Shown one piece after another: positions 1 to 64,000 of a stretch of 64,000 nt of DNA. Numbering within the stretch: the first letter of the stretch is position 1; each line of letters begins with the position of its first letter. The notes beneath the pieces are model-generated. The model was not told the DNA's origin and searched no databases. It worked only from the letters and a program-made list of their open reading frames with translations. A program made the translations under genes and the position numbers. This DNA comes from Shimia sp. R10_1 (lineage in GTDB: Bacteria; Pseudomonadota; Alphaproteobacteria; Rhodobacterales; Rhodobacteraceae): contig NZ_JAGHQX010000001.1 of assembly GCF_017744095.1 (NCBI RefSeq), positions 372,001 through 436,000 on the forward strand, read 5' to 3'.

Positions 1-233
1 CCGCAGATGTCTATTCCAATCGACGCCTAGGGCACGTCTTCCTATCCCAGAGGCAACGGGAAGTGCTTTCCCTTCTCGCCGAAGGTCATCAAACAGGCAG
101 GATTGCAGAGAAACTCTGTATATCTGAGGCCACCGTTAGCAAGCACTTTTCTGAAGCAAGGCTGCGACTGGGGGCCAGCACACGGGAGGAAGCGCTGGCA
201 GTCGCTCTCCTACGCGAACTCATTGAGCTGTAA
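1..233 (+). CDS. LuxR-type DNA-binding domain, 3' end of gene (5' part outside window)
   Basis: The frame is open from base 3 to the TAA at 231-233 and encodes a C-terminal helix-turn-helix of the LuxR/FixJ type. Visible marks are the opening QRQREVLSLLAEGHQTGRIA, then the recognition-helix region SEATVSKHFSEARLRLG and a closing helix rich in Ala, Leu and Glu. This order (L(T/S)xRE..VL...A.G....IA..L.IS..TV..H) is the usual LuxR HTH signature. The N-terminal sensory part lies outside the window, so it cannot be said whether this is an autoinducer receptor, a response regulator or an orphan. The ending AVALLRELIEL resembles autoinducer-type LuxR proteins of Rhodobacteraceae, but this is weak evidence. 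Confidence 0.8.
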   Translation, partial: ADVYSNRRLGHVFLSQRQREVLSLLAEGHQTGRIAEKLCISEATVSKHFSEARLRLGASTREEALAVALLRELIEL

Positions 234-347
234 AGGTAGCAATCTTAGCACCTTCAAATTTCGCGACCGAGCGCGCTAGAAAATTCAGCGTGAAGTGTAA
301 TACGTCCTTCAGCCAATTGTATTATTAAAGAGTCTAAGGATAAAACC

Positions 348-710
348 ATGAAAACAATGTCAGCCATTGCGATTATTCTCTTTGCTATTCCCCTGACAGC
401 ACATGCTGCGACATGGGAACGTATCAAAACCAAAACACAGCTACTCGAAGTGGTCGCAGGAAAACAGTTTTCGACCAAGAATGGTTCGTGGGAAATACGC
501 TCAGACGGGTCCATGGTTGGTGTCTTGAAAGGTGACGAGTTGCGCGGTGCCTGGAAATGGCACAAAGGTGCATGGTGCCGAAATTATGTCTTCAAGGGCA
601 AAGAAAAGAAAACCAACTGCCAACACGTCTGGAGCAGCGGCAACCAGGTCCGCTTTAAGAAAGACCGAGGACAAGGGGACGAAGACATTCAAACTCTGGT
701 GGCGAAGTAG
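348..710 (+). CDS. Small secreted protein of unknown function
   Basis: A 120-residue protein begins after a good ribosome site (AAGGA, 7 bases before the ATG). It has a clear Sec signal peptide: Lys at position 2, a hydrophobic core to about residue 18, and an AHA-A cleavage site near residue 21. The mature part of about 100 residues is basic and contains paired tryptophans (GAWKW) and two cysteines about 16 residues apart that could form one disulfide in the periplasm. I do not recognise a named family. Short secreted proteins with this W-x-W...C...C layout are common in Rhodobacteraceae, but no function follows from that. It stands alone between the LuxR fragment and purM. Confidence 0.7.
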   Translation: MKTMSAIAIILFAIPLTAHAATWERIKTKTQLLEVVAGKQFSTKNGSWEIRSDGSMVGVLKGDELRGAWKWHKGAWCRNYVFKGKEKKTNCQHVWSSGNQVRFKKDRGQGDEDIQTLVAK

Positions 711-926
711 TCAAAGAGACCTCCGAAGCAAACAGGCTACTGAACTCTGTCGCCCAGAAATTTTGCATTTACGGAATGCACTGACTTAGGAACAGCGCAG
801 TTAGCTGAGGCGCGAAGCTTGTCGCTGCCTACAGTTATCTTTCCGCAGACGGTGCAATCCATGGTTCCCTTTGGTGAAACGATCCTTTAAGCAACGCGCC
901 AAGCATTGATTAAGAGGACACGCCCC

Positions 927-1976
927 ATGAGCGACGGCAAAAACGGCATCACTTACGCGGATGCAGGTGTGGACATCGACGCAGGAAACGAACTCGTTGA
1001 GCGCATCAAACCTGCTGCCAAGCGCACCACGCGCTCAGGCGTTATGGCTGGTCTGGGTGGATTTGGCGCATTGTTTGATCTCAAAGATGCAGGCTACACC
1101 GATCCTATTCTCGTCGCGGCGACCGATGGTGTGGGCACCAAGCTGCGCATCGCCATTGACACTGGCAACGTAGACGGCGTTGGCATTGATCTTGTTGCCA
1201 TGTGTGTGAACGATCTGGTCTGTCAGGGCGCTGAACCTCTGTTCTTCCTCGACTATTTTGCCACCGGCAAGCTTGAGACCGAAACCGCGGCACGCATCAT
1301 CGAAGGCATCGCCGAGGGCTGCTACCAGTCTGGCTGCGCTCTGATCGGCGGCGAAACCGCAGAAATGCCTGGCATGTATGAAGCGGGCGATTTTGACCTC
1401 GCGGGCTTCTCCGTTGGTGCAATGGAGCGCGGTGCCGATCTCCCTGCTGGTGTGAAAGAAGGTGACGTACTGTTGGGGCTCTCTTCAAACGGCGTGCACT
1501 CCAACGGCTACAGCCTTGTGCGCAAACTGGTTGAGGTGTCCGGCCTTGGTTGGGATGACACCTGCCCATGGGATGACAGCCAGACCCTCGGCGCAGCCCT
1601 GCTCGCCCCGACCCGTCTTTATGTGAAACAGGCGCTGGCCGCCGTGCGCGCAGGTGGCGTACATGCGCTGGCCCATATCACCGGTGGCGGCCTCACTGAA
1701 AACCTGCCGCGGGTGCTTCCTGAAGGCCACGCTGGCGCGATTGATCTGTCCTCATGGGAGCTGCCTCCTGTGTTCCAATGGCTCGCCCAAACCGGTGGCA
1801 TGGATCAAGCGGAGCTGCTGAAAACCTTTAACTGCGGTGTCGGCATGATCCTGTCGGTTGAGGCAGAAAAGGCTGATGAGCTGGCGGCGTTGCTTCGTGA
1901 ACAAGGTGAAACCGTCTACACACTCGGCACCGTGACCAAAGGCGAAGGCGTCACCTACGCCGGATCCCTTCTGTGA
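927..1976 (+). CDS. purM: Phosphoribosylformylglycinamidine cyclo-ligase (AIR synthetase)
   Basis: PurM makes 5-aminoimidazole ribonucleotide from FGAM with ATP, the fifth step of purine synthesis, in the cytosol. The 349-residue product has the usual length. It starts with the typical [20 protein letters not shown], followed by the Gly-rich [11 protein letters not shown], the ATDGVGTKL loop and the C-terminal [16 protein letters not shown]. An in-frame ATG lies 21 bases upstream, but AAGAGGA sits correctly for the ATG at 927, so that start is preferred. The gene overlaps purN by four bases (GTGA), so the two are translationally coupled. Codon use and family match are unremarkable. Confidence 0.97.
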
Positions 1977-2566
1977 AGAAACGCGTTGCGATTTTCATTT
2001 CGGGAGGCGGATCCAACATGGTCCGCCTGCTGGAGGACATGGCCGCTCCCGGTCATGAGGCAGAGCCGGTTCTGGTGCTTGCCAACAGTGCAGATGCTGG
2101 CGGGCTTGCCAAAGCTGCGGCAATGGGCGTGGCCACTGTTTCCGTGGACCACCGTCCTTTCAAAGGCGATCGCACCGCATTTGAGGCCGCCCTGCAGGCG
2201 GAACTCGACAAGGTTCAACCTGATATTCTGTGCCTTGCCGGTTTCATGCGGGTTCTGACAGAGGGTTTTGTCGCGCCATGGGAAGGTCGGATGCTCAACA
2301 TTCATCCGTCCCTACTGCCCAAATACAAGGGGCTTCACACCCATGCCCGCGCCCTTGAAGCTGGCGATGCAGAACACGGCTGTACCGTGCACATGGTCAC
2401 ACCTCTGCTGGATGACGGCCCCATTCTCGGCCAGGCCCGCGTGCCTGTTCTCACAGATGACACGCCAGATACCCTTGCCGCGCGCGTTCTGGAGCAAGAA
2501 CACCGCCTTTACCCAGCCGCTTTACGCCGGTTTGCCGCCGGAAATACCACACCCTTCACGCTTTAA
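1973..2566 (+). CDS. purN: Phosphoribosylglycinamide formyltransferase, folate-dependent
   Basis: PurN transfers a formyl group from 10-formyl-tetrahydrofolate to GAR, the third step of purine synthesis. The 197-residue product shows the substrate loop ISGGGSNM near the N-terminus, the catalytic segment [14 protein letters not shown] (Asn and His of the formyl-transfer site) and the later Asp in the TPLLDDGPI loop. The start codon is GTG at 1973 and overlaps the purM stop codon, so it depends on purM translation. Grouping purM with purN is common in proteobacteria. The remaining purine genes in this window, purQ, purS and purC, lie nearly 50 kb away. Confidence 0.96.
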
Positions 2567-2651
2567 GGGTTGGTGAATTGCTTTCCCTTATGTTTGTGCG
2601 TAGTGCTGATATCACCAAAACGTCACAACGGACGAAGAAGACACGCCACCT

Positions 2652-3821
2652 ATGAAGACCCTCACAACCACCGAAGAGCTCGCGCAGTTTTGCGCCATGG
2701 CAAGTAATGCCCCTTATGTCACCATAGACACAGAGTTTTTGCGGGAACGCACCTATTACTCCAAACTGTGTCTTGTGCAATTGGCGGTGCCAAGCGAGAT
2801 GCCCGGTGAGGAAGAGGATAAGGCCGTTCTGGTGGACCCGCTTGTTGATGGGATCTCTTTGGAGCCACTTTATGACCTCTTCCGTGATACCGCTGTGGTC
2901 AAGGTTTTCCATGCGGCCCGTCAGGATCTGGAAATCTTCTTTGTAGAGGCAGGCGTCTTCCCAACACCGCTGTTTGACACACAAGTGGCTGCGATGGTCT
3001 GTGGTTTTGGTGAGCAGGTTGGCTATGAAACGCTGGTGCGCAAGATCGCCAAACAAGGTCTGGACAAAAGCTCCCGCTTTACCGACTGGTCCCGCCGTCC
3101 GCTGACGGACGCCCAGAAAACCTATGCGCTGGCGGATGTCACGCATCTGCGCAAAATTTATGAGTTCCTCGCCGCAAAGCTCAAAGAAACCGGTCGCGCC
3201 CATTGGGTCGAAGAGGAGCTTGAAATGCTCACGCGACCGGAAACCTATATCATTGATCCAGAGCACGCATGGAAACGGGTCAAAACCCGCACAACCTCTC
3301 CGAAGTTTCTCGCGATTGTGCGCGAACTTGCCAAATTTCGCGAAGCCTATGCGCAAGAGCGCAACGTGCCACGCAACCGCGTGTTCAAGGACGACGCGTT
3401 GGTGGAACTGGCCTCGACCAAACCGGGCAATATGCAGGATCTGGGCCGCTCTCGTCTGCTGCTGCGCGAAGCGCGCAAAGGCGACATAGCAGATGGCATT
3501 CTTACGGCTGTGAAAGCGGGGGTCTCCTGCCCCTCTGAAGATATGCCCCGTCTGCCCAAACGCGATGATAAGCAGCAGGTCAACCCGGCCTTGGCTGATC
3601 TTCTGAGGGTTCTGCTGAAAGCGAAAACTGAAAGCTCAGGTGTGGCGCCAAAACTCATCGCCACCTCTGCAGATCTTGACACTTTGGCCTCCGGCGGACG
3701 CGACGTGGCCGCACTCCATGGTTGGCGTCATGAAGTGTTTGGTGCGGACGCCCTACGCCTGTGCGCCGGCGAAGTCGCCCTTGCGGCGAAAGGATCCTCA
3801 ATAAAGATTGTGAAGCTCTGA
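2652..3821 (+). CDS. rnd: Ribonuclease D
   Basis: A 389-residue 3'-5' exoribonuclease that trims tRNA precursors and other small RNAs. The DEDD-family exonuclease domain fills about residues 1-190: Exo I is IDTEFLRE (Asp26, Glu28), Exo II is the FHAARQDLEIFF segment, and Exo III is the YALADVTHL segment with its Asp and Tyr. An HRDC domain follows at about 210-295 (the segment beginning KFREAYAQERNVPRNRVFKDD). Length and order match the family. The gene is about 85 bases downstream of purN and ends at a strong terminator, so it may be the last gene of the purM-purN-rnd transcript. Confidence 0.95.
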   Translation: MKTLTTTEELAQFCAMASNAPYVTIDTEFLRERTYYSKLCLVQLAVPSEMPGEEEDKAVLVDPLVDGISLEPLYDLFRDTAVVKVFHAARQDLEIFFVEAGVFPTPLFDTQVAAMVCGFGEQVGYETLVRKIAKQGLDKSSRFTDWSRRPLTDAQKTYALADVTHLRKIYEFLAAKLKETGRAHWVEEELEMLTRPETYIIDPEHAWKRVKTRTTSPKFLAIVRELAKFREAYAQERNVPRNRVFKDDALVELASTKPGNMQDLGRSRLLLREARKGDIADGILTAVKAGVSCPSEDMPRLPKRDDKQQVNPALADLLRVLLKAKTESSGVAPKLIATSADLDTLASGGRDVAALHGWRHEVFGADALRLCAGEVALAAKGSSIKIVKL

Positions 3822-3874
3822 TCCCTGATTTTCATTGCGGCCGCAGTGATTTATCTATGGCATCACTTTTCAGG

Positions 3875-3909
3875 AGAAACCGGACAATTTGTTCGGTTTC
3901 CTTTTTTTG
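3875..3909 (+). terminator. Rho-independent terminator after rnd
   Basis: The arms GAAACCG and CGGTTTC pair perfectly around a short loop and are followed by a C and a run of seven T. It lies 54 bases after the rnd stop codon and most likely ends the purM-purN-rnd transcript. Confidence 0.85.
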
Positions 3910-4085
3910 CGCTCAGCGCAGTGGTCATTCCGCGCTCAAGATTTAAACAAATCCATCGAAAAGGGCATGATTTTGCCTCAAAGCGCTCGCTTTGCCTGCG
4001 CAAAATGCGGTGACGGTAGAGTCTGTTTACGCACGTGCTGATCATGGGATCACAGGCACAACCGCAAGATCAAAGGAGCAGGACA

Positions 4086-4214
4086 ATGGCAACCGCAAAA
4101 CCAGAGCCGCTGGAACACACGCCAGCAAACGCAGCGCAGCCACAAAACGCCAAGCCACCATCACAACAAGCACCAGTAAATGATCCAAAATTCACGGATT
4201 GGGCAATGATCTGA
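4086..4214 (+). CDS. Possible 42-residue Pro/Ala/Gln-rich peptide
   Basis: An ATG follows the good ribosome site AAAGGAGCAGGACA and opens a 42-codon frame ending in TGA at 4212-4214. The peptide is rich in Pro, Ala and Gln and ends with NDPKFTDWAMI, so it looks unstructured with a hydrophobic tail. It is only 45 bases upstream of the TfoX-domain gene and could be its leader or a small independent protein. The strong ribosome site is the main support. No family is recognised, and nothing excludes a chance frame. Confidence 0.45.
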   Translation: MATAKPEPLEHTPANAAQPQNAKPPSQQAPVNDPKFTDWAMI

Positions 4215-4258
4215 AATCCCGACTTGTTCACGATTTGGTCCCACCCTATGCTGGGGCC

Positions 4259-4588
4259 ATGTCGAGTCCGATTTCATCCATCCGCAACCTAGGCCCCGCC
4301 TATGAAGAAGCCTGTGCACGCGCAGGCATTCACACCGCAGAGGAGCTGCGTGACCTAGGGCCTGATGAGACCTATGCGCGCCTCCTGAAAACGGGCACAA
4401 AACCGCACTTTATTGGCTACTATGTACTGGTGATGGGCCTGCAAGGTCGCCCGTGGAACGACTGCAAAGGCAAGGAAAAGGACGCCTTGCGCGTTCGCTT
4501 TGACGCCCTCAAGGCCCGCGCGCATGACAAAGGCCGCTCCGAGCTCGAAGATATGCTGAACAAAATTGGCGTGATCGAAAAACGCTAA
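4259..4588 (+). CDS. TfoX C-terminal-domain protein
   Basis: A 109-residue protein made almost only of the TfoX C-terminal domain, a helix-hairpin-helix-like fold seen in the competence regulator TfoX/Sxy. The recognisable segment is IRNLGPAYEEACARAGIHTA followed by EELRDLGPDETYARL. The TfoX N-terminal domain is absent, as in many alphaproteobacterial stand-alone versions, so a role in competence cannot be assumed. An upstream TTG at 4199 is in frame, but the ATG at 4259 fits the domain border and is preferred, though its ribosome site (GGGG) is weak. Its stop codon overlaps the stop codon of the convergent Nudix gene (bases 4585-4588). Confidence 0.8.
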   Translation: MSSPISSIRNLGPAYEEACARAGIHTAEELRDLGPDETYARLLKTGTKPHFIGYYVLVMGLQGRPWNDCKGKEKDALRVRFDALKARAHDKGRSELEDMLNKIGVIEKR

Positions 4589-5121
4589 AGTCGTAGACGC
4601 GCCATGCCCCAGGCAGCCACATGATGGATCACAGCCAGATCACCCGCCATCATCGCATGATCAAGGTCTTCTGCTGTCCAGAACTCTTCCTGCATGTCTT
4701 CAAGGTCACCGGCATTGGGCTCTGCCACTCTCCTGCATCCATGGGCCAAAAAGTAATGCCCTTCACAGCCGCGTTGATTGCCGTTATCCACAAAGCGCCC
4801 CATCGGCTCAAGCGATTGCGCCTCAACGCCCGTTTCCTCCATAAGCTCCCGACGGGCTGCAACGTCCGGCGCTTCACCCGGATCGATGAAACCAGCTGGA
4901 AACGTCACCGAAACTCTGCGTGGCCCATGTTTGTACTGGCGCAACATCAGGATTTCACCGTTTTCCATCACCGGCACCACCAAAGCAAAAGAGCGCAGAT
5001 CAACCTGATAGAAATCCTCGATCAACCGCCCATCAGGCAGCTCTACAGTCTCTTTTGAAACACTCACAAAAGGCGCGGCTTCAAAAATCGTCTCACGCGC
5101 CCGTGTCTTCCAGATATCCAT
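4585..5121 (-). CDS. Nudix hydrolase, ADP-ribose pyrophosphatase-like
   Basis: A 178-residue Nudix enzyme. The Nudix box is complete in the expected spacing: GFIDPGE, seven residues, then RELMEETGV, which supplies the metal-binding glutamates. The upstream sequence LRQYKHGPRR and the proline-containing FPAG before the box resemble ADP-ribose and nucleotide-sugar pyrophosphatases, so hydrolysis of an NDP-X compound is the best guess; the substrate is not visible. The start has a good ribosome site (GAGGTGAT). The gene lies downstream of ndk on the same strand, but a terminator separates them. Confidence 0.85.
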   Translation of the reverse strand: MDIWKTRARETIFEAAPFVSVSKETVELPDGRLIEDFYQVDLRSFALVVPVMENGEILMLRQYKHGPRRVSVTFPAGFIDPGEAPDVAARRELMEETGVEAQSLEPMGRFVDNGNQRGCEGHYFLAHGCRRVAEPNAGDLEDMQEEFWTAEDLDHAMMAGDLAVIHHVAAWGMARLRL

Positions 5122-5133
5122 GTATCACCTCAA

Positions 5134-5167
5134 CAAAAAAATGGGCCCCGGAAATCCCGAGACCCAT
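5134..5167 (-). terminator. Rho-independent terminator after ndk
   Basis: Read on the minus strand, the arms ATGGGTCTCGG and CCGGGGCCCAT pair along all 11 positions (three G-U pairs) around a 5-base loop, followed by seven T. It sits between the ndk stop codon and the Nudix start. Confidence 0.88.
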
Positions 5168-5209
5168 CCATGATATCACTGTGGCGAAGTTTCCTTCGCA
5201 GGGCAATGC

Positions 5210-5632
5210 TTAGCCCACCAGCTCCAGACCGGAGAAGAAGTATGCGATTTCTACCGCTGCGGTTTCTGGTGCGTCAGAACCGTGTACGGAGTTTTCGCCT
5301 ACAGATTCTGCGAACTCGGCGCGGATGGTGCCAGGTGCTGCGTCTGCTGGGTTGGTTGCGCCCATAACTTCGCGGTTTTTCGCGATTGCGCCTTCACCTT
5401 CCAGAACCTGAGCCACGATTGGCGCAGATGCCATGAATTCGCACAGTTCGTCGTAGAAAGGACGCTCTGCGTGCACAGCGTAGAACACACCGGCCTGCTC
5501 TTTGGTCAGGTGGATGCGCTTTTGCGCAACGATGCGCAGGCCAGCTTCTTCGAATTTGGCGTTGATTGCGCCGGTCAGGTTGCGGCGGGTGGCATCAGGC
5601 TTGATGATCGAGAAGGTGCGTTCCAGAGCCAT
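5210..5632 (-). CDS. ndk: Nucleoside diphosphate kinase
   Basis: Ndk passes the gamma phosphate of ATP to other nucleoside diphosphates through a phospho-histidine, and so balances NTP pools in the cytosol. The 140-residue product has exactly the family length. The N-terminal [14 protein letters not shown] and the active-site [12 protein letters not shown] with the catalytic His are intact. A longer reading to 5746 is possible but adds 38 unlike residues; the ATG at 5632 has a purine-rich GGAGAAAAGAG upstream. It is divergent from the ABC-F gene, with about 130 bases between the starts. Confidence 0.97.
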
Positions 5633-5766
5633 GTCTCTTTTCTCCATGTAAGATTGGGGCCAGCACCACGCTCGCCCCGTATTCGAATTGTCGCTCCGAT
5701 ACCATGCGCATACCGACTTGAAAAGCGATGATTGACGCCGATGCAATACTGGGCCAAACCCGCTTC

Positions 5767-7617
5767 ATGCTAAAGATCTCAGACATCTCTTATTCCGTCG
5801 AAGGCCGCCCTCTGTTTGAAGGGGCCTCCGCGACAATTCCCACCGGCCACAAAGTGGGTTTGATTGGCCGCAACGGGGCCGGGAAAACCACCCTGTTCCG
5901 CTTGATCCGCGGAGAGCTGTCTCTCGAAGGCGGCAGCATCACCCTGCCCAACCGCGCCCGCATCGGCGGCGTGGCGCAGGAAGTACCCTCCAATGAGGTG
6001 TCGCTGATCGACACGGTTCTGGCCGCTGATACCGAACGCGCCGCTTTGCTGGCGGAATCTGAAACCGCGACCGACTCAAATCGCATTGCCGAAATTCAAA
6101 CCCGTCTCAGCGATATTGACGCCTGGAGTGCCGAAGCCCGTGCGGCCTCCATCCTCAAGGGTCTTGGCTTTGATCACGAAGATCAACTGCGCCCCTGTTC
6201 GGACTATTCCGGTGGCTGGCGCATGCGAGTCGCCCTGGCCGCCGTGCTGTTTTCACAGCCGGATTACCTGCTGCTGGACGAGCCGACCAACTACCTCGAT
6301 CTTGAAGGCGCGCTGTGGCTGGAAAACTATCTGGTCAAATATCCGCACACTGTTCTGATTATCTCGCACGACCGCGAATTGCTGAACCGCTCAGTGGGCG
6401 CGATCTTGCATCTGGATGAACGCAAACTGGCCTATTACACTGGGCCATATGATCAATTTGCCCGCCAGCGCGCCGAACAACGCGCGGTTCAGGCCGCCGC
6501 CGCCAAGAAACAACAGGCGCAGCGTGAACATCTGCAAGCCTTTGTGGATCGTTTTAAGGCCAAAGCCTCTAAGGCCAAACAGGCGCAAAGCCGTGTGAAA
6601 ATGCTGGAGAAGATGACCCCAATCACAGCGCCTGAGGATGCGGCGCGCGTGGTGTTCACTTTCCCAAAACCAGAAGAGCTGTCGCCCCCGATCATCGCAA
6701 TTGAGGGCGGCTCAACCGGTTATGACGACAAGGTGGTTCTCAAAAACCTCAACCTGCGCATTGATCAGGATGACCGCATCGCCCTTCTGGGCAAAAACGG
6801 TCAGGGCAAATCCACGCTCGCAAAACTCCTGTCCAGCCGTCTGCAGCCTATGGGTGGCAAATTCACCACCTCCTCCAAACTGCGCATCGGCTTCTTCGCC
6901 CAGCATCAGGTTGACGAGCTTTACGTCGACGAAACCCCAATTCAGCACCTGATGCGCGAACGGCCTGCAGAAGGTCAGGCGCGTCTGCGTGCACGCCTCG
7001 CCGGGTTTGGCCTTGGCGCCGCACAGGCAGAAACCGAAGTGGGCCGTCTGTCAGGCGGTCAAAAAGCGCGCCTGTCACTGCTGCTTGCCACGCTCGATGC
7101 GCCGCATCTTCTGATCCTTGACGAACCGACCAACCACCTCGACATCGAAAGCCGCGAAGCCCTGGTTGAGGCGCTGACCGCCTACACCGGCGCAGTCATT
7201 CTGGTCAGCCACGACATGCACCTGCTCACCTTGGTGGCCGATCGCCTCTGGCTGGTCAAAGACGGCACAGTGAAGCCTTATGAGGATGACCTTCAGGCCT
7301 ATCGCAAACTTTTGCTGACAGCAGACAAACCTGTTGGGGCGAAACCCAAAGCCAAACCCGTCGCCAAAAAGGCCAGCCGTGATGATATTCTGGCCCTGCG
7401 CGCTGAAGTGCGTAAATCAGAACAGCGGGTCGAGAAACTCAATGAAATGGCGGACAAGCTCGCAACAAAGCTGGCAGATCCGGCCTTTTATGAGGGTGAA
7501 AAACTTGGCGAGATGGAAGTCTGGCAAAAGAAATACGCCGAAGTCCGCGATGCCCAAGACCGCGCAGAAGATCTCTGGATGAAAGCGTTGGAAAAACTGG
7601 AAAAGGCCGAAGGCTGA
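5767..7617 (+). CDS. ABC-F family ATP-binding protein (YheS/Uup-like)
   Basis: A 616-residue cytosolic ATPase with two ABC domains and no membrane segment, the mark of ABC-F proteins that act on ribosomes. Domain 1 has Walker A GRNGAGKTT and signature YSGGWRMR; domain 2 has Walker A GKNGQGKST and signature LSGGQKARLSLLL. A charged, helical linker of about 80 residues (the part with QRAEQRAVQAAAAKKQQAQ) joins them, as in the P-site tRNA interaction motif. The C-terminus after about residue 510 is a Lys-rich coiled coil, which favours a YheS- or Uup-type protein over EttA. The ATG at 5767 is chosen because homologues begin at MLKISDIS. Confidence 0.9.
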   Translation: MLKISDISYSVEGRPLFEGASATIPTGHKVGLIGRNGAGKTTLFRLIRGELSLEGGSITLPNRARIGGVAQEVPSNEVSLIDTVLAADTERAALLAESETATDSNRIAEIQTRLSDIDAWSAEARAASILKGLGFDHEDQLRPCSDYSGGWRMRVALAAVLFSQPDYLLLDEPTNYLDLEGALWLENYLVKYPHTVLIISHDRELLNRSVGAILHLDERKLAYYTGPYDQFARQRAEQRAVQAAAAKKQQAQREHLQAFVDRFKAKASKAKQAQSRVKMLEKMTPITAPEDAARVVFTFPKPEELSPPIIAIEGGSTGYDDKVVLKNLNLRIDQDDRIALLGKNGQGKSTLAKLLSSRLQPMGGKFTTSSKLRIGFFAQHQVDELYVDETPIQHLMRERPAEGQARLRARLAGFGLGAAQAETEVGRLSGGQKARLSLLLATLDAPHLLILDEPTNHLDIESREALVEALTAYTGAVILVSHDMHLLTLVADRLWLVKDGTVKPYEDDLQAYRKLLLTADKPVGAKPKAKPVAKKASRDDILALRAEVRKSEQRVEKLNEMADKLATKLADPAFYEGEKLGEMEVWQKKYAEVRDAQDRAEDLWMKALEKLEKAEG

Positions 7618-7655
7618 CCCTAGCCTAGGATCCACCAAGAGGGAGCCCCAAAACC

Positions 7656-8279
7656 ATGGACAGCGCCGCCTTCATCACGGCCTTTGTGACGCTTTTTGTC
7701 ATCATCGACCCGATTGGCCTCTTCCCAATCTATGTGTCGCTCACGCAGGGCGTTCCCGCACGCGAGCGCCGCGCGATTGCCATTCGCGCCTGTGTCACCG
7801 CGTTCGTAATCCTCGCGGTCTTCGCCTTCTTGGGTGAGGCCGTGCTCGGCGGCATTGGCATCTCTATGCCTGCGTTCCGAATTGCCGGCGGTATCCTGTT
7901 GTTTCTGACTGCACTGGACATGCTTTTTGAACGCCGCACAAAGCGCCGCGAAGATCAGGCAGAAGAAGCCGAAGAAGACTACCCGGATCCCTCAATTTTT
8001 CCGCTGGCCATCCCGCTGCTTGCAGGTCCCGGCGCGATCACATCCGTGATCCTTCTTGCCGGACAGGACAGCGGCGTACAGTCCACACTCGCGGTGCTTG
8101 GTGTGGCGCTTCTGGTGCTGATCATCGTCTTTGGCCTGTTTCTGACCGCAGGCTATCTGGAGCGTCTACTTGGCCGTACCGGTATCACAGTGATCACCCG
8201 GCTGTTGGGCATGCTGCTGGCCGCGCTTGCTGTGCAGTTTATCCTTGATGGCCTGAAAGATTTTGGGCTTGCTGGATAA
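7656..8279 (+). CDS. MarC-family integral membrane protein
   Basis: A 207-residue inner-membrane protein with about six hydrophobic segments and a short charged loop rich in Arg and Glu near residues 88-108. The N-terminal AFVTLFVIIDPIGLFPIYV and the LLAGPGAITSVIL segment are typical of MarC/UPF0056 proteins. The old idea that MarC is a multidrug resistance transporter was not upheld for E. coli, and the function is unknown. It starts 38 bases after the ABC-F gene, behind the ribosome site AGAGGGAG, and 26 bases before the protease gene, so the three may be one transcript. Confidence 0.9.
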   Translation: MDSAAFITAFVTLFVIIDPIGLFPIYVSLTQGVPARERRAIAIRACVTAFVILAVFAFLGEAVLGGIGISMPAFRIAGGILLFLTALDMLFERRTKRREDQAEEAEEDYPDPSIFPLAIPLLAGPGAITSVILLAGQDSGVQSTLAVLGVALLVLIIVFGLFLTAGYLERLLGRTGITVITRLLGMLLAALAVQFILDGLKDFGLAG

Positions 8280-8305
8280 GTCATCACTTCAGGAGACCTC
8301 CACAC

Positions 8306-8887
8306 ATGAGCGAATTTGAGATCGGCCACTTGGCATATCTAAGCCTGCTCTTGGTCATGGTTTTGATGTGGTACATCTCCTCCGGTCGTATCGCGCTTGG
8401 CCAAACACTGCGCAATGCGGCTATTTGGGTTTTGATCTTTCTCGGCGCCATTGCCGTGGCCGGTATGTGGGATGATATCCGCACCAGTGTGCGCCCTATG
8501 CAGACCGTACTTGAAGACGGCAATCGCATCGAAATTCCCCGAAGCAGCGATGGCCACTACCACGCCACGCTCTCGCTCAACGGTGCCGATGTCGCGTTCA
8601 TCGTCGACACAGGGGCCTCCGAAATTGTGCTCTCGAAAGAGGACGCACGGCGCGCCGGACTGGATCCTGACAACTTGGCCTATTGGGGCCGCGCCATGAC
8701 GGCCAATGGCGAAGTGCGCATTGCCCCTGTCTGGATCGAGGAAATCTCCTTGGGTGGTTTCACGGATCGCGATGTCCGCGCCACCGTCAACGAAGGCGAG
8801 ATGCCGCAGTCGCTGCTCGGCATGTCCTACCTTCAGCGGTTTGAACAGATCACCATCGCAGGAAACCGTTTGATCCTAACACGTTAG
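8306..8887 (+). CDS. Membrane-anchored retropepsin-like aspartic protease (TIGR02281 type)
   Basis: A 193-residue protein with two N-terminal membrane segments (about residues 8-24 and 36-54) and a periplasmic single-domain aspartic protease. The catalytic motif is FIVDTGASEIVLS (Asp-Thr-Gly-Ala), and the flap and hydrophobic motif near the C-terminus are SLLGMSYLQRF. Proteins of this build (clan AA, TIGR02281) would work as dimers, since each chain supplies one Asp. The substrate is unknown. The stop codon overlaps that of the convergent holC by three bases. It probably follows the MarC gene in the same transcript. Confidence 0.88.
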   Translation: MSEFEIGHLAYLSLLLVMVLMWYISSGRIALGQTLRNAAIWVLIFLGAIAVAGMWDDIRTSVRPMQTVLEDGNRIEIPRSSDGHYHATLSLNGADVAFIVDTGASEIVLSKEDARRAGLDPDNLAYWGRAMTANGEVRIAPVWIEEISLGGFTDRDVRATVNEGEMPQSLLGMSYLQRFEQITIAGNRLILTR

Positions 8888-9351
8888 GATCCGCCACTTT
8901 CGGCCTTTTTCTGCCAGACGCCCGTCTCTTCAGACCAGTACTGCGCTGCACAGCCCGCATCGGTCAGCGCTTTCCACTGTCCACGTGCATGCTGAACCGC
9001 TTCCGGGTCATGTCCGTCAAATAAAATACAGACGCGTTCGGCGGCTGTGACTTCTTCGGCGCTCACCTCGGCCCCGTCCACCGTCATAATGCAGGTCGCT
9101 TTGTTTGGTGCATCCTGCGCAGTGGTCAGCAAAATGGGCTGCAAATCATCGTGTGGCCCGCCGGCCACCCCATGCGGCAAAAAACTATCGTCTCCCAGAA
9201 GCCACAGCCTCTGATCCAGCCAGTCCATGCGTGCAGGATCTACCCCCCGCACCGCAATGGCCCATCCAGCCCCGCGCGCCTTCTCCAGAAGGCGCGGCAA
9301 GGTGGTATCAAGCGGCGCTTGTGTCAGGTGATAGAAATAGGCCGCACCCAA
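8884..9351 (-). CDS. holC: DNA polymerase III chi subunit
   Basis: HolC (chi) belongs to the clamp-loader assembly and links the replicase to single-strand-binding protein. The product of about 155 residues starts with the family's GAAYFYHLT and keeps the LWLLGDDSFLPHG core and the AAERVCILFDG segment. No ATG fits. The likely start is the TTG at 9349-9351, because GAGGT lies just upstream, inside the last codons of pepA, and the protein then begins at the conserved motif. The longer frame to 9381 would overlap pepA with unlike sequence. holC directly behind pepA is a widespread proteobacterial arrangement. Confidence 0.88.
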   Translation of the reverse strand: MGAAYFYHLTQAPLDTTLPRLLEKARGAGWAIAVRGVDPARMDWLDQRLWLLGDDSFLPHGVAGGPHDDLQPILLTTAQDAPNKATCIMTVDGAEVSAEEVTAAERVCILFDGHDPEAVQHARGQWKALTDAGCAAQYWSEETGVWQKKAESGGS

Positions 9352-9355
9352 GGGC

Positions 9356-10822
9356 TTATACCTCGAAGTTGTCCGCAACAAGGCGGCTGAGCGCGCTTAC
9401 GCCCCAACCTGTCGCCCCTGCAGGTGCCAAAGCAGTTTCAGACTTCACACTGGCCACCCCGGCAATGTCGAGGTGAATCCAAGGCGTGCCCTCTTGCACA
9501 AAACGCTGTAGGAATTCCGCTGCGGTGATCGATCCCGCTGGACGGCCACCCACGTTTTTGACATCTGCGATGCGCGATTTCAGTTGTTTTGCATAGCCCT
9601 TGCCCAGTGGCATCCGCCAGGCGCCCTCGCCCTCTGCATCAGCCGCTTTCAGGAAGGCATTGCACAGCATGTCGTCATTGGAGAAAACGCCGGCATTTTC
9701 ATGGCCAAGACCGATGATGATCGCCCCTGTCAGTGTGGCCAGATCAATCATGCCCGCTGGTTTGAAACGGTCTTGCGCGTAGTGCATCACGTCGCACAAC
9801 ACCAAACGCCCTTCCGCGTCAGTGTTGATCACCTCAATGGTGTCGCCTTTCATAGAGGTCACCACATCGCCCGGACGGGTCGCTCGGCCCGATGGCATGT
9901 TTTCAACCAAGCCGACAAGGCCCACAACATTGGCTTTGGCCTTGCGCAGTGCCAGCGCCTTCATGGTGCCGGCCACAACGCCTGCGCCGCCCATATCCAT
10001 GGTCATGTCTTCCATGCCCGCAGCAGGCTTCAGCGAAATACCGCCTGTATCAAACACAACGCCTTTGCCAACAAGCGCCAACGGAGGCGCAGCTTTGTCA
10101 CCGCCGTTCCATTGCATCACCACCACTTTCGACGGGCTTTCGGACCCCTCGCCCACAGACAACAAAGCGCCCATGCCAAGCTCTTTCAGCTGGTCTTCTT
10201 CCAGCACCTCCACCTCAAGACCGATCTCTTGAAGTGCCACCAATCGGTCCGCAAACTCTGTCGTGGTCAGCACATTGGCAGGTTCATTCACCAGATCACG
10301 GGTGAAAAACGCGCCATCCGCGACAGCCAGCAAAGGTGCAGCCGCGGCTTCTACTTCAGCAGGTTTGCTGACCATCATGCGCACCGCCCGCGCGTCTTCC
10401 TTCGCATTCGCGGTCTTATGATCGTCAAACCCATAGTCACGCATCGCAATGCCAAAAGCGATCTGCGCCGCCTTGGGATGGGTGCCCGCCAGAACCGTCA
10501 AAGCTGCATTGCCACGCGCCTTGCCAAGCGCGGCCCCGGCTTTGCGTGCCTCTTCAATACTGCAGCGACGCGGCAGAATGACCACATCCACTGCCTCAGC
10601 GGCCAATCCAGTCGGAAATGCCAGCGTGACCAATGTGCCGTTAGCAGCATCTGCCCCTTTGTCTTCACGCAAACGCTCCACCGCGCCACGGGTCATCCGG
10701 TTGATGCGCCGCGCGCCCTGATCAAGATTTCCTTCCTGCGGTATAAAGATTGCAATCCGCCCCTCTGCTTTTGCAATTTCATCCAATTGAGTTTCTTCAA
10801 AAGCAAACTGCACAGGGCGCAT
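9356..10822 (-). CDS. pepA: Leucyl aminopeptidase (M17 family)
   Basis: A 488-residue cytosolic metallo-aminopeptidase that removes N-terminal residues from peptides. The catalytic C-terminal domain carries the two-metal-site segments GKGVVFDTGGISLKP and the signature NTDAEGRLVL with the bound Asp and Glu; the N-terminal domain of about 170 residues is of the usual macro-domain type. PepA can also bind DNA in E. coli, but nothing here shows that. The gene leads a pepA-holC pair and is divergent from the lptF operon, with 144 bases between the start codons that must hold both promoters. Confidence 0.96.
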   Translation of the reverse strand: MRPVQFAFEETQLDEIAKAEGRIAIFIPQEGNLDQGARRINRMTRGAVERLREDKGADAANGTLVTLAFPTGLAAEAVDVVILPRRCSIEEARKAGAALGKARGNAALTVLAGTHPKAAQIAFGIAMRDYGFDDHKTANAKEDARAVRMMVSKPAEVEAAAAPLLAVADGAFFTRDLVNEPANVLTTTEFADRLVALQEIGLEVEVLEEDQLKELGMGALLSVGEGSESPSKVVVMQWNGGDKAAPPLALVGKGVVFDTGGISLKPAAGMEDMTMDMGGAGVVAGTMKALALRKAKANVVGLVGLVENMPSGRATRPGDVVTSMKGDTIEVINTDAEGRLVLCDVMHYAQDRFKPAGMIDLATLTGAIIIGLGHENAGVFSNDDMLCNAFLKAADAEGEGAWRMPLGKGYAKQLKSRIADVKNVGGRPAGSITAAEFLQRFVQEGTPWIHLDIAGVASVKSETALAPAGATGWGVSALSRLVADNFEV

Positions 10823-10966
10823 ATGTCGATCTCCATTTTAATGCTGCCAAACACCTAGCGCGCCCAATCTTGCTTGACCAGTGGCCATCGCCAGTTTGCA
10901 GTTTCACCGCCCCACCAATTCCACTAAACTGCGCGCAAAGAACAAGAACTTGAAGGGATCCAAGGC

Positions 10967-12085
10967 GTGAGCAGATTCGACAGATACATCCTGTCGCAGT
11001 TTCTAACTCTGTTTGGCTTCTTCGCACTGATCCTCGTATCGGTCTATTGGGTCAACCAAGCGGTGTCACTGTTTGATCAGTTGATCGCAAGCGGACAGAA
11101 CGTGGCCGTTTTCCTTGAGCTTTCGTTGCTTATGCTTCCCAGCGTGATCCGTCGCGTGCTGCCAATCGCAGTGTTTGCGGGCACGGTTTACGTCACAAAT
11201 CGCTTGTCAAACGAAAGTGAACTGACCGTCATGCAGGCCACCGGCTTCAGCCCCTGGAGGCTCGCCCGACCGGTTGCCGTATTCGGAGTGATAACAGCCC
11301 TCATGATGAGTGCCCTCACCCATTTTCTCGTGCCCACTTCAGCCAAGGAGTTAAGCGAGAGACAAAAAGAGATCAGCCAAAACATCACCGCGCGTTTGCT
11401 GACCGATGGCACCTTTATGCATCCAGCTGATGGAGTGACATTCTACATCCGCGAAATCAGCGCAAATGGCGTGCTCAAAGACGTGCTTATGGCGGACAGC
11501 CGAAACCCGGACGGCACAACACTGCACACCGCATCTGAGGCCTATCTGGTACAAGATGAAAACGGCCCTAAGCTTGTGATGGTCGATGGTCTCATGCAGT
11601 TCAATCCAGCGGACACCGACCGCCTCATGACCACGAATTTCGCGGATTTTTCATATGACATCAGTGGTTTGGTCGATCCTGAAGCGATCAATCGCGGATC
11701 CGTAAACTATTTGCCAACCTGGGACATTTTCGGTGATCTCCCTTCTGCTGCGGCTATCACAGGCGAAAGTCTGGGCAATGTCACCGAAGAGTTTCATGCC
11801 CGCTTCACCCAACCCATCATGTGTGTAATCTTTGCCTTGGTTGGCTTTGGCATGCTGATCATAGGTAGCTTCAGCCGATTTGGTGTTTGGCGTCAAATTT
11901 TGTTTGCCTTTGGCATTCTTGTGGTGCTTGAGGCCCTCAAAAACGTGGTTTCCGACCCCGTGCTCGATGCGCCAGAGCTCTGGCCGCTGCTTTATGTGCC
12001 CGTTGCCTTGGGCGGCGTTATCGCATTTGTGCTGCTATATCTCGCGTCAAACCCAATTCGTTTGCGACGGAGGTCTGTCGCATGA
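10967..12085 (+). CDS. lptF: Lipopolysaccharide export permease LptF
   Basis: LptF forms, with LptG and the LptB ATPase, the inner-membrane extractor that starts LPS transport to the outer membrane. The 372-residue product has the six-segment build: the N-terminal RYILSQFLTLFGFFALILVS, three more helices to about residue 130, a periplasmic beta-jellyroll at about 130-265, and two or three C-terminal helices. The start is GTG at 10967, behind GAAGGGATCC. It overlaps lptG by the four bases ATGA and is the first gene of an envelope operon. Confidence 0.95.
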   Translation: MSRFDRYILSQFLTLFGFFALILVSVYWVNQAVSLFDQLIASGQNVAVFLELSLLMLPSVIRRVLPIAVFAGTVYVTNRLSNESELTVMQATGFSPWRLARPVAVFGVITALMMSALTHFLVPTSAKELSERQKEISQNITARLLTDGTFMHPADGVTFYIREISANGVLKDVLMADSRNPDGTTLHTASEAYLVQDENGPKLVMVDGLMQFNPADTDRLMTTNFADFSYDISGLVDPEAINRGSVNYLPTWDIFGDLPSAAAITGESLGNVTEEFHARFTQPIMCVIFALVGFGMLIIGSFSRFGVWRQILFAFGILVVLEALKNVVSDPVLDAPELWPLLYVPVALGGVIAFVLLYLASNPIRLRRRSVA

Positions 12086-13179
12086 CAAGCCATCTCTATT
12101 TTGCGCGCAAGTTTTTCTGGATGCTGCTGAGCATTTTCGCCGTCTTCTTCGTGCTGACCATTCTGCTCGACATGATGGAGCAACTGCGCAAATTTGATGT
12201 GGAACAGGTGGGCTTTTATCGTGTGATCGGTCTCACCTTTTTACGCGCACCTCAGGGGCTTTATCAACTTCTGCCATTGATTGTGATCCTGGCAACTGTG
12301 GCTTTGTTTATCGGCCTGGCGCGCACATCAGAACTTGTCGTGGTGCGCGCGGCTGGGCGCTCTGCGATTGTGGCTGTGATTTCCCCTATGGTGTTGGCGC
12401 TGCTTGTTGGGGTGGCTGCTGTTACAATCATCAATCCACTCGTGGCGAAAACATCCGTTGAATACGACAAACAAAGCGACGCATTGCGCAACAACGGTGG
12501 GAACGCGCTATCCTTGTCAGATGAGGGAATATGGCTGCGTCAAGGCGGGCGGGAAGGGCATGCCGTCATCCATGCCGAACGCACCAACGCTGATGCCAGC
12601 AAATTTATCAATCTCAGCATCATCACTTATCGCGAAAACGGCGGCCCGCAGTCCCGGATTCAAGCCGATACCGCTGAATTGCGAGACGATGGCTGGCAAC
12701 TCACAAATGCACGGGTCTGGTCCCTCAACCGGGGCGTCTCAGAGGGTACAGCCGCGCTTCATCATGACACGCTGACATTGCCCAGCAACCTGACACCTGA
12801 TCGCATTAGAGATCGTTTCGGCAGCCCGTCCGCAATTTCTGTGTGGCAATTGCCAAAGTTCATCCAAGAACTTGATGAAGCTGGTTTTTCCTCGCGTCGC
12901 CATACTGTGTGGTTACATATGGAACTTGCGCAGCCGCTGTTCCTGATGGCGATGGTTCTTGTCGGCGCCGCCTTCACAATGCGCCACACGCGCTTTGGCA
13001 ACACTGGGATTGCAGTGCTGTTTGCCATTCTCATCGGTTTTAGCCTCTATTTCATCCGAAACTTCGCGCAGATCTTAGGGGAAAATGGCCAAATTCCTGT
13101 CCTGCTCGCAGCCTGGGCACCGCCGGCCGCAAGTGTGTTATTGGCACTCGGACTGTTGTTGCATATGGAGGACGGATGA
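12082..13179 (+). CDS. lptG: Lipopolysaccharide export permease LptG
   Basis: The partner permease of LptF, 365 residues, with the same plan: N-terminal helices, a periplasmic jellyroll at about 125-260, and C-terminal helices ending in ALGLLLHMEDG. The first helix contains FFWMLLSIFAVFFVLTILLD, followed by the LRAPQGLYQLLPLIVILATV segment known from YjgQ/LptG proteins. It overlaps both neighbours by ATGA, so lptF, lptG and lptD are translated as a coupled set, which suits subunits of one bridge between the membranes. lptA, lptB and lptC are not in this window. Confidence 0.95.
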   Translation: MTSHLYFARKFFWMLLSIFAVFFVLTILLDMMEQLRKFDVEQVGFYRVIGLTFLRAPQGLYQLLPLIVILATVALFIGLARTSELVVVRAAGRSAIVAVISPMVLALLVGVAAVTIINPLVAKTSVEYDKQSDALRNNGGNALSLSDEGIWLRQGGREGHAVIHAERTNADASKFINLSIITYRENGGPQSRIQADTAELRDDGWQLTNARVWSLNRGVSEGTAALHHDTLTLPSNLTPDRIRDRFGSPSAISVWQLPKFIQELDEAGFSSRRHTVWLHMELAQPLFLMAMVLVGAAFTMRHTRFGNTGIAVLFAILIGFSLYFIRNFAQILGENGQIPVLLAAWAPPAASVLLALGLLLHMEDG

Positions 13180-15347
13180 CGAACTTGCTCTTCCGCCTTA
13201 TGACGGCCACTGCACTTTCCTGCGCCCTCGCCCCAATGGTGCAGGCCGAGACGGCTCAGGTACCTTCAGAACAATCTGAAGCTGCAAAGCCAATTTCACA
13301 GAATGTGGTACTGATCGCAGACAATGTCGAACTGGTTGGCACGTCTACACTGCGTGCACACGGCAATGTAGAAGCCGTTTCTGGCGAAACTCGGCTGCAG
13401 GCACGCGAAGTTATCTATGACAATGAAACCGGTGAAATAACCCTTCTGGGGCCAATACGGATCACTGAAGGCGACTCAGTCTCAATCGTCGCCGACTCAG
13501 CGGATTTGAACGCAGACTTTCAATCTGGCTTGATCCGAAGCGCGCGTTTGGTACTCGCAGATCAAGTGCAGTTGGCCGCGCAGCAGCTCGACCGTATCGG
13601 CGGTCGTTTCAATGTATTGACAAAAACCACGGTATCGTCGTGCCGTATCTGCGAAACCGGTGAAGCCCCACTCTGGCAGATCCGCGCAAAACGCGTCGTT
13701 CACGATCAAGCCGAACGACAAATCTACTTCGACGAAGCGAGCTTCCTTATTCGCGACGTACCGGTGTTCTATTTTCCTCATCTGCGGATGCCGGATCCGA
13801 CACTGAAACGCAGCAAAGGTTTCCTGTTTCCCAACTTCCGGCGCACCTCGCTTTTGGGCAATGGCATCAAGCTTCCGTACTTTTTTCCGATCGGAGACGA
13901 CAAAGACCTCACGCTCACGCCCTATATCTCAACAAACACACGCACGCTTGAGTTCCGGTATCGTCAGGCTTTCGAAAATGGCGGCATTGAACTCGATGGC
14001 GCTATCTCAGACGATGACCTGCGCCCCAACGAGACGCGTGGATATCTGTTCGCCGACGGTCTGTTTCAATTAGAGCGTAATTACAAACTTACCTTTGACA
14101 TTAAGGCCGTCAGCGATGATGCCTATATCTCAGATTATGACTACTCAGACCTTGATCGTCTCAATAGCAATATCAGAGTAGAACGCGCTTCTCGCTACGA
14201 AAATACCAGCTTCGGAGTGTATCATTTTCGCTCGCTGCGGGATGACGAAGACAACGACACGTTGCCAACCTTGGTGTTCCAGGCCGAGACCGAACGGCGC
14301 TACTTTCCGACGTCGATTGGCGGAGAGCTGCGCACCCGTCTTGAAGCGCACTCTCATAAACGTGACTCTGGCCTAAATGGCGATGACGGTCGGGATGTTG
14401 CACGCACGAACGCTTCGGTGGAATGGCTGCGCAACTGGACACTGGCAACAGGCTTGCGTCTCGGCGTAAACGGAGGGCTCGCATTTGACGCCTATAAAAC
14501 CGACGACGACACAACAGTCAGCTCATTTGACAGCGGCTTCACGCCTGCGGCAGCGATAAACCTGCGCTATCCGCTGGTAAAGCGCGGCTCGGACGGCGCC
14601 ACCTATCTGCTGGAGCCGGTTGCACAAGTGGGCTGGACTGGTGGCTCAAACCTTGACGTCGCAAATGATGAAAGCACACGTGCCGAATTTGATGAAGGCA
14701 ACCTGTTGTCGCTTTCCCGCTTTCCGTCACATGACCGTCGCGAGCGTGGCCTGGCTGCGGCACTCGGGATGAACTGGTCACGCGTCACATCAGAAGGCTG
14801 GGAAGGCCACTTCACCGTGGGTCAGGTATTCCGCGACCAATCCCAAAGCGATTTTTCCGCAACATCAGGTTTGGCAGGAAAAACATCTGATCTGCTCTTG
14901 GCGGGTCAGTTCAACAATCAAAACGGTCTGGTCATGTCCGCTCGCGGTCTGCTGGATTCAGGCGGCACTCTGAACAAAGCCGCTGCGCGTCTCGGTTGGA
15001 GCAATCCAAGCTTGATGGTGGATGCGAGCTATATCTGGCTGGCGCGAGACCCCGACGAAGATCGTGCAGAGCGTATTTCGGAATGGACGCTGGACAGCAG
15101 CTATCGCTTCTCCCGGCATTGGACCGGTCTGATTGACTGGCGCTACGATGCGGTCGCAGGCAAATCGGCACGCGCAGGCATTGGCATGCAATATCGTAAC
15201 GAATGCGTGCAGGTCGAACTTTCGCTATCGCGCCGCTTCTCCACATCCGATACCGTTCAATCCAGCAACACCTTTGGCATCAACGTGGCCCTGCTTGGAT
15301 TCTCGGTCAATTCAAACGATAAGAGCTATAGCCGCACCTGTGGCTGA
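13176..15347 (+). CDS. lptD: LPS-assembly protein LptD (outer-membrane barrel)
   Basis: LptD inserts LPS into the outer leaflet. The 723-residue precursor has a signal peptide ending near VQAETA at about residue 25, an N-terminal OstA/LptA-like jellyroll at about 45-150 (LVGTSTLRAHGNVEAVSGE), and a C-terminal barrel of some 500 residues rich in alternating strands with Trp, Tyr and Arg. Conserved marks are the segment VPVFYFPHLRMPDP and paired cysteines (TVSSCRICETG early, and ECVQVEL and RTCG late) that could form the known inter-domain disulfides. It is coupled to lptG by ATGA and followed by the periplasmic chaperone gene surA. Confidence 0.95.
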   Translation: MTNLLFRLMTATALSCALAPMVQAETAQVPSEQSEAAKPISQNVVLIADNVELVGTSTLRAHGNVEAVSGETRLQAREVIYDNETGEITLLGPIRITEGDSVSIVADSADLNADFQSGLIRSARLVLADQVQLAAQQLDRIGGRFNVLTKTTVSSCRICETGEAPLWQIRAKRVVHDQAERQIYFDEASFLIRDVPVFYFPHLRMPDPTLKRSKGFLFPNFRRTSLLGNGIKLPYFFPIGDDKDLTLTPYISTNTRTLEFRYRQAFENGGIELDGAISDDDLRPNETRGYLFADGLFQLERNYKLTFDIKAVSDDAYISDYDYSDLDRLNSNIRVERASRYENTSFGVYHFRSLRDDEDNDTLPTLVFQAETERRYFPTSIGGELRTRLEAHSHKRDSGLNGDDGRDVARTNASVEWLRNWTLATGLRLGVNGGLAFDAYKTDDDTTVSSFDSGFTPAAAINLRYPLVKRGSDGATYLLEPVAQVGWTGGSNLDVANDESTRAEFDEGNLLSLSRFPSHDRRERGLAAALGMNWSRVTSEGWEGHFTVGQVFRDQSQSDFSATSGLAGKTSDLLLAGQFNNQNGLVMSARGLLDSGGTLNKAAARLGWSNPSLMVDASYIWLARDPDEDRAERISEWTLDSSYRFSRHWTGLIDWRYDAVAGKSARAGIGMQYRNECVQVELSLSRRFSTSDTVQSSNTFGINVALLGFSVNSNDKSYSRTCG

Positions 15348-15369
15348 ATTACAGGAAGACGACACTCTC

Positions 15370-16614
15370 ATGACGCGACGCCCTTTCATCCGCTCCCTTC
15401 TGCGCAGCTGCGCCTCTCTCACCAGCGCAATTGCGGCAGTGACAGTTCTCAACAATGCGGCCGTTGCACAAAGTGCTTTCAGCCCCGCAATTTTGGTGAA
15501 TGACTCTGCAGTCAGCTACTACGAATTAGATCAGCGCGCGCGCCTCTTGACCATCATGAACGCCCCGGGAGATCCTGGAAAGCTGGCGCGCGAACAGTTG
15601 ATCGAGGACCGCCTGAAACTCCAGGCTGCACGCCTCACCGGCATTGCCGCGTCAGATGAGGGTATTCAGAACGGCCTTGATGCCTTTGCAGCCCGCGTCA
15701 ACATGGAAGCCGGCGATCTCATTGAGGCACTTGTCGGCGCCGGCATCGACGAAGAGACCCTGCGCGATTTCATCATTTCGAACATCACCTGGCGCGGCGT
15801 CATCCAGTCTCGGTTTGGCGGCAACGCACAGGTCAGCGAAGAAGAAATCGATCGCGCTATCGCTCAAAACAGCGGCTCTGGCGGTGTGCGCGTGCTGCTC
15901 AATGAAATCATCATCCCCGTCACACCGCAAAATCAACGACAGGTACTTGGCTTGGCGGAGCAACTCTCCGAAATTCGCAGCTTTGAGAGTTTTGAAAACG
16001 CCGCGCGTACCTATTCTGCATCTGCCACCAAAGAGAGTGGTGGTCGCGTTGACTGGATGAATGTGACCAATCTGCCCGCCGAACTGCGGCCAGTGGTCAC
16101 CGCGCTGCGGCCGGGAGAAGTGACCCGCCCCTTGCCATTGCAAAACGCGGTCGCCCTGTTCCAGTTGCGTGATGTGGCTGAAACCGGACGCTCCACGCCG
16201 ACCTACTCGGCCATTGACTACATGATGTATTTCATTCCCGGTGGGCGCACAGAAGAAACCCTTGCGCAGGCCAACGAACTCGCGGGCAACCTTGATCGCT
16301 GCGACGATCTTTTTGCCATCGCACAGGACGAGCCTGCGGAATTTCTTGTCCGCGAAACCTTGCCGCCAAGTGACATCCCCAAAGATGTGGCCATCGAACT
16401 CGCCAAGCTTGACGACAACGAAGTGTCCACAAATCTGACCTCCGCAGACGGGCAGAACCTTATGGTGCTCATGCTCTGCGGGCGTACTGCGCAATTGGCC
16501 GAAGAGCTGTCGCGCGAAGATGTGGCGCAGGCGCTGCGCAACCAACGTCTGGAAAGCTACGCCAACAGCTATCTCAGCCAGCTGCGTGCGCAAGCGCGTA
16601 TCATTGAAAAATGA
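15370..16614 (+). CDS. surA: SurA-like periplasmic peptidyl-prolyl isomerase
   Basis: A 414-residue periplasmic chaperone for outer-membrane proteins such as the LptD encoded just upstream. A signal peptide ends near VAQSAFSP at about residue 35. The SurA N-terminal chaperone domain covers about 40-160 (ILVNDSAVSYYELDQRARLL), and one parvulin-type domain spans about 170-275 (the stretch with ESGGRVDWMNVTNLPAELRP). The second parvulin domain of E. coli SurA is not evident, as in many alphaproteobacteria. The frame is open further upstream into lptD, but AGGAAG precedes the ATG at 15370. It overlaps pdxA by ATGA. Confidence 0.88.
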   Translation: MTRRPFIRSLLRSCASLTSAIAAVTVLNNAAVAQSAFSPAILVNDSAVSYYELDQRARLLTIMNAPGDPGKLAREQLIEDRLKLQAARLTGIAASDEGIQNGLDAFAARVNMEAGDLIEALVGAGIDEETLRDFIISNITWRGVIQSRFGGNAQVSEEEIDRAIAQNSGSGGVRVLLNEIIIPVTPQNQRQVLGLAEQLSEIRSFESFENAARTYSASATKESGGRVDWMNVTNLPAELRPVVTALRPGEVTRPLPLQNAVALFQLRDVAETGRSTPTYSAIDYMMYFIPGGRTEETLAQANELAGNLDRCDDLFAIAQDEPAEFLVRETLPPSDIPKDVAIELAKLDDNEVSTNLTSADGQNLMVLMLCGRTAQLAEELSREDVAQALRNQRLESYANSYLSQLRAQARIIEK

Positions 16615-17603
16615 ACCAACGGGCACAATCTGCCCCCATCGCGCTCACCTGTGGTGAGCCCGGTGGTATTGGGCTGGAGATCGCAGAAAAGGCCTGGCTG
16701 GCACTCAAAGAGGAGCTGGCGTTTTTCCTGATCGCGGATCCAGATCATCTGCCGGGCACCGTGCCACATCAGATGATTGACGATCCGTCACAGGCAGGTG
16801 CCGTGCTGCCGGATGCCTTGCCCGTTTTCCCACACCCCTTTGGCGCGCCGCGCACCCCCGGTCAGGCCGATCCTGAAAACGCCGAAGGCGTGATCGACGT
16901 GATTTCACAAGCCGTTGATATGGCCATGTCTGGCAGCGCCAGCGCGGTTTGCACTTTGCCAATTCACAAGAAGGCGCTCAAAGACGGCGCTGATTTTGCC
17001 TATCCCGGCCACACCGAGTTTCTGGCGGATCTTGGTGGCGTGAACGATGTGGTGATGATGCTGGCCTCTGACATGCTGCGCGTTGTGCCCACCACCATCC
17101 ATATTCCGGTCTCCGAAGTGCCTGCCGCGCTCACGCCAGAATTGCTCGAAGAGACCATTCGCATCACTGCCAAAGGTCTTTCAAATCAGTTTGGCCTCAC
17201 CGCGCCTCGGATCGCCGTGGCAGGTCTTAACCCACACGCGGGCGAAGGCGGCGCAATGGGCCATGAAGACGCCAGCGTGATTGCGCCTGTTCTGGAAAAA
17301 CTGCGTACTGAAGGCTTTGACATTGCGGGCCCTCTGCCTGCGGACACCATGTTCCACGCTGATGCCCGTGCGCGCTATGATGTGGCAATCTGCGCCTACC
17401 ACGATCAGGCGCTGATCCCGATCAAGACGTTGGATTTTGATGGCGGCGTGAATGTCACCCTTGGCCTGCCTTTTATCCGCACCTCGCCGGATCATGGCAC
17501 AGCTTTTGACATCGCAGGCACCGGTCAGGCCAATCCATCCAGCACCATCGCCGCGCTGCGCATGGCGGCGCGCATGGCTGAAAGCGCCCCACAAAGCGCT
17601 TGA
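16611..17603 (+). CDS. pdxA: 4-hydroxythreonine-4-phosphate dehydrogenase
   Basis: PdxA oxidises 4-phospho-hydroxy-L-threonine in pyridoxal phosphate synthesis, using NAD and a divalent metal. The 330-residue product has the family length and the metal-binding histidines in YPGHTEFLADL, in GLNPHAGEGG and in YHDQALIPIKTLDF. The N-terminal TCGEPGGIGLEIAEKA is also typical. It is coupled to surA by ATGA; the surA-pdxA-rsmA order is conserved across many proteobacteria. A gap of 77 bases separates it from rsmA. Confidence 0.96.
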   Translation: MNQRAQSAPIALTCGEPGGIGLEIAEKAWLALKEELAFFLIADPDHLPGTVPHQMIDDPSQAGAVLPDALPVFPHPFGAPRTPGQADPENAEGVIDVISQAVDMAMSGSASAVCTLPIHKKALKDGADFAYPGHTEFLADLGGVNDVVMMLASDMLRVVPTTIHIPVSEVPAALTPELLEETIRITAKGLSNQFGLTAPRIAVAGLNPHAGEGGAMGHEDASVIAPVLEKLRTEGFDIAGPLPADTMFHADARARYDVAICAYHDQALIPIKTLDFDGGVNVTLGLPFIRTSPDHGTAFDIAGTGQANPSSTIAALRMAARMAESAPQSA

Positions 17604-17680
17604 CGCGTCACAGGGGGAAACATATCCCCGCCCAAGGCCAAACTCGCGGCACGTCCGCGCAACCAAACAGGTGATGAGCC

Positions 17681-18523
17681 ATGAGCGCCATTGATGATCT
17701 TCCTCCGCTGCGTCAGGTGATCGACACCCACGGTCTGTCTGCGCGCAAATCACTGGGGCAGAATTTTCTTCTGGATCTCAACCTCACCGCCAAAATTGCG
17801 CGCCGTGCTGGGGATCTCACCGAATGCGACGTGCTGGAAATTGGCCCCGGCCCCGGTGGCCTCACACGCGGCCTGCTGGCCGAGGGCGCGCGCCGTGTCC
17901 TCGCGATTGAGAAAGATGATCGCTGCATCCCCGCGCTTGCCGAGATCGAAGCCGCCTACCCCGGCCAACTTCAGGTGATCAATGGCGATGCACTTGAAAT
18001 CGATCCTCTGGCGCATCTGACCCCCCCCATTCGCGTGGCGGCCAACCTGCCCTACAATGTAGGAACCGAACTTTTAGTGCGCTGGCTTACGCCCAAGGAA
18101 TGGCCACCTTTTTGGCAAAGCCTCACCCTGATGTTTCAGCGCGAAGTGGCCGAACGGATCACGGCTCAACCGGGCTCCAAAGCCTACGGTCGTCTTGCCA
18201 TCCTTGCCCAGTGGCGCGCCAACGCCAATATCGTGATGTCTTTGCCGCCCGGCGCGTTTTCACCGCCACCAAAAGTGCACTCCGCCGTGGTGCATCTGAC
18301 CGCGCTGGAAGAGCCGCGTTACCCTGCCGACGCAGACATGCTGTCACGCATTGTGGCCGCTGCTTTCAATCAGCGGCGTAAAATGCTGCGTGCCGCGCTC
18401 AAGGGTCAGGCCCCTGATATCGAAGATCGTCTGCTCGCAGCAGGCATCCAGCCAACCGAACGTGCCGAACAGGTCTCCCTAGAGCAGTTCTGCGCCCTCG
18501 CACGCGTGATGAAGGAAAGCTGA
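17681..18523 (+). CDS. rsmA: 16S rRNA dimethyladenosine transferase (KsgA)
   Basis: RsmA dimethylates two adjacent adenosines near the 3' end of 16S rRNA during 30S assembly. The 280-residue product shows the N-terminal [13 protein letters not shown], the SAM site [15 protein letters not shown], the acidic residue ending the second strand (AIEKDDRC), the catalytic [11 protein letters not shown] and a C-terminal helical domain starting near [11 protein letters not shown]. It is the last gene of the lpt-surA-pdxA set. Its last 45 bases overlap the end of the convergent UPF0280 gene, so the two stop codons lie inside each other's genes. Confidence 0.96.
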
Positions 18524-19330
18524 GCCAACCACGCGGGCTTGCCCCTGTACATGCAGATAGACACCTGCAAGCGGGAACTGCTGGGAAAGCCCCTCTGCAT
18601 ATTGCACACCCCGCGCCAAAGCCTCCGCAACATCCGTTGCTGGTAACGGCGCAACGCCCACAGTGACAAGACGAGCGCCCAGATCGCTCCCCTCACGCAC
18701 ATCACAGGCAGGCGCACGCCGCACCAGCGGATGGCGCGGAACATCCACGTGATTGGCGATCAGTGTTGCCGCCACATCCGCTTCCGCTGCCGTGCGCGAC
18801 AGAACCGTCACCGCATCCGCGACTCCCAGCGACAGGCTGCGCCCCCGCCACCCAGACGTTGCCACCCCTCGGATCGGATCATCCGCATGAATGGTCACCT
18901 CCGCATCTGCCCCTGCCACCGTCGCGCGTAGGCTTTGCCCCTCTGTCAACACCAGCGCCACATCGCCACCATTGTTCACATAGGCACGGGACACATCCGG
19001 CACCTCAGCAATCACGCGGGCAATTTCATCCGCCACAGCTCCGGCAACCGCGGCCATAGGGGTCACAAAATCTGGCATGCCCATCCGCGCAGCGCTCTGC
19101 ATCTTTTGCGCCATTCGCCCAGTGAAACAGCTATACGGCTCAACAGGCCGGCGCAGTTTCGGCAGCTCATCCACCAATTCCTGCAAAACCGTTTCAAAAC
19201 GTAGCGCCGCCGCACGAAAGCCCTGCGCACGCCCGTCCCCCCAAATTTCAAGGATCAAATCAATGGGCCCGTGGTGCATATGCAGCCGCCGTCCATCGGG
19301 CAACCATGTGACCTGCGGTCCATCCATCAT
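18479..19330 (-). CDS. UPF0280 family protein (ApbE-like fold), last gene of hydroxylase/reductase operon
   Basis: A 283-residue soluble protein matching UPF0280, a family placed in the ApbE-like structural superfamily. Visible segments are [20 protein letters not shown] near the start, a Gly/Ala-rich part with [17 protein letters not shown] at about 90-110, the sequence [14 protein letters not shown] and [20 protein letters not shown]. ApbE proteins attach FMN covalently to Thr or Ser of target proteins, and the NGGD and GVATSG segments have a counterpart in ApbE. The gene is coupled by ATGA to the upstream 6-hydroxynicotinate-reductase-like gene. The E. barkeri reductase has a covalent flavin, so a flavin-transferase role for this protein is an attractive inference, not shown. 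The function of UPF0280 is unknown. Confidence 0.75.
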
Positions 19331-20793
19331 TGCTTGCGCTCTTGCGGAAAAATCACCTGACTGTCCCGCGCATAAAACCCGCCGCTTTGCAAAATATCGA
19401 TCACATCGCGCACCGCCTCCGTATGCCCGCCAAGTGCCTCATACTCTTGTTTTAAAACGGTAAACTCCAACGGCGCGACAATCGCAGGCGTGGGCACCAT
19501 GCCAAATGCCCCTTTTGGCGTCTGCATCACATCCGCCATAAGGGTGATCCCGCCCCCCGGCCAAACATAAGACTTTGCCCCGCCCACCGTCACCTCGGCG
19601 CGTCCGGCCTGCACGGCTTCTGTCAGCTTCACCGGATTGCGCGTGACGCCTGAACGCAATGAGCCACCCGCACCGCCCATGAACATCACCGTGCAAAGGG
19701 CAGGTTCACAATTCTCCGCAATCAACGCCACCGACGGCTTTATCCGCGCCGGCATCGGCCTTTCTTGCGGCACCAATTGCGCGTCGAGTTCATAATACGC
19801 GGCATGTTCTCCCGTTGTGGAAACCATCAACAATGTCAGCCCCTCACGCGCTCCTTTCTTCGCCAGCCACGGCCCAAGGATCGACAGTGGGTCCTCTATA
19901 TCTGTCCCACCCCAACCGCGCCCAGGCTCTGCCACCTGAAAATAGCGCCCCGGGGTGCTCCGCCGCCCTTTGATACGAATGCCCGTGTCAGGCCAGCCCA
20001 GCACCTTGCCCGCCTGATGCTCACTGACGACGCCAGTAATGTGGTCATCCACCACCACCACTTCATCCACCAGGCCGTACCATTGGCTCGCGAACATCCC
20101 TATGGTGGCAGAGCCGCAGCCCACTCGCATTCGCTCTTCGCGCAGCCCATCCACAATCGGCGCTTTGCCAGCCTGCACCACAATCTCCGCACCATCCTCC
20201 ACTGTCAGTGTGACAGCCTCTCGATTGAGCAGCCGCAACAGCACATCACAGGTCACGCGACCTTCCGCCTTGCTGCCTCCGGTCAGATGATCCACACCGC
20301 CAAGGCTCATCATCTGAGAGCCATATTCGCTGGTGATCATCAGCCCCACAGCCTCGCCCTGATGGCGGATCACAGCCCCCTCACGCCCCAAGTGTCGATC
20401 TGTGTCGATCTTCACCTTGACGCCGCAATAGGAAAAAATCGCCTCCGTCACCACGGTCACAAAATCCGCGCCATCCACTTCGCGGCTCGCCAGAAACGGT
20501 GCGGGCTTATAGTCGGGATAGGTGGTGCCCGCACCAACGGCAGTGACAAATAGATCCTCGGTAGACAGCCCATCATGCCAGTCACGCCCCAGAAACGGGC
20601 GCACATCTCCACCCTGCGCCACCGTCCGATCCAGCACCGTCAACGGATCACAGCGCACGATTTCACCGCCATGATTGGCATAGCGGTCACAAGCGCCAAT
20701 CTTGCCCTCTCCGATATAACACATCACCGGGCAGGCATCGCAGCGGATCTTTTGCTCCCGCACACGTCCTGCTTTGCCCGATGCCTGTGTCAT
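19327..20793 (-). CDS. 6-hydroxynicotinate reductase-like Fe-S flavoprotein
   Basis: A 488-residue soluble protein resembling 6-hydroxynicotinate reductase (Hnr) of Eubacterium barkeri, which reduces 6-hydroxynicotinate to 1,4,5,6-tetrahydro-6-oxonicotinate and holds a covalent flavin and Fe-S clusters. Here Cys18, Cys21, Cys25 and Cys35 form a ferredoxin-like C-x2-C-x3-C set, with Cys48, 123, 182, 226, 362 and 367 as further candidate ligands. The motif SGVT (residues 381-384) resembles the SGAT sites flavinylated by ApbE. The start at 20793 has an ideal GGAGG ribosome site; the upstream molybdenum-hydroxylase stop codon lies two bases before the ATG. The substrate may be another hydroxylated N-heterocycle. 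It occurs in an aerobe-type genome with a fused molybdenum hydroxylase. Confidence 0.72.
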   Translation of the reverse strand: MTQASGKAGRVREQKIRCDACPVMCYIGEGKIGACDRYANHGGEIVRCDPLTVLDRTVAQGGDVRPFLGRDWHDGLSTEDLFVTAVGAGTTYPDYKPAPFLASREVDGADFVTVVTEAIFSYCGVKVKIDTDRHLGREGAVIRHQGEAVGLMITSEYGSQMMSLGGVDHLTGGSKAEGRVTCDVLLRLLNREAVTLTVEDGAEIVVQAGKAPIVDGLREERMRVGCGSATIGMFASQWYGLVDEVVVVDDHITGVVSEHQAGKVLGWPDTGIRIKGRRSTPGRYFQVAEPGRGWGGTDIEDPLSILGPWLAKKGAREGLTLLMVSTTGEHAAYYELDAQLVPQERPMPARIKPSVALIAENCEPALCTVMFMGGAGGSLRSGVTRNPVKLTEAVQAGRAEVTVGGAKSYVWPGGGITLMADVMQTPKGAFGMVPTPAIVAPLEFTVLKQEYEALGGHTEAVRDVIDILQSGGFYARDSQVIFPQERKQ

Positions 20794-20794
20794 C

Positions 20795-23515
20795 CTATCC
20801 TCCGTGTCTGCGCGCCGCCTTGATCGCCGCCAAAACCCGATCTGGTCTGGCAGGCAATTTCGTGATCCGCGCCCCACAGGCATCCGTAATCGCGTTTAAA
20901 ATCGCCGGTGCCGTCGGGATCAGAACATGTTCGCCCAACCCCTTTGCCCCCATCGGCCCTTCTGGGTCCGGCACCTCAATCAGGTGAGACACCACCTCCG
21001 GCATGTCACCGATGGTCGGAATCAGATAATCGTGCAGATTTTCCGTGCGCCCCGGCACAAACTCTTCCATCAACGCCATGCCCAGACCCTGCGCGATCCC
21101 GCCTTCGATCTGCCCTTCAGCAAGCAATGGATTGATCACGCGCCCCAGATCGTGTGCCGCCGTGATCTTCCGCACCTGCACCGTGCCAAGCGCCAAGTCT
21201 ACTTCAACTTCTGCCAGCTGCGCGCCATAGCCATAAACCGCATAAGGCACGCCCTGCCCGTTTTCATCGAGCGCCGCCGTGGGCGGATCATAGGTTTCCT
21301 GCACCATGAGCACATAGCCTTCCGCCCCGACCGGCAATGCGGAAAGATCAATCGCCCGCACCTCGCCCGCTTCAGCGATGCGCAACTGCCCCGCCGCCAA
21401 TGTCAGACTGGCACCTGACCCCATATTGGCCATCTGCAAAATCTGAGTGCGCAGCGCCTGCCCCGCCAATAGCGCCGCTTTGCCGCTCACCACGGTTTGC
21501 CGACTTGCAGAGGTTTTGCCACAATCCGGCGTCAGCGCGGTATCTGCATCTACCAGATCCAACTGATGCACCGGCAGCCCGACAGCATCGGCCGCAATCT
21601 GTGCAATCACCGTATTGGACCCCTGCCCAATATCCATCGCCCCCTGATGCAGGCGAATACGCCCCTCCGCCGTGATCCCAATGCGCATGGTCGAAGGGTT
21701 CGGCAGCGCCGTGTTCCCGCAGCCATACCAGCAGCTGGCAACGCCGATACCCCGCTTCGTGCCAGCGTTGCGCGCATTGAAATCAGCAACCTCGATCTGC
21801 GCCGCATCCCAGCGTGGCTGCAGCGACGCGAGGCATGCACCAATTCCCACGCCCTGCACTGTTTGCCCACAAACAGTCAGGTCCGACTCACGCAATGCGT
21901 TCTTCCGCCTGATTGCGAGCCGATCCATTGCCAACTTGCGCGCCAAATCGTCCAGCAAGGTCTCCTGCAAAACCGCCGCCTGCGGCACACCAAAGCCGCG
22001 AAACGCCCCAGCAATCGGCCCATTGGTGTGGATTGCCCGGGCCTCTGCGGCGTAGTTTGGCACCGCATAAGGCCCACTGGCATGCACCGGCACACGCACC
22101 GCAACGGTCGGCCCCCAGCTTGCATAGGCGCCCGTGTCAAAATCGCCATCAAACAACATACCGGTCAGCCGCCCCTCTGCATCCGCAGCCAGCGAGGCCC
22201 CCATCTGCGCGGGATGGCGCTTTGTCGACGCGCGCATGCTTTCTGCCCGGCTATAGACCATCACGCTTGGCTTCCCCGTCAGCAGCGTCACCAACCCGAT
22301 CAGGGGCTGCACAGACAAATCAAGCTTTGCGCCAAAACCGCCACCGGTCGCCGCTGGCCTTATGCGCAGCTTTTCTTCCGCCAGCCCCAAAATCTTCGCG
22401 GTCTCATCGCGGTCCAAAACCGGTGCCTGCGTGCAGGCGCGAATGTTCAGGACATCGCCCTCCATCCAGGCCACACCAGCCTCAGGCTCAATATAGGCAT
22501 GTTCCACGTGGCTGGTTACAAAGGATCCAGAGACGACATGTGCAGCATCCGAAACCGCCTGAGCCGCATCACCGCACCGTACAGCCCCCGCAATCAGCAA
22601 ATTGTCAGGCCGCCTCTCATGAAGCTGCGCAGCACCCTCTGCGCGCGCCTTCTGCACCTCCAACAGCGCGCTGCCAGGCGTCCAGCGCACAGGCGCTTTG
22701 GCAAAATCCAGCGCCAGCACCGCCTCACGCCTACCCGCAACCAAGGCGACCGCCTCACCGGTAAAACGCACCCGCCCTTCCGCCAGTGCAGGCTGATCCA
22801 CAAACGCAGGGATCACCCCAGTCTCATTGCGGCCCGGAATATCTGCAGCAGTAAACACCTGAACGTCATGGGCTGCCGCCCAAGCTTCCAGATCGCCGAA
22901 CGCAAACTCGGCCGCTGCATGAGGGCTGCGGATTGCCCGCACCCAAAGCGCATCTTGCGGCAGATCATCTGCGCCAAAGCGCTCCGATCCCAGCACCTTT
23001 GCCACGCCATCAAGCCGCTCCACACGCGCCCCAACAGACGCCGCCGCATCCGGCTCAGGCCCCGCGCCACTCCCGGCGGCATCCAGCACAGCATCCACGA
23101 TCTTGGCGTAGCCCGTGCATCGGCACAAAACCCCGCCAAGCGCGGTCTCTACCGCGCGCCGATCCGGGCGGCTGTCTTTGCGCAACAGCGCTTCTGCCGC
23201 CATCACCATGCCAGGGGTGCAAATGCCACATTGCGCCGCGCCATGTCGTAAAAATGCGCGCTGCAAGGCACTTGGCCCCGGTCTCTGCATCCCCTCTATG
23301 GTTTCAATTTGGCGCCCCAGCGTCTGCGCAACCGGGGTCAGACAGGCACAAACCGCTTTCCCATCGAGCAAAACCGTGCAAGCGCCGCAATCGCCTGCAT
23401 CGCAGCCCACTTTGGTTCCGATCAGCGCCAAATCATTGCGCAACACATCCGAAAGGCGCTGCCCGGGGGCGGCAACCACCTCATGCGCCACGCCGTTCAC
23501 CTTAAGTCGGATCAT
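20795..23515 (-). CDS. Fused [2Fe-2S]/molybdopterin hydroxylase of the xanthine dehydrogenase family
   Basis: A 906-residue fusion of the small Fe-S subunit and the large molybdopterin subunit. Residues 1-150 hold two [2Fe-2S] sites: Cys38, 43, 46 and 56 in the plant-ferredoxin spacing, and Cys96, 99, 131 and 133. Residues from about 165 hold the molybdopterin domain with GGGFGAKLDL, GAFRGFGVPQA and a C-terminal GLGEHVL whose Glu862 fits the catalytic base. Such enzymes hydroxylate N-heterocycles (purines, nicotinate, pyridones) or aldehydes with water as oxygen source. The FAD subunit is the upstream gene (ATGA overlap) and the reductase the downstream one. The substrate is not visible, but this company favours a pyridine-type ring over xanthine. 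Confidence 0.88.
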   Translation of the reverse strand: MIRLKVNGVAHEVVAAPGQRLSDVLRNDLALIGTKVGCDAGDCGACTVLLDGKAVCACLTPVAQTLGRQIETIEGMQRPGPSALQRAFLRHGAAQCGICTPGMVMAAEALLRKDSRPDRRAVETALGGVLCRCTGYAKIVDAVLDAAGSGAGPEPDAAASVGARVERLDGVAKVLGSERFGADDLPQDALWVRAIRSPHAAAEFAFGDLEAWAAAHDVQVFTAADIPGRNETGVIPAFVDQPALAEGRVRFTGEAVALVAGRREAVLALDFAKAPVRWTPGSALLEVQKARAEGAAQLHERRPDNLLIAGAVRCGDAAQAVSDAAHVVSGSFVTSHVEHAYIEPEAGVAWMEGDVLNIRACTQAPVLDRDETAKILGLAEEKLRIRPAATGGGFGAKLDLSVQPLIGLVTLLTGKPSVMVYSRAESMRASTKRHPAQMGASLAADAEGRLTGMLFDGDFDTGAYASWGPTVAVRVPVHASGPYAVPNYAAEARAIHTNGPIAGAFRGFGVPQAAVLQETLLDDLARKLAMDRLAIRRKNALRESDLTVCGQTVQGVGIGACLASLQPRWDAAQIEVADFNARNAGTKRGIGVASCWYGCGNTALPNPSTMRIGITAEGRIRLHQGAMDIGQGSNTVIAQIAADAVGLPVHQLDLVDADTALTPDCGKTSASRQTVVSGKAALLAGQALRTQILQMANMGSGASLTLAAGQLRIAEAGEVRAIDLSALPVGAEGYVLMVQETYDPPTAALDENGQGVPYAVYGYGAQLAEVEVDLALGTVQVRKITAAHDLGRVINPLLAEGQIEGGIAQGLGMALMEEFVPGRTENLHDYLIPTIGDMPEVVSHLIEVPDPEGPMGAKGLGEHVLIPTAPAILNAITDACGARITKLPARPDRVLAAIKAARRHGG

Positions 23516-24369
23516 TGCAAAGGCCCCGACGCCGCCGCAAGCACCGCCCGGCGCACCAATTCTGGCACCGCCTCCAAACGATAGGCCGCGCTGCCTCGAA
23601 TGTCCGAGATAGGCTGCAAAATATCTGCGAAATCACTGTCGCTTATCGCCCGCGACAAATCCGCAATCGGCGCACCGATCAGCGCGGCCTCAAGCAATGG
23701 CAGCCGCATCGCAACCGGGCTACAGGCCCCCACTGCAACAGCTGCACCGGCAACATGGCCCTCAGATATCTCTAGACGCGCTGCAACCATCGCAACCGAA
23801 ATCACCAAATGGCTCCGGCTGCCAAGCTTTTCAAATGCACTTGCCCCGGTCGCACTGCAATGCGGCACCAAGATAGCGCTGACCAGCTCATCTCCTTTGC
23901 GCGCAGTTGCACGCGGCCCCGTCACAAAATCCACCAAAGCCATACGTCGAACACCACCCGGCCGCAAAAGCTCGACTTCCGCGTCCAGTGCCAAGAGCGG
24001 AGGGATGCCATCAGCCGCCGGGGAGGCATTGCAAATATTGCCCACAACAGTTCCGGCGTTTTGAACCTGAACGCCCCCGACCTGACGGGCGGCTTGCTTT
24101 AACATGTCAAATGCAGCGGGCAAAGGTGTCGCAACCACATCGCTCCAACTGGCACCCGCGCCGATCCGCCACCCTTTCGCAACCTGCTGAATGCCTCTAA
24201 ATTCACTCAAGCCGGTCACATCCAAAATGACTTCATCAGGCCCAGTGCCAAGCGCCTGCGCTTGGGTTGCCGCAAAAAGATCTGTACAGCCCGCTGCTAT
24301 GATCACCCGACCGTCTTCAAGCAACGCAAGCGCATCTTTCAACTTGTCTGGGCGGTGATAAATCCCCAT
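23512..24369 (-). CDS. FAD-binding subunit of molybdenum hydroxylase
   Basis: A 285-residue protein with a CoxM/XdhA-type FAD domain. Residues 20-45 hold the first dinucleotide loop (IIAAGCTDLFAATQ), and GTVVGNICNASPAADGIPPLLAL at about 105-125 is the second FAD loop; the C-terminal CO-dehydrogenase-flavoprotein domain begins near residue 165. It would carry electrons from the Fe-S clusters of the fused hydroxylase to NAD or another acceptor. It is the first gene of the operon running to the UPF0280 gene, with a good ribosome site (GAGAGGACA) and a palindromic operator ending some 30 bases upstream of its ATG. Confidence 0.9.
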   Translation of the reverse strand: MGIYHRPDKLKDALALLEDGRVIIAAGCTDLFAATQAQALGTGPDEVILDVTGLSEFRGIQQVAKGWRIGAGASWSDVVATPLPAAFDMLKQAARQVGGVQVQNAGTVVGNICNASPAADGIPPLLALDAEVELLRPGGVRRMALVDFVTGPRATARKGDELVSAILVPHCSATGASAFEKLGSRSHLVISVAMVAARLEISEGHVAGAAVAVGACSPVAMRLPLLEAALIGAPIADLSRAISDSDFADILQPISDIRGSAAYRLEAVPELVRRAVLAAASGPLQ

Positions 24370-24398
24370 TCTGTCCTCTCAAACCTCAGGGCACGGCA

Positions 24399-24433
24399 CG
24401 CAAAATCTTGTTGGTATACAAACAGATTTTGCG
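24399..24433. promoter_or_regulatory. 35-bp palindromic operator between marR and the hydroxylase operon
   Basis: Perfect 10-base arms CGCAAAATCT and AGATTTTGCG flank a 15-base core that is itself nearly symmetric around GTATAC. It lies 30 bases from the ATG of the FAD gene and 72 bases from that of marR, where a MarR-type repressor would control both divergent promoters. A related sequence precedes hyuA (32066-32096). Confidence 0.75.
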
Positions 24434-24505
24434 CCATGATCGGTCGCTGTGTCAATAAAACCGAAAGGGTGCCGCTTTTTGCACCCCAAGTGATAGGCCG
24501 CGTTC

Positions 24506-24955
24506 ATGCCCGCATCTGACACGTCTTTACCGCCTCTCACGGCCGCTGAAACCTATGATCTTGACGAACAGGTTGGATTTCTTTTGCGCCGCGCCACGCA
24601 ACGCCATTTGGCCATTTTCGCACAAGGCATCACCGATCTGACGCCCACTCAATTTGCGGCGCTCGCCAAACTTTGTGCCTTGGGCGCGGTCTCGCAAAAC
24701 GCTCTTGGACGCGCAACGGCGATGGACGCAGCAACGATCAAAGGTGTGGTGGATCGGCTGCGCACCAAAGCCCTCGTGATCAGCGCACCTGACCCCGAAG
24801 ATCAACGACGCGTGTTGCTGAAACCCACAGCCAAAGGATGGGACCTCTACGAAGCGCTGGCACCAATGGCGACACAAATCACCGAGGACACACTCGCACC
24901 TCTGAACGACGCTGAAAAAACGATTTTCACCTTGCTCTTGAAGAAACTGGTATAG
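24506..24955 (+). CDS. MarR-family transcriptional regulator
   Basis: A 149-residue MarR-type winged-helix repressor candidate. The recognition helix is within LGRATAMDAATIKGVVDRLR and the wing in SAPDPEDQRRVLLKPTAKG (the D-x-R-R-V signature of MarR proteins); the ends form the dimer helices. It is divergent from the hydroxylase/reductase operon with a strong palindrome in between, so it most likely represses that operon and itself and is released by a pathway compound. A parallel is NicR, a MarR protein that controls nicotinate genes of Pseudomonas putida and responds to 6-hydroxynicotinate. Its ribosome site is poor, so expression is probably low. Confidence 0.9.
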   Translation: MPASDTSLPPLTAAETYDLDEQVGFLLRRATQRHLAIFAQGITDLTPTQFAALAKLCALGAVSQNALGRATAMDAATIKGVVDRLRTKALVISAPDPEDQRRVLLKPTAKGWDLYEALAPMATQITEDTLAPLNDAEKTIFTLLLKKLV

Positions 24956-25032
24956 GCCGACAACACACCGTCGCGATACCAACGCAATACCGACGTGATG
25001 CCGACAGTGTATTTGCCTTCGCCTCAAAGCGC

Positions 25033-25728
25033 TCAAACCCCCAGATGACGCGCCAAAATGGTGGGATCATCGCGCAGCGCCTCTCCGGAAACAACGCCAC
25101 GCATCCGCCCATTTTCCAACAATGCTGCGCGATCGGCCAAAGCCAAGATCGCTTCCACCCGCTGTTCCACCAGAACCACAGCAACCCCTTGATCGCGCAG
25201 CGTTTCTGTCACATCACGAATGGCGGCAATCATCGAAGGCTGTAACCCTTCAGTTGGTTCATCCAACAACACCACACTGGGCCGCAGGCTCAGCGCACGG
25301 CCCATGGCAAGCATCTGCTGCTCTCCGCCACTCAACGTGTTTGCCCGTTGCGCATATCGCTCCCTAAGCCTTGGAAAAAGTTGAAGTATTTCTTCCAGAG
25401 TGCTCTCACTTTCGCATTGTGAAAACCGTCCAACCTCCAGATTCTGACCCACTGTCAGATCCCCAAACAGCCGCCGCCCCTGCGGCACATAGCCCACGCC
25501 GTGCCGCGGCACCACATGCGCTGGCAGATCTGACAACACTGTCTTCCCCAGCCGCACAGCGCCACTCATCAAAGGCAACACCCCCATGATCGCTTTCATT
25601 GTGGTGGTCTTACCAGCGCCATTGCGGCCCAGAAGACAGGTGATTTCACCTGCTTGCGCCTCAAAAGAGACATCGCGCAACACCTGCGCTCTGCCGTACC
25701 CGGCATTGACCGCCTCAAGCTTCAGCAT
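25033..25728 (-). CDS. ABC transporter ATPase, LivF type (importer 1)
   Basis: A 231-residue ATPase of the branched-chain amino acid/amide importer class. Walker A is GRNGAGKTT, the signature LSGGEQQML, and Walker B VVLLDEPTEGLQPSM; the EQRVEAILALADRA switch region is typical of LivF. The ATG at 25728, behind GGGAGGTG, is chosen over upstream frames because LivF proteins begin MLKLEAV. It overlaps the end of livG by 14 bases and is the last gene of the importer operon. It faces the MarR gene, with about 80 bases between the stop codons. Confidence 0.93.
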   Translation of the reverse strand: MLKLEAVNAGYGRAQVLRDVSFEAQAGEITCLLGRNGAGKTTTMKAIMGVLPLMSGAVRLGKTVLSDLPAHVVPRHGVGYVPQGRRLFGDLTVGQNLEVGRFSQCESESTLEEILQLFPRLRERYAQRANTLSGGEQQMLAMGRALSLRPSVVLLDEPTEGLQPSMIAAIRDVTETLRDQGVAVVLVEQRVEAILALADRAALLENGRMRGVVSGEALRDDPTILARHLGV

Positions 25729-26437
25729 CCGCACCTCCCAAGTACGCAGATTGCACAGCGGAACTTGCCTGAACCTGTTCAGGTGTGCCTTCAAACAGGA
25801 CCTTTCCGAAGTTTAAAACTGTAATAAAATCTGCGACTTCCATAACGACATTCATGTTATGTTCAATCAGCAACACAGTGGTATGTCCACGTAGGTCATT
25901 GATCAGCTTGTTAAAGGCGACAACCTCTCCATCTGCGAGACCCTGTGTCGGTTCATCCAAAATCAGCAGCTTAGGCGCCTGCGCCAGCCCCATGGCGATT
26001 TCAAGAAGCCGCTGATGCCCATAACTCAAATCACCTGCGTCTTCGTGCGCGCGCTCCAGCAGGCTCACACGGTGCAGTGCAGCAACGACCCTCTCTTCCG
26101 CTTCTTTGGGGTCTGAGAACACACGTCTCGCCCCAAGCGCGACGTTTTCATGCACCGACAAACTCGGAAAAATTGATGTGATTTGAAAGGTATAAGCCAT
26201 GCCAGAGGCGATGCGCTTGTGAGCCGGGAGCGATGTGACGTCACGTTCATCAAAAGAAATCCGCCCGCTGCTGCAGGCCAGCCGTCCCGACAACAGGCCC
26301 ACCAGCGTGGTTTTACCCGCGCCATTTGGGCCAATCAGCGCACGTACCTGTCCTTTCGGAACCTCAAGTGTCACATCATCAACGGCTCTCAAGCCGTTGA
26401 ATTGTTTGGTGAGCCCCTCAGCATTCAGAAAACTCAT
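25715..26437 (-). CDS. ABC transporter ATPase, LivG type (importer 1)
   Basis: A 240-residue ATPase, the second nucleotide-binding subunit. Walker A is IGPNGAGKTT, the signature region LSYGHQRLLEIAMGLAQAPK (SYGHQ instead of SGGQ, a common LivG variant) and Walker B LLILDEPTQGLA. The start MSFLNAEG at 26437 overlaps the livM stop codon by ATGA and is preferred over the much longer open frame to 26755, which would lie inside livM. It works as a heterodimer with the LivF subunit under the LivH/LivM channel. Confidence 0.93.
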   Translation of the reverse strand: MSFLNAEGLTKQFNGLRAVDDVTLEVPKGQVRALIGPNGAGKTTLVGLLSGRLACSSGRISFDERDVTSLPAHKRIASGMAYTFQITSIFPSLSVHENVALGARRVFSDPKEAEERVVAALHRVSLLERAHEDAGDLSYGHQRLLEIAMGLAQAPKLLILDEPTQGLADGEVVAFNKLINDLRGHTTVLLIEHNMNVVMEVADFITVLNFGKVLFEGTPEQVQASSAVQSAYLGGADAEA

Positions 26438-27381
26438 GGAAGCCATCTCCAAAAACGGTTGCGCAGCTCGCCCATAAGACCCTGTGGCGCAAAAAGTGTG
26501 AGACACACAAGTACAATGCCAGCAATGAGCATATAGGCGGTGGTCACACCCGAGCTTAAGTCTATGAGATAGAACATAAAGATGGTTCCCACCAACGGCC
26601 CCAGCATCGTGCCCGCGCCACCAAGCAGGACCCACAACAGCGGAAAGATCGAGTATTGCACAGACGCAAAACTCGCCCCCACATACCCAAACAACACCCC
26701 ATAAGCTGCGCCCGCCAGCGCCGAAACCCCGGCAGAGAGCACAACAGCGCCCCACTTATATCGCTGGACATCATATCCAAGCATCATCGCGCGTTCTTCA
26801 TTTTCACGGATCGCAATCAAAACGTGACCAAAACGCGAACGCAGCACCCACATCAACACAACAAACGCTGCGTAAAATATTGATAATGCTGCAAAATACC
26901 GAACCGTGGGATCAGAAAGATCGAGCCCAGCAACCAACCGATCTGCCTGTTGTATCACAAAGCCTTCGTCGCCACGCGTGTAGCTTCCGAAGTAAAGAAT
27001 GATCAGATACCCAGCCTGTGCAAACATCAAAGTGACGATCATAAACGCCACCCCTTCCGTCCGAAGTGCCAAAGCCCCAATCAACGCACCGATACCCGCT
27101 CCCGCCACTACGCCAAGCACCACGGCTGCGCCCGCGCCCAAACCGAATTGGGTCATGCCAAGCCCCATTCCATAAAGGCCAGCCGCGAAGAAAAGCGCAT
27201 GTCCAAGGCTCAGCAACCCCGTATAGCCAAACAGCAAATTGTAGCCCATCGCATAGGTTGCCAAGACCATAATCCGCGCGAGATTTCCGTGATGATAGGC
27301 AGGCAGAAAGAACTGCGCAGCGAAAAGGATTACAAGAACAGCGCCATGCAACCCTATGATTTTCCTCAGATCTGCTGTCAT
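26434..27381 (-). CDS. ABC transporter permease, LivM type (importer 1)
   Basis: A 315-residue inner-membrane permease with about nine hydrophobic segments. The family marks are LATYAMGYNLLFGYTGLLSLGHA near residues 40-62 and the cytoplasmic coupling loop with the segment AIRENEERAMMLGYDV, which touches the ATPases. The C-terminus ends in a short basic tail. It is coupled by ATGA to livH upstream and livG downstream. The family moves branched-chain amino acids, amides or aromatic acids; the neighbours suggest a heteroaromatic acid or its ring-opened product here. Confidence 0.93.
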   Translation of the reverse strand: MTADLRKIIGLHGAVLVILFAAQFFLPAYHHGNLARIMVLATYAMGYNLLFGYTGLLSLGHALFFAAGLYGMGLGMTQFGLGAGAAVVLGVVAGAGIGALIGALALRTEGVAFMIVTLMFAQAGYLIILYFGSYTRGDEGFVIQQADRLVAGLDLSDPTVRYFAALSIFYAAFVVLMWVLRSRFGHVLIAIRENEERAMMLGYDVQRYKWGAVVLSAGVSALAGAAYGVLFGYVGASFASVQYSIFPLLWVLLGGAGTMLGPLVGTIFMFYLIDLSSGVTTAYMLIAGIVLVCLTLFAPQGLMGELRNRFWRWLP

Positions 27382-28304
27382 GCGCGACGGGCTCCAAACA
27401 GACCCTGTGGTCGAAACACCAGCACAAGAGCCACAAGCAGTGTCGCCAAGATTTTCGCCAAGGTGGGCGAGAAAAATACCGAGATGATCCCGTCAGACAA
27501 CCCAATCAACAGCGCAGCGAGCACGGTGCCTGGCAGGCTGCCAAGTCCTCCGATAATCACCACGATGAAACTCAACAAGAGAGGATCGCCGCCCATCAGG
27601 TAGTGCGCCTGTTGAATGGGCACAATCAACACCGCAGCCAAGGCAGCAAGCCCTGCGCCCAGACCAAAAACCAACGCATAGACACGCTCCACAGGGATGC
27701 CAAAGGCAAGCGCCATTTCGCGATCCTGCTCCGTTGCGCGCATCATCAGCCCAAGTTTGCTGCGCGTCATCACAATCCACAAAGCAAGCAATATCACTGT
27801 CGCAGCCGCTATAACTGCGAGTTTATAGCTGGTTATGCTGAGTCCCCATGGCCAATACAGGCTCAGCCCTGTCTCGGTCATTTCCACCCATGGCAGCGCC
27901 AATCGCGTATTGAACGGTGGTGTCACCGGCCGGGCATCCGGGCCGTAGGTCATAAGTGTAACCTGCTGTAAAATATACAGAATACCAATGGTCGCAACGA
28001 TGGTACGTTCCGGGTCGTAAGACAGGCGTTTCAAAACGGTCACATCCGCCAAGGCCGCCAAGGCCCCAACAATCAGCGGCACGGTCAGTATCGCAAACGC
28101 AAATCCAAACGCCGCTGCCCCTTCGAACCAGCTCGTCACCCACCATGCAAGAACCGCGCCAAGCATAAAAAATTCACCATGGGCAACGTTCACAACACGC
28201 ATCACACCAAACACCAGCGCGAGGCCACTGGCCGTGAGCGCAAGCACAGCTGCCGTCACCGCGCCCTCAAGTGTGGCCAGCATCAAATAGGGTCCAAAAT
28301 CCAT
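27378..28304 (-). CDS. ABC transporter permease, LivH type (importer 1)
   Basis: A 308-residue permease with about eight membrane segments. Typical LivH features are LVFGVMRVVNVAHGEFFMLGA near the N-terminus, the coupling loop with RATEQDREMALAFGIPVERV, and GGLGSLPGTVLAALLIGLSD near the C-terminus. It pairs with LivM to form the channel. The start has a clear ribosome site (CAGGAG). It follows the binding-protein gene after 83 bases containing a strong hairpin, and overlaps livM by ATGA. Confidence 0.93.
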   Translation of the reverse strand: MDFGPYLMLATLEGAVTAAVLALTASGLALVFGVMRVVNVAHGEFFMLGAVLAWWVTSWFEGAAAFGFAFAILTVPLIVGALAALADVTVLKRLSYDPERTIVATIGILYILQQVTLMTYGPDARPVTPPFNTRLALPWVEMTETGLSLYWPWGLSITSYKLAVIAAATVILLALWIVMTRSKLGLMMRATEQDREMALAFGIPVERVYALVFGLGAGLAALAAVLIVPIQQAHYLMGGDPLLLSFIVVIIGGLGSLPGTVLAALLIGLSDGIISVFFSPTLAKILATLLVALVLVFRPQGLFGARRA

Positions 28305-28331
28305 GACTGCTCCTGCCGGATCTTATACTTG

Positions 28332-28355
28332 GGTGCGCCACGTGATTGGCGCACC
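28332..28355 (-). other. Intercistronic hairpin between binding-protein gene and livH (importer 1)
   Basis: Nine-base perfect arms (GGTGCGCCA and TGGCGCACC) enclose a 6-base loop. On the transcribed strand no T run follows, so it looks more like an RNA-stabilising stem than a full terminator. It would raise the amount of binding-protein mRNA relative to the permease genes. The second importer has a similar stem at the same place. Confidence 0.75.
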
Positions 28356-28387
28356 ACAGTTTTTTTCAGATCAGAGAGTTTTTAAGA

Positions 28388-29692
28388 TCAGAGCGGCTGC
28401 GTGGTGTAATCCACCTCATCCGGATAATAAGTGTCTTCAATAGATGTCGTATGAACCAAAAGCAGCTTTCCATCCGTCACTTTGGAAATGTACTGATGCC
28501 CAAACACTTGGTGGGTTTTGCCATTAAACACCTTTGCGCCTTGTGGATGCGCATTGGAGTGCGGCAAATCTGTCATCGCCTCCACCGCTTCAATCAGTTT
28601 GGCGCGATCCGCCGTGGTTTGATACCCAGCCGCTTCCATACCCGCCTTAACAATATGCAGCGTTTCCCAGCAGCCAAACATATGCGCATAGGTCGATACA
28701 TCCTTGGGATCATTCACCGAAGCACCATTGGAATCGACACCCACTTTCTCGCGGAAAAACGCGTCATAGGGAGACTGATCCGCCTGCGCATAGCGCGGAT
28801 TGCCTTCCCAGAAGTAGGTCCCTTCCAGAAACTCAAGCCCTGGGCTGCCAATATCGACTGCCTCAAGACTGTCGATAAATCCAAATATTTCAGGCCGCTG
28901 TGGGCCAAAAAACTCGCCAAGCTCTTTCACAAAAGTCAAAACCGCAGGCCCAACCATCACGTGATAGATGACTTCGGTGTCGCGTGGGATTTTCGGGAAG
29001 TACTTGGTGAAAGAGGTTTCCGTCGGTGGGATGGCAATCTGCTCCAGCACTTCGCCGCCCTGCGCTTCGATGGCAGCGGTGAAGAAGTCGCGATGATCAT
29101 GACCAAAGGCAAAATCCGGGAAGATCATGGTGACCTTTTTGCCCAGATTGCTGGCCACAAACGGCGCCATGGCCTGCACTTGGCTTTTCACATCCGTGAT
29201 GCCCGGCTGCAGCGTATAGCGGTTTAGCATCCCACTCGCCACATGGTGACCTTCGCTGACCACAAAGTATGGCAACTTCAACTCACCCGCACGCGGTGCC
29301 GATCCAATCACCACATGCGAAAACAGCGTGCCAAAGCCAATGTCGCAATTGTGCTGCGTCGCAAATTTCTCAATCACCTCTGCGCCGCGTTTGGGATCAG
29401 TCCCGTCGTCCTCTGCCACGATTTCAACTGGGCGCCCATTGATGCCGCCTTGGTCATTGATCAATGCTGCCGCTGCCTGCGTGGTACGGTCATACCAACG
29501 CCCATATGCTGCACCAATGCCAGTACGGTGCACCTGAAAACCAACCTTGATGGGTGCTGCAGTTTGCGCCCCAGCATAACGCGCCCAAAGCGGCAGCGTC
29601 GCGGCCGCGGTCCCGCCAAGCGCCAGAGTTTTCAGCGCACCGCGCCGCGTCGTTTGTGTGGAAACTGGCTTGATAGTCTTGGATTTGGTCAT
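28388..29692 (-). CDS. Periplasmic substrate-binding protein, Liv type (importer 1)
   Basis: A 434-residue type-I periplasmic binding protein. The N-terminus has a twin-arginine motif (TTRRGALKTLALGG) with a signal peptide ending near AGAQTA at about residue 43, so Tat export is possible. The mature part opens with IKVGFQVHRTGIGAAYGRW and has the two-lobed Peripla_BP_6 build (NDQGGINGRPVEIVAEDDGTD; later MVSEGHH-like and FPDFAFGHDHRDFF segments). The ATG at 29692 with GGGGG upstream is preferred over one 16 codons earlier. It is the first gene of the importer operon. The ligand is not visible from sequence. Confidence 0.9.
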   Translation of the reverse strand: MTKSKTIKPVSTQTTRRGALKTLALGGTAAATLPLWARYAGAQTAAPIKVGFQVHRTGIGAAYGRWYDRTTQAAAALINDQGGINGRPVEIVAEDDGTDPKRGAEVIEKFATQHNCDIGFGTLFSHVVIGSAPRAGELKLPYFVVSEGHHVASGMLNRYTLQPGITDVKSQVQAMAPFVASNLGKKVTMIFPDFAFGHDHRDFFTAAIEAQGGEVLEQIAIPPTETSFTKYFPKIPRDTEVIYHVMVGPAVLTFVKELGEFFGPQRPEIFGFIDSLEAVDIGSPGLEFLEGTYFWEGNPRYAQADQSPYDAFFREKVGVDSNGASVNDPKDVSTYAHMFGCWETLHIVKAGMEAAGYQTTADRAKLIEAVEAMTDLPHSNAHPQGAKVFNGKTHQVFGHQYISKVTDGKLLLVHTTSIEDTYYPDEVDYTTQPL

Positions 29693-29799
29693 CGTGTGTC
29701 CCCCTGTGTTCACATGGTGTTGTGACCGTAAATTCCGCAATCAGTATGCTTGTTAGAGTGCAAATGAATGCCGGTTCTGTCTAGAGGCGAGCGGTTTTG

Positions 29800-31227
29800 T
29801 CAGAAGCCGCGCGGCGATGCAAGCAGCCAAAGTCCAAGAAACGTGCAATAAATCATAAAGATAGCGACAGGCGCCTGCGTAAGCGCAACGCGCGTTCTGG
29901 TCGCGCGCAAAGCCACCGCATGGGCCAACAACAGTGCAACGACATGTCCAATCACCACGCCGCCCGCCTGACAAAGCCACAAAAGGCGGACACTTTCCTG
30001 AGTGTTGAAAAAACCGGTTGAGACATAAAAGGTCCCCAACCCCAACAGATCTTGCCCCCGTGCCCAGGGGTCACTCGCTGCCGCAAGCGCGTATTGGGAC
30101 TGTACCAGAAAACTCGTGAAGTAATGGGCAAAATGATAGCCCAATGCGATGGGCAGAACCGTCGGCGCAAACACGCAGAACGCTTGGCGCAATGCCATGT
30201 CGACACGCCCCAGTTTCAACCCAAGCCAAAGCGCCCCGACAAAGCAGCACACCAAAATGACATTGGCCACCACCAGACCGCCAAGCGTTTGCCAAACCAC
30301 AGCGGATCGTCCGGGAAACTCCAGAGGGTTCAACCCCAAGAGATCAAGCCACCAGAAGGTTTCATTCAGGCCATCAAAGATCCCGCTGCCCAATATCAAC
30401 AGGCTCAACAAGGCGGGGCCAAAGCCAAGCCTGCGCCCATGCAACAGCTTCCAGCCGTTCAATCCAATGGCAACGCGCCCGCCTTTATGTCCGAACATGC
30501 CAACGCGCGCATAAAGTGTCAGCATCATCGACACACCATCCGCGCGCAGGCGCCAGCGCGGGCCAAATACCATCATCCCCGCAAAGGTCAGCCCCCAATA
30601 CAGTGCCACAACGCGCGCAAGCCGCGCGGGATCAGACGGGGCAACATCGGCCAGAACAAACCCGACCAATGCAAGAAAACTAAAAATCCCAACCCAATGT
30701 CCAAGCCAGCTGGGATAGCGCACACCAATGCTGCCGCCGATCAGCCAGCGAAACAGCCACACCGGCCCACTCCAGGGGTTCACCCAACGCCAAAGATCCC
30801 CAAACAGCCCTTGTATCGCTACAAAACCGATCCACCAAAGCGTCCAAACCGTCAGTGGCAACGGATTTGCCAAAGGATCTCGGGGCCCTTCAAGACCAAC
30901 ATAGATCAGCCAAGCGAGACAGATGGCCGACAGTAAACTCGTGGCGTTTCTGATCCATGGCTTTGCCCCAGACTGCCACAAACGCTTGTAGCAGAAAGAC
31001 GACGTAACCGCCCGTTCAGGCAGGATCAGCAGCATTGCAACCGTCAACGCCACCGCCAGCACACCGGATCCGATGTACAGATCAGTTGGCAGCAACAGCA
31101 CAAAGCCGCCTTCAGAGGTATGCGCACGCGCACTCCCAGCAGAAAGCGCCACCACGCCCAGAACACGCCCCCCCTTTGCGACCGTGCGAATGACGGATAA
31201 AATGAATGAGAGGATCTGACAGCACAT
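29800..31227 (-). CDS. Multi-pass membrane protein of unknown function
   Basis: A protein of about 475 residues with roughly twelve hydrophobic segments. The N-terminus looks like a signal peptide ending at SARA-HTSEGG. Marks are HTSEGGFVLLLPTDLYIGSG, the aromatic stretch GDLWRWVNPWSGPVWLFRWL and conserved His residues in LGYHFAHYFTSF. I recall similar proteins carrying the annotation 'fenitrothion hydrolase', a label too weak to trust. The start is uncertain: ATG at 31227 avoids overlap with the divergent gene, but the ribosome site is poor. It faces away from a periplasmic PCu(A)C-like gene with only 25 bases between starts, so a joint role in metal handling or in exporting or modifying something is possible but unproven. 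Confidence 0.6.
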   Translation of the reverse strand: MCCQILSFILSVIRTVAKGGRVLGVVALSAGSARAHTSEGGFVLLLPTDLYIGSGVLAVALTVAMLLILPERAVTSSFCYKRLWQSGAKPWIRNATSLLSAICLAWLIYVGLEGPRDPLANPLPLTVWTLWWIGFVAIQGLFGDLWRWVNPWSGPVWLFRWLIGGSIGVRYPSWLGHWVGIFSFLALVGFVLADVAPSDPARLARVVALYWGLTFAGMMVFGPRWRLRADGVSMMLTLYARVGMFGHKGGRVAIGLNGWKLLHGRRLGFGPALLSLLILGSGIFDGLNETFWWLDLLGLNPLEFPGRSAVVWQTLGGLVVANVILVCCFVGALWLGLKLGRVDMALRQAFCVFAPTVLPIALGYHFAHYFTSFLVQSQYALAAASDPWARGQDLLGLGTFYVSTGFFNTQESVRLLWLCQAGGVVIGHVVALLLAHAVALRATRTRVALTQAPVAIFMIYCTFLGLWLLASPRGF

Positions 31228-31252
31228 GCGCGGATCATACTGAGAGGATACC

Positions 31253-32041
31253 ATGATGAAAGCGCGAAAAATCATAGGGCTATGTTTGGTCGCGCTCTGT
31301 GCGTCTGGCGCATCATGGGCGCTGATGCGACCAGACCGAACCACGGACGTTTTGCTGACAAATGCAACAGCAAGCCCTTTGTTGGCTCAGCCAAACACAA
31401 TCGCCGTGTTTTTGGACATCGCCAATAGCGGCGCGCCCGACAGATTGATGTCGGTCACCTCTCCAGAGGCGACCGTCGCCCAATTTAGCGGCACAGACAG
31501 CCGTCGTGCGATCCCCGCAGACAGCAGTGTCGCCTTGGCCGCCGACGGTATGTTTGTGGCCCTCTCTGGTATTTCAGGCGCTTTGGACGACGGGCGCACA
31601 TTGCCTGTTGCCCTGACGTTTGAGAACGCAGGCACCGTTCACACCCGCGCACGCATTGTTGCCCCTAGAGAAACAGGAGATGCCCCAGATTATGGCCTGT
31701 TTGGGATTGGCGACATCTGTCAGGTCGGCGAAGGCGAACCTGCACCAAACATCGAACTCTTGGCCGAAAAATCCGGCGATGGCTGGCTCGTGCAGGTGCT
31801 GTCTGACGAATTTGAATTCACACCCCATCTTGTCGATGGCCCACATGTTCCGGGCACTGGACATGGGCATATCTATCTGAATGGCGTAAAGCTCGGGCGC
31901 CTTTATGAGCCCTCCACCACAATTGGCGCTCTGCCTCCCGGCGCGCATGACATTCGCGTCACATTATCCACCAATGATCACCGCGCCTACGTTGTGGGAG
32001 ACCAACCCATCACCGCATCGATTCGGATTCTCGCCGATTGA
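31253..32041 (+). CDS. Periplasmic protein with PCu(A)C-like domain and His-rich C-terminal domain
   Basis: A 262-residue exported protein. Residues 1-23 form a signal peptide or N-terminal anchor. Residues 30-135 resemble the copper chaperone PCu(A)C (NTIAVFLDIANSGAPDRLMSV), but the Met/His copper ligands of that family are missing from the expected places. A second domain at about 180-260 has histidines at 192, 198, 204, 206, 232 and 243 around PHVPGTGHGHIYLNGVKLGR, a likely metal site. Starts at 31253 or 31256 are both possible after AGAGGA. It ends 73 bases before hyuA on the same strand; the hyuA operator lies between, so it may be a separate unit. Confidence 0.65.
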   Translation: MMKARKIIGLCLVALCASGASWALMRPDRTTDVLLTNATASPLLAQPNTIAVFLDIANSGAPDRLMSVTSPEATVAQFSGTDSRRAIPADSSVALAADGMFVALSGISGALDDGRTLPVALTFENAGTVHTRARIVAPRETGDAPDYGLFGIGDICQVGEGEPAPNIELLAEKSGDGWLVQVLSDEFEFTPHLVDGPHVPGTGHGHIYLNGVKLGRLYEPSTTIGALPPGAHDIRVTLSTNDHRAYVVGDQPITASIRILAD

Positions 32042-32065
32042 CAGGCCCCAACCTCGCCCTCCATC

Positions 32066-32096
32066 ATTTGCATACAAACGAATTTGCCGTGCAAAT
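32066..32096. promoter_or_regulatory. Putative operator in front of hyuA, related to the marR operator
   Basis: Perfect 7-base arms ATTTGCA and TGCAAAT enclose 17 bases. Inside, ATACAAAC is identical to the core of the marR palindrome, and 17 of 23 aligned positions agree between the two sites. It sits 19-49 bases upstream of the hyuA ATG. Confidence 0.6.
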
Positions 32097-32114
32097 GACA
32101 CCGGAGGATGATCC

Positions 32115-34178
32115 ATGTCCGACACTTCCCAAAGGCCCAAAGCCGCTGTGGCAGGGATCGACGTGGGCGGTACTTTCACGGATCTGGTGGCATTGGATGC
32201 AGAGGGAGCAATCAAACTCGCCAAAGTGCCAAGCACACTTCAAAACCAGGCACATGGTGTTCTGAACGCACTGGCCGCGGCAGACTGCAAACCATCCGAG
32301 CTGTCACTGATCGTGCATGGGACCACAACAACCACAAACGCCTTGCTAGAGCGTAACCTAGCCCGCACAGGATTGATCACCACCGCCGGTTTTCGCGACG
32401 TGTTGGAACTTGGCCGCCGCACCCGCCCGCAGGCCTACGGCATGCACGGCCGTTTTGTCCCGCTCATTCCCCGAGATCTCAGGCTTGAGGTGGCAGAGAG
32501 GATGGACAGCGATGGAAACGTTCTTGTTCCTCTGGATAAAACCGCCCTGCGCGCCGCGGCACGACAGCTCCGCGATGCGGGCTGCGAAGCAATTGTCGTG
32601 CATTTCCTGCACGCCTACGCCAATCCCCGCCATGAGCTTGAAGCCATTGCCGAACTTCAGACGCTTTGGCCCAATGATCACATCACGGCCGGTCATCAGG
32701 TGCTGTCAGAAAACCGCGAATACGAACGCGGGGTGACGGCGACTGTAAATGCCTGCGTGCAACCTCTTCTTCAACGCTATGTGCAAAGCCTGTCTGACAC
32801 ACTCGCCACACAAGGCTATCCCGGCGACCTTCTTGTAATGAATGGCAATGGCGGCATGGTCAGCGCGCGCCATGTGGCCAAGGAAGCGGCCAAAACCGTA
32901 ATGTCGGGGCCCGCCTCCGGTGTCATGGCGGCCGCCTATACCGCTCGCCGCGCAGGCATTCCAAACGTCATCACTTACGACATGGGCGGCACCTCCACCG
33001 ATGTGGCGCTGATCCGCGATGCAAGCCCTTCGGTGTCCAATGAAATAGAGGTGGAATACGGGATGCCAATTCACGTCCCCATGGTGGACGTGCGCACCGT
33101 TGGTGCCGGTGGTGGCTCCATCGCCAGAATCAACAGCGGCGGCCTGCTCGACATCGGCCCACAAAGCGCAGGCGCAACCCCCGGGCCCATTTGCTACGGC
33201 TTGGGCGGCACGGATCCCACAATATCTGACGCCAACATGTTGCTGGGGCGGCTTGATCCCAAAGGCGTCAGCGCGTCGAGCGGCGGCACCGAAAACAAGG
33301 TTCAGCACATCGTTGAAACGCAAATTGGCAAGCCTCTTGATCTGACAGCAACCGAAGCGGCGGCGGCCATCCTTCAGGTGGCCAATACCAAGATGGCAGG
33401 TGCAATTCGCATGGTCTCTCTCTCGCTTGGCGCGGATCCACGTGACTTTGCACTTTTTGCCTTTGGCGGCGCTGGCCCCCTGCATGCCTGCGCGCTTGCA
33501 AAAGAACTCAACATACCGCGTGTCCTTGTGCCTGCCCGTCCGGGCCTAACCAACGCGCTGGGCTGCGTGGTTGCGGACCTGCGCCACGATTTCGTTCAAA
33601 CGATCAACGCGCCGCTACAAACACTCAAGCCAACCCAAATAGCCGAAATTTTTACCGCGCAAGAGGCGCAGGGCAAACACCTGATAAGCAATGAAAACAT
33701 CCCCACCACAGAGATCGAGAACCACTATTCCCTTGATATGCAATTTGTGGGCCAAACCCATCTGTTGCGCGTGCCACTCACAAAGCCCACGACCTCACCA
33801 GAGGATCTGCAAGCCCTGTTTGAAGCCGTCTATCGCAAGCGCTTTCATGTGGACTTAAACGAGGTTCAGGCGGCAGTGGTCAACGTCAATTGCTCCGTCA
33901 TTGGCCGGCGCGAAACGCTCGACCTGGGCCAGCTCTTTGACCCCCACAAACGCAAAACCACGCTTAAAGACGCCCAGACCCGCACCCGCGATGTGTTCTT
34001 TGACACCAAATGGCATCCAACGCCTGTCTATGCGCGCGACTCCCTGCCCGAAACCTTCACCCTGATCGGTCCCGCCATCATCGAACAGCTCGACACCACG
34101 ATTGTGGTGCCCCCCGGTGACCATGTGACACCAGATCATGACGGCAATCTGATCATCACCATTGCAGGTGCCACATGA
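32115..34178 (+). CDS. hyuA: Hydantoinase/oxoprolinase subunit A (HyuA)
   Basis: A 687-residue ATP-dependent lactamase subunit. The N-terminal ATP-binding fold starts with AGIDVGGTFTDLVALD, the phosphate-loop region is VHGTTTTTNALLER, and the middle has ITYDMGGTSTDVALI and VGAGGGSIARI; the C-terminal domain follows from about 510. With HyuB it hydrolyses cyclic amides such as N-methylhydantoin or 5-oxoproline with ATP. Here the likely role is opening a reduced ring amide made by the reductase-like enzyme. It starts after GGAGGATGATCC and overlaps hyuB by ATGA. A MarR-type operator precedes it. Confidence 0.9.
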   Translation: MSDTSQRPKAAVAGIDVGGTFTDLVALDAEGAIKLAKVPSTLQNQAHGVLNALAAADCKPSELSLIVHGTTTTTNALLERNLARTGLITTAGFRDVLELGRRTRPQAYGMHGRFVPLIPRDLRLEVAERMDSDGNVLVPLDKTALRAAARQLRDAGCEAIVVHFLHAYANPRHELEAIAELQTLWPNDHITAGHQVLSENREYERGVTATVNACVQPLLQRYVQSLSDTLATQGYPGDLLVMNGNGGMVSARHVAKEAAKTVMSGPASGVMAAAYTARRAGIPNVITYDMGGTSTDVALIRDASPSVSNEIEVEYGMPIHVPMVDVRTVGAGGGSIARINSGGLLDIGPQSAGATPGPICYGLGGTDPTISDANMLLGRLDPKGVSASSGGTENKVQHIVETQIGKPLDLTATEAAAAILQVANTKMAGAIRMVSLSLGADPRDFALFAFGGAGPLHACALAKELNIPRVLVPARPGLTNALGCVVADLRHDFVQTINAPLQTLKPTQIAEIFTAQEAQGKHLISNENIPTTEIENHYSLDMQFVGQTHLLRVPLTKPTTSPEDLQALFEAVYRKRFHVDLNEVQAAVVNVNCSVIGRRETLDLGQLFDPHKRKTTLKDAQTRTRDVFFDTKWHPTPVYARDSLPETFTLIGPAIIEQLDTTIVVPPGDHVTPDHDGNLIITIAGAT

Positions 34179-35932
34179 ACGTTGATCCCATCACTCTCAC
34201 CGTCATTCAGGCCGGGCTTCAGCAGGTCTGTGACGAAATGGACCTCACCTTTTCTCGAGCGGCCTTTTCCCCTGTGATCGCGGAAGCCAATGACCGCTCA
34301 GATGGCATCTACGCCGCAGAGGATGGCGCCCTGATCGCACAAGGCAACGCCGGACTGCCCGTGTTTGTGGGCACAATGCAATATTCCACCCGCACGCTGA
34401 TCGCGATGATCGCATCTGGCGAGGTATCATCGCCAGAGCCCGGCGACATCTACATCGTCAACGACCCTTATCTGGGCGGCACGCACCTGATGGACGTGCG
34501 CTTTGCCACGCCTTTCTTTCGGGATGGCAAAATCTTCTGCTGGCTCTCCAACACCGGCCATTGGCCCGATACAGGCGGCGCTGTGCCGGGCGGCTTTTCC
34601 GCCTCTGCCACAGCGGTGGAGCAAGAGGGCCTGCGTCTTCCTCCTGTTAAACTCTTCAAACGGGGCCAGCTGGATCAGGAGATCTTTGCCATCATCAAAT
34701 CCAATATCCGCGTGGCCGAGCAACGCATCGGCGATGTTCAGGCTCAAGCCGCCGCACTTCTGGTTGGTCAGGAGCGTCTTACGGCGCTTCTGGATCGCTA
34801 TGGCGACGCGCAAGTGTCTGAGGCCATCGCTGAGCTGCGCAGCCGTGCCAAAACACAAATGCTGGCCTGCCTGACAGAAATCGCCCCCGGCACCTACCCC
34901 GCGACCGCCTATGTCGACAGCGATGGCGTGGTGAACACACCTCTGACCATCGCGCTGACCGTGACCAAAGATGAGATGGGTCTGACGTTTGATTTCTCAG
35001 GCAGCAGCAAGCCCTGTTTGGGGCCGATGAATTCCGTGCGCGCCACCACGCTCAGCGCGGTCTATCTCGCCATGCGTCACATCTTCCCCGAGGTGCCGAT
35101 GAACGCAGGCGCCTTTGCGCCGCTCACTGTGATTGGCATTGAAAACACATTTCTGGATGCGCAGTACCCCCGGCCGGTCTCTGGCTGTGCCGCCGAAGTA
35201 TCACAACGCATTGCTGAAGCGGTCTTCGCCGCGCTGGTCACAGCGCTGCCAGAGCGTGTTACCGCAGCCCCAGCTGGCACCAGCGGCAATTTCGCGCTGG
35301 GCGGCCATGACCCGTCAAAGGGGCGCGACTACGTGATGTATCAGATCTCCGGCGGTGGATATGGCGGCAACGCTGATCACGATGGTCTGACCAATGGCTG
35401 TTCCACCATCGGCATCTCCAAGGCACCACCGATTGAAATCATGGAACAGGCCTATCCGGTGCTCTACCACCGCTATGCCTTACATGAGGGCTCCGGCGGC
35501 GCTGGCGCGCAGCGTGGCGGCTTTGGGCTGGACTATGAAATCGAGCTGCGCCGCGGCCATGCCAAAGCCAGCTTTGTGATGGACCACGGCCGTTTTGGCC
35601 CGCAAGGCGCACTGGGCGGGGGCGATGGTGCGGTCAACCGCGTCACTGTCTGGCGCGACGGGGTCGCCCACACGCCCGAGCACCTCTCAAAGGAACAAGA
35701 CATCCCATTGTTGCCCGGTGACCGCGTACATGTACAAACACCGGGTGGTGGCGGCTATCGCGATCCCCTGTCGCGCAGCCCTGATCTAGTGGCCGAAGAT
35801 GTGCGTCTCGGTCGCTACACACGCAACCAAGCGGCGGAGTTGTTTGGTGTCGTTTTGGAAGACGCAGCCCCAACGCCAGACAACGACCAAACACAAACGC
35901 TGCGCGAGGAAAAGCGCGCCACCCAAAAGTAG
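34175..35932 (+). CDS. hyuB: Hydantoinase/oxoprolinase subunit B (HyuB)
   Basis: A 585-residue partner of HyuA. Marks of the family are FSRAAFSPVIAEANDRSDGI, DIYIVNDPYLGGTHLMDVRF, FDFSGSSKPCLGPMNSVRA and the C-terminal GDRVHVQTPGGGGYRDP. HyuB supplies the hydrolytic part of the two-subunit cyclic-amidase. The last 40 residues are charged and less conserved. It is coupled to hyuA and is followed, after 37 bases including a 17-base palindrome, by the convergent glutaryl-CoA dehydrogenase gene. The substrate is not deducible from the sequence; 5-oxoproline, a hydantoin or a ring amide from heterocycle breakdown are alternatives. Confidence 0.9.
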   Translation: MNVDPITLTVIQAGLQQVCDEMDLTFSRAAFSPVIAEANDRSDGIYAAEDGALIAQGNAGLPVFVGTMQYSTRTLIAMIASGEVSSPEPGDIYIVNDPYLGGTHLMDVRFATPFFRDGKIFCWLSNTGHWPDTGGAVPGGFSASATAVEQEGLRLPPVKLFKRGQLDQEIFAIIKSNIRVAEQRIGDVQAQAAALLVGQERLTALLDRYGDAQVSEAIAELRSRAKTQMLACLTEIAPGTYPATAYVDSDGVVNTPLTIALTVTKDEMGLTFDFSGSSKPCLGPMNSVRATTLSAVYLAMRHIFPEVPMNAGAFAPLTVIGIENTFLDAQYPRPVSGCAAEVSQRIAEAVFAALVTALPERVTAAPAGTSGNFALGGHDPSKGRDYVMYQISGGGYGGNADHDGLTNGCSTIGISKAPPIEIMEQAYPVLYHRYALHEGSGGAGAQRGGFGLDYEIELRRGHAKASFVMDHGRFGPQGALGGGDGAVNRVTVWRDGVAHTPEHLSKEQDIPLLPGDRVHVQTPGGGGYRDPLSRSPDLVAEDVRLGRYTRNQAAELFGVVLEDAAPTPDNDQTQTLREEKRATQK

Positions 35933-35950
35933 CGCGCCTTAACTTCTCCG

Positions 35951-35967
35951 ATTAACAAATTGTTAAT
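35951..35967. repeat. 17-base perfect palindrome between convergent hyuB and gcdH
   Basis: ATTAACAA and TTGTTAAT surround one base. The A+T-rich inverted repeat sits in the 37-base gap between two converging genes and may stop or stabilise transcripts from both sides. There is no T run long enough for a classical terminator. Confidence 0.5.
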
Positions 35968-35969
35968 TA

Positions 35970-37184
35970 TTAGAAAAACGCCTGCAAGCCTGTCTGCGCA
36001 CGACCAAGGATCAGCGCATGCACATCATGGGTGCCTTCATAGGTGTTCACCGTCTCAAGGTTGATCATGTGGCGGATCACACCAAATTCCAGGCTGATGC
36101 CATTGCCGCCATGCATGTCCCGCGACATGCGTGCGATATCCAGCGCCTTGCCGCAGTTATTGCGCTTGATCAGCGAAATCATTTCGGGTGCAGCTTCCGC
36201 CTCATCCATCAAGCGACCCACGCGCAGCGCCGCCTGCAGACCCAGCGTGATCTCTGTTTGCATATTCGCCAGTTTCAGCTGGAACAGCTGCGTCTGCGCA
36301 AGCGGCTTGTTGAACTGCTTGCGGTCAAGCCCATACTGACGCGCGGCATGCCAGCAATACTCTGCGGCCCCCATCGCGCCCCAAGCGATGCCATAACGCG
36401 CACGGTTCAAACAGCCAAACGGGCCTTTCAGACCTTCCACATTCGGCAGTAGCGCATCCTCTGACACTTCCACATTGTCGAGCACGATCTCACCGGTGAT
36501 GGAGGCACGCAGGCTGGCCTTATGGCCGATCTTTGGCGCGCTCAAACCTTTGGTGCCTTTGTCCAGAACAAAGCCACGGATCTTGCCACCATGCGCTTCA
36601 GATTTGGCCCAAACCACAAAGACATCCGCAATCGGGGAATTGGAAATCCACATCTTGGAGCCATGCAACACATAGCCGCCATCCACCTTTTTGGCGGTGG
36701 TTTTCATGCCCGCAGGATCAGACCCCGCATCCGGCTCCGTCAGGCCAAAACAGCCAATCCATTCGCCAGAGGCAAGCTTAGGCAAATACTTTTGACGTTG
36801 CTCCTCACTGCCATAAGCATAGATCGGATACATCACGAGCGAGCTTTGCACCGACATCATAGAGCGATAGCCACTGTCGACGCGCTCAACCTCACGCGCC
36901 ACGAGCCCGTAGGTGACATAGCTGGATCCGATCCCGCCGTATTCTTCAGGGATGGTCGTGCCCAAAAGCCCCATCGCGCCCATTTCCGCAAAAATCGCGG
37001 GATCTGTTTCTTCGTTTTCAAAGGCAGAAGTCACCCGCGGCATTAGCTTTTCGTCGCAATAAGCACGTGCGGCATCGCGCACCATGCGTTCATCTTCCAA
37101 AAGCTGGCTTTCGATCAGAAATGGATCTTCCCAATTGAACGATCCCAACTCTGGTTTGGACTGCGGCGCCAGATCTTTGGCCAT
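35970..37184 (-). CDS. gcdH: Glutaryl-CoA dehydrogenase
   Basis: A 404-residue FAD enzyme that oxidises and decarboxylates glutaryl-CoA to crotonyl-CoA. The C-terminal half matches this subfamily closely: [20 protein letters not shown], then [20 protein letters not shown], in which Glu383 is the catalytic base, and [15 protein letters not shown]-terminal MAKDLAPQ...[19 protein letters not shown] is also typical. The start has a strong AAGGAGATC site. It is divergent from the CoA-transferase gene; the two enzymes would convert free glutarate to crotonyl-CoA. Lysine breakdown also ends at glutaryl-CoA, so glutarate could come from there instead of from a heterocycle. Confidence 0.93.
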
Positions 37185-37420
37185 GTGATCTCCTTCCTCG
37201 CGCCCGGATTACAGACGCTTCTGACTGTCTTTGTTGGGGCACACAATGCGCCGCCGTGTCCCAAGGTCAAGCCGACGCGCGCAAAAAGCCGCGACGTCGC
37301 GAAAATTCTTGGACGTTGCCTTGTCAGCCGGTCTGCGCATTGTAAGGTCCCAACATCGCCGCAAATGCGGCATTTCCAGCCAGTCTACCACAGATCGGTC
37401 CTGAATAATAAAGGCGCCCC

Positions 37421-38539
37421 ATGACCCCACTACACGGTCTCAAAGTTGTTGAACTTGCACGCATTCTTGCTGGTCCCTGGATTGGCCAATCGCTCGCCGA
37501 TCTCGGCGCAGAGGTGATCAAAGTCGAAGCACCACAGGGCGATGACACACGCACATGGGGCCCGCCCTTCATCGAACGCGACGGCGACACAACCGCCGCT
37601 TACTTCTACGCTGCCAACCGGGGCAAGACGTCGGTGGTCGCCGATTTCCGCACCGAGGAAGGCCGCGCGCAGGTGCTTGATCTCATCAAAGATGCCGATA
37701 TTCTGATCGAGAATTTCAAAGTTGGCGGTCTGCAGAAATACGGGCTGGACTACGACAGCCTCGCCAAGATCAATCCGCGCCTGATCTATTGCTCTATAAC
37801 CGGATTTGGCCAGACCGGCCCCTACGCCAGCCGCGCGGGCTATGACTTCATGATTCAAGGCATGTCCGGCCTTATGTCCATCACCGGCGAACCGGAGCGT
37901 CAGCCGCAAAAGGTGGGCGTTGCGGTCACCGATGTGGTCACCGGGCTTTATGGTACGATCGGCATTCTCGCCGCTGTGGAGCAACGCCACACCACCGGGC
38001 GTGGCCAGCATATTGATATGTCCCTGCTCGATTGTGCAACCGCGCTTCTGGCCAATCAGGCGATGAATTACCTTGCCACCGGCGAAAGCCCGACGCGCAA
38101 AGGCAACGCCCACCCCAACATCGCGCCCTATCAGGTGGTGCCCACATCAGATGGCCACATCATCATTGCCGTAGGCAATGACGGGCAGTTCCAAAGGCTT
38201 TGTGGTGTGCTCAGCCGAGGCGACCTTGGCGACAACCCGGCCTATGCCACCAACCAGCTGCGGGTCGCAAATCGCGATGCCCTAACACTGGAAATTGAGG
38301 CTGAAACCGCCAAGTGGTCCGCGGCAGACCTGCTTGCTGCACTTGAGGCCGCAACCGTGCCCGCAGGCCCGATCAACGCAGTGGCCGACACACTCAACGA
38401 TCCACAGATCCAAGCGCGCGGGATGGTGATCGAAGCCGACGGCGTCAAAGGTGTGCGTGGTCCCTGGACCTTCTCCGATGCAGAGCTGGCCACAGATCGT
38501 AGCGCGCCTGTGCTGCCCAAATCCGTCGCAGACAAATAA
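37421..38539 (+). CDS. Class III (CaiB-type) CoA-transferase, probable glutarate CoA-transferase
   Basis: A 372-residue class III CoA-transferase. The family core is visible: LKVVELARILAGPWIGQSLADLGAEVIKVE at residues 6-35, the catalytic Asp in the SRAGYDFMIQGMSG segment (RAGYDF), and SLLDCATALLANQAMNYL. Pairing with glutaryl-CoA dehydrogenase suggests succinyl-CoA:glutarate CoA-transferase activity, as in the human SUGCT enzyme. This is inferred from context. In related genomes a LysR gene often lies nearby; none is seen in the 236-base divergent gap upstream. Confidence 0.85.
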   Translation: MTPLHGLKVVELARILAGPWIGQSLADLGAEVIKVEAPQGDDTRTWGPPFIERDGDTTAAYFYAANRGKTSVVADFRTEEGRAQVLDLIKDADILIENFKVGGLQKYGLDYDSLAKINPRLIYCSITGFGQTGPYASRAGYDFMIQGMSGLMSITGEPERQPQKVGVAVTDVVTGLYGTIGILAAVEQRHTTGRGQHIDMSLLDCATALLANQAMNYLATGESPTRKGNAHPNIAPYQVVPTSDGHIIIAVGNDGQFQRLCGVLSRGDLGDNPAYATNQLRVANRDALTLEIEAETAKWSAADLLAALEAATVPAGPINAVADTLNDPQIQARGMVIEADGVKGVRGPWTFSDAELATDRSAPVLPKSVADK

Positions 38540-38606
38540 CGCGATCTGTAGATACGGGCACATGGACAACCTGCCATGTGCCCGTGATTTCAAGATTTTT
38601 CTTGTA

Positions 38607-39296
38607 CTACACGCCGAGGTAGCGATCGGTTTCTTCCGGACCCAACGCTTCAAAGGCGCCACTCCAAACCGTGCGCCCTTTTTCAAGGATTACGGCACGA
38701 TCCGCCACCTGCCCCAACTCGCGCAGCGACTTGTCGATCGCAATGATCGCCATGCCGGTTTCTGCCTTGAGTTTCGCAATTGCCGCCCAAATTTCCTGAC
38801 GGATCACAGGCGCAAGCCCTTCTGTCGCCTCATCCAGAATGAGCAGCCGGGGATTGGTCATCAGCGCGCGCCCGATGGCCAGCATCTGCTGTTCACCGCC
38901 CGAAAGAGAGGCCGAGGATTGTTCACGCCGTTCTTCCAAGCGTGGGAACAATTCGCAAACCGCACCAAAATCCCACGCACCTTTGCGCGCCGCCGCGATC
39001 AGATTTTCATACACGGTCAGGTTCGCAAAACAGCGCCGCCCTTCCGGCACCAGCCCGATCCCCAGCCGTGCAGCCTTGTGCGAAGGCAATGCCCCAATAT
39101 TCTGGCCTGCAAAATGAACCTCGCCCTGCGCATGCGCCAGCATCCGGCAGATCACTTTCACTGTGGTGCTTTTGCCCATCCCATTGCGCCCCATCAGCGC
39201 AACCACCTCGCCCTCGCCAACCTCAAGCGTGACATCAAACAAAGCCTGACTTGGGCCATAAAACGCAGCGATTTCATTCAGTTGCAACAGGCTCAT
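38607..39296 (-). CDS. ABC transporter ATPase, LivF type (importer 2)
   Basis: A 229-residue LivF-type ATPase. Walker A MGRNGMGKSTT, signature LSGGEQQMLAIGRAL and Walker B LLILDEATEGLAP (Ala for Pro in the DEPT box, a common LivF variant) are clear. It overlaps livG by ATGA and ends the second importer operon. It is convergent with the CoA-transferase gene, with 67 bases between the stop codons. Confidence 0.93.
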   Translation of the reverse strand: MSLLQLNEIAAFYGPSQALFDVTLEVGEGEVVALMGRNGMGKSTTVKVICRMLAHAQGEVHFAGQNIGALPSHKAARLGIGLVPEGRRCFANLTVYENLIAAARKGAWDFGAVCELFPRLEERREQSSASLSGGEQQMLAIGRALMTNPRLLILDEATEGLAPVIRQEIWAAIAKLKAETGMAIIAIDKSLRELGQVADRAVILEKGRTVWSGAFEALGPEETDRYLGV

Positions 39297-40048
39297 GCGG
39301 GCACCTCGTCACCCAGATAGGCACGCCGTATCTCTGGATTCACCTTGATTTCCTCGGGGGTTCCGGTGGCAATGATCTCGCCATAAACCAACACACTGAT
39401 CCGATCGGCAAGCGCAAAAACCGCATCCATGTCATGCTCAATCAGCAGGATCGGGGCAGCTTGGCGCAGATCTTTGAGCAATCTAATCATCTGCTGCGCG
39501 CCCTCAAGCCCCAGCCCCGCCATCGGCTCGTCCATCAGAAACACTTTGGGTTTCAACGTCAGCGCCACAGCCACCTCCAGCTGCCGCCGTTGCCCATGGC
39601 TCAGATCCGCTGTGCGTGTGCTGGCAAACGCGGACAGCCCCACCTGCCCCAATGCCTCCTGTGCGACCGCCAGCAAGGATTTGTCCTTCATCACCGGCGC
39701 GAAAAACCGCATCACGGTGCCCCGCTGCCCAAGCGCGCCCAGCACCGCATTTTGCAAAACCGTATGCTCCATCGCCAATGCGCTGATCTGAAACGTCCGC
39801 CCCAGTCCCAACTGCGCGCGCTGCGCTGGCCCAAGCCCAGTCAGCGGCGTGCCCAAAAGTTCGACGACACCACTGTCAGAGGCCAAATGCCCCGTGATCT
39901 GCTGAATCAACGTGGATTTCCCAGCCCCATTCGGGCCGATCAGCGCGTGGATCTCCCCTTTGCGCAAATCCAGCGACACATCGTTGGTCGCTTTCAACGC
40001 GCCAAAGCTCTTGAACAGCCGCTCCGTGCGCAACACCACCTCAGTCAT
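39293..40048 (-). CDS. ABC transporter ATPase, LivG type (importer 2)
   Basis: A 251-residue LivG-type ATPase with Walker A IGPNGAGKST, signature LSHGQRRQLEVAVALTLKPK and Walker B VFLMDEPMAGLGLE. The start MTEVVLRT at 40048 is chosen because GGGAGAAAG lies upstream, and it overlaps the end of livM by 8 bases; a longer reading to 40078 is less likely. It belongs to a complete importer with the adjacent livF, livM, livH and binding-protein genes. Confidence 0.92.
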   Translation of the reverse strand: MTEVVLRTERLFKSFGALKATNDVSLDLRKGEIHALIGPNGAGKSTLIQQITGHLASDSGVVELLGTPLTGLGPAQRAQLGLGRTFQISALAMEHTVLQNAVLGALGQRGTVMRFFAPVMKDKSLLAVAQEALGQVGLSAFASTRTADLSHGQRRQLEVAVALTLKPKVFLMDEPMAGLGLEGAQQMIRLLKDLRQAAPILLIEHDMDAVFALADRISVLVYGEIIATGTPEEIKVNPEIRRAYLGDEVPA

Positions 40049-41024
40049 GTGCTTTCTCCCGCCCCGCAATCGCGCCAATCACACCACCTTTGGCAAACAG
40101 CACGATGCCAAGCAGCAGCGCGCCCAGATAGACATGCCAAAACTCAGATAGCCCGCCCAATGTATGCTCCAGCAGGATAAACACCATCGCGCCGATCACC
40201 GGGCCAAACAGGCGACCAACCCCGCCGATGATGATGAAAATCATGATCTCACCAGACATCTGCCAACTCAGCATCGTTGGGCTGACAAAACGGTTCAAAT
40301 CGGCAAACAACGCGCCCGCCAGCCCGGTGATCGCACCAGAGATCACAAAAGCCACCAATCGCAGACGATAGGGCATCATGCCCACCGACAGCACCCGCGT
40401 CTCATTCTGCCGCGCCGCACTTAATGCGAGCCCAAAGGCGGAATTCTGCACAGCACGCATCAACACCAAGACGCCACATAGGATCACAAAACACAGGCCA
40501 AAGAACTGAATCGGATCCAGTGTATTGAGCCCCGGAAAGCCATTACGCACATAGATCGACAGCCCGTCCTCGCCGCCATAGGCAGGCCAGCTGATCGCGA
40601 AATAATAGATCATCTGCCCAAAGGCCAATGTGATCATGATGAAATAGACACCTGAGGTGCGCAGGCTCAACGCCCCGATGGCCAGCGCCGCCAGCGCGCT
40701 TGCGATCACCGCCACAAGCCAGATCACCGGCATGGATTTCGTGCCCTCAATCAGGAACGGCCATTCGGCCATCGGCGCATAAGCCTGCGCATGGCTTGCC
40801 AAAATGCCCATGGCATAGCCGCCGATCCCGAAAAACGCCGCATGGCCAAGGCTCACCAGTCCACCAAGCCCCAGTGCAAGGTTCAGCCCCACACCTGCCA
40901 GCGCAAAGATTGCGGCGCGTGTTGCCAGCGTGATGATAAACGGCTCATCCGCCACATAGGCCCACAGAGGCACCCCAGCCAAAACAGCCAATGCTGCAAA
41001 GTTGGTCCAGCTCTCTCGCGTCAT
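40041..41024 (-). CDS. ABC transporter permease, LivM type (importer 2)
   Basis: A permease of about 327 residues with nine or so membrane segments. The marks are LALGLGGLVSLGHAAFFGIGGYA and SARQNETRVLSVGMM, the coupling loop. The start MTRESWTN at 41024 follows the livH stop codon within two bases; the annotated frame can be extended five codons upstream. A second LivM in the same window as importer 1 means that two different substrates of the same general class are imported here. Confidence 0.92.
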   Translation of the reverse strand: MTRESWTNFAALAVLAGVPLWAYVADEPFIITLATRAAIFALAGVGLNLALGLGGLVSLGHAAFFGIGGYAMGILASHAQAYAPMAEWPFLIEGTKSMPVIWLVAVIASALAALAIGALSLRTSGVYFIMITLAFGQMIYYFAISWPAYGGEDGLSIYVRNGFPGLNTLDPIQFFGLCFVILCGVLVLMRAVQNSAFGLALSAARQNETRVLSVGMMPYRLRLVAFVISGAITGLAGALFADLNRFVSPTMLSWQMSGEIMIFIIIGGVGRLFGPVIGAMVFILLEHTLGGLSEFWHVYLGALLLGIVLFAKGGVIGAIAGREKAHD

Positions 41025-41025
41025 C

Positions 41026-41943
41026 TCATGCCACCCCATAAAGTCCGCGCGGGCGGAAGATCAAAACAACAGCCATCAAGATGTAGATCAACATTGATGC
41101 CAGCGCGGACCCCACGGACACCGCCGCCGAGGGCTCAAGGATCAGGCCGAACATCTGCGGCAGCAGAAAACGCCCCAGCGTGTCCGTCAGGCCAACCAAA
41201 AGCGCGCCAACAAAGGCGCCTTTGATCGAGCCGATGCCGCCAATCACGATCACCACAAAGGCCAGGATCAGCACAGGCTCTCCCATGCCCACCTGCACCG
41301 ACTGGATCGCGCCCACAAGCGCGCCGGCAAAGCCCGCCAAAGCCGCGCCAAGGGCAAAGACAAAGGTGTAAAGTTTGGCAATATCGACCCCAAGCGCGGC
41401 GATCATCTCCCGATCCGCCTCACCTGCGCGAATGCGAATGCCCACCCGCGTGCGGTTGATCAGCGCAAACATGCCCACCGCCACCGCCAGCCCCACCAGA
41501 ATGATGGTCAAACGATAGGCCGGATACTGAATACCGCCGGGCAAGGTGACCGGCCCCGAAAGCGCTGCAGGCACATCCAGAAACAGCGGAAAAGAGCCAA
41601 ACAGCCAGCGCGTGCCTTCCGAGAAAATCAGGATCAGCGCAAAGGTCGCAAGCACCTGATCCAGATGGTCCCGATCATAAAGCCGCCGGATAATCGTCAG
41701 CTCAATCAGCGCGCCTGCCAGTGACGCCGCGGCCAAGGATGCCATAAGCGCGAGCAGGAAAGATCCCGTCGCCGCCGCCACAGCAGCTGCCGCAAAGGCC
41801 CCGATCATGTAAAGCGAGCCGTGCGCCAAATTGATCAGCCCCATCACGCCAAACACCAGCGTCAGCCCCGCGCTCATCAAAAACAGCATCACGCCAAACT
41901 GAAGCCCGTTCAGCAGCTGTTCTATGAAAAGAAGAGTTGTCAT
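41026..41943 (-). CDS. ABC transporter permease, LivH type (importer 2)
   Basis: A 305-residue permease with eight or nine membrane segments. Family marks are LVFGVMGLINLAHGSLYMIGAF and IRAGEADREMIAALGVD, plus GGIGSIKGAFVGALLVGLTD near the C-terminus. The start MTTLLFIEQ at 41943 is used instead of a Met five residues earlier. It is separated from the binding-protein gene upstream by about 140 bases that contain a GC-rich hairpin. Confidence 0.92.
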   Translation of the reverse strand: MTTLLFIEQLLNGLQFGVMLFLMSAGLTLVFGVMGLINLAHGSLYMIGAFAAAAVAAATGSFLLALMASLAAASLAGALIELTIIRRLYDRDHLDQVLATFALILIFSEGTRWLFGSFPLFLDVPAALSGPVTLPGGIQYPAYRLTIILVGLAVAVGMFALINRTRVGIRIRAGEADREMIAALGVDIAKLYTFVFALGAALAGFAGALVGAIQSVQVGMGEPVLILAFVVIVIGGIGSIKGAFVGALLVGLTDTLGRFLLPQMFGLILEPSAAVSVGSALASMLIYILMAVVLIFRPRGLYGVA

Positions 41944-42053
41944 TGCCCCACCCCGCACCGCCGTCAGGTGCGCCTCTGCTGTCAGCAGAAAGTCATCATG
42001 TCAGAAGGTTACCAAACACTGCGCGCAGTCAGTCATACGCGCGAAACGTCATA

Positions 42054-42077
42054 GGGGGAGGCGCAAAACCCTCCCCC
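42054..42077 (-). other. Intercistronic hairpin between binding-protein gene and livH (importer 2)
   Basis: Eight-base arms (GGGGGAGG and CCTCCCCC) enclose an 8-base loop, a very stable stem. It lies 9 bases after the binding-protein stop codon and 110 bases before livH. As in importer 1, it probably protects the upstream transcript and lowers permease expression. Confidence 0.8.
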
Positions 42078-42085
42078 AGATCATC

Positions 42086-43219
42086 TTACATCTTGCACTC
42101 AGCCGCATAGGCATCCGCATGATCAGACAGGCCGGTCGCGATGATCTTGTTCGTGAACAAATCACCTTCCTTGATCACTTCGCGCACATAGATGTCCTGA
42201 ATCGGATGGTGGTTGTCGCCAAAGGCAAAATCACCACGCACAGAGTCAAACTCCGCCGCCTTCAGCGCCGCACGGAACGCGTCTGCATCCGCAACATCCG
42301 CTTTGTCCATCGCTGAGAACAACAGGTTCGCCGTATCAAAGCCCTGGCTCGCATAGAGCGAAGGCAGGCGCCCGTATTCCGCCTGGAAAGTCTCCACAAA
42401 GGCCGCGTTGGCCGCATTGTCGATGTCTTTGTTCCACTGGCTGGTGTTTTTCACACCCATTGCCGCGTCGCCAACCGCCTGCAGAATGCCCTGATCAAAG
42501 CTGAAAGCTGGACCAACCAAAGGCAGATCCACGCCGCTTGCGGCATATTGCTTCAGGAAGGAAATCCCCATGCCGCCGGGCAGGAAAAAATACACGCTGT
42601 CCGCGCCACTCGCCCGGATTTGCGCAATCTCTGCCGCATAGTCGGTCTGGCCCAGTTTAGTATAAAGCTCGCCAGCCAACTCGCCGCCAAACAAGCGTTT
42701 GTAGCCGGTCAGCGCGTCTTTGCCCGCAGGGTAGTTCGGAGCCAGAATAAAGCTGTTCTTCAGACCCGCATCATTGGCATAGGCCCCGGCCGCTTCATGC
42801 AGGTTGTCATTCTGCCAAGCCACGTTGAAGTAATTCGGGTGACAGCCCTTGCCCGCCAATGGCGATGGGCCCGCATTTGGCGACAGATAGAATTTGCCCT
42901 GCGCCGTGGCCGCTGGCACCACGGCCATCGCGAGGTTGGACCAGATAATTCCGGTCAGCACATCAACCTTCTCAGACTGGATCATCTTATCCGCCAGCTG
43001 CACCGCCACATCCGGCTTGCGCTGGTCATCCTCGATCACAACTTCCAGATCGTCACGCCCTGCTTGTTTGACTGCCAGCATGAAACCGTCGCGCACATCA
43101 ATACCAAGCCCAGCCCCGCCACCGGACAAAGTTGTGATCATACCGACTTTCACATCCGCTTGCGCCATGGCGCCCAAGAGGGCCGTCGACGCGGCCAAAA
43201 CCGCCGTCCTTAAAAACAT
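42086..43219 (-). CDS. Periplasmic substrate-binding protein, Liv type (importer 2)
   Basis: A 377-residue type-I binding protein with a Sec signal peptide ending near AMAQADVKV at residue 22. The mature part begins VGMITTLSGGGAGLGIDVRDG and contains VVIEDDQRKPDVAVQLADKM, TGIIWSNLAMAVVPAA and YPAGKDAL, the layout of binding proteins of Liv-type importers for aromatic acids or amides. It is the first gene of importer 2, with the ribosome site GGGAG. A 21-base sequence just upstream recurs between this gene and livH (43248-43268 and 42008-42028). Confidence 0.9.
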   Translation of the reverse strand: MFLRTAVLAASTALLGAMAQADVKVGMITTLSGGGAGLGIDVRDGFMLAVKQAGRDDLEVVIEDDQRKPDVAVQLADKMIQSEKVDVLTGIIWSNLAMAVVPAATAQGKFYLSPNAGPSPLAGKGCHPNYFNVAWQNDNLHEAAGAYANDAGLKNSFILAPNYPAGKDALTGYKRLFGGELAGELYTKLGQTDYAAEIAQIRASGADSVYFFLPGGMGISFLKQYAASGVDLPLVGPAFSFDQGILQAVGDAAMGVKNTSQWNKDIDNAANAAFVETFQAEYGRLPSLYASQGFDTANLLFSAMDKADVADADAFRAALKAAEFDSVRGDFAFGDNHHPIQDIYVREVIKEGDLFTNKIIATGLSDHADAYAAECKM

Positions 43220-43395
43220 CGCTTCGCTCCCTATCGCTTTTTATCCTGTTACCAAACCTTGTGCGCTGAGGCCCCTTTCCGTCAATAAGCAGACGAAATT
43301 TTTTTCAAGCTTGAAATATCGAAGCCTAAAAAAGAGGTTTCACGCATCAATTCAGCACCTTGGCGATCAAAGCTCACATAAAGTCAAAGCGCAAT

Positions 43396-43427
43396 CCAAA
43401 AAGAAAACGCCGGGGCGAACCCCGGCG
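43396..43427 (-). terminator. Rho-independent terminator after rne
   Basis: Eight-base perfect arms (CGCCGGGG and CCCCGGCG) around a TTCG tetraloop on the transcribed strand, followed by TTTTCTTTTTGG. It begins 12 bases after the rne stop codon. Confidence 0.9.
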
Positions 43428-43438
43428 TCTCTCAATTA

Positions 43439-46400
43439 TCAGCCTCGTGACCACCAGCCACGCCGCTTTGGCTTGGGTGGTGCAGCAGGCTCTGGAGCCA
43501 CCTCAACCACAGCTGGTTCGGTCTCAGGTGTGGCTTCCGGTGCAGGCGCTTCCGCCACCTCTTCCACAACGGTTTCAACAACTGGCTCAGCAGTCTCTTC
43601 AACCACAGGAGCAGCTTCCTCAGCTGGCTCTTCAGCAGGTGCTGGCGCCGCTTCGGCGGTTTCAACAGCCTCAGCTTCCGGCGCCTCTGCCTCAGCCGCG
43701 CCGGCCTCTACCACGGGATCAGCAGATGCTTCCACTTCAGCCTCAGTCTCAGCTTCTACCGGCGCAGCTTCCTCAGCGGATGCCTCTTCAGCTGGCGCTT
43801 CGGCGTCTGCGTTGGTCTCTGCATCCGCCTTCTTGCCACGGGAGCGGCTGCGACGGTTGCGGGAGCGCTTCTTAGGCTTCTCTTCCGCCTCTGCATCCTC
43901 TGCAGGCGCTTCGTCGGTTTTCGCCTCAGCATCCGCGTTGTCGGAAGACTCTGCATTTTCGTCCGATGCGTTGTCGTTGCCGTTCGCTTCGCCATCCGCG
44001 TTGTCAGACCCGCCGCGACGACGGCGACGACGACGGCGGCGCTTCTTCGGTTTGGCCTCCCCATCCTCTGGTGCGGTCTCCTCAGCGGCAGTCTTCGCCT
44101 CTTCGGCCTCTTCAACCTCAGCTTCGTCAATTGCGTCCATGATGGACATATCGGCAGAGACAACCGGCGCGCTTGGCTCAGGCACCACACGGGTCGCGGT
44201 CTTGAACTTCTCGATTGTGAAGTCCGGAGACACCAGCGCAGGATCCCCTTCCACACGCACGGACAGGCCATAGCGCGCTTCGATCTGCGCAATATGCTCA
44301 CGCTTCTGGTTCATCAGATAGTTGGCAATCGCCACCGGCGCTTTCACCAGCACCTCGCGAGAGCGGCCACGGGTGCCCTCTTCTTCCAGCTGACGCAGGA
44401 TCGACAGCGCGAGGTTGTCATCAGAGCGGATCAAACCTGTGCCATGACAATGCGGACACGGCTGTGTCGTCGCCTCGATCATACCCGGACGCAGACGCTG
44501 ACGGGACATCTCCAAAAGACCGAAGCCCGAGATACGGCCCACCTGAATGCGCGCACGGTCGGTTTTCAGCTTGTCTTTCAGACGCTTCTCAACCGCAGTG
44601 TTGTTCTTGCGCTCATCCATGTCGATGAAGTCGATCACGATCAGACCGGCCAGATCGCGCAAACGCAGCTGACGTGCCACTTCTTCCGCGGCCTCAAGGT
44701 TGGTCTTCAGCGCGGTCTCTTCAATCGAGCCTTCTTTGGTAGCCCGGCCGGAGTTCACGTCAATCGCCACCAGCGCTTCCGTGACACCAATCACGATATA
44801 ACCGCCAGATTTCAGCTGCACTGTCGGGTTGAACATGCCCGACAGGTAGCTTTCCACCTGATAGCGCGCAAACAGCGGCAGCGCGTCCTGATACTGTTTC
44901 ACGTTCTTGGCGTGGGACGGCATGATCATTTTCATGAAGTCCTTGGCGATGCGATAGCCGCGCTCACCTTCCACCAGAACCTCGTCGATCTCACGTGAAT
45001 AGAGATCACGGATCGAGCGTTTGATCAGGTCGCCCTCTTCATAGATTTTCGCAGGCGCAATGGATTTCAGCGTCAGTTCGCGGATCTGCTCCCACAGGCG
45101 TTGCAGATATTCATAGTCACGCTTGATCTCGCTCTTAGTGCGTTTCGCACCGGCTGTGCGCACGATCAGGCCCGCGCCCTGCGGCACGTCGATCTCGCTC
45201 GCGATCTCTTTCAGCTTCTTGCGGTCTGCGGCGTTCGTGATCTTACGCGAAATGCCACCACCACGCGCAGTGTTTGGCATCAGCACGCAATAGCGGCCTG
45301 CCAGCGACAGATAGGTCGTCAGCGCCGCGCCTTTGTTGCCGCGCTCTTCTTTCACCACTTGCACCAGCATGATCTGGCGCACTTTGATCACTTCCTGGAT
45401 CTTGTAGCGACGAGGGCGTGGCTTGCGCGGTGGGCGAATGTCATCGCTGTCATCGTCATCCGCAACGGATTCGATGTTCTCGTCTTTTTCTGCCGCATCA
45501 GAGCGCTTGCCGCGACGGCGGGACCGACGACGACCGTTTTTCTTGCCGTTGTCTTCGTTGTCCTCGTCGTCATCCTCTGCAGAAGGCTCATCGCCCTCTG
45601 CTTCAGCCTCTTCCGAAGCCTCATCAGCGGTCTCCGCGTCAGATGCCGCTTCAGCTGCCGCCTCTGGTGCGTCAGCCTCGGCTGTCTCTTCCGCGCTTTC
45701 TGCAGCGGCCTCTTCAGCCGGAGCCTCTCCAGCGCTTTCTTGCGCTGGGGTGTCTTCCGCAGCAACCTCTTCAGCTGCATCCGCTTCAACGGTCTCAGCT
45801 TCAGCCACTTCGGCCTCAGGCGCCTCTGCCTCTACAGCGTCGGCTTCAACGGTCTCAACAGCCGCCTCTTCTGCCTCAGCAGCGGGCGTATCTTCAGCCG
45901 CGTCTTCACCAGTGCTGGCTTCGCTCTCGGTTTCCTCACCTGTTTCAGGATCTTTGGAAACAACCGCGTCTTCGCCTTCGGTGTTGGCAGCCATGGTCTT
46001 GCCACCGCTGTCTTTGCCAGCCTCGTCTGTTTCTGCCGCGCCAGCTTCGGTCTGGTCTGTGCTCTCGCTCTCAGACGTTTCAGCAGTCTCTTCGGCTACG
46101 TCCTCAGAAACCTTTTTCTCAGCAGTCGCCTCAGCGTCTTCCGCTGGTGCGTCTTCGACCGCGTCGCTTGCTTCTGCTTCTTCCACGGGCGCATCTGCAC
46201 CTGCATCCTCTGCCGCATCAGACGCCTCGGTCGGCTCCTCAACAGGTGTGTCTTCAACCAACTCCATCGGAGACAGACCCTCTTCAGGGTCCCCCCCGGC
46301 ATCTTCGACCAGATCGATGGTCTCCATGCCGGAGATCTCCGCCAAAGGCGCTTCAGCAGCGGCCTCTACAGGCGTTTCCGGCTCAACAGCGGCCGCGTTG

Positions 46401-46813
46401 GTCTCTGTGGTCTGCGTCTCACCGGAAACCTGATCCTCGCCCTTCTTGCGGCGGGAGCGGCTCCGCGAACGCGAGCGGGACTTCGGCTTTTCCTCATCCT
46501 CATCGCGCGCCTTCATCGCCTCAGCATAGGCGCGCTCTTCTTCCAGCAGCGCCTCGCGGTCAGCCACTGGGATCTGGTAATAGTCTGGATGGATTTCCGA
46601 GAACGCGAGGAAGCCATGACGGTTTCCGCCATAGTCCACAAAGGCCGCCTGAAGCGACGGCTCAACCCGTGTTACTTTTGCAAGATAGATGTTGCCGGCG
46701 AGCTGCCGTTTGTTTTCGGATTCAAAGTCGAACTCCTCAACCTTGTTTCCGTCAACCACCACGACGCGGGTCTCTTCCGCGTGGGTGGCATCGATGAGCA
46801 TTTTCTTAGCCAT
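43439..46813 (-). CDS. rne: Ribonuclease E
   Basis: A 1124-residue endoribonuclease, the core of mRNA decay and rRNA/tRNA processing. The S1 domain starts at about residue 36 but is split by a long insertion, about 84-468, that is rich in Ala and Glu and has basic patches near 110-124 and 424-438. The catalytic domain keeps Asp685 (AIDVNSGRATKEG) and Asp728 (IVIDFIDMDERK), and the zinc link is CPHCHGTG (Cys786, Cys789). The C-terminal part is disordered, with arginine-rich patches (one run of nine Arg) and ends in KPKRRGWWSRG. MAKKMLIDA is taken as the start; a longer reading adds seven residues. A long leader precedes it. Confidence 0.95.
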   Translation of the reverse strand: MAKKMLIDATHAEETRVVVVDGNKVEEFDFESENKRQLAGNIYLAKVTRVEPSLQAAFVDYGGNRHGFLAFSEIHPDYYQIPVADREALLEEERAYAEAMKARDEDEEKPKSRSRSRSRSRRKKGEDQVSGETQTTETNAAAVEPETPVEAAAEAPLAEISGMETIDLVEDAGGDPEEGLSPMELVEDTPVEEPTEASDAAEDAGADAPVEEAEASDAVEDAPAEDAEATAEKKVSEDVAEETAETSESESTDQTEAGAAETDEAGKDSGGKTMAANTEGEDAVVSKDPETGEETESEASTGEDAAEDTPAAEAEEAAVETVEADAVEAEAPEAEVAEAETVEADAAEEVAAEDTPAQESAGEAPAEEAAAESAEETAEADAPEAAAEAASDAETADEASEEAEAEGDEPSAEDDDEDNEDNGKKNGRRRSRRRGKRSDAAEKDENIESVADDDDSDDIRPPRKPRPRRYKIQEVIKVRQIMLVQVVKEERGNKGAALTTYLSLAGRYCVLMPNTARGGGISRKITNAADRKKLKEIASEIDVPQGAGLIVRTAGAKRTKSEIKRDYEYLQRLWEQIRELTLKSIAPAKIYEEGDLIKRSIRDLYSREIDEVLVEGERGYRIAKDFMKMIMPSHAKNVKQYQDALPLFARYQVESYLSGMFNPTVQLKSGGYIVIGVTEALVAIDVNSGRATKEGSIEETALKTNLEAAEEVARQLRLRDLAGLIVIDFIDMDERKNNTAVEKRLKDKLKTDRARIQVGRISGFGLLEMSRQRLRPGMIEATTQPCPHCHGTGLIRSDDNLALSILRQLEEEGTRGRSREVLVKAPVAIANYLMNQKREHIAQIEARYGLSVRVEGDPALVSPDFTIEKFKTATRVVPEPSAPVVSADMSIMDAIDEAEVEEAEEAKTAAEETAPEDGEAKPKKRRRRRRRRRGGSDNADGEANGNDNASDENAESSDNADAEAKTDEAPAEDAEAEEKPKKRSRNRRSRSRGKKADAETNADAEAPAEEASAEEAAPVEAETEAEVEASADPVVEAGAAEAEAPEAEAVETAEAAPAPAEEPAEEAAPVVEETAEPVVETVVEEVAEAPAPEATPETEPAVVEVAPEPAAPPKPKRRGWWSRG

Positions 46814-46951
46814 GTTTTCCGTTTGCACCCACACAAGCGCCGTGACCCTCCCGGAGGATCAGGCCAGTAACGTTGCAGGGGGTGTCTTGTCAGAGCGAGG
46901 GGATGCGCGCCGCCGATGGTGCCGCTTGCGGCCCCCACTCGGTCTCTCAAA
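46814..46951 (-). promoter_or_regulatory. Structured 5' leader of rne
   Basis: Upstream of the rne start the transcript would contain GC-rich stems, for example GCCGC-AA-GCGGC and the 11-base palindrome CCTCCGGGAGG. RNase E of other bacteria controls its own mRNA through its long leader, so autoregulation here is plausible. The exact transcription start is not visible. Confidence 0.45.
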
Positions 46952-47134
46952 TCAATCGCGCGCTTCATCGCGTTTCTTCTCCGACGCATCGGGCAATGGT
47001 TGCCGCGTCTGCGCCTGTTCTAAGCCCTCCGCAATCGCGGTGCGGGCATCTCTAATGATCTGTCTCCAGATCCAATCGGTCTGTCTGATGCGTTGATCCC
47101 GTGCCTCTTCGGCTTTGCAGATCATTTGAAACAC
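46952..47134 (-). CDS. Possible 60-residue basic/acidic helical protein in the rne leader
   Basis: A frame opening with GTG (an ATG three codons later is an alternative) encodes a charged, helix-prone peptide with several Arg/Glu/Asp/Gln residues (RIRQTDWIWRQIIRDARTAI). Codon choice looks like that of a gene. No ribosome site is visible and no family is recognised, so this could equally be untranslated leader of rne. If real, it is a small protein transcribed with rne. Confidence 0.35.
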   Translation of the reverse strand: MFQMICKAEEARDQRIRQTDWIWRQIIRDARTAIAEGLEQAQTRQPLPDASEKKRDEARD

Positions 47135-47379
47135 GCCAAACAGCGAAACTCATGCGGCGATAAAAGTGCTACCTGCCGTCCGTCTACATAAAACCAAGCC
47201 TGACCAGATTACAATGGGCAATCGCGCCACGCTGTGGATATCTCTCCGCTTTGGGCTAAAATCCTTTAATAACTGTTTATTTTAAATGCGACGGATCCGC
47301 AGAAACGGCCACAGTTTGGCGACAATCCGTAGGACACAAGATAAAGTTATCCACAGGTAGTGTGTCGCCGACTCGGCGG
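47135..47379. promoter_or_regulatory. A+T-rich intergenic region with two DnaA-box-like sites
   Basis: No gene is seen in this stretch, which lies between the HAD gene and the rne leader. It contains the perfect DnaA box TTATCCACA at 47347-47355 and a one-mismatch copy in the other orientation at 47233-47241. Between them is a run of A+T around 47258-47288. It probably holds the rne promoter. Confidence 0.5.
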
Positions 47380-48066
47380 TCAGGCAAACGTCAACCGCAG
47401 CGCAGAAATCTGCCTTGCGGCTTCACCAAGGTCGTTCACGATCACCTGCCCCAGTGCGGGAAACGCCTGATTTTCGGGGCGCAAGTCTGGCACCTGAAAC
47501 GTGAAACATCCCGCCCGCATGGCTGACGTGGTCCCGAAATCACTATCCTCAAAGGCCACACAATCCTGCGCGGACACGCCAAGACGTCGTGCCGCTTCTA
47601 GATAAGGGGCTGGATCAGGTTTGTTGGCGGAAACTTCATCACCGGCACAGACCGTCTGGAAATAGGCCAATAACCCAGCATCCTGCAAATGGTGATGTGC
47701 TGGGTCTGCAAACGTAGACGTCACCACCGCCATTGGAATGCCGGCCACCTGAATGGCCTGCAACAGGTCTTGGGCATGTTTCTTGACGGGAACACCTGAC
47801 GTTCTGTTGCGCGCATGCAGGTCTCTCCACTCCTGATCAAACGCGTTGAAGTCAACCTGCTTTGGTAAAAAGTCACGCAAACGCGCCGTTGTTTGCTCTT
47901 TAGAGGAACCAACCAAAGTGGCAAAAAACGCCTCAGCCTCATGCGTCGCAATTCCAAGATCTGACGTCAAAGTCACAAACGCCTGCATGAACATGCGCTC
48001 GGTGTCCAAAAGCAGCCCATCCATATCAAAAAGGAAAGCTGCAGGATGTTTCAAAACCTCTATCAT
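47380..48066 (-). CDS. HAD-superfamily phosphatase/phosphomutase-like hydrolase
   Basis: A 228-residue HAD hydrolase of subfamily I. Motif I is FLFDMDGLLLDTE (nucleophile Asp and general acid Asp), motif II lies in AVVTSTFAD, motif III is the Lys of SANKPDPAPYLEAARRLG, and motif IV is AFEDSDFGTTSAMRAG. The helical cap sits between about residues 20 and 90. The build is that of beta-phosphoglucomutase-like phosphatases, but the substrate is unknown. The start is placed at MIEVLKHPAAF. It lies downstream of dctB-dctD on the same strand, but a terminator after dctD separates them. Confidence 0.85.
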   Translation of the reverse strand: MIEVLKHPAAFLFDMDGLLLDTERMFMQAFVTLTSDLGIATHEAEAFFATLVGSSKEQTTARLRDFLPKQVDFNAFDQEWRDLHARNRTSGVPVKKHAQDLLQAIQVAGIPMAVVTSTFADPAHHHLQDAGLLAYFQTVCAGDEVSANKPDPAPYLEAARRLGVSAQDCVAFEDSDFGTTSAMRAGCFTFQVPDLRPENQAFPALGQVIVNDLGEAARQISALRLTFA

Positions 48067-48117
48067 ACGCAAATCTCGAATATGTCTCGTAAGTGGAAAA
48101 CTGCGCAATCAGTTGCA

Positions 48118-48160
48118 AACAAAAGAAAACGCCACAATCCCTATTCGGTCATGTGGCGTT
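48118..48160 (-). terminator. Rho-independent terminator after dctD
   Basis: Nine-base perfect arms (AACGCCACA and TGTGGCGTT) around a 15-base loop, followed on the transcribed strand by TTCTTTTG. It begins about 29 bases after the dctD stop codon. Confidence 0.85.
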
Positions 48161-48188
48161 CAATATTCTCAACACTGTGCAACAATGC

Positions 48189-49523
48189 TTACAGATAATC
48201 CGCCCGCTGCAGCCCGTACTTGGCCATCTTCTCGTTCAACGTCCGGCGCGGCAGGCACAGCTCTTCCATGACACCGGCGATCGAGCCGCGATGCCGTCGC
48301 ATGGTGTTGTCAATCAGCATGCGTTCAAAGGCTTCCACGTATTCCTTCAGCGGCTTACCTTCGGTGGTCACCACCGGCTGCATCTCTTCATGATCATTCA
48401 TCAGAAGCGAGGCAATCGTGCCCCCGCCACGGCGGCTCTGCAGCACCGCACGTTCCGCCAGATTGATCAGCTGACGCACATTGCCCGGCCAAGGGGCCTG
48501 CAACAACTGCGCCGCTTCCTGCGCGCTCACCTTTGGCGCGTCACAGCCATATTCCTCGCTGAACTGCTCAGACAGACGTGTGAACAGCGTCAGTATGTCT
48601 TCGCCCCGCTGCCGCAGTGGCGGCACAGTGATGCGCAGCGCGGCCAGCCGATAGAACAGGTCTGGACGCAACGCATCTTCGCAGGTGCGGTCCTGTTCCT
48701 GCATGTTGCAGATCGCGATGATCCGCGTCTCCGCTGGTGTGCCTTGTTCATTGATAACGTTCAACAACTTAGCCTGCAGACTGTCACTCAGGCTCTCAAT
48801 ATCTTCCAAAACAAGCGTGCCACCGCGCGCCTCTTCAATGGCAGGCAGCTGACTGTCCTCGGGGTTCATCGGCCCAAACAAGCGTCGCGCCAGCGCCTCT
48901 TCTTCAAACGCGCCACAGCTCACCAACACAAACTTGCGCCCACCGCGGCTGCCAACAGCATGCAGCGCATGCGCCACCAGCGTTTTACCTGTGCCGGTTT
49001 CGCCATCAATTAGCACATGGCCATCCGCCAGACCGAGATCGAGAATATCCTCTTTCAGCCGCGTCATCACCGGGCTTGCGCCGATCAGCTTGCCCATGAT
49101 CTGCTCGCCGTCGCTCAACTCGCGGCGCAGCGCCCGCGCATCCAGCGTCAGGCGGCGCGCATTGGTTGCCTTTTTGGCAAGCTGCGTCATGCGATCAGGG
49201 TTGAACGGTTTTTCCAGAAAATCAAACGCCCCAACACGCATCGCTTCCACCGCCATCGGCACATCACCATGTCCGGTGATCATGATCACCGGCAGCGCGC
49301 TGTCCGTGCCCATCAACTTCTTGAGGAACTGCATCCCGTCCATGCCGGGCATCTTGATGTCGCTGATCACAATTCCCGGATAGTCCGCCCCAAGCGATTT
49401 AAGCGCGTCTTCGGCACTGCCAAAAGTTTCCGTGTCATAGCCGGACAACGCCAACCATTGGCTGATGGACTGGCGCATGTCCTGTTCATCATCCACAATC
49501 GCTATTTTCATTCCTTGAGCCAC
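48189..49523 (-). CDS. dctD: DctD-like response regulator with altered AAA+ domain
   Basis: A 444-residue response regulator: receiver domain 1-125 with phospho-acceptor Asp55 (VISDIKMPG), AAA+ domain at about 145-380 with Walker A GETGTGKT (174-181), and a Fis-type HTH at the C-terminus (RRHRGSIAGVMEELCLPRR). In DctD of rhizobia this activates sigma-54 promoters for C4-dicarboxylate uptake. Here the GAFTGA loop is replaced by LFGPMNPEDSQLP (215-227), and Walker B reads LVLEDIE instead of LFLDEIE, so sigma-54 activation looks unlikely. The GTG start has a GGAG site; an ATG four codons later is the alternative. It overlaps nothing but follows dctB directly. Confidence 0.85.
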   Translation of the reverse strand: MAQGMKIAIVDDEQDMRQSISQWLALSGYDTETFGSAEDALKSLGADYPGIVISDIKMPGMDGMQFLKKLMGTDSALPVIMITGHGDVPMAVEAMRVGAFDFLEKPFNPDRMTQLAKKATNARRLTLDARALRRELSDGEQIMGKLIGASPVMTRLKEDILDLGLADGHVLIDGETGTGKTLVAHALHAVGSRGGRKFVLVSCGAFEEEALARRLFGPMNPEDSQLPAIEEARGGTLVLEDIESLSDSLQAKLLNVINEQGTPAETRIIAICNMQEQDRTCEDALRPDLFYRLAALRITVPPLRQRGEDILTLFTRLSEQFSEEYGCDAPKVSAQEAAQLLQAPWPGNVRQLINLAERAVLQSRRGGGTIASLLMNDHEEMQPVVTTEGKPLKEYVEAFERMLIDNTMRRHRGSIAGVMEELCLPRRTLNEKMAKYGLQRADYL

Positions 49524-49527
49524 GCGT

Positions 49528-51291
49528 TCACTCCGCTGCTTCGATATCTTCACTTAAAATAGGCAACTGCACCTCAAATACAGCCCCACGTGTTTCGCCA
49601 TTGCGCGCGGTCAGCCGCCCGCCAAGGTCATTCACAATGCCAGATGAAATCGCCAGCCCCAGCCCCACACCATCGCCCGGTTGCTTGGTGGTGAAAAACG
49701 GCTCAAACAGACTGTCCAGATTATCAATGCCGGGCCCATTGTCGCGCACCGTCAAAGTCGCTGTTTCACCCGCAGCCAGAAGGATCTCGATTTCCGGATC
49801 CGTGACCGCCTCAGTGGCATCCAGCGCATTGCGCAGCAGGTTGATCATCACCTGTTCAAGCCGTACGCGATCGCCCATCACTTTCACCGTTTCAGACGGC
49901 ACAATCTTGCTGATCTGAACCTTCCGCTGGCGCAGTTGCGGCTCCATCATCGACAGCGCAGAGGCCACCGCCTCGCCCATGTCCACAGGATGGAGCTCAT
50001 CCCCGCCTTTGCGTGCATAGGATTTCAGCTGCTTGGTGATCGCCCCCATACGCGCAATCAAATCATCAATGCGCTGAAAAGAGGTCAGCGCTTCTTCCGG
50101 CCGATTGCGCTGCACCAACAGGCGCGCGCCCGCCAGATAGGTTTTCATCGCCGCCAAAGGCTGGTTGAGTTCGTGACTGACAGCCGCCGACATTTCCCCA
50201 AGCGCCGCGAGCTTTGAACTCTGAGCCAAACTCTGCTCAGCGACTTCAAGACTCAACTGCATCCGCTCGCGCTCGGCAATCTCGCGTTGCAAACGCTGGT
50301 TCAGGCGGCGCAACTCCACGCTTTCGCGCTGGAAAAACACCATGCGCGACGCGCTCTTGCGCCCAAGCACATAAAATCCAACCGCCAGCAAGATCGCAAA
50401 CCCCATGATTTCCAGCGCAAGAACCGCATTCACCTTCTCGCGCACGCTGGCATAGGGCGTAAAGCTTGCCATCTGCCAGCCACGGAAAGGGATCCGCGCG
50501 CCCATGCGCATCACCGCTTCGCCTTGCAAATAGGCATCGGCCGGCACCTGCGTCCAATCAGATGTCACTTTAAATGCGCGCTCTATTGCGCCAAGTGCGG
50601 GTTGTCGCGCGAGGGCTTCCACCTCGGTCGTGCCGCGCCAGCGGGGTTCGCTTGCTAAGATGATCACACCCTCGCTGTCTGTCACAAGCACCGCATCAGA
50701 AATTCCAGCCCAGGCACGTTCAAACTTCTGCAAGTCGACTTCAACCGCAATCACACCAAGCGTCGTGCCCTGACTCTCAAGCCGACGTGAATAAATGAAT
50801 CGATTGGCGCCGGTGTCTTCTCGGGCTGTGGTGAACAGCGTCGCATTGGAACGCAGCGCATTGACGAAAAACTGCTGATCCCGATAGAGCGTGCCAAGAC
50901 GTGTGCGATCCGTGGCGGCGACAGTGCGCCCGCCTTCGTCCAGCAACAGCAAAGAGGCCGCACCAATCTCATCTACGAAACTGATCAGACGGGCGGTAGA
51001 GCTGGAAAAATCCTGAGATTCCAGCGCCCCAATCAATTCCGGATCTTTCGCAAGCAGTTGCGGCACAATCGCATTGCGGCGCAATTCACTCAGCAAATTG
51101 CCGGAATACAACGCCAGACGCAGCTCCGCGCGGTTGCGGGTGTTTTCTGTAAACCGATCCGTGAGAAAGCTGTTTGTAATCCAGATCGTGATCGCCGCAA
51201 CCACCACAATACAGATCAAAACAATCCGTGCGCGCCACCCAACTGGGGTGGCATGCACCATGTCATAAGGTTGAGAGGTCTGCAGCGTCAT
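49528..51291 (-). CDS. dctB: DctB-like sensor histidine kinase
   Basis: A 587-residue membrane histidine kinase. Two membrane helices, about 24-42 and 292-312, flank a periplasmic double-Cache sensor domain of about 245 residues. After the second helix comes a coiled linker (LRRLNQRLQREIAERERMQL), the H-box GEMSAAVSHELNQPLAAMK, the N-box NLLRNALDATEAV and the G-box TVRDNGPGIDN plus GVGLGLAISSGI. DctB proteins sense C4-dicarboxylates. No TRAP or DctA transporter gene is present in this window, so the target transporter lies elsewhere or the ligand differs. It is 36 bases downstream of purQ and may be co-transcribed with it. Confidence 0.88.
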   Translation of the reverse strand: MTLQTSQPYDMVHATPVGWRARIVLICIVVVAAITIWITNSFLTDRFTENTRNRAELRLALYSGNLLSELRRNAIVPQLLAKDPELIGALESQDFSSSTARLISFVDEIGAASLLLLDEGGRTVAATDRTRLGTLYRDQQFFVNALRSNATLFTTAREDTGANRFIYSRRLESQGTTLGVIAVEVDLQKFERAWAGISDAVLVTDSEGVIILASEPRWRGTTEVEALARQPALGAIERAFKVTSDWTQVPADAYLQGEAVMRMGARIPFRGWQMASFTPYASVREKVNAVLALEIMGFAILLAVGFYVLGRKSASRMVFFQRESVELRRLNQRLQREIAERERMQLSLEVAEQSLAQSSKLAALGEMSAAVSHELNQPLAAMKTYLAGARLLVQRNRPEEALTSFQRIDDLIARMGAITKQLKSYARKGGDELHPVDMGEAVASALSMMEPQLRQRKVQISKIVPSETVKVMGDRVRLEQVMINLLRNALDATEAVTDPEIEILLAAGETATLTVRDNGPGIDNLDSLFEPFFTTKQPGDGVGLGLAISSGIVNDLGGRLTARNGETRGAVFEVQLPILSEDIEAAE

Positions 51292-51327
51292 TGCGCCACA
51301 CTACGCGTCTCAAAGGTTGGCCTCAAG

Positions 51328-51996
51328 TCAGGCTAACACGAACTGCTCCGCCAACGCGCGGAACATTGCCACCCCATCGGTGCCACCATGGCCGATATCC
51401 GCCGCCCGCTCTGGGTGCGGCATCATGCCAAGCACGCGCCGGTTCTTGCTGACAACGCCCGCGATGTCCGCAACAGACCCATTCGGGTTGTCGGTGTAGG
51501 TGAACGCAATGCGATCTTCGTCACGCAGCTCAGCAAGTTTTTCGTCTGTCACGAAATAATTGCCGTCGTGGTGCGCGATTGGCACGTTGACCACATCACC
51601 CTTGCTGTAGCCTGCCGTGAAAGCCGTGTCAGCTGTAGCAACTTCCAGACCAACCGTGCGGCAGATGTATTTCAAGCCAGCATTGCGGCGCAGCGCACCG
51701 GGCAACAGGCCGGTTTCCGTGAGGATCTGAAATCCGTTACATACGCCAAGTGCATAGCCGCCGCGTTCCGCGTGCTGGATCAGCGATTGGCAAATCGGAG
51801 AGTTGGCCGCAATCGCGCCACAGCGCAGATAGTCGCCAAAGCTGAAACCACCCGGCACACCGACAATATCGATGCCTTCAGGCAACGCGGTGTCCTTGTG
51901 CCACACCATGGTGACATCGGCACCAGCCTGCTCAAACGCCACCGCAAGATCGCGGTCACAGTTGGAGCCTGGAAAAACAATGACCGCTGCTTTCAT
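51328..51996 (-). CDS. purQ: Phosphoribosylformylglycinamidine synthase, glutaminase subunit
   Basis: PurQ releases ammonia from glutamine for FGAM synthesis with PurL and PurS. The 222-residue class I amidotransferase has FPGSNCDRDLA at the N-terminus, the nucleophile Cys in the GVCNGFQIL elbow, and His-Pro-Glu in MMPHPERA. It overlaps purS by one base (TGATG), so it is coupled to it. purL is not in the window. Confidence 0.96.
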   Translation of the reverse strand: MKAAVIVFPGSNCDRDLAVAFEQAGADVTMVWHKDTALPEGIDIVGVPGGFSFGDYLRCGAIAANSPICQSLIQHAERGGYALGVCNGFQILTETGLLPGALRRNAGLKYICRTVGLEVATADTAFTAGYSKGDVVNVPIAHHDGNYFVTDEKLAELRDEDRIAFTYTDNPNGSVADIAGVVSKNRRVLGMMPHPERAADIGHGGTDGVAMFRALAEQFVLA

Positions 51997-52226
51997 CAGC
52001 CCATCTCCACCCGGTAGCTTTCAATCACCGTGTTGGCGAGCAGCTTTTCACACATCTCATTCACGGTGGCCTCGGTGGTGCCTTCCGCAAGATCCAGCTC
52101 TATCACCTTTCCTTGGCGCACACCTTCCACGCCATCAAACCCAAGGCTCCCAAGCGCGTGGCGCACGGCCTCACCTTGCGGGTCCAAAACGCCGTTTTTC
52201 AACATGACATATACGCGGGCTTTCAT
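51996..52226 (-). CDS. purS: Phosphoribosylformylglycinamidine synthase subunit PurS
   Basis: A 76-residue protein that bridges PurQ and the small-type PurL. It begins KARVYVMLKNGVLDPQGEAV and has the ALGSLGFDGVEGVRQGK stretch, both typical. A longer frame to 52301 is possible, but the ATG at 52226 follows GGAGAAAG and gives the usual length. It lies 105 bases after purC on the same strand and is coupled to purQ. Confidence 0.96.
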   Translation of the reverse strand: MKARVYVMLKNGVLDPQGEAVRHALGSLGFDGVEGVRQGKVIELDLAEGTTEATVNEMCEKLLANTVIESYRVEMG

Positions 52227-52331
52227 CTGGTCTTTCTCCGGTTGGGCAAAGGCGGGACGGCCCCGCTTTTTCTTGCCAAAATTTCTTTCCCCGGCGCCCA
52301 CAACCGGGCGCAGGGCCTGTTGCTGGCGCGT

Positions 52332-53090
52332 TCAGTTCACCAAGGTCGGCTTTTGCGGCCCGGTGCCTTTGGGCAGAACGCCGAGACGACGTGCCACTTC
52401 CGCGTAGGCATCGGTCAGGCTGCCCAGATCGCGACGGAAAACGTCTTTGTCGAGCTTCTGACCACTTTCAATATCCCACAGGCGGCAGCTGTCTGGGCTG
52501 ATTTCATCGGCCACAACCAAGCGCTGGAAATCGCCTTCATACACGCGTCCAATTTCGATCTTGAAATCAATCAGACGAATGCCAACGCCATACATAACGC
52601 CACTCAGGTAATCATTCACCCGCAGCGCAAGGCCCAGAATGTCATCCATATCCTGCTGGCTTGCCCAACCAAAGGCCGCGATATGCTCTTCAGAAACCAG
52701 CGGATCCCCAAGGCTGTCATCTTTGTAGCAATATTCCACAATTGGGCGCGGCAGCTGTGTGCCCTCTTCGATGCCCAGACGCTTACTCATGGAGCCCGCT
52801 GCAAAATTGCGCACGATCACTTCCAAAGGAATGATCTCGCAATTGCGCACCAGTTGCTCGCGCATGTTGAGGCGTTTCAAGAAATGTGTCGGCACACCAA
52901 TCTGTGTCAGCCCGGTCATGAAATATTCGCTCAGGCGGTTGTTCAGCACGCCTTTGCCATCAATCACGTCTTTCTTCTCGGCATTAAAGGCCGTCGCGTC
53001 ATCTTTGAAGTATTGCACAATCGTGCCTGGCTCCGGTCCTTCAAACAGGATTTTTGCTTTGCCTTCGTAGATTTTTTTGCCGCGCGCCAT
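52332..53090 (-). CDS. purC: Phosphoribosylaminoimidazole-succinocarboxamide synthase (SAICAR synthetase)
   Basis: PurC joins CAIR with aspartate using ATP. The 252-residue product shows [19 protein letters not shown] at the N-terminus, the FKDDATAFN segment, [17 protein letters not shown] (nucleotide/CAIR site), and the metal/aspartate region [13 protein letters not shown]...[13 protein letters not shown]. It heads the purC-purS-purQ set. It is divergent from the DUF1476 gene with 156 bases between starts. Confidence 0.97.
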
Positions 53091-53246
53091 CGCTACACCC
53101 CTTTTTTCCGGAAGAGAGTCCCGGATTCATGGCCCTCTTAATCCAAGGGCGTAATTGTCGCAAGCATGCCAAGCGCTCTTGCGCTAAACTCCTGCGATGC
53201 GCATATATTTGAGACATTAGTTAGAGGCTTATGAGGACAGTCAGAT

Positions 53247-53561
53247 ATGACCACCTTTGATGACCGCGAAAACGCCTTTGAGGCAAAATTTGCGCATGAT
53301 GAGGAAACCAAATTCAAGGCAGAGGCACGCGCCAACAAATACCTTGGGCTTTGGGCCGCTGATCTGCAGGATAAATTTGGCGACGATGCCGAAGCCTATG
53401 CCCTCACCGTGATCCGCGCCGACTTCGAAGAAGCGGGGCATGACGATGTGATCCGCAAGGTTGTCGCTGACCTAGAAGGCATTGCCGCCGAAGAAGAGAT
53501 CCGCGCCAAACGCCGGGAATGTCTGCTCACTGCGCAGCAAGAGTTGATGAGCGAAGGTTGA
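53247..53561 (+). CDS. DUF1476 protein, F1-ATPase inhibitor zeta
   Basis: A 104-residue, mostly helical and highly charged protein of the DUF1476 family (Pfam PF07345). In Paracoccus denitrificans this is the zeta subunit, which blocks reverse rotation of F1-ATPase with its N-terminal segment. The start MTTFDDRENAFEAKFAHDEE and the following KFKAEARANKYLGLWAAD are as in the family. It is found only in alphaproteobacteria, which supports the placement of the organism. It lies divergent from purC and ends at a terminator. The ribosome site AGGACAG is modest. Confidence 0.9.
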   Translation: MTTFDDRENAFEAKFAHDEETKFKAEARANKYLGLWAADLQDKFGDDAEAYALTVIRADFEEAGHDDVIRKVVADLEGIAAEEEIRAKRRECLLTAQQELMSEG

Positions 53562-53585
53562 TTTCCCCCTTCCTTGCAAGATAAG

Positions 53586-53612
53586 CGCGCGGCACACGCC
53601 GCGCGTTTTTTA
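53586..53612 (+). terminator. Rho-independent terminator after the zeta-subunit gene
   Basis: Eight-base perfect arms (CGCGCGGC and GCCGCGCG) around the loop ACAC, followed by six T. It begins 25 bases after the stop codon. Confidence 0.93.
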
Positions 53613-53703
53613 TCTTCAATTGCAGATATTAAGCGCCCAGAAACCCTCTTCCCTGTACCGCTTGGGTGGTGGATTTAGAATGATTTGGGCAGGAAACGCG
53701 AAA

Positions 53704-55614
53704 ATGGTCAGTTTGTCAGTTGTCAAGAAAGTGCTGCGACACGCATGGCCGTTCACGCTTGGCGCGATCTGCTGTGTGATCCTGGCGCGCCAACTCAACG
53801 GGCTTGATCTTTCTGCACTCTGGTCAGCCGTGATGGGCGTGTCCCCCCTGCAATGGGCCCTCGCGCTCGGCGCCACAGCTGTCAGCTTCCTCGCGGTGTC
53901 CCGTTATGATGTCATCGCACTGCGTCACTTCCAGATGATGCGCGCCTCCTCAGAAGCCATGGCCGTGGGCGCAACCGCGATCGGTCTGGGTCAAACCCTT
54001 GGCGCTGGGGCCGTCGTCGGGGCCTTTGTGCGCTGGCGCATGATGCCCGACCTGTCTCTCAAAGATTCTGCGCGCATAACCGCATTTGTCACCGTCACCT
54101 TTTTGGCCGCCTTGGCCGTGACCATCGCGATTGCGGCGCTCATTTTGCCAACACCGCATATTCCTGCTGCACTGCCATATTGTACGCTCACCGTTGCCTT
54201 GGCGGTCGCTGTGCTGGCATTTGTTTTCCCCGTGCTTGCGCGTCAGGGACGGATGCTCAGCTTTCCCACCGTGTCTGCCATGGTCAGCCTGCTGTGCCTC
54301 TGCGTTATTGACACGTTCTTCGCCGGGCTTGCGCTGTATATTCTGTTGCCACCTGACGTTTCGGTTGGTTTCGCAACCCTGTTGCCAGTGTTCCTAATCG
54401 CACTTGGTGCCGCGATTTTCTCTGGCACTCCCGGCGGTGTCGGCCCGTTTGAATTGACGCTGCTCGCGCTGTTGCCGCACCAACCGGAACCGGCGTTGCT
54501 CGGCGCGGTACTGGCTTTCCGCGCAATCTACTACGCTGTGCCTGCGCTGTTGGCCGGTCTTGTCTTCATGCGCCATCTTTTGCGCCCACGCCCTGCCCCA
54601 ACGCCGCGTCACATCCGTGCGTTTCAACCGCTCGAAGATGCGCCCCTGTCTCCCATCAGCCGCGCTGAACTTGGTGTCATCCGTCAAAACGGCGGCGCGC
54701 TTCTGTCTTGCGATGCCGGCCGCTATGGCGCTGTGCGCACCGGTCAGACTTTGGTCGCCCTGTTTGACCCCATCGAAGGAGATGCCAACACGCTGGCACG
54801 CCCGCTGCGTCTGGCTGCGCGTGCGCAAAACCGGATCGCCTGCAAATACAAGATCTCTGCCCGTCAGGCCGTGCGCGCCCGCGCCGCGGGCTGGGCAGTG
54901 ATGCATATCTCAGATGAGGCAGTCCTGCGCCCAACCGAACACAACACCCAAGGCTCAAGCTATCGCCAGCTGCGCCGCAAATTGCGTCATGCCGAGAAAG
55001 CCCAAGTGCAGGTCTCTGCCGCGCAAAGCCATCTGCCTCTGACCGACATGGCCCGCGTATCAGCAGCTTGGGAAGCGCAACACGGTGTGCCGCGCGGGCT
55101 GACCATGGGGCGGTTTGATGACCTCTATGTGGGCCATCAGAAAGTGTTTCTCGCCTATCAGGATGCGCGCCTTGTCGGTTTTGTAAGCTTCCACGCCACA
55201 GCCCATGAATGGTGCCTCGATCTCATGCGCGTGCTGCCTGACGCCCCGGATGGCACCATGCATCTGTTGGTGCAAAACGCGATCGAAACCGCCGCACAGA
55301 TGGATGTGGACAGCCTATCTCTTGCCGCCGCCCCAGCCTTGCCCACCGGCCGCAGCCGTTTGGAACGCTTTCTGCGCAGCAAACATTTTCAGCATGGCGG
55401 CGGGGCTGGCCTGCGCCAGTTCAAAGCCTGCTTTGCACCCCGCTGGCAGCCACTTTTCATGGCGGCACCCGGACCCATGCAGCTTGGCATCGCGACAATT
55501 GATATGATCCGCGCCGTAAATCTGCGCAGCGCCCCGGCCACGCCCATTGCATGTTTGCCTACAAATCAGGCACTTGCGACCACTCCATCATCGGTTATGA
55601 AACGCGCCTCATAA
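53704..55614 (+). CDS. MprF-like protein (phosphatidylglycerol aminoacyl-transferase type)
   Basis: A 636-residue two-part protein. Residues 1-315 form a membrane domain of about eight or nine helices of the LPG-synthase type (SGTPGGVGPFELTLLALLP). Residues 335-625 are a soluble DUF2156 domain with two GNAT-like halves (QGSSYRQLRRKLRHAEKA, VPRGLTMGRFDDL, GFVSFHATAHEWCLDLM). MprF transfers lysine or alanine from tRNA to phosphatidylglycerol, which lowers the surface charge; the acyl donor here cannot be read. The ATG at 53704 has AGGAAA upstream and is preferred to one 28 codons earlier. Confidence 0.85.
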   Translation: MVSLSVVKKVLRHAWPFTLGAICCVILARQLNGLDLSALWSAVMGVSPLQWALALGATAVSFLAVSRYDVIALRHFQMMRASSEAMAVGATAIGLGQTLGAGAVVGAFVRWRMMPDLSLKDSARITAFVTVTFLAALAVTIAIAALILPTPHIPAALPYCTLTVALAVAVLAFVFPVLARQGRMLSFPTVSAMVSLLCLCVIDTFFAGLALYILLPPDVSVGFATLLPVFLIALGAAIFSGTPGGVGPFELTLLALLPHQPEPALLGAVLAFRAIYYAVPALLAGLVFMRHLLRPRPAPTPRHIRAFQPLEDAPLSPISRAELGVIRQNGGALLSCDAGRYGAVRTGQTLVALFDPIEGDANTLARPLRLAARAQNRIACKYKISARQAVRARAAGWAVMHISDEAVLRPTEHNTQGSSYRQLRRKLRHAEKAQVQVSAAQSHLPLTDMARVSAAWEAQHGVPRGLTMGRFDDLYVGHQKVFLAYQDARLVGFVSFHATAHEWCLDLMRVLPDAPDGTMHLLVQNAIETAAQMDVDSLSLAAAPALPTGRSRLERFLRSKHFQHGGGAGLRQFKACFAPRWQPLFMAAPGPMQLGIATIDMIRAVNLRSAPATPIACLPTNQALATTPSSVMKRAS

Positions 55615-55710
55615 TAGTCTTGCACCAAATGAAGTTGTGCTCATGTCATCCCCATGGCACATCCGGCTCAAACATCACGCGCGCGTGAACCGCGCCGCTA
55701 GGAGAGTCCC

Positions 55711-56733
55711 ATGACCAACGCTCTATCCAAGCTTCTGGAAACCCGTGACTGGCTGATGGCAGATGGTGCCACCGGCACAAATCTGTTCAACATGGGCCTC
55801 AGTTCTGGCGACGCACCAGAAATCTGGAACGCAACCCATCCAGAAAACATCAAAAAACTCTACAGCCTCGCTGTGGACAATGGGTCCGATATCTTTCTGA
55901 CCAACTCCTTTGGCGGCAACGCCTCACGCCTGAAACTGCATGATGCGCAGGGCCGTGTGCACGAGCTGAACCGTCTGGCTGCCGAAATCGGCCGCGAGGT
56001 TGCGGATGCAGCGGGCCGCCCCGTTGTCGTTGCAGGCTCCGTTGGCCCCACAGGCGACATCATGGAACCTGTCGGAGAGCTGAGCCATGCGCGCGCCGTG
56101 GAAATGTTCCACGAACAAGCGGAAGGCCTGAAAGACGGCGGCGCAGACGTGCTCTGGCTCGAAACCATCTCCGCACCCGAAGAATACAAAGCCGCCGCAG
56201 AAGCCTTCGCGCTGGCAGACATGCCATGGGTTGGCACCATGAGCTTTGACACTGCTGGTCGCACCATGATGGGGGTCACCTCCGCTGACATGGTGCAGAT
56301 GGTCAACGCGCTGCCCAATGCGCCCATCGGCTTTGGCGCAAACTGCGGCGTTGGCGCGGCGGATCTGCTGCGCACAGTGCTTGGCTTTTCAGCCCAGGGC
56401 ACCGAAACCCCGATCATCGCCAAAGGCAACGCCGGCATCCCAAAATACCACGATGGTCACATCCACTATGATGGCACGCCAGAATTGATGGCAGAATACG
56501 CGGTGATGGCACGTGACTGTGGCGCAACCATCATTGGCGGCTGCTGTGGCACCATGCCGGAACACCTCAACGCGATGCGCGCCGCGCTGGAAAGCCGCCC
56601 CCGTGGTGCCCGTCCGTCGCTGGAACAGGTGACCGAAACCCTCGGTGGCTTCTCCTCCGCGACAGATGGCACGGACAACGACAACGAAGCACCCGCGCGT
56701 GAGCGCCGCGGCCGCCGCCGTCGCAGCGCCTAA
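55711..56733 (+). CDS. bmt: Betaine-homocysteine methyltransferase-type protein (Bmt/split MetH)
   Basis: A 340-residue zinc-dependent homocysteine methyltransferase. The N-terminal ADGATGTNLFNMGL and the zinc site are typical; the GANCGVGAADLL Cys and the double Cys in IIGGCCGTMPEHL are the zinc ligands. In Rhodobacterales this protein type serves as the homocysteine-binding part of a split MetH or as betaine-homocysteine methyltransferase, together with a stand-alone corrinoid protein like the one at 58990. The C-terminus has a disordered Arg/Glu tail. A perfect-arm terminator follows. Confidence 0.85.
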   Translation: MTNALSKLLETRDWLMADGATGTNLFNMGLSSGDAPEIWNATHPENIKKLYSLAVDNGSDIFLTNSFGGNASRLKLHDAQGRVHELNRLAAEIGREVADAAGRPVVVAGSVGPTGDIMEPVGELSHARAVEMFHEQAEGLKDGGADVLWLETISAPEEYKAAAEAFALADMPWVGTMSFDTAGRTMMGVTSADMVQMVNALPNAPIGFGANCGVGAADLLRTVLGFSAQGTETPIIAKGNAGIPKYHDGHIHYDGTPELMAEYAVMARDCGATIIGGCCGTMPEHLNAMRAALESRPRGARPSLEQVTETLGGFSSATDGTDNDNEAPARERRGRRRRSA

Positions 56734-56750
56734 GTCAGATAAGATCTCGC

Positions 56751-56781
56751 AAAAAGCCCGGTCATTTTGGCCGGGCTTTTT
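56751..56781. terminator. Bidirectional terminator between bmt and the endolysin-like gene
   Basis: Eleven-base perfect arms (AAAAAGCCCGG and CCGGGCTTTTT) around a 9-base loop. The T and A ends serve both converging genes. Confidence 0.92.
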
Positions 56782-56798
56782 CTATGGCGATCCGCGCT

Positions 56799-57506
56799 TT
56801 AGGACTCATCTCCATCGGTATCGCCCACGCCCCGCGCACCGCCAAACGTGATGCCGCTCTGGGACGGCCCCGTCAGCGGCCACCGCGCGCCCAGAATACG
56901 ATCCCGCGGGAAGCGCTTGATGTTCACCGCGTTGCTCTGATTGCCGCCCAGACAATGGACACCGCGACTGTCTTCGCCCGCATAAAAGCCCACATGCCCT
57001 TTCCAGGACGCACGGCTATCCCGCCAGAACACAATCACCGCTCCCAACTGCGGCTCACACGCCTCGCCAAATCCCAGCCACTTGCGCGCCCCAAGCGGGG
57101 AATTGGGCAAAGGCTCAGACGGCATTGTTGACCCGATACAATGGGCCACAAACAGGCCGCACCACGCAACATCATCGCCCTCATAGTCGATATCCAGATC
57201 ATCAGCCCATCGCATGATGGCAGGATTATTGCCCGATCCAGCAACCTCTCGGGTGCCCATCAGGCGGTTGGCCTCGTCAAACCAGGGCAAAGTGTCAAAA
57301 CTGGGCACAGAGGCACCCGTGGCCTCGCCAAACAGCGCTTCATAGGTCAGGGGGCCAACGATGCCATCCGGCACGAGCCCCTGAGACCGTTGGAAATTCT
57401 TGATCGCACCGATGGTCATCCTGCCGCGAATGCCGTCCACCGGACCCGGATTGAAGCCTAATAAAATCAATCGCTTTTGGACCTTGGTCCATTCACTTGG
57501 AGTCAT
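56799..57506 (-). CDS. Peptidoglycan-binding/CHAP-like endolysin-type protein (TIGR02594-like)
   Basis: A 235-residue protein. Residues 5-65 form a peptidoglycan-binding (PG_binding_1) fold with RLILLGFNPGPVDGIRGRMT and FQRSQGLVPDGIVGPLTYEAL. From about 85 a NlpC/P60- or CHAP-like domain (TIGR02594 type) shows WCGLFVAHCIG with the likely catalytic Cys, then GAVIVFWRDSRASWKGHVGFY with the His. No signal peptide is visible, as in phage or gene-transfer-agent lysins. The start at 57506 has the ribosome site AAGGAGT. No other phage genes surround it. Confidence 0.8.
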   Translation of the reverse strand: MTPSEWTKVQKRLILLGFNPGPVDGIRGRMTIGAIKNFQRSQGLVPDGIVGPLTYEALFGEATGASVPSFDTLPWFDEANRLMGTREVAGSGNNPAIMRWADDLDIDYEGDDVAWCGLFVAHCIGSTMPSEPLPNSPLGARKWLGFGEACEPQLGAVIVFWRDSRASWKGHVGFYAGEDSRGVHCLGGNQSNAVNIKRFPRDRILGARWPLTGPSQSGITFGGARGVGDTDGDES

Positions 57507-57685
57507 GGAAGTACTCCTTTTCACACAATACAAAAAACAAAGAGCGTCACATCAACGCCGTTCTCACCATAGCACAAATCTCAGAAAGGCAGAAAAAGCG
57601 CATCGTCCGCAGGAATTACAGAGCGGCAACACCGCGTGGCCAAAGCCGCCACGTCTCAAAACGAAGAGAACGCGCAGTCTACCTT

Positions 57686-58771
57686 TTAAAACAAGGCCAA
57701 CTGCCCGTCCCGCGCCAGCGGCACCTCAAACAGATCGGTCCGCAACTTTGCCAAATCTTTGCTCAAACCAAAGCGTTTGCGCGCCGCTTCAAACCGTTGC
57801 GCAATCATCTGCGCATAGACCCCGTCGCCACGCATACGTTTGCCCCACTCCGCCGAATAAGCTTCGCCATCATGCATTTCCCGCACCCGCGCCATCACCT
57901 TGGCCGCGCGTCCCGGATAGGCCTCCTCAAGCCATTCCACAAACAGGGGGGCCACCTCGCGTGGCAGCCGCAGCATGACCCAGCTCGCCGCCTGTGCGCC
58001 CGCCTCTGCCCCCGCCTGCAGCAGCCGCTCGACCTCATGATCGCTCAGTCCGGGCACCACAGGCGATACCATCACCCGCACAGGCACACCGGCCGCACTG
58101 AGTTTTCGAATTATGTCGACACGCCGCCCCGGCAAAGGGCAGCGCGGCTCCATCGCCCGTGACAGGTCTGCGTCCATGGTGGTCAGCGAAATCCCCACCT
58201 GCGCCAGCCCTTTCGCAGCCATTCGCGCCAGAATGTCGACGTCGCGCTCAATCAATGTGCCTTTGGTCACAATCGCCACAGGATGATTGAACCGCTCCAG
58301 CACCTCCAAAACCGCCCGCATCACCCGATAGCGCCGCTCAATCGGCTGATACGGATCCGTATTGGTCCCAATCGCCAGCACATCGGCCCGATAGCCCCGT
58401 CGGCTCAACTCTTTTTCAAGCACCTCAGCCGCCTTGGGCCGCGCCACCAACTTGGTTTCAAAATCCAATCCCGGCGACAGCCCCAGATACGCATGGGTCG
58501 GGCGCGCAAAGCAGTAGATGCAGCCATGCTCACACCCGCGATACGGATTGAGCGACCGATCAAACGAAATATCAGGGGACTGATTGCGCGTTATCACACT
58601 GCGCGGGCGTTCCTCGCGCACGTCGGTCAGAAAACGGTCACGCACCTCTTCTATATCCCAGCCGTCATTTATGTCTTCACGCTGGGTCTCAAACCGGCTC
58701 GCATGATTGCTCACAGCTCCGCGTGCACGCCGGCGATCACGGTCGATTTTGGGCAAAAAATCCTCTGACAT
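57686..58771 (-). CDS. PA0069-family radical SAM protein
   Basis: A 361-residue radical SAM protein. The cluster motif is CEHGCIYCFAR (C-x3-C-x2-C), preceded by the RSLNPYRG sequence seen in PA0069/SplB-like proteins; further segments are AIGTNTDPYQPIERRYR and SLTTMDADLSRAMEPR. The function is not known; SplB-like repair or tRNA/cofactor chemistry has been suggested only by similarity. It stands between bmt and the corrinoid gene, on the opposite strand to both, so it breaks up the methionine pair. Confidence 0.85.
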   Translation of the reverse strand: MSEDFLPKIDRDRRRARGAVSNHASRFETQREDINDGWDIEEVRDRFLTDVREERPRSVITRNQSPDISFDRSLNPYRGCEHGCIYCFARPTHAYLGLSPGLDFETKLVARPKAAEVLEKELSRRGYRADVLAIGTNTDPYQPIERRYRVMRAVLEVLERFNHPVAIVTKGTLIERDVDILARMAAKGLAQVGISLTTMDADLSRAMEPRCPLPGRRVDIIRKLSAAGVPVRVMVSPVVPGLSDHEVERLLQAGAEAGAQAASWVMLRLPREVAPLFVEWLEEAYPGRAAKVMARVREMHDGEAYSAEWGKRMRGDGVYAQMIAQRFEAARKRFGLSKDLAKLRTDLFEVPLARDGQLALF

Positions 58772-58989
58772 CGGCTATAATTAGAACAAAACACGAACAA
58801 ATGCAACAAAACCCATGATCTGGATGAAAAACTTTCATCGCCGCATAGGTTTTTCTGCCTACACGTCGCACGCGGCCTTGGCTATGTCGTTAATCAGACA
58901 GTCTGTCGCACCAAAAAGTCCGACACCTGTCTTAACAATAAGCAACCGCCGCCCGCACATGGGCCGCGCCAAGGTATGGGAAAACGCGC

Positions 58990-59691
58990 ATGTCAGAAGA
59001 AGAAGACATCATCCTGTCCGAGCTGGACGACGAAGAGCTTGTCCAACAGATGTTTGACGACCTCTACGATGGCCTCAAAGAGGAAATCGAAGAAGGCGTG
59101 AACATCCTTCTGGAGCGCGGCTGGGCCCCCTACCGCATCCTGACCGAAGCACTGGTTGGTGGCATGACCATCGTTGGCGCTGACTTCCGCGACGGCATCC
59201 TGTTCGTGCCGGAAGTGCTACTGGCGGCCAACGCGATGAAGGGCGGCATGGCCATCCTGAAGCCGCTGCTGGCAGAAACCGGCGCACCGCGCATGGGCTC
59301 CATGGTGATCGGCACCGTAAAGGGCGACATCCACGACATCGGCAAAAACCTCGTCTCCATGATGATGGAAGGCGCAGGCTTTGAAGTGGTCGATCTGGGC
59401 ATCAACAACCCGGTTGAAAACTACATCGAAGCTCTGGAAGAGCACAAACCAGACATCCTCGGCATGTCCGCTCTGCTGACCACCACCATGCCTTACATGA
59501 AGGTCGTGATCGACACGATGGTCGAGCAAGGCCTGCGTGATGAATACATCGTTCTGGTTGGCGGCGCGCCCCTGAACGAAGAGTTCGGCAAAGCCATCGG
59601 TGCAGACGGATACTGCCGTGACGCAGCTGTCGCTGTGGAAATGGCAAAGGACTTTGTGGCCCGCAAGCACAATCAAATGGCTGCAGGCTAA
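58990..59691 (+). CDS. Methyltransferase corrinoid (B12-binding) protein, MtbC/MtaC-like
   Basis: A 233-residue cobalamin-binding protein. The N-terminal helical cap covers about 1-90 (VPEVLLAANAMKGGMAILKPLL), and the B12 domain has the signature GDIHDIGKNLV, whose His replaces the lower base ligand, then GMSALLTTTMPYMK and VLVGGAPL. It matches the MetH cobalamin module used alone. Together with Bmt (55711) it would carry the methyl group in a split methionine synthase; the folate-binding subunit and the reactivase are outside the window. A terminator follows. Confidence 0.93.
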   Translation: MSEEEDIILSELDDEELVQQMFDDLYDGLKEEIEEGVNILLERGWAPYRILTEALVGGMTIVGADFRDGILFVPEVLLAANAMKGGMAILKPLLAETGAPRMGSMVIGTVKGDIHDIGKNLVSMMMEGAGFEVVDLGINNPVENYIEALEEHKPDILGMSALLTTTMPYMKVVIDTMVEQGLRDEYIVLVGGAPLNEEFGKAIGADGYCRDAAVAVEMAKDFVARKHNQMAAG

Positions 59692-59725
59692 CCCCGAATA
59701 ACACTCCCACCGCGCGAGCGGACCT

Positions 59726-59752
59726 GGCCCGCCTTCTTAGGCGGGCCTTTTT
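59726..59752 (+). terminator. Rho-independent terminator after the corrinoid protein gene
   Basis: Eight-base arms (GGCCCGCC and GGCGGGCC) around a 6-base loop, followed by five T. It starts 35 bases after the stop codon. Confidence 0.9.
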
Positions 59753-59858
59753 GTAACTGGGTATCGCTGACAACACTGCGCGCTCACTGATCGCGATGAT
59801 CAACCAAAACTGTGAAGAAGTCGGTTGGGTGAGCCGCAAACTGCGATAAAGTGAAGCT

Positions 59859-60551
59859 ATGTCTGGTCTTTATTCTCCTGATCTTGCCCGCATTCACGCC
59901 GAAGGCTTCACTGCAACTTTTGCGCAGTCTTTCGATTGGCTCGCCGAAACCCTCCAACACGGCCCAACGCCGCCCAAGCTGTTTGATGTCGGATGTGGCG
60001 ACGGCGCTTGGCTTGACGCAGCGCGCTCACGTGGCGTGATGGGCGCGGGCATTGATCTTTCTCCGGCTTTTGTTGCGCGCGCACGTCAGCGTGGTCTTGA
60101 TGTGTGCGAGGGCAACGCCGCGAACGCAAGTATTCCTTCAGGCACAACTGCGATCACCTGCCTTGGCGAAGTACTCAGTTACATTGATCCGGCCACCGGC
60201 CATGACACACTTGTCCCCTTTGCGCAGACCGCCTTTGACGCACTGCCATCGGGCGGCCTTGTGCTGGCAGACCTGATCGGCCACCGCTGTCTGCCACAAG
60301 CAGCGCGTCACAGCGGCGATGACTGGGCGGTGCGTGTCGAAGTCACCGTGGGTGGCAGTCGGCTCTCCCGCCGCATCGAAACCCAGGTCGCCGACCGCAT
60401 CGACTGGGTCACCCACCATCAAACCCGCCGCGCGCCTCAGGCCACCAAAGCCGCGCTTGAGGCCATCGGCTGGCGCTGCGACATCCTACAATCCTACGGC
60501 CCGGCGCCGCTGCTGCCGGGACATTTTGCCATTCACCTGATCAAACCGTGA
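59859..60551 (+). CDS. Class I SAM-dependent methyltransferase
   Basis: A 230-residue methyltransferase with SAM motif I LFDVGCGDGAWL at about 42-53, motif II near GAGIDLSPAFVARAR, and a motif IV region TCLGEVLSYIDPATG. The C-terminal half (ETQVADRIDWVTHHQ) has no name I recognise, so the acceptor is unknown. It precedes the DUF1638 gene by 7 bases; the two may be co-transcribed. Confidence 0.82.
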   Translation: MSGLYSPDLARIHAEGFTATFAQSFDWLAETLQHGPTPPKLFDVGCGDGAWLDAARSRGVMGAGIDLSPAFVARARQRGLDVCEGNAANASIPSGTTAITCLGEVLSYIDPATGHDTLVPFAQTAFDALPSGGLVLADLIGHRCLPQAARHSGDDWAVRVEVTVGGSRLSRRIETQVADRIDWVTHHQTRRAPQATKAALEAIGWRCDILQSYGPAPLLPGHFAIHLIKP

Positions 60552-60558
60552 CCCAGCC

Positions 60559-61212
60559 ATGAAAACGCCAAGTCCCCTCCCAGATGACACAACGCTCACA
60601 ACAACTGGCCTCGCGCCAACCGGCGATACCGGCCGTGTTCTGCTGCTGGCTTGCGGCGCACTGGCACGCGAAATTCTCGACCTGATCAAGCTCAATCAAT
60701 GGTCGCATATGGATCTCACCTGCCTGCCAGCAATCTATCACGTGCAGCCAGAGAAAATCGCCCCGGCCGTGCGCGAAGCTGTCGCCAAACATCGCAACAC
60801 CCACAGCCAGATCTTTGTGGTCTACGCCGATTGCGGCACCGGTGGCCAACTCGAACAAACCTGTCAGGAACTCGGCGTCGAAATGATCGCGGGGCCCCAT
60901 TGCTACAGCTTCTTTGAGGGCAACACCCGGTTCGCGGAAATCGCAGAAGACGAATTCACCGCCTTCTACCTCACCGACTTTCTCGTTCGCCAGTTTGACG
61001 CCTTTGTCATCAAACCCATGGGGCTCGACCGCCACCCGGAACTGCGCGACATGTATTTTGGCAACTATGAAAAACTGGTCTATCAGGCACAGACCGATGA
61101 TCCTGAGCTGACAGAGAAGGCCAAAGACTGCGCCGACCGCCTCGGCCTCGCCTTTGAGCGGCGCTACACGGGATATGGCGATCTGGAAGTCGCGCTGCGC
61201 AGCAAAAGCTAA
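60559..61212 (+). CDS. DUF1638 family protein
   Basis: A 217-residue soluble protein of the DUF1638 family. Marks are LLACGALAREILDLIKLNQW, the HVQPEKIAPAVREAV stretch, VVYADCGTGGQLE and GPHCYSFFEGN, with four conserved Cys. DUF1638 genes often lie near corrinoid methyltransferase genes, and here one lies 870 bases downstream of the corrinoid protein gene, but the function is unknown. It directly follows the methyltransferase gene. Confidence 0.8.
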   Translation: MKTPSPLPDDTTLTTTGLAPTGDTGRVLLLACGALAREILDLIKLNQWSHMDLTCLPAIYHVQPEKIAPAVREAVAKHRNTHSQIFVVYADCGTGGQLEQTCQELGVEMIAGPHCYSFFEGNTRFAEIAEDEFTAFYLTDFLVRQFDAFVIKPMGLDRHPELRDMYFGNYEKLVYQAQTDDPELTEKAKDCADRLGLAFERRYTGYGDLEVALRSKS

Positions 61213-61298
61213 CTCAGATCCAAGTGCCACTTCGGCCTAGCTCTCTGAAATCTAACTCAAAAGTTGCCCCCGCTGCGCCAAAGGCTTAAAAAGCCAAA

Positions 61299-61850
61299 AT
61301 GATTCAGCGGCAGCTCCGATATAGACCTTTGCTCAAATACCTCCTGCCTGTCGCAGTGTTTTCTGTGCTTGCGGCATGCGACTCCACGGGCGGAAGCTTC
61401 AATTCAAAGGCCACACGTATGGGCGATTTTGACGTGCGCTACATTGCGCTCAGAAATGAGGAAGTGGCCAACACTGGCCCGCTCACGCCACTGCTTTTCA
61501 CCTTCAGCTATGCAGGTTTCAGCCCTGCAAACGGCGTCACGCAAGCGGATCTGAAAGCCGAAGCCAAACGCCTCGGCCTCGACATGAACACCATGCGCAT
61601 CATTTATGGCAGCAACCCCTACAAGTCTGAGGATGGCACATTGCATGTCTGCACGGTTGAGGCCATTCGCCAACGCCTATGCAAAGCCGCGCCAACCTTG
61701 CCGCTTGAGCAGCGCATCTCCTATGCCAAAACACTGCTCGCAAGCGACAACCGCTGTTCTTGGGTTGAATTTGACCCGGCTTACAACAAGAAAGCCACCT
61801 TCTCGCTTGGCGGTGATGATCAGACGCTCAACATCAAGGCTGACTGCTGA
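61299..61850 (+). CDS. Small lipoprotein
   Basis: A 183-residue putative lipoprotein. After a basic N-terminus and hydrophobic core the lipobox LAAC occurs at about residues 24-27, so Cys27 would be lipidated. The mature part has four more Cys and aromatic-rich segments, with RYIALRNEEVANTGPLTPLLF early. Family unknown to me. The start at 61299 gives a normal lipoprotein signal length. It stands alone between DUF1638 and the XRE regulator. Confidence 0.75.
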   Translation: MIQRQLRYRPLLKYLLPVAVFSVLAACDSTGGSFNSKATRMGDFDVRYIALRNEEVANTGPLTPLLFTFSYAGFSPANGVTQADLKAEAKRLGLDMNTMRIIYGSNPYKSEDGTLHVCTVEAIRQRLCKAAPTLPLEQRISYAKTLLASDNRCSWVEFDPAYNKKATFSLGGDDQTLNIKADC

Positions 61851-61942
61851 AGCCGCCGCCATGTCACGGGGCATCCCATGCGCCAAAAGCTTTGCTCTGG
61901 TGAACCTCACGCCTTACGCGTCAATCCGCAGGCGCAACATAC

Positions 61943-62566
61943 CTACACCAGTGACGTCACCCACAGGATCGTCGCATCTTCATCGCTCACCGACACAACA
62001 TTGTGGCCCATCGCACCATCGTAATAGGCACTGTCGCCCCGCCGCATTTCCACCGGTTCATAATACTCTGTGTAGAGCGTGATCACCCCGGTCAGCACAT
62101 AGAGAAATTCTTCGCCGTCATGGCGCACCCAGCCGTCAAACTCATCCATCGAGCGCGCCCGCACCCGAGCGCGATATGGCAGCATCGCTTTCTTGCGCAG
62201 CCCCTCGGCAAGCAGCTCATGCTCATATGTCGTTGTGACCTGCTGCGCACCCTCGCCAAATTTCACCACCGACATGCGGCCCGTGATCTGATCTTTCTGC
62301 GGCGCGGTGAACAGCTGTGGCACGGAGATCTCCAGTCCCACCGCCAGTTTCTTCACCGCGTCATAGGTCGGCGACATCTGACCGTTTTCAATCTTAGAAA
62401 GCGTGGAACGCGCCAGCCCCGCCTGATTGGCCGCCTGTTCCAACGTCCAATTGCGCGCCTTGCGCAACTCGCGCACGCGCTGGCCAAGGTCAAGCGGTTC
62501 CACATGGTCCTGCTCGCCATTTTCACGGGCAATACGGATGAGCGATTTGGGGTCTTTTGCTGTCAT
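61943..62566 (-). CDS. XRE-family regulator with C-terminal cupin domain
   Basis: A 207-residue regulator. The HTH spans about 28-85 (ELRKARNWTLEQAANQAGLA, then RSTLSKIENGQMSPTYDA). A cupin domain at about 130-205 has HDGEEFLYVLTGVITLY and PVEMRRGDSAYYDGAMGHNV. Such regulators sense small molecules, often amino acids or organic acids. It is divergent from the acyl-CoA ligase gene with 86 bases between the starts, so control of that gene is likely. The start MTAKDPK at 62566 is preferred to a longer low-complexity Arg-rich reading. Confidence 0.85.
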   Translation of the reverse strand: MTAKDPKSLIRIARENGEQDHVEPLDLGQRVRELRKARNWTLEQAANQAGLARSTLSKIENGQMSPTYDAVKKLAVGLEISVPQLFTAPQKDQITGRMSVVKFGEGAQQVTTTYEHELLAEGLRKKAMLPYRARVRARSMDEFDGWVRHDGEEFLYVLTGVITLYTEYYEPVEMRRGDSAYYDGAMGHNVVSVSDEDATILWVTSLV

Positions 62567-62652
62567 AGCCGCGCTTCTAGCCTGCCTGCCCCCTTGCCTG
62601 CAACCGCCACGTCGCGCTTGCACTGCGCTCCCGGGCTGCTTACCCCATCCCT

Positions 62653-64000
62653 ATGACACCGCTGACCATATCGCTCTTTGATCAGGGCCCGCCCGCTGCC
62701 TGCCCCAAGCCGTTCAACATGGCCGCGCATGTGCTGCGCCATGCCGACGCGCTTTCAGAGAAACCCGCGCTGGAAGTGCTCTCTGAAACGGGCGCGCACG
62801 TCTGGACTTACGGCGCTCTGAAATCTGCCATTCTTGGCACGGCGGCAGGTCTTCTGCATGCAGGTTTCAAACCCGGCGACCCTCTCCTTATGCGGCTCGG
62901 CAACACAGTGGACTTCCCCATTGCCTATCTCGCGGCCATTGCCGTCGGCCTGATCCCAGTGCCAACCTCCGCTCAACTGACCGCACCCGAGGTCGCCCGC
63001 ATCATCGACACACTCGCCCCAGCGGCCGTTCTGCATGACCCAGCCGTCGCCACCGCTGAGACCGCAACGGCCAAAAACATCTCAACCGCAGACCTGCACG
63101 ACATGCGCAACCTGCCGCCTGCAGACTTTGCCATGGGCGACCCCAATCGCCCAGCATACATCATCTACACCTCCGGCACCTCGGGCCAACCGCGCGCTGT
63201 GGTGCATGCCCACCGCGCCATCTGGGCACGCCAGATGATGTTTGACGGCTGGTATGGCCTGCGTCGTGATGATCGCCTGCTGCACGCGGGTGCCTTCAAC
63301 TGGACCTTCACCCTTGGCACCGGCCTAATGGATCCCTGGACCATCGGCGCCACCGCCCTCATCCCCGAAGCAGACACACCACCGGCGGCCCTGCCAAACC
63401 TGCTGCACCAGCATCAGGCGACGCTCTTTGCCGCCGCGCCGGGGGTGTACCGCAAAATGCTGGACACACCCGAAGACCCGGCGCTGCCGACCCTGCGCCA
63501 TGGGCTCTGCGCGGGCGAAAAACTCTCAGAGCCTCTGCGCCAACGCTGGCAGGAGGCCACCGGTACCGCGCTGTATGAGGCTTTCGGCATGTCGGAATGC
63601 TCCACCTTCATCTCCGCCAGCCCGACTGCACCCGCCCCAGCCAGCACACTGGGCCAACCCCAATCGGGCCGCCGCATCGCGATCCTCAAAGATGGCCAGC
63701 CTGCGCCGCTCAACACACCGGGTGTGATTGCGATCCACAAGTCTGATGCGGGCCTCATGCGCGGCTATTTCAACGCCCCAGAAGAGACCGCCGCGCGCTT
63801 TGACGGAGAATGGTTCCTCACCGGCGATCTCGGCGCCATGGATGCGCAGGGCCACATTACCTACATGGGTCGGGCCGATGATATGATGAACGCAGGCGGC
63901 TTTCGCCTCTCCCCGCTGGAGGTCGAAGCCGCGCTCGCCACCCACCCGGATCTCGCCACAATCGCTGTCACCGATGTCGAGATCAAAGCCGACACCCGTG
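62653..64000 (+). CDS. AMP-forming acyl-CoA ligase (truncated by window end)
   Basis: An open frame of 449 codons continues past the end of the window. It is an ANL-family enzyme that activates a carboxylate with ATP and CoA. Motif A3 is YTSGTSGQPR near residue 173, A5 is LYEAFGMSE, and A8 is the GRADDMMNAGGFRLSP segment; the C-terminal catalytic Lys is beyond the window. The sequence resembles benzoate- or acyl-CoA synthetases of aerobic bacteria. It is divergent from the XRE-cupin regulator, the likely controller. The substrate acid is not visible. Confidence 0.88.
   Translation, partial: MTPLTISLFDQGPPAACPKPFNMAAHVLRHADALSEKPALEVLSETGAHVWTYGALKSAILGTAAGLLHAGFKPGDPLLMRLGNTVDFPIAYLAAIAVGLIPVPTSAQLTAPEVARIIDTLAPAAVLHDPAVATAETATAKNISTADLHDMRNLPPADFAMGDPNRPAYIIYTSGTSGQPRAVVHAHRAIWARQMMFDGWYGLRRDDRLLHAGAFNWTFTLGTGLMDPWTIGATALIPEADTPPAALPNLLHQHQATLFAAAPGVYRKMLDTPEDPALPTLRHGLCAGEKLSEPLRQRWQEATGTALYEAFGMSECSTFISASPTAPAPASTLGQPQSGRRIAILKDGQPAPLNTPGVIAIHKSDAGLMRGYFNAPEETAARFDGEWFLTGDLGAMDAQGHITYMGRADDMMNAGGFRLSPLEVEAALATHPDLATIAVTDVEIKADTR

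Follow-up and report, generated by a model that had tools for sequence, protein, structure and literature searches.

Analysis of a 64,000-nucleotide stretch of DNA from Shimia sp. R10_1 (the window) reveals a gene cluster that very probably encodes an aerobic reductive breakdown of nicotinate, in which the two-subunit protein HyuA/HyuB would open the lactam of 1,4,5,6-tetrahydro-6-oxonicotinate (THON) in place of an enamidase and the route would end in crotonyl-CoA. This reading is built on computed gene identities, on the linkage of a 6-hydroxynicotinate reductase-like protein (Hnr) with a UPF0280 protein and HyuAB, and on the complementary occurrence of HyuB and enamidase among genomes with Hnr, which supports the preliminary description of the region as a reductive route of the nicotinate type that has HyuA/HyuB at the step expected of an enamidase. 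That description also judged that the combination looked like an undescribed variant, and in the literature searched we found no description of a HyuAB variant of the reductive nicotinate route.

In the proposed route, a molybdenum hydroxylase would convert nicotinate to 6-hydroxynicotinate, which Hnr would reduce to THON. HyuA/HyuB, as an ATP-dependent lactamase standing in for the ATP-independent enamidase, would then open the THON lactam; once the enamine is hydrolysed, the products would presumably be 2-formylglutarate and ammonium. From there, a decarboxylation with loss of CO2 and an aldehyde oxidation, which we infer with no gene assigned to either, would lead to glutarate, and a CoA-transferase followed by glutaryl-CoA dehydrogenase (GCDH) would take glutarate to crotonyl-CoA.

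Gene content and conserved features of the cluster

The genes previously named here (hydroxylase, Hnr, HyuA/HyuB, GCDH, class III CoA-transferase, Liv-type importer and MarR regulator) were all found where they had been placed, and three cluster genes absent from that account were added, encoding UPF0280, a 514-residue membrane protein and a PCuAC-like protein. With its several switches of orientation, the set is not a single operon. The hnr gene (19327..20793, minus strand) likely starts at 20793 and not at 20883, as read from an alignment. Its product is 59-71% identical to 16 alphaproteobacterial homologs, and homologs in plasmid records are annotated as 6-hydroxynicotinate reductase, so that the window appears to contain the Hnr of a reductive nicotinate pathway. 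The Hnr of Eubacterium barkeri carries a covalently bound flavin. The Thr of the Hnr GVT motif is replaced by Val or Ala in 7 of 131 loci and is thus not invariant, so we assign no flavin target site; the predicted Hnr model gave no clear match to known folds. The UPF0280 gene (18479..19330, minus strand; NCBIfam NF003322, 325.7 bits against a cut-off of 290) is found no further than 2 kb from hnr in 129 of the 131 loci, the exceptions being L038, without a UPF0280 match, and L125, where it is about 5 kb away. The predicted structure of UPF0280 has the fold of the ApbE flavin transferase; searched against Pfam, the protein matched no family and hence no recognised ApbE domain. The probable role of UPF0280 is to help insert flavin into Hnr, which gives this unnamed family a functional hypothesis.

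The interval 20795-24369, earlier taken as one molybdenum hydroxylase, does belong to that family, as is clear from Pfam, but comprises two genes. The first encodes a fused [2Fe-2S] and molybdopterin subunit of 906 residues (20795..23515, minus strand; MoCoBD_1/2, Fer2 and Fer2_2) and the second an FAD subunit of 285 residues (23512..24369, minus strand; FAD_binding_5 and CO_deh_flav_C). Beyond them lie the MarR regulator (24506..24955, plus strand; Pfam MarR), homologs of which adjoin many sister clusters, and the ATPases and permeases LivF, LivG, LivM and LivH of the ABC importer (25033..28304, minus strand), with LivF assigned by Pfam ABC_tran, LivH by BPD_transp_2, and LivG and LivM from position and homologs. 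The importer's periplasmic binding protein (28388..29740, minus strand; Peripla_BP_6) is followed by the 514-residue integral membrane protein (29800..31344, minus strand), which recurs in 28 of 80 named loci and gave no NCBIfam match and no Pfam match above chance, and by the PCuAC-like gene (31253..32041, plus strand; PF04314) upstream of hyuA.

HyuA (32115..34178, plus strand; Hydantoinase_A and Hydant_A_N) and HyuB (34175..35932, plus strand; Hydantoinase_B) would be the ATP-binding and metal-site subunits of the proposed THON lactamase. HyuA keeps the first Asp motif, DMGGT and GxxPGP, the ATP motifs of the caprolactamase subunit CapA, and HyuB residues Asp-40, His-104, Asp-107 and His-129 align with Asp-41, His-99, Asp-102 and His-124 of CapB, an Asp-His-Asp-His metal site (motifs and metal residues from passages of PMC8453981). 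By these residues the pair would belong to the ATP-dependent lactamase family. Neither subunit attains the cut-off of any NCBIfam equivalog, and Hnr-linked hyuAB homologs are annotated merely as N-methylhydantoinase or hydantoinase/oxoprolinase, genes for which a specific function is proposed here.

Complementary occurrence of HyuB and enamidase

The claim that HyuA/HyuB replaces enamidase was exposed to a comparison among Hnr genomes that could have broken it, and it came through. In the family draw, 68 of 149 genomes carry Hnr, and these divide into 36 with a HyuB ortholog, 30 with an enamidase ortholog, none with both and two with neither; in the class draw, Hnr occurs in 44 of 289 genomes, 27 with HyuB and 17 with enamidase, none having both or neither. 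The window's genome is included in both draws, and the set counts were read by eye from listings. The split depends on identity cuts, which for HyuB were 74% (family) and 63% (class; G217 and G114 come next, with 61% and 59%) and for enamidase 51% (family) and 66% (class). Zero overlap in the family draw would have a chance of 2.8e-17 were the genomes independent, a value overstated by kinship. HyuB orthologs and Hnr are associated more than by chance (Fisher p 1.5e-14 and 9e-27 for the family and class draws, respectively, related genomes being treated as independent). The enamidase query itself matches the solved enamidase 2vun (E 2.4e-111), and it found no match at E 0.001 in the window's genome, which has HyuAB in place of the opener of the E. 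barkeri and Azorhizobium type of pathway. The Hnr tree requires a minimum of 10 opener exchanges, 7 of them forced by well-supported branches; for four plasmid rows of that tree (L118-L121) the opener is known from the plasmid stretch alone. Taken together, these data strongly support HyuAB as a substitute for enamidase.

Class scoring took at most four HyuB and six enamidase candidates per genome. Partial, split or stop-containing copies were scored Hnr-positive in G028 and G231 (class) and in G296, G302, G390 and G434 (family), partial copies were scored HyuB-positive in G318 and G420 (family) and G064 (class), and the family enamidase count includes G317 on the strength of 114 residues at the end of a contig. 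The class Hnr count excludes G053 (one 39-residue match, E 1.6e-4) and short second matches in G122 and G001. G184 has two HyuB copies above the cut. HyuB-positive G104 additionally carries a 40% enamidase homolog, and the enamidase genomes G065, G194 and G231 carry HyuB paralogs of 43-44% identity. G114 and G217 have a HyuB within the Hnr-linked clade yet no Hnr, and G082 and G336 enamidase homologs yet no Hnr.

Co-inheritance across relatives, expected from the preliminary description, was seen in the linkage of Hnr with UPF0280 and HyuAB and is not strict for the hydroxylase, which is kept without Hnr in three of the eight Hnr-negative congener neighbourhoods examined. All nine Hnr genomes of the genus carry HyuB; in a tenth HyuB genome, G454, the contig begins in the importer, before the expected place of hnr. 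Congeners G022, G441 and G445 have neither Hnr nor a HyuB ortholog and retain hydroxylase and importer, with PCuAC adjoining gcdH at the expected HyuAB site; ksgA directly follows the hydroxylase in G441 and G445. Family neighbourhoods were examined for 20 genomes from each group, out of the 36 with a HyuB ortholog and the 32 that have Hnr but no such ortholog (G302 and G434 counted). The distance between HyuAB and Hnr is about 10 kb or less in just 6 of the 20 HyuB-positive neighbourhoods and in 24 of the 80 named loci; elsewhere HyuAB is more distant or on a separate contig. The named loci were chosen as the top matches to an alignment with the window's Hnr at its head and are therefore biased toward the HyuAB type. 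No enamidase was seen among these 80 loci. The loci are redundant, since L111-L117 repeat several of L142-L149 and L121 equals L158 in Hnr, and some named loci seem to repeat numbered ones (e.g. L035/L149 and L061/L144). A Neorhizobium plasmid carries nicAB, importer, hnr, UPF0280, two AA_synth genes and hyuAB in a single stretch.

We hold at about even chances the wider proposal that the Hnr-linked HyuAB clade is a new ATP-dependent THON lactamase, swapped with the non-homologous enamidase at least seven times, and that UPF0280 is a divergent flavin-attachment factor of the ApbE fold, dedicated to Hnr. If so, Hnr and UPF0280 with either opener would form a portable ring-reduction module, and HyuAB would be a second, non-homologous solution to ring opening. 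Enamidase-free opening of the reduced ring could apply to more than half of the sampled Hnr genomes (27 of 44 and 36 of 68 in the class and family draws, respectively). The ATP cost would render ring opening irreversible, which might favour the use of nicotinate at low concentration, as in seawater.

The proposed glutarate end and the probable substrate

GCDH (35970..37184, minus strand) matches human GCDH with E 2.9e-166, and its best match not named an acyl- or glutaryl-CoA dehydrogenase is an acyl-CoA oxidase (E 2.9e-68). Among its ten best solved matches, nine bear the name glutaryl-CoA dehydrogenase and the top one that of acyl-CoA dehydrogenase, and the protein is nearer to solved GCDHs than to other acyl-CoA dehydrogenases; against this identity, the GCDH model NF045552 gives 215.8 bits, under its cut-off of 470. 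The class III CoA-transferase (37421..38539, plus strand; PF02515) is probably a succinyl-CoA:glutarate CoA-transferase, the best NCBIfam model being succinate--glutarate CoA-transferase NF052585 (540.9 bits, below the cut-off of 750). The glutarate end proposed earlier gains from five other loci (L057, L141 and L239-L241) with a GCDH or CoA-transferase homolog in or near an Hnr or enamidase gene string; the enamidase of G319, G326 and G360 adjoins a CoA-transferase homolog of 61-65% identity, and in G412 an 80% GCDH lies in the Hnr gene string. These neighbours argue against assigning the pair to lysine breakdown instead of the N-heterocycle pathway, a caveat that was already foreseen. We consider that assignment possible but doubtful, although GCDH occurs in 24 of 25 congeners, Hnr-negative ones included, and a relative, Phaeobacter inhibens, takes lysine to glutaryl-CoA according to passages of PMC5653290. 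The two uses of GCDH are compatible, possibly simultaneous. The glutarate end is a likely part of the nicotinate pathway but, with GCDH a core gene, a shared one.

A nicotinamidase-family gene is present in 25 of the 80 named loci, 13 of them with HyuAB (two members were tested, both scoring above a curated cut-off), and NicAB is found with HyuAB clusters as well as with an enamidase cluster. These genes of sister clusters point to nicotinate as the substrate. They make it unlikely that the pathway acts on another pyridine, such as isonicotinate, picolinate or a pyridone, with HyuAB and enamidase clusters serving different substrates. The hydroxylase does score under the cut-off for each of the NCBIfam equivalogs listed, and some sister loci hold extra genes, e.g. 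for a Rieske oxygenase; however, the fused hydroxylase also accompanies both openers, and with repeated switches on the Hnr tree the opener marks no single Hnr substrate class. It is highly implausible that HyuAB has nothing to do with the cluster and is a hydantoinase or 5-oxoprolinase lying beside it by accident. Some HyuB homolog occurs in 125 of 149 family genomes, so the family is common, but orthologs of at least 74% identity lie in 36 Hnr genomes and in G310, which has a contig that starts within the cluster, and none was found in the 30 enamidase-bearing Hnr genomes. In relatives with a different gene order the orthologs adjoin genes of the hydroxylase or importer, and with the window's HyuB they form one clade in the HyuB tree (support 100/99), although label H in that tree was assigned from the identity cuts, which the clade partly restates.

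Comparison with known nicotinate and lactam systems

The nicotinate fermentation of E. barkeri was reportedly treated by Alhapel in 2006 and the nicotinate route of Azorhizobium caulinodans by Kitts in 1992. As far as passages of PMC9304392 and PMC10331938 describe it, the E. barkeri pathway shares with the proposed route a molybdenum hydroxylase, 6-hydroxynicotinate reductase and the intermediate THON; it differs in opening the ring by enamidase, where the window's genome offers HyuAB, and in splitting into NdhL and NdhM the molybdenum part that the window protein fuses with the iron-sulphur part. The cluster of A. caulinodans and Bradyrhizobiaceae SG-6C, in the portion of PMC3511419 available, shares the aerobic reductive route via THON and glutarate and likewise has an Hnr homolog, an ABC transporter and two conserved proteins of unknown function. 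Because it was located by BLAST with E. barkeri genes and credited with the first three steps, it would use an enamidase-type opener, and that text contains no word starting with "hyu". The predicted fold of UPF0280 resembles those of the flavin transferases ApbE, Ftp and FmnB; unlike these it lacks a Pfam match, and flavin transfer is putative here. For the caprolactamase CapAB of Pseudomonas jessenii, as covered by passages of its description, the differences lie in scores (NF050156 and NF050157 give 496.4 and 318.3 bits against a cut-off of 1000) and in the hydrophobic caprolactam pocket, which is not conserved, most of its residues being changed in a manner that fits another substrate without identifying which; nevertheless, CapAB and the window's HyuAB have their ATP motifs and metal tetrad in common, and CapAB is, as HyuAB would be, an ATP-dependent lactam hydrolase of two subunits.

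Gene content and co-inheritance of the cluster

The window lies on contig 11 of the 4.37-Mb R10_1 genome (G000). Judged by the 6-hydroxynicotinate reductase-like protein (Hnr), its closest named relative in the scanned collection is Shimia sp. R9_2 (90%). From ksgA onward, the genes encode UPF0280, Hnr, a fused molybdenum hydroxylase plus FAD subunit, MarR, the Liv-type importer and its binding protein, a membrane protein of 514 residues, a PCuAC-like protein and HyuA-HyuB, and the cluster ends with glutaryl-CoA dehydrogenase (GCDH, gcdH) followed by a class III CoA-transferase (caiB). The preliminary description of the cluster was correct but missed UPF0280 beside Hnr. The integral membrane protein (29800-31344), for which no convincing Pfam or NCBIfam family was found, is recurrent: a homolog occurs at 28 of the 80 named loci (best matches to an alignment headed by the window's Hnr, leaning to the HyuAB type). 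After the CoA-transferase, a second gene set (38607-43219) resembles a Liv-type importer; its ATPase-like proteins cross-match LivF/LivG loci at roughly 30-45%.

Hnr was detected in 44 of 289 genomes drawn from the class (45 rows listed, one 39-residue match being dropped), in 68 of 149 from the family and in 9 of 25 congeners. Of 131 Hnr loci, a set in which certain genomes are present twice, 129 have UPF0280 less than 2 kb away, measured between midpoints; the exceptions are L038, with no UPF0280 match, and one locus at ~5 kb. AA_synth (PF06684) genes occur near UPF0280 in 62 of the 80 named loci (e.g. L121:18296-18877 and L118:18392-19554) and are absent from the window; the one in its genome is on another contig (G000:C39:231038-231568).

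Of the 68 Hnr genomes in the family draw, 36 have a HyuB ortholog (at least 74%). The one other family genome with it is G310, where the contig starts just beyond the point at which Hnr would be expected and AA_synth, importer and HyuAB follow in cluster order. Hnr accompanies HyuB (at least 63%) in every one of the 27 class genomes that have it, and the ortholog is found in 9/9 Hnr genomes of the genus; in a tenth HyuB congener (G454) the cluster is cut by a contig end. The 29 sampled Hnr-linked HyuB rows form a single clade (support 100/99), within which rows from two Hnr-negative genomes (G114, G217) are nested.

Three congeners (G022, G441 and G445) have neither Hnr nor a HyuB ortholog and retain the hydroxylase, MarR, importer, membrane protein and PCuAC in unchanged order. 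In all three, PCuAC adjoins gcdH at the expected place of HyuAB; at that of Hnr-UPF0280, ksgA directly follows the hydroxylase end in G441 and G445, and other genes follow the hydroxylase in G022. The two absent pieces are ~11 kb apart in the window. Their joint absence indicates that HyuAB accompanies the reductive branch, and the genes retained show that hydroxylase and importer can exist without that branch. Loci of Hnr-negative congeners that keep hydroxylase and importer are L180, L181, L182, L196, L197 and L198. Four further Hnr-negative neighbourhoods (G444, G449, G452 and G455) contain gcdH and caiB with no importer within the stretch, that of G449 ending early at a contig end.

HyuAB and enamidase as proposed alternative ring openers

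An amidohydrolase is encoded near Hnr on a betaproteobacterial plasmid whose Hnr stretch lacks HyuAB; the enzyme's top solved match is the Eubacterium barkeri enamidase 2vun (E 2.4e-111, 380 residues). Searching the same 149 family genomes with this amidohydrolase gave matches of at least 51% in 30 Hnr genomes, none among the 36 with HyuB, and a 45% match in G336, which is without Hnr. Two family Hnr genomes had neither opener. In G302, stops interrupt both the Hnr match and a 60% HyuB match, and the Hnr match adjoins HyuA matches in two frames (L245:1320-6494), which looks like joint decay; G434 is 73% complete and has its Hnr where a contig ends. For the class draw, the 27 HyuB and 17 enamidase genomes account for all 44 Hnr genomes with no overlap, and one genome (G082) has enamidase and no Hnr. 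Distant homologs cross the split: a 40% enamidase homolog in HyuAB-type G104, and HyuB paralogs at 43-44% in enamidase-type G065, G194 and G231. Among the neighbourhoods fetched, an enamidase match (>40% of query) lay within ~10 kb of Hnr in 11 of 20 HyuB-negative and 0 of 20 HyuB-positive ones, and HyuAB within ~10 kb in 6 of the latter 20. A tree of 74 Hnr rows (73 distinct) requires no fewer than 10 changes of opener, and well-supported branches force 7 of them. This complementary distribution supports the earlier proposal of HyuA/HyuB instead of enamidase, and the simplest reading is that HyuAB performs enamidase's job.

Substrate and the proposed glutarate end

Nicotinate is the best single candidate for the substrate. 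A nicotinamidase-family gene is present in 25 of the 80 named loci, 13 of them also with HyuAB; 14 of the 25 are named Mesorhizobium and hence non-independent. Two members tested (212.3 and 224.3) pass the curated cut-off of 174. One stretch of Neorhizobium pNCHU2750a carries nicAB, importer, hnr, UPF0280 (annotated "hypothetical"; identified by sequence match), two AA_synth genes and hyuAB. NicAB was found with enamidase too, so either hydroxylase type co-occurs with either opener. Near Hnr in Sagittula, an annotated aromatic ring-hydroxylating dioxygenase (L119:21556-22626; homologs in L126, L135, L136, L154 and L160) accompanies another ABC importer and, speculatively, perhaps feeds N-methylated or other pyridines into the route.

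The proposed end at glutaryl-CoA is probable. The family identity of GCDH is secure from sequence, and the best model for the CoA-transferase is succinate--glutarate, at a score under the model's cut-off. GCDH occurs in 24 of 25 congeners, and lysine breakdown in Phaeobacter inhibens passes through glutaryl-CoA (PMC5653290), which makes the pair a shared one at the least. A link to the pathway is favored by homologs elsewhere: in G319, G326 and G360, enamidase and a co-oriented CoA-transferase homolog (61-65%) are separated by ~60 to 85 bases, counted between alignment ends, and GCDH homologs lie within the Hnr gene string of L141 (80%) and ~5 kb from Hnr in L057 (81%). The intervening decarboxylation and aldehyde oxidation are postulated steps without an assigned gene; an aldehyde dehydrogenase cluster occurs in 6 of the 80 named loci (one member tested).

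Predicted lactamase reaction and comparison with known systems

HyuA retains the three ATP-site motifs, and HyuB the Asp-His-Asp-His metal site, found by mutagenesis to be necessary in caprolactamase (PMC8453981). In the same paper lactam hydrolysis is proposed to pass through an activated lactim, and opening caprolactam without ATP is put at 23 kJ/mol uphill. An analogous HyuAB reaction would use ATP to activate the lactam of 1,4,5,6-tetrahydro-6-oxonicotinate (THON) before hydrolyzing it; the predicted enamine product would lose ammonium to give 2-formylglutarate. Most caprolactam pocket residues are replaced in HyuAB, as expected for a charged substrate, although we claim no assignment from the pocket itself.

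By title or abstract start, the open-licence literature searched gave no report of HyuAB in nicotinate breakdown (subscription journals may differ), no paper on a hydantoinase with 6-hydroxynicotin- and none on UPF0280. The Azorhizobium-type nicotinate cluster is described in PMC3511419, whose text has no word starting with "hyu". Gene content and distribution make a well-supported case that the window cluster is a variant form of the reductive nicotinate route already known, with enamidase replaced by a dedicated clade of putative ATP-dependent lactamases. In E. barkeri, the available part of PMC9304392 names bifunctional enamidase, and no other opener, for THON, whereas the window cluster has HyuAB in its place.
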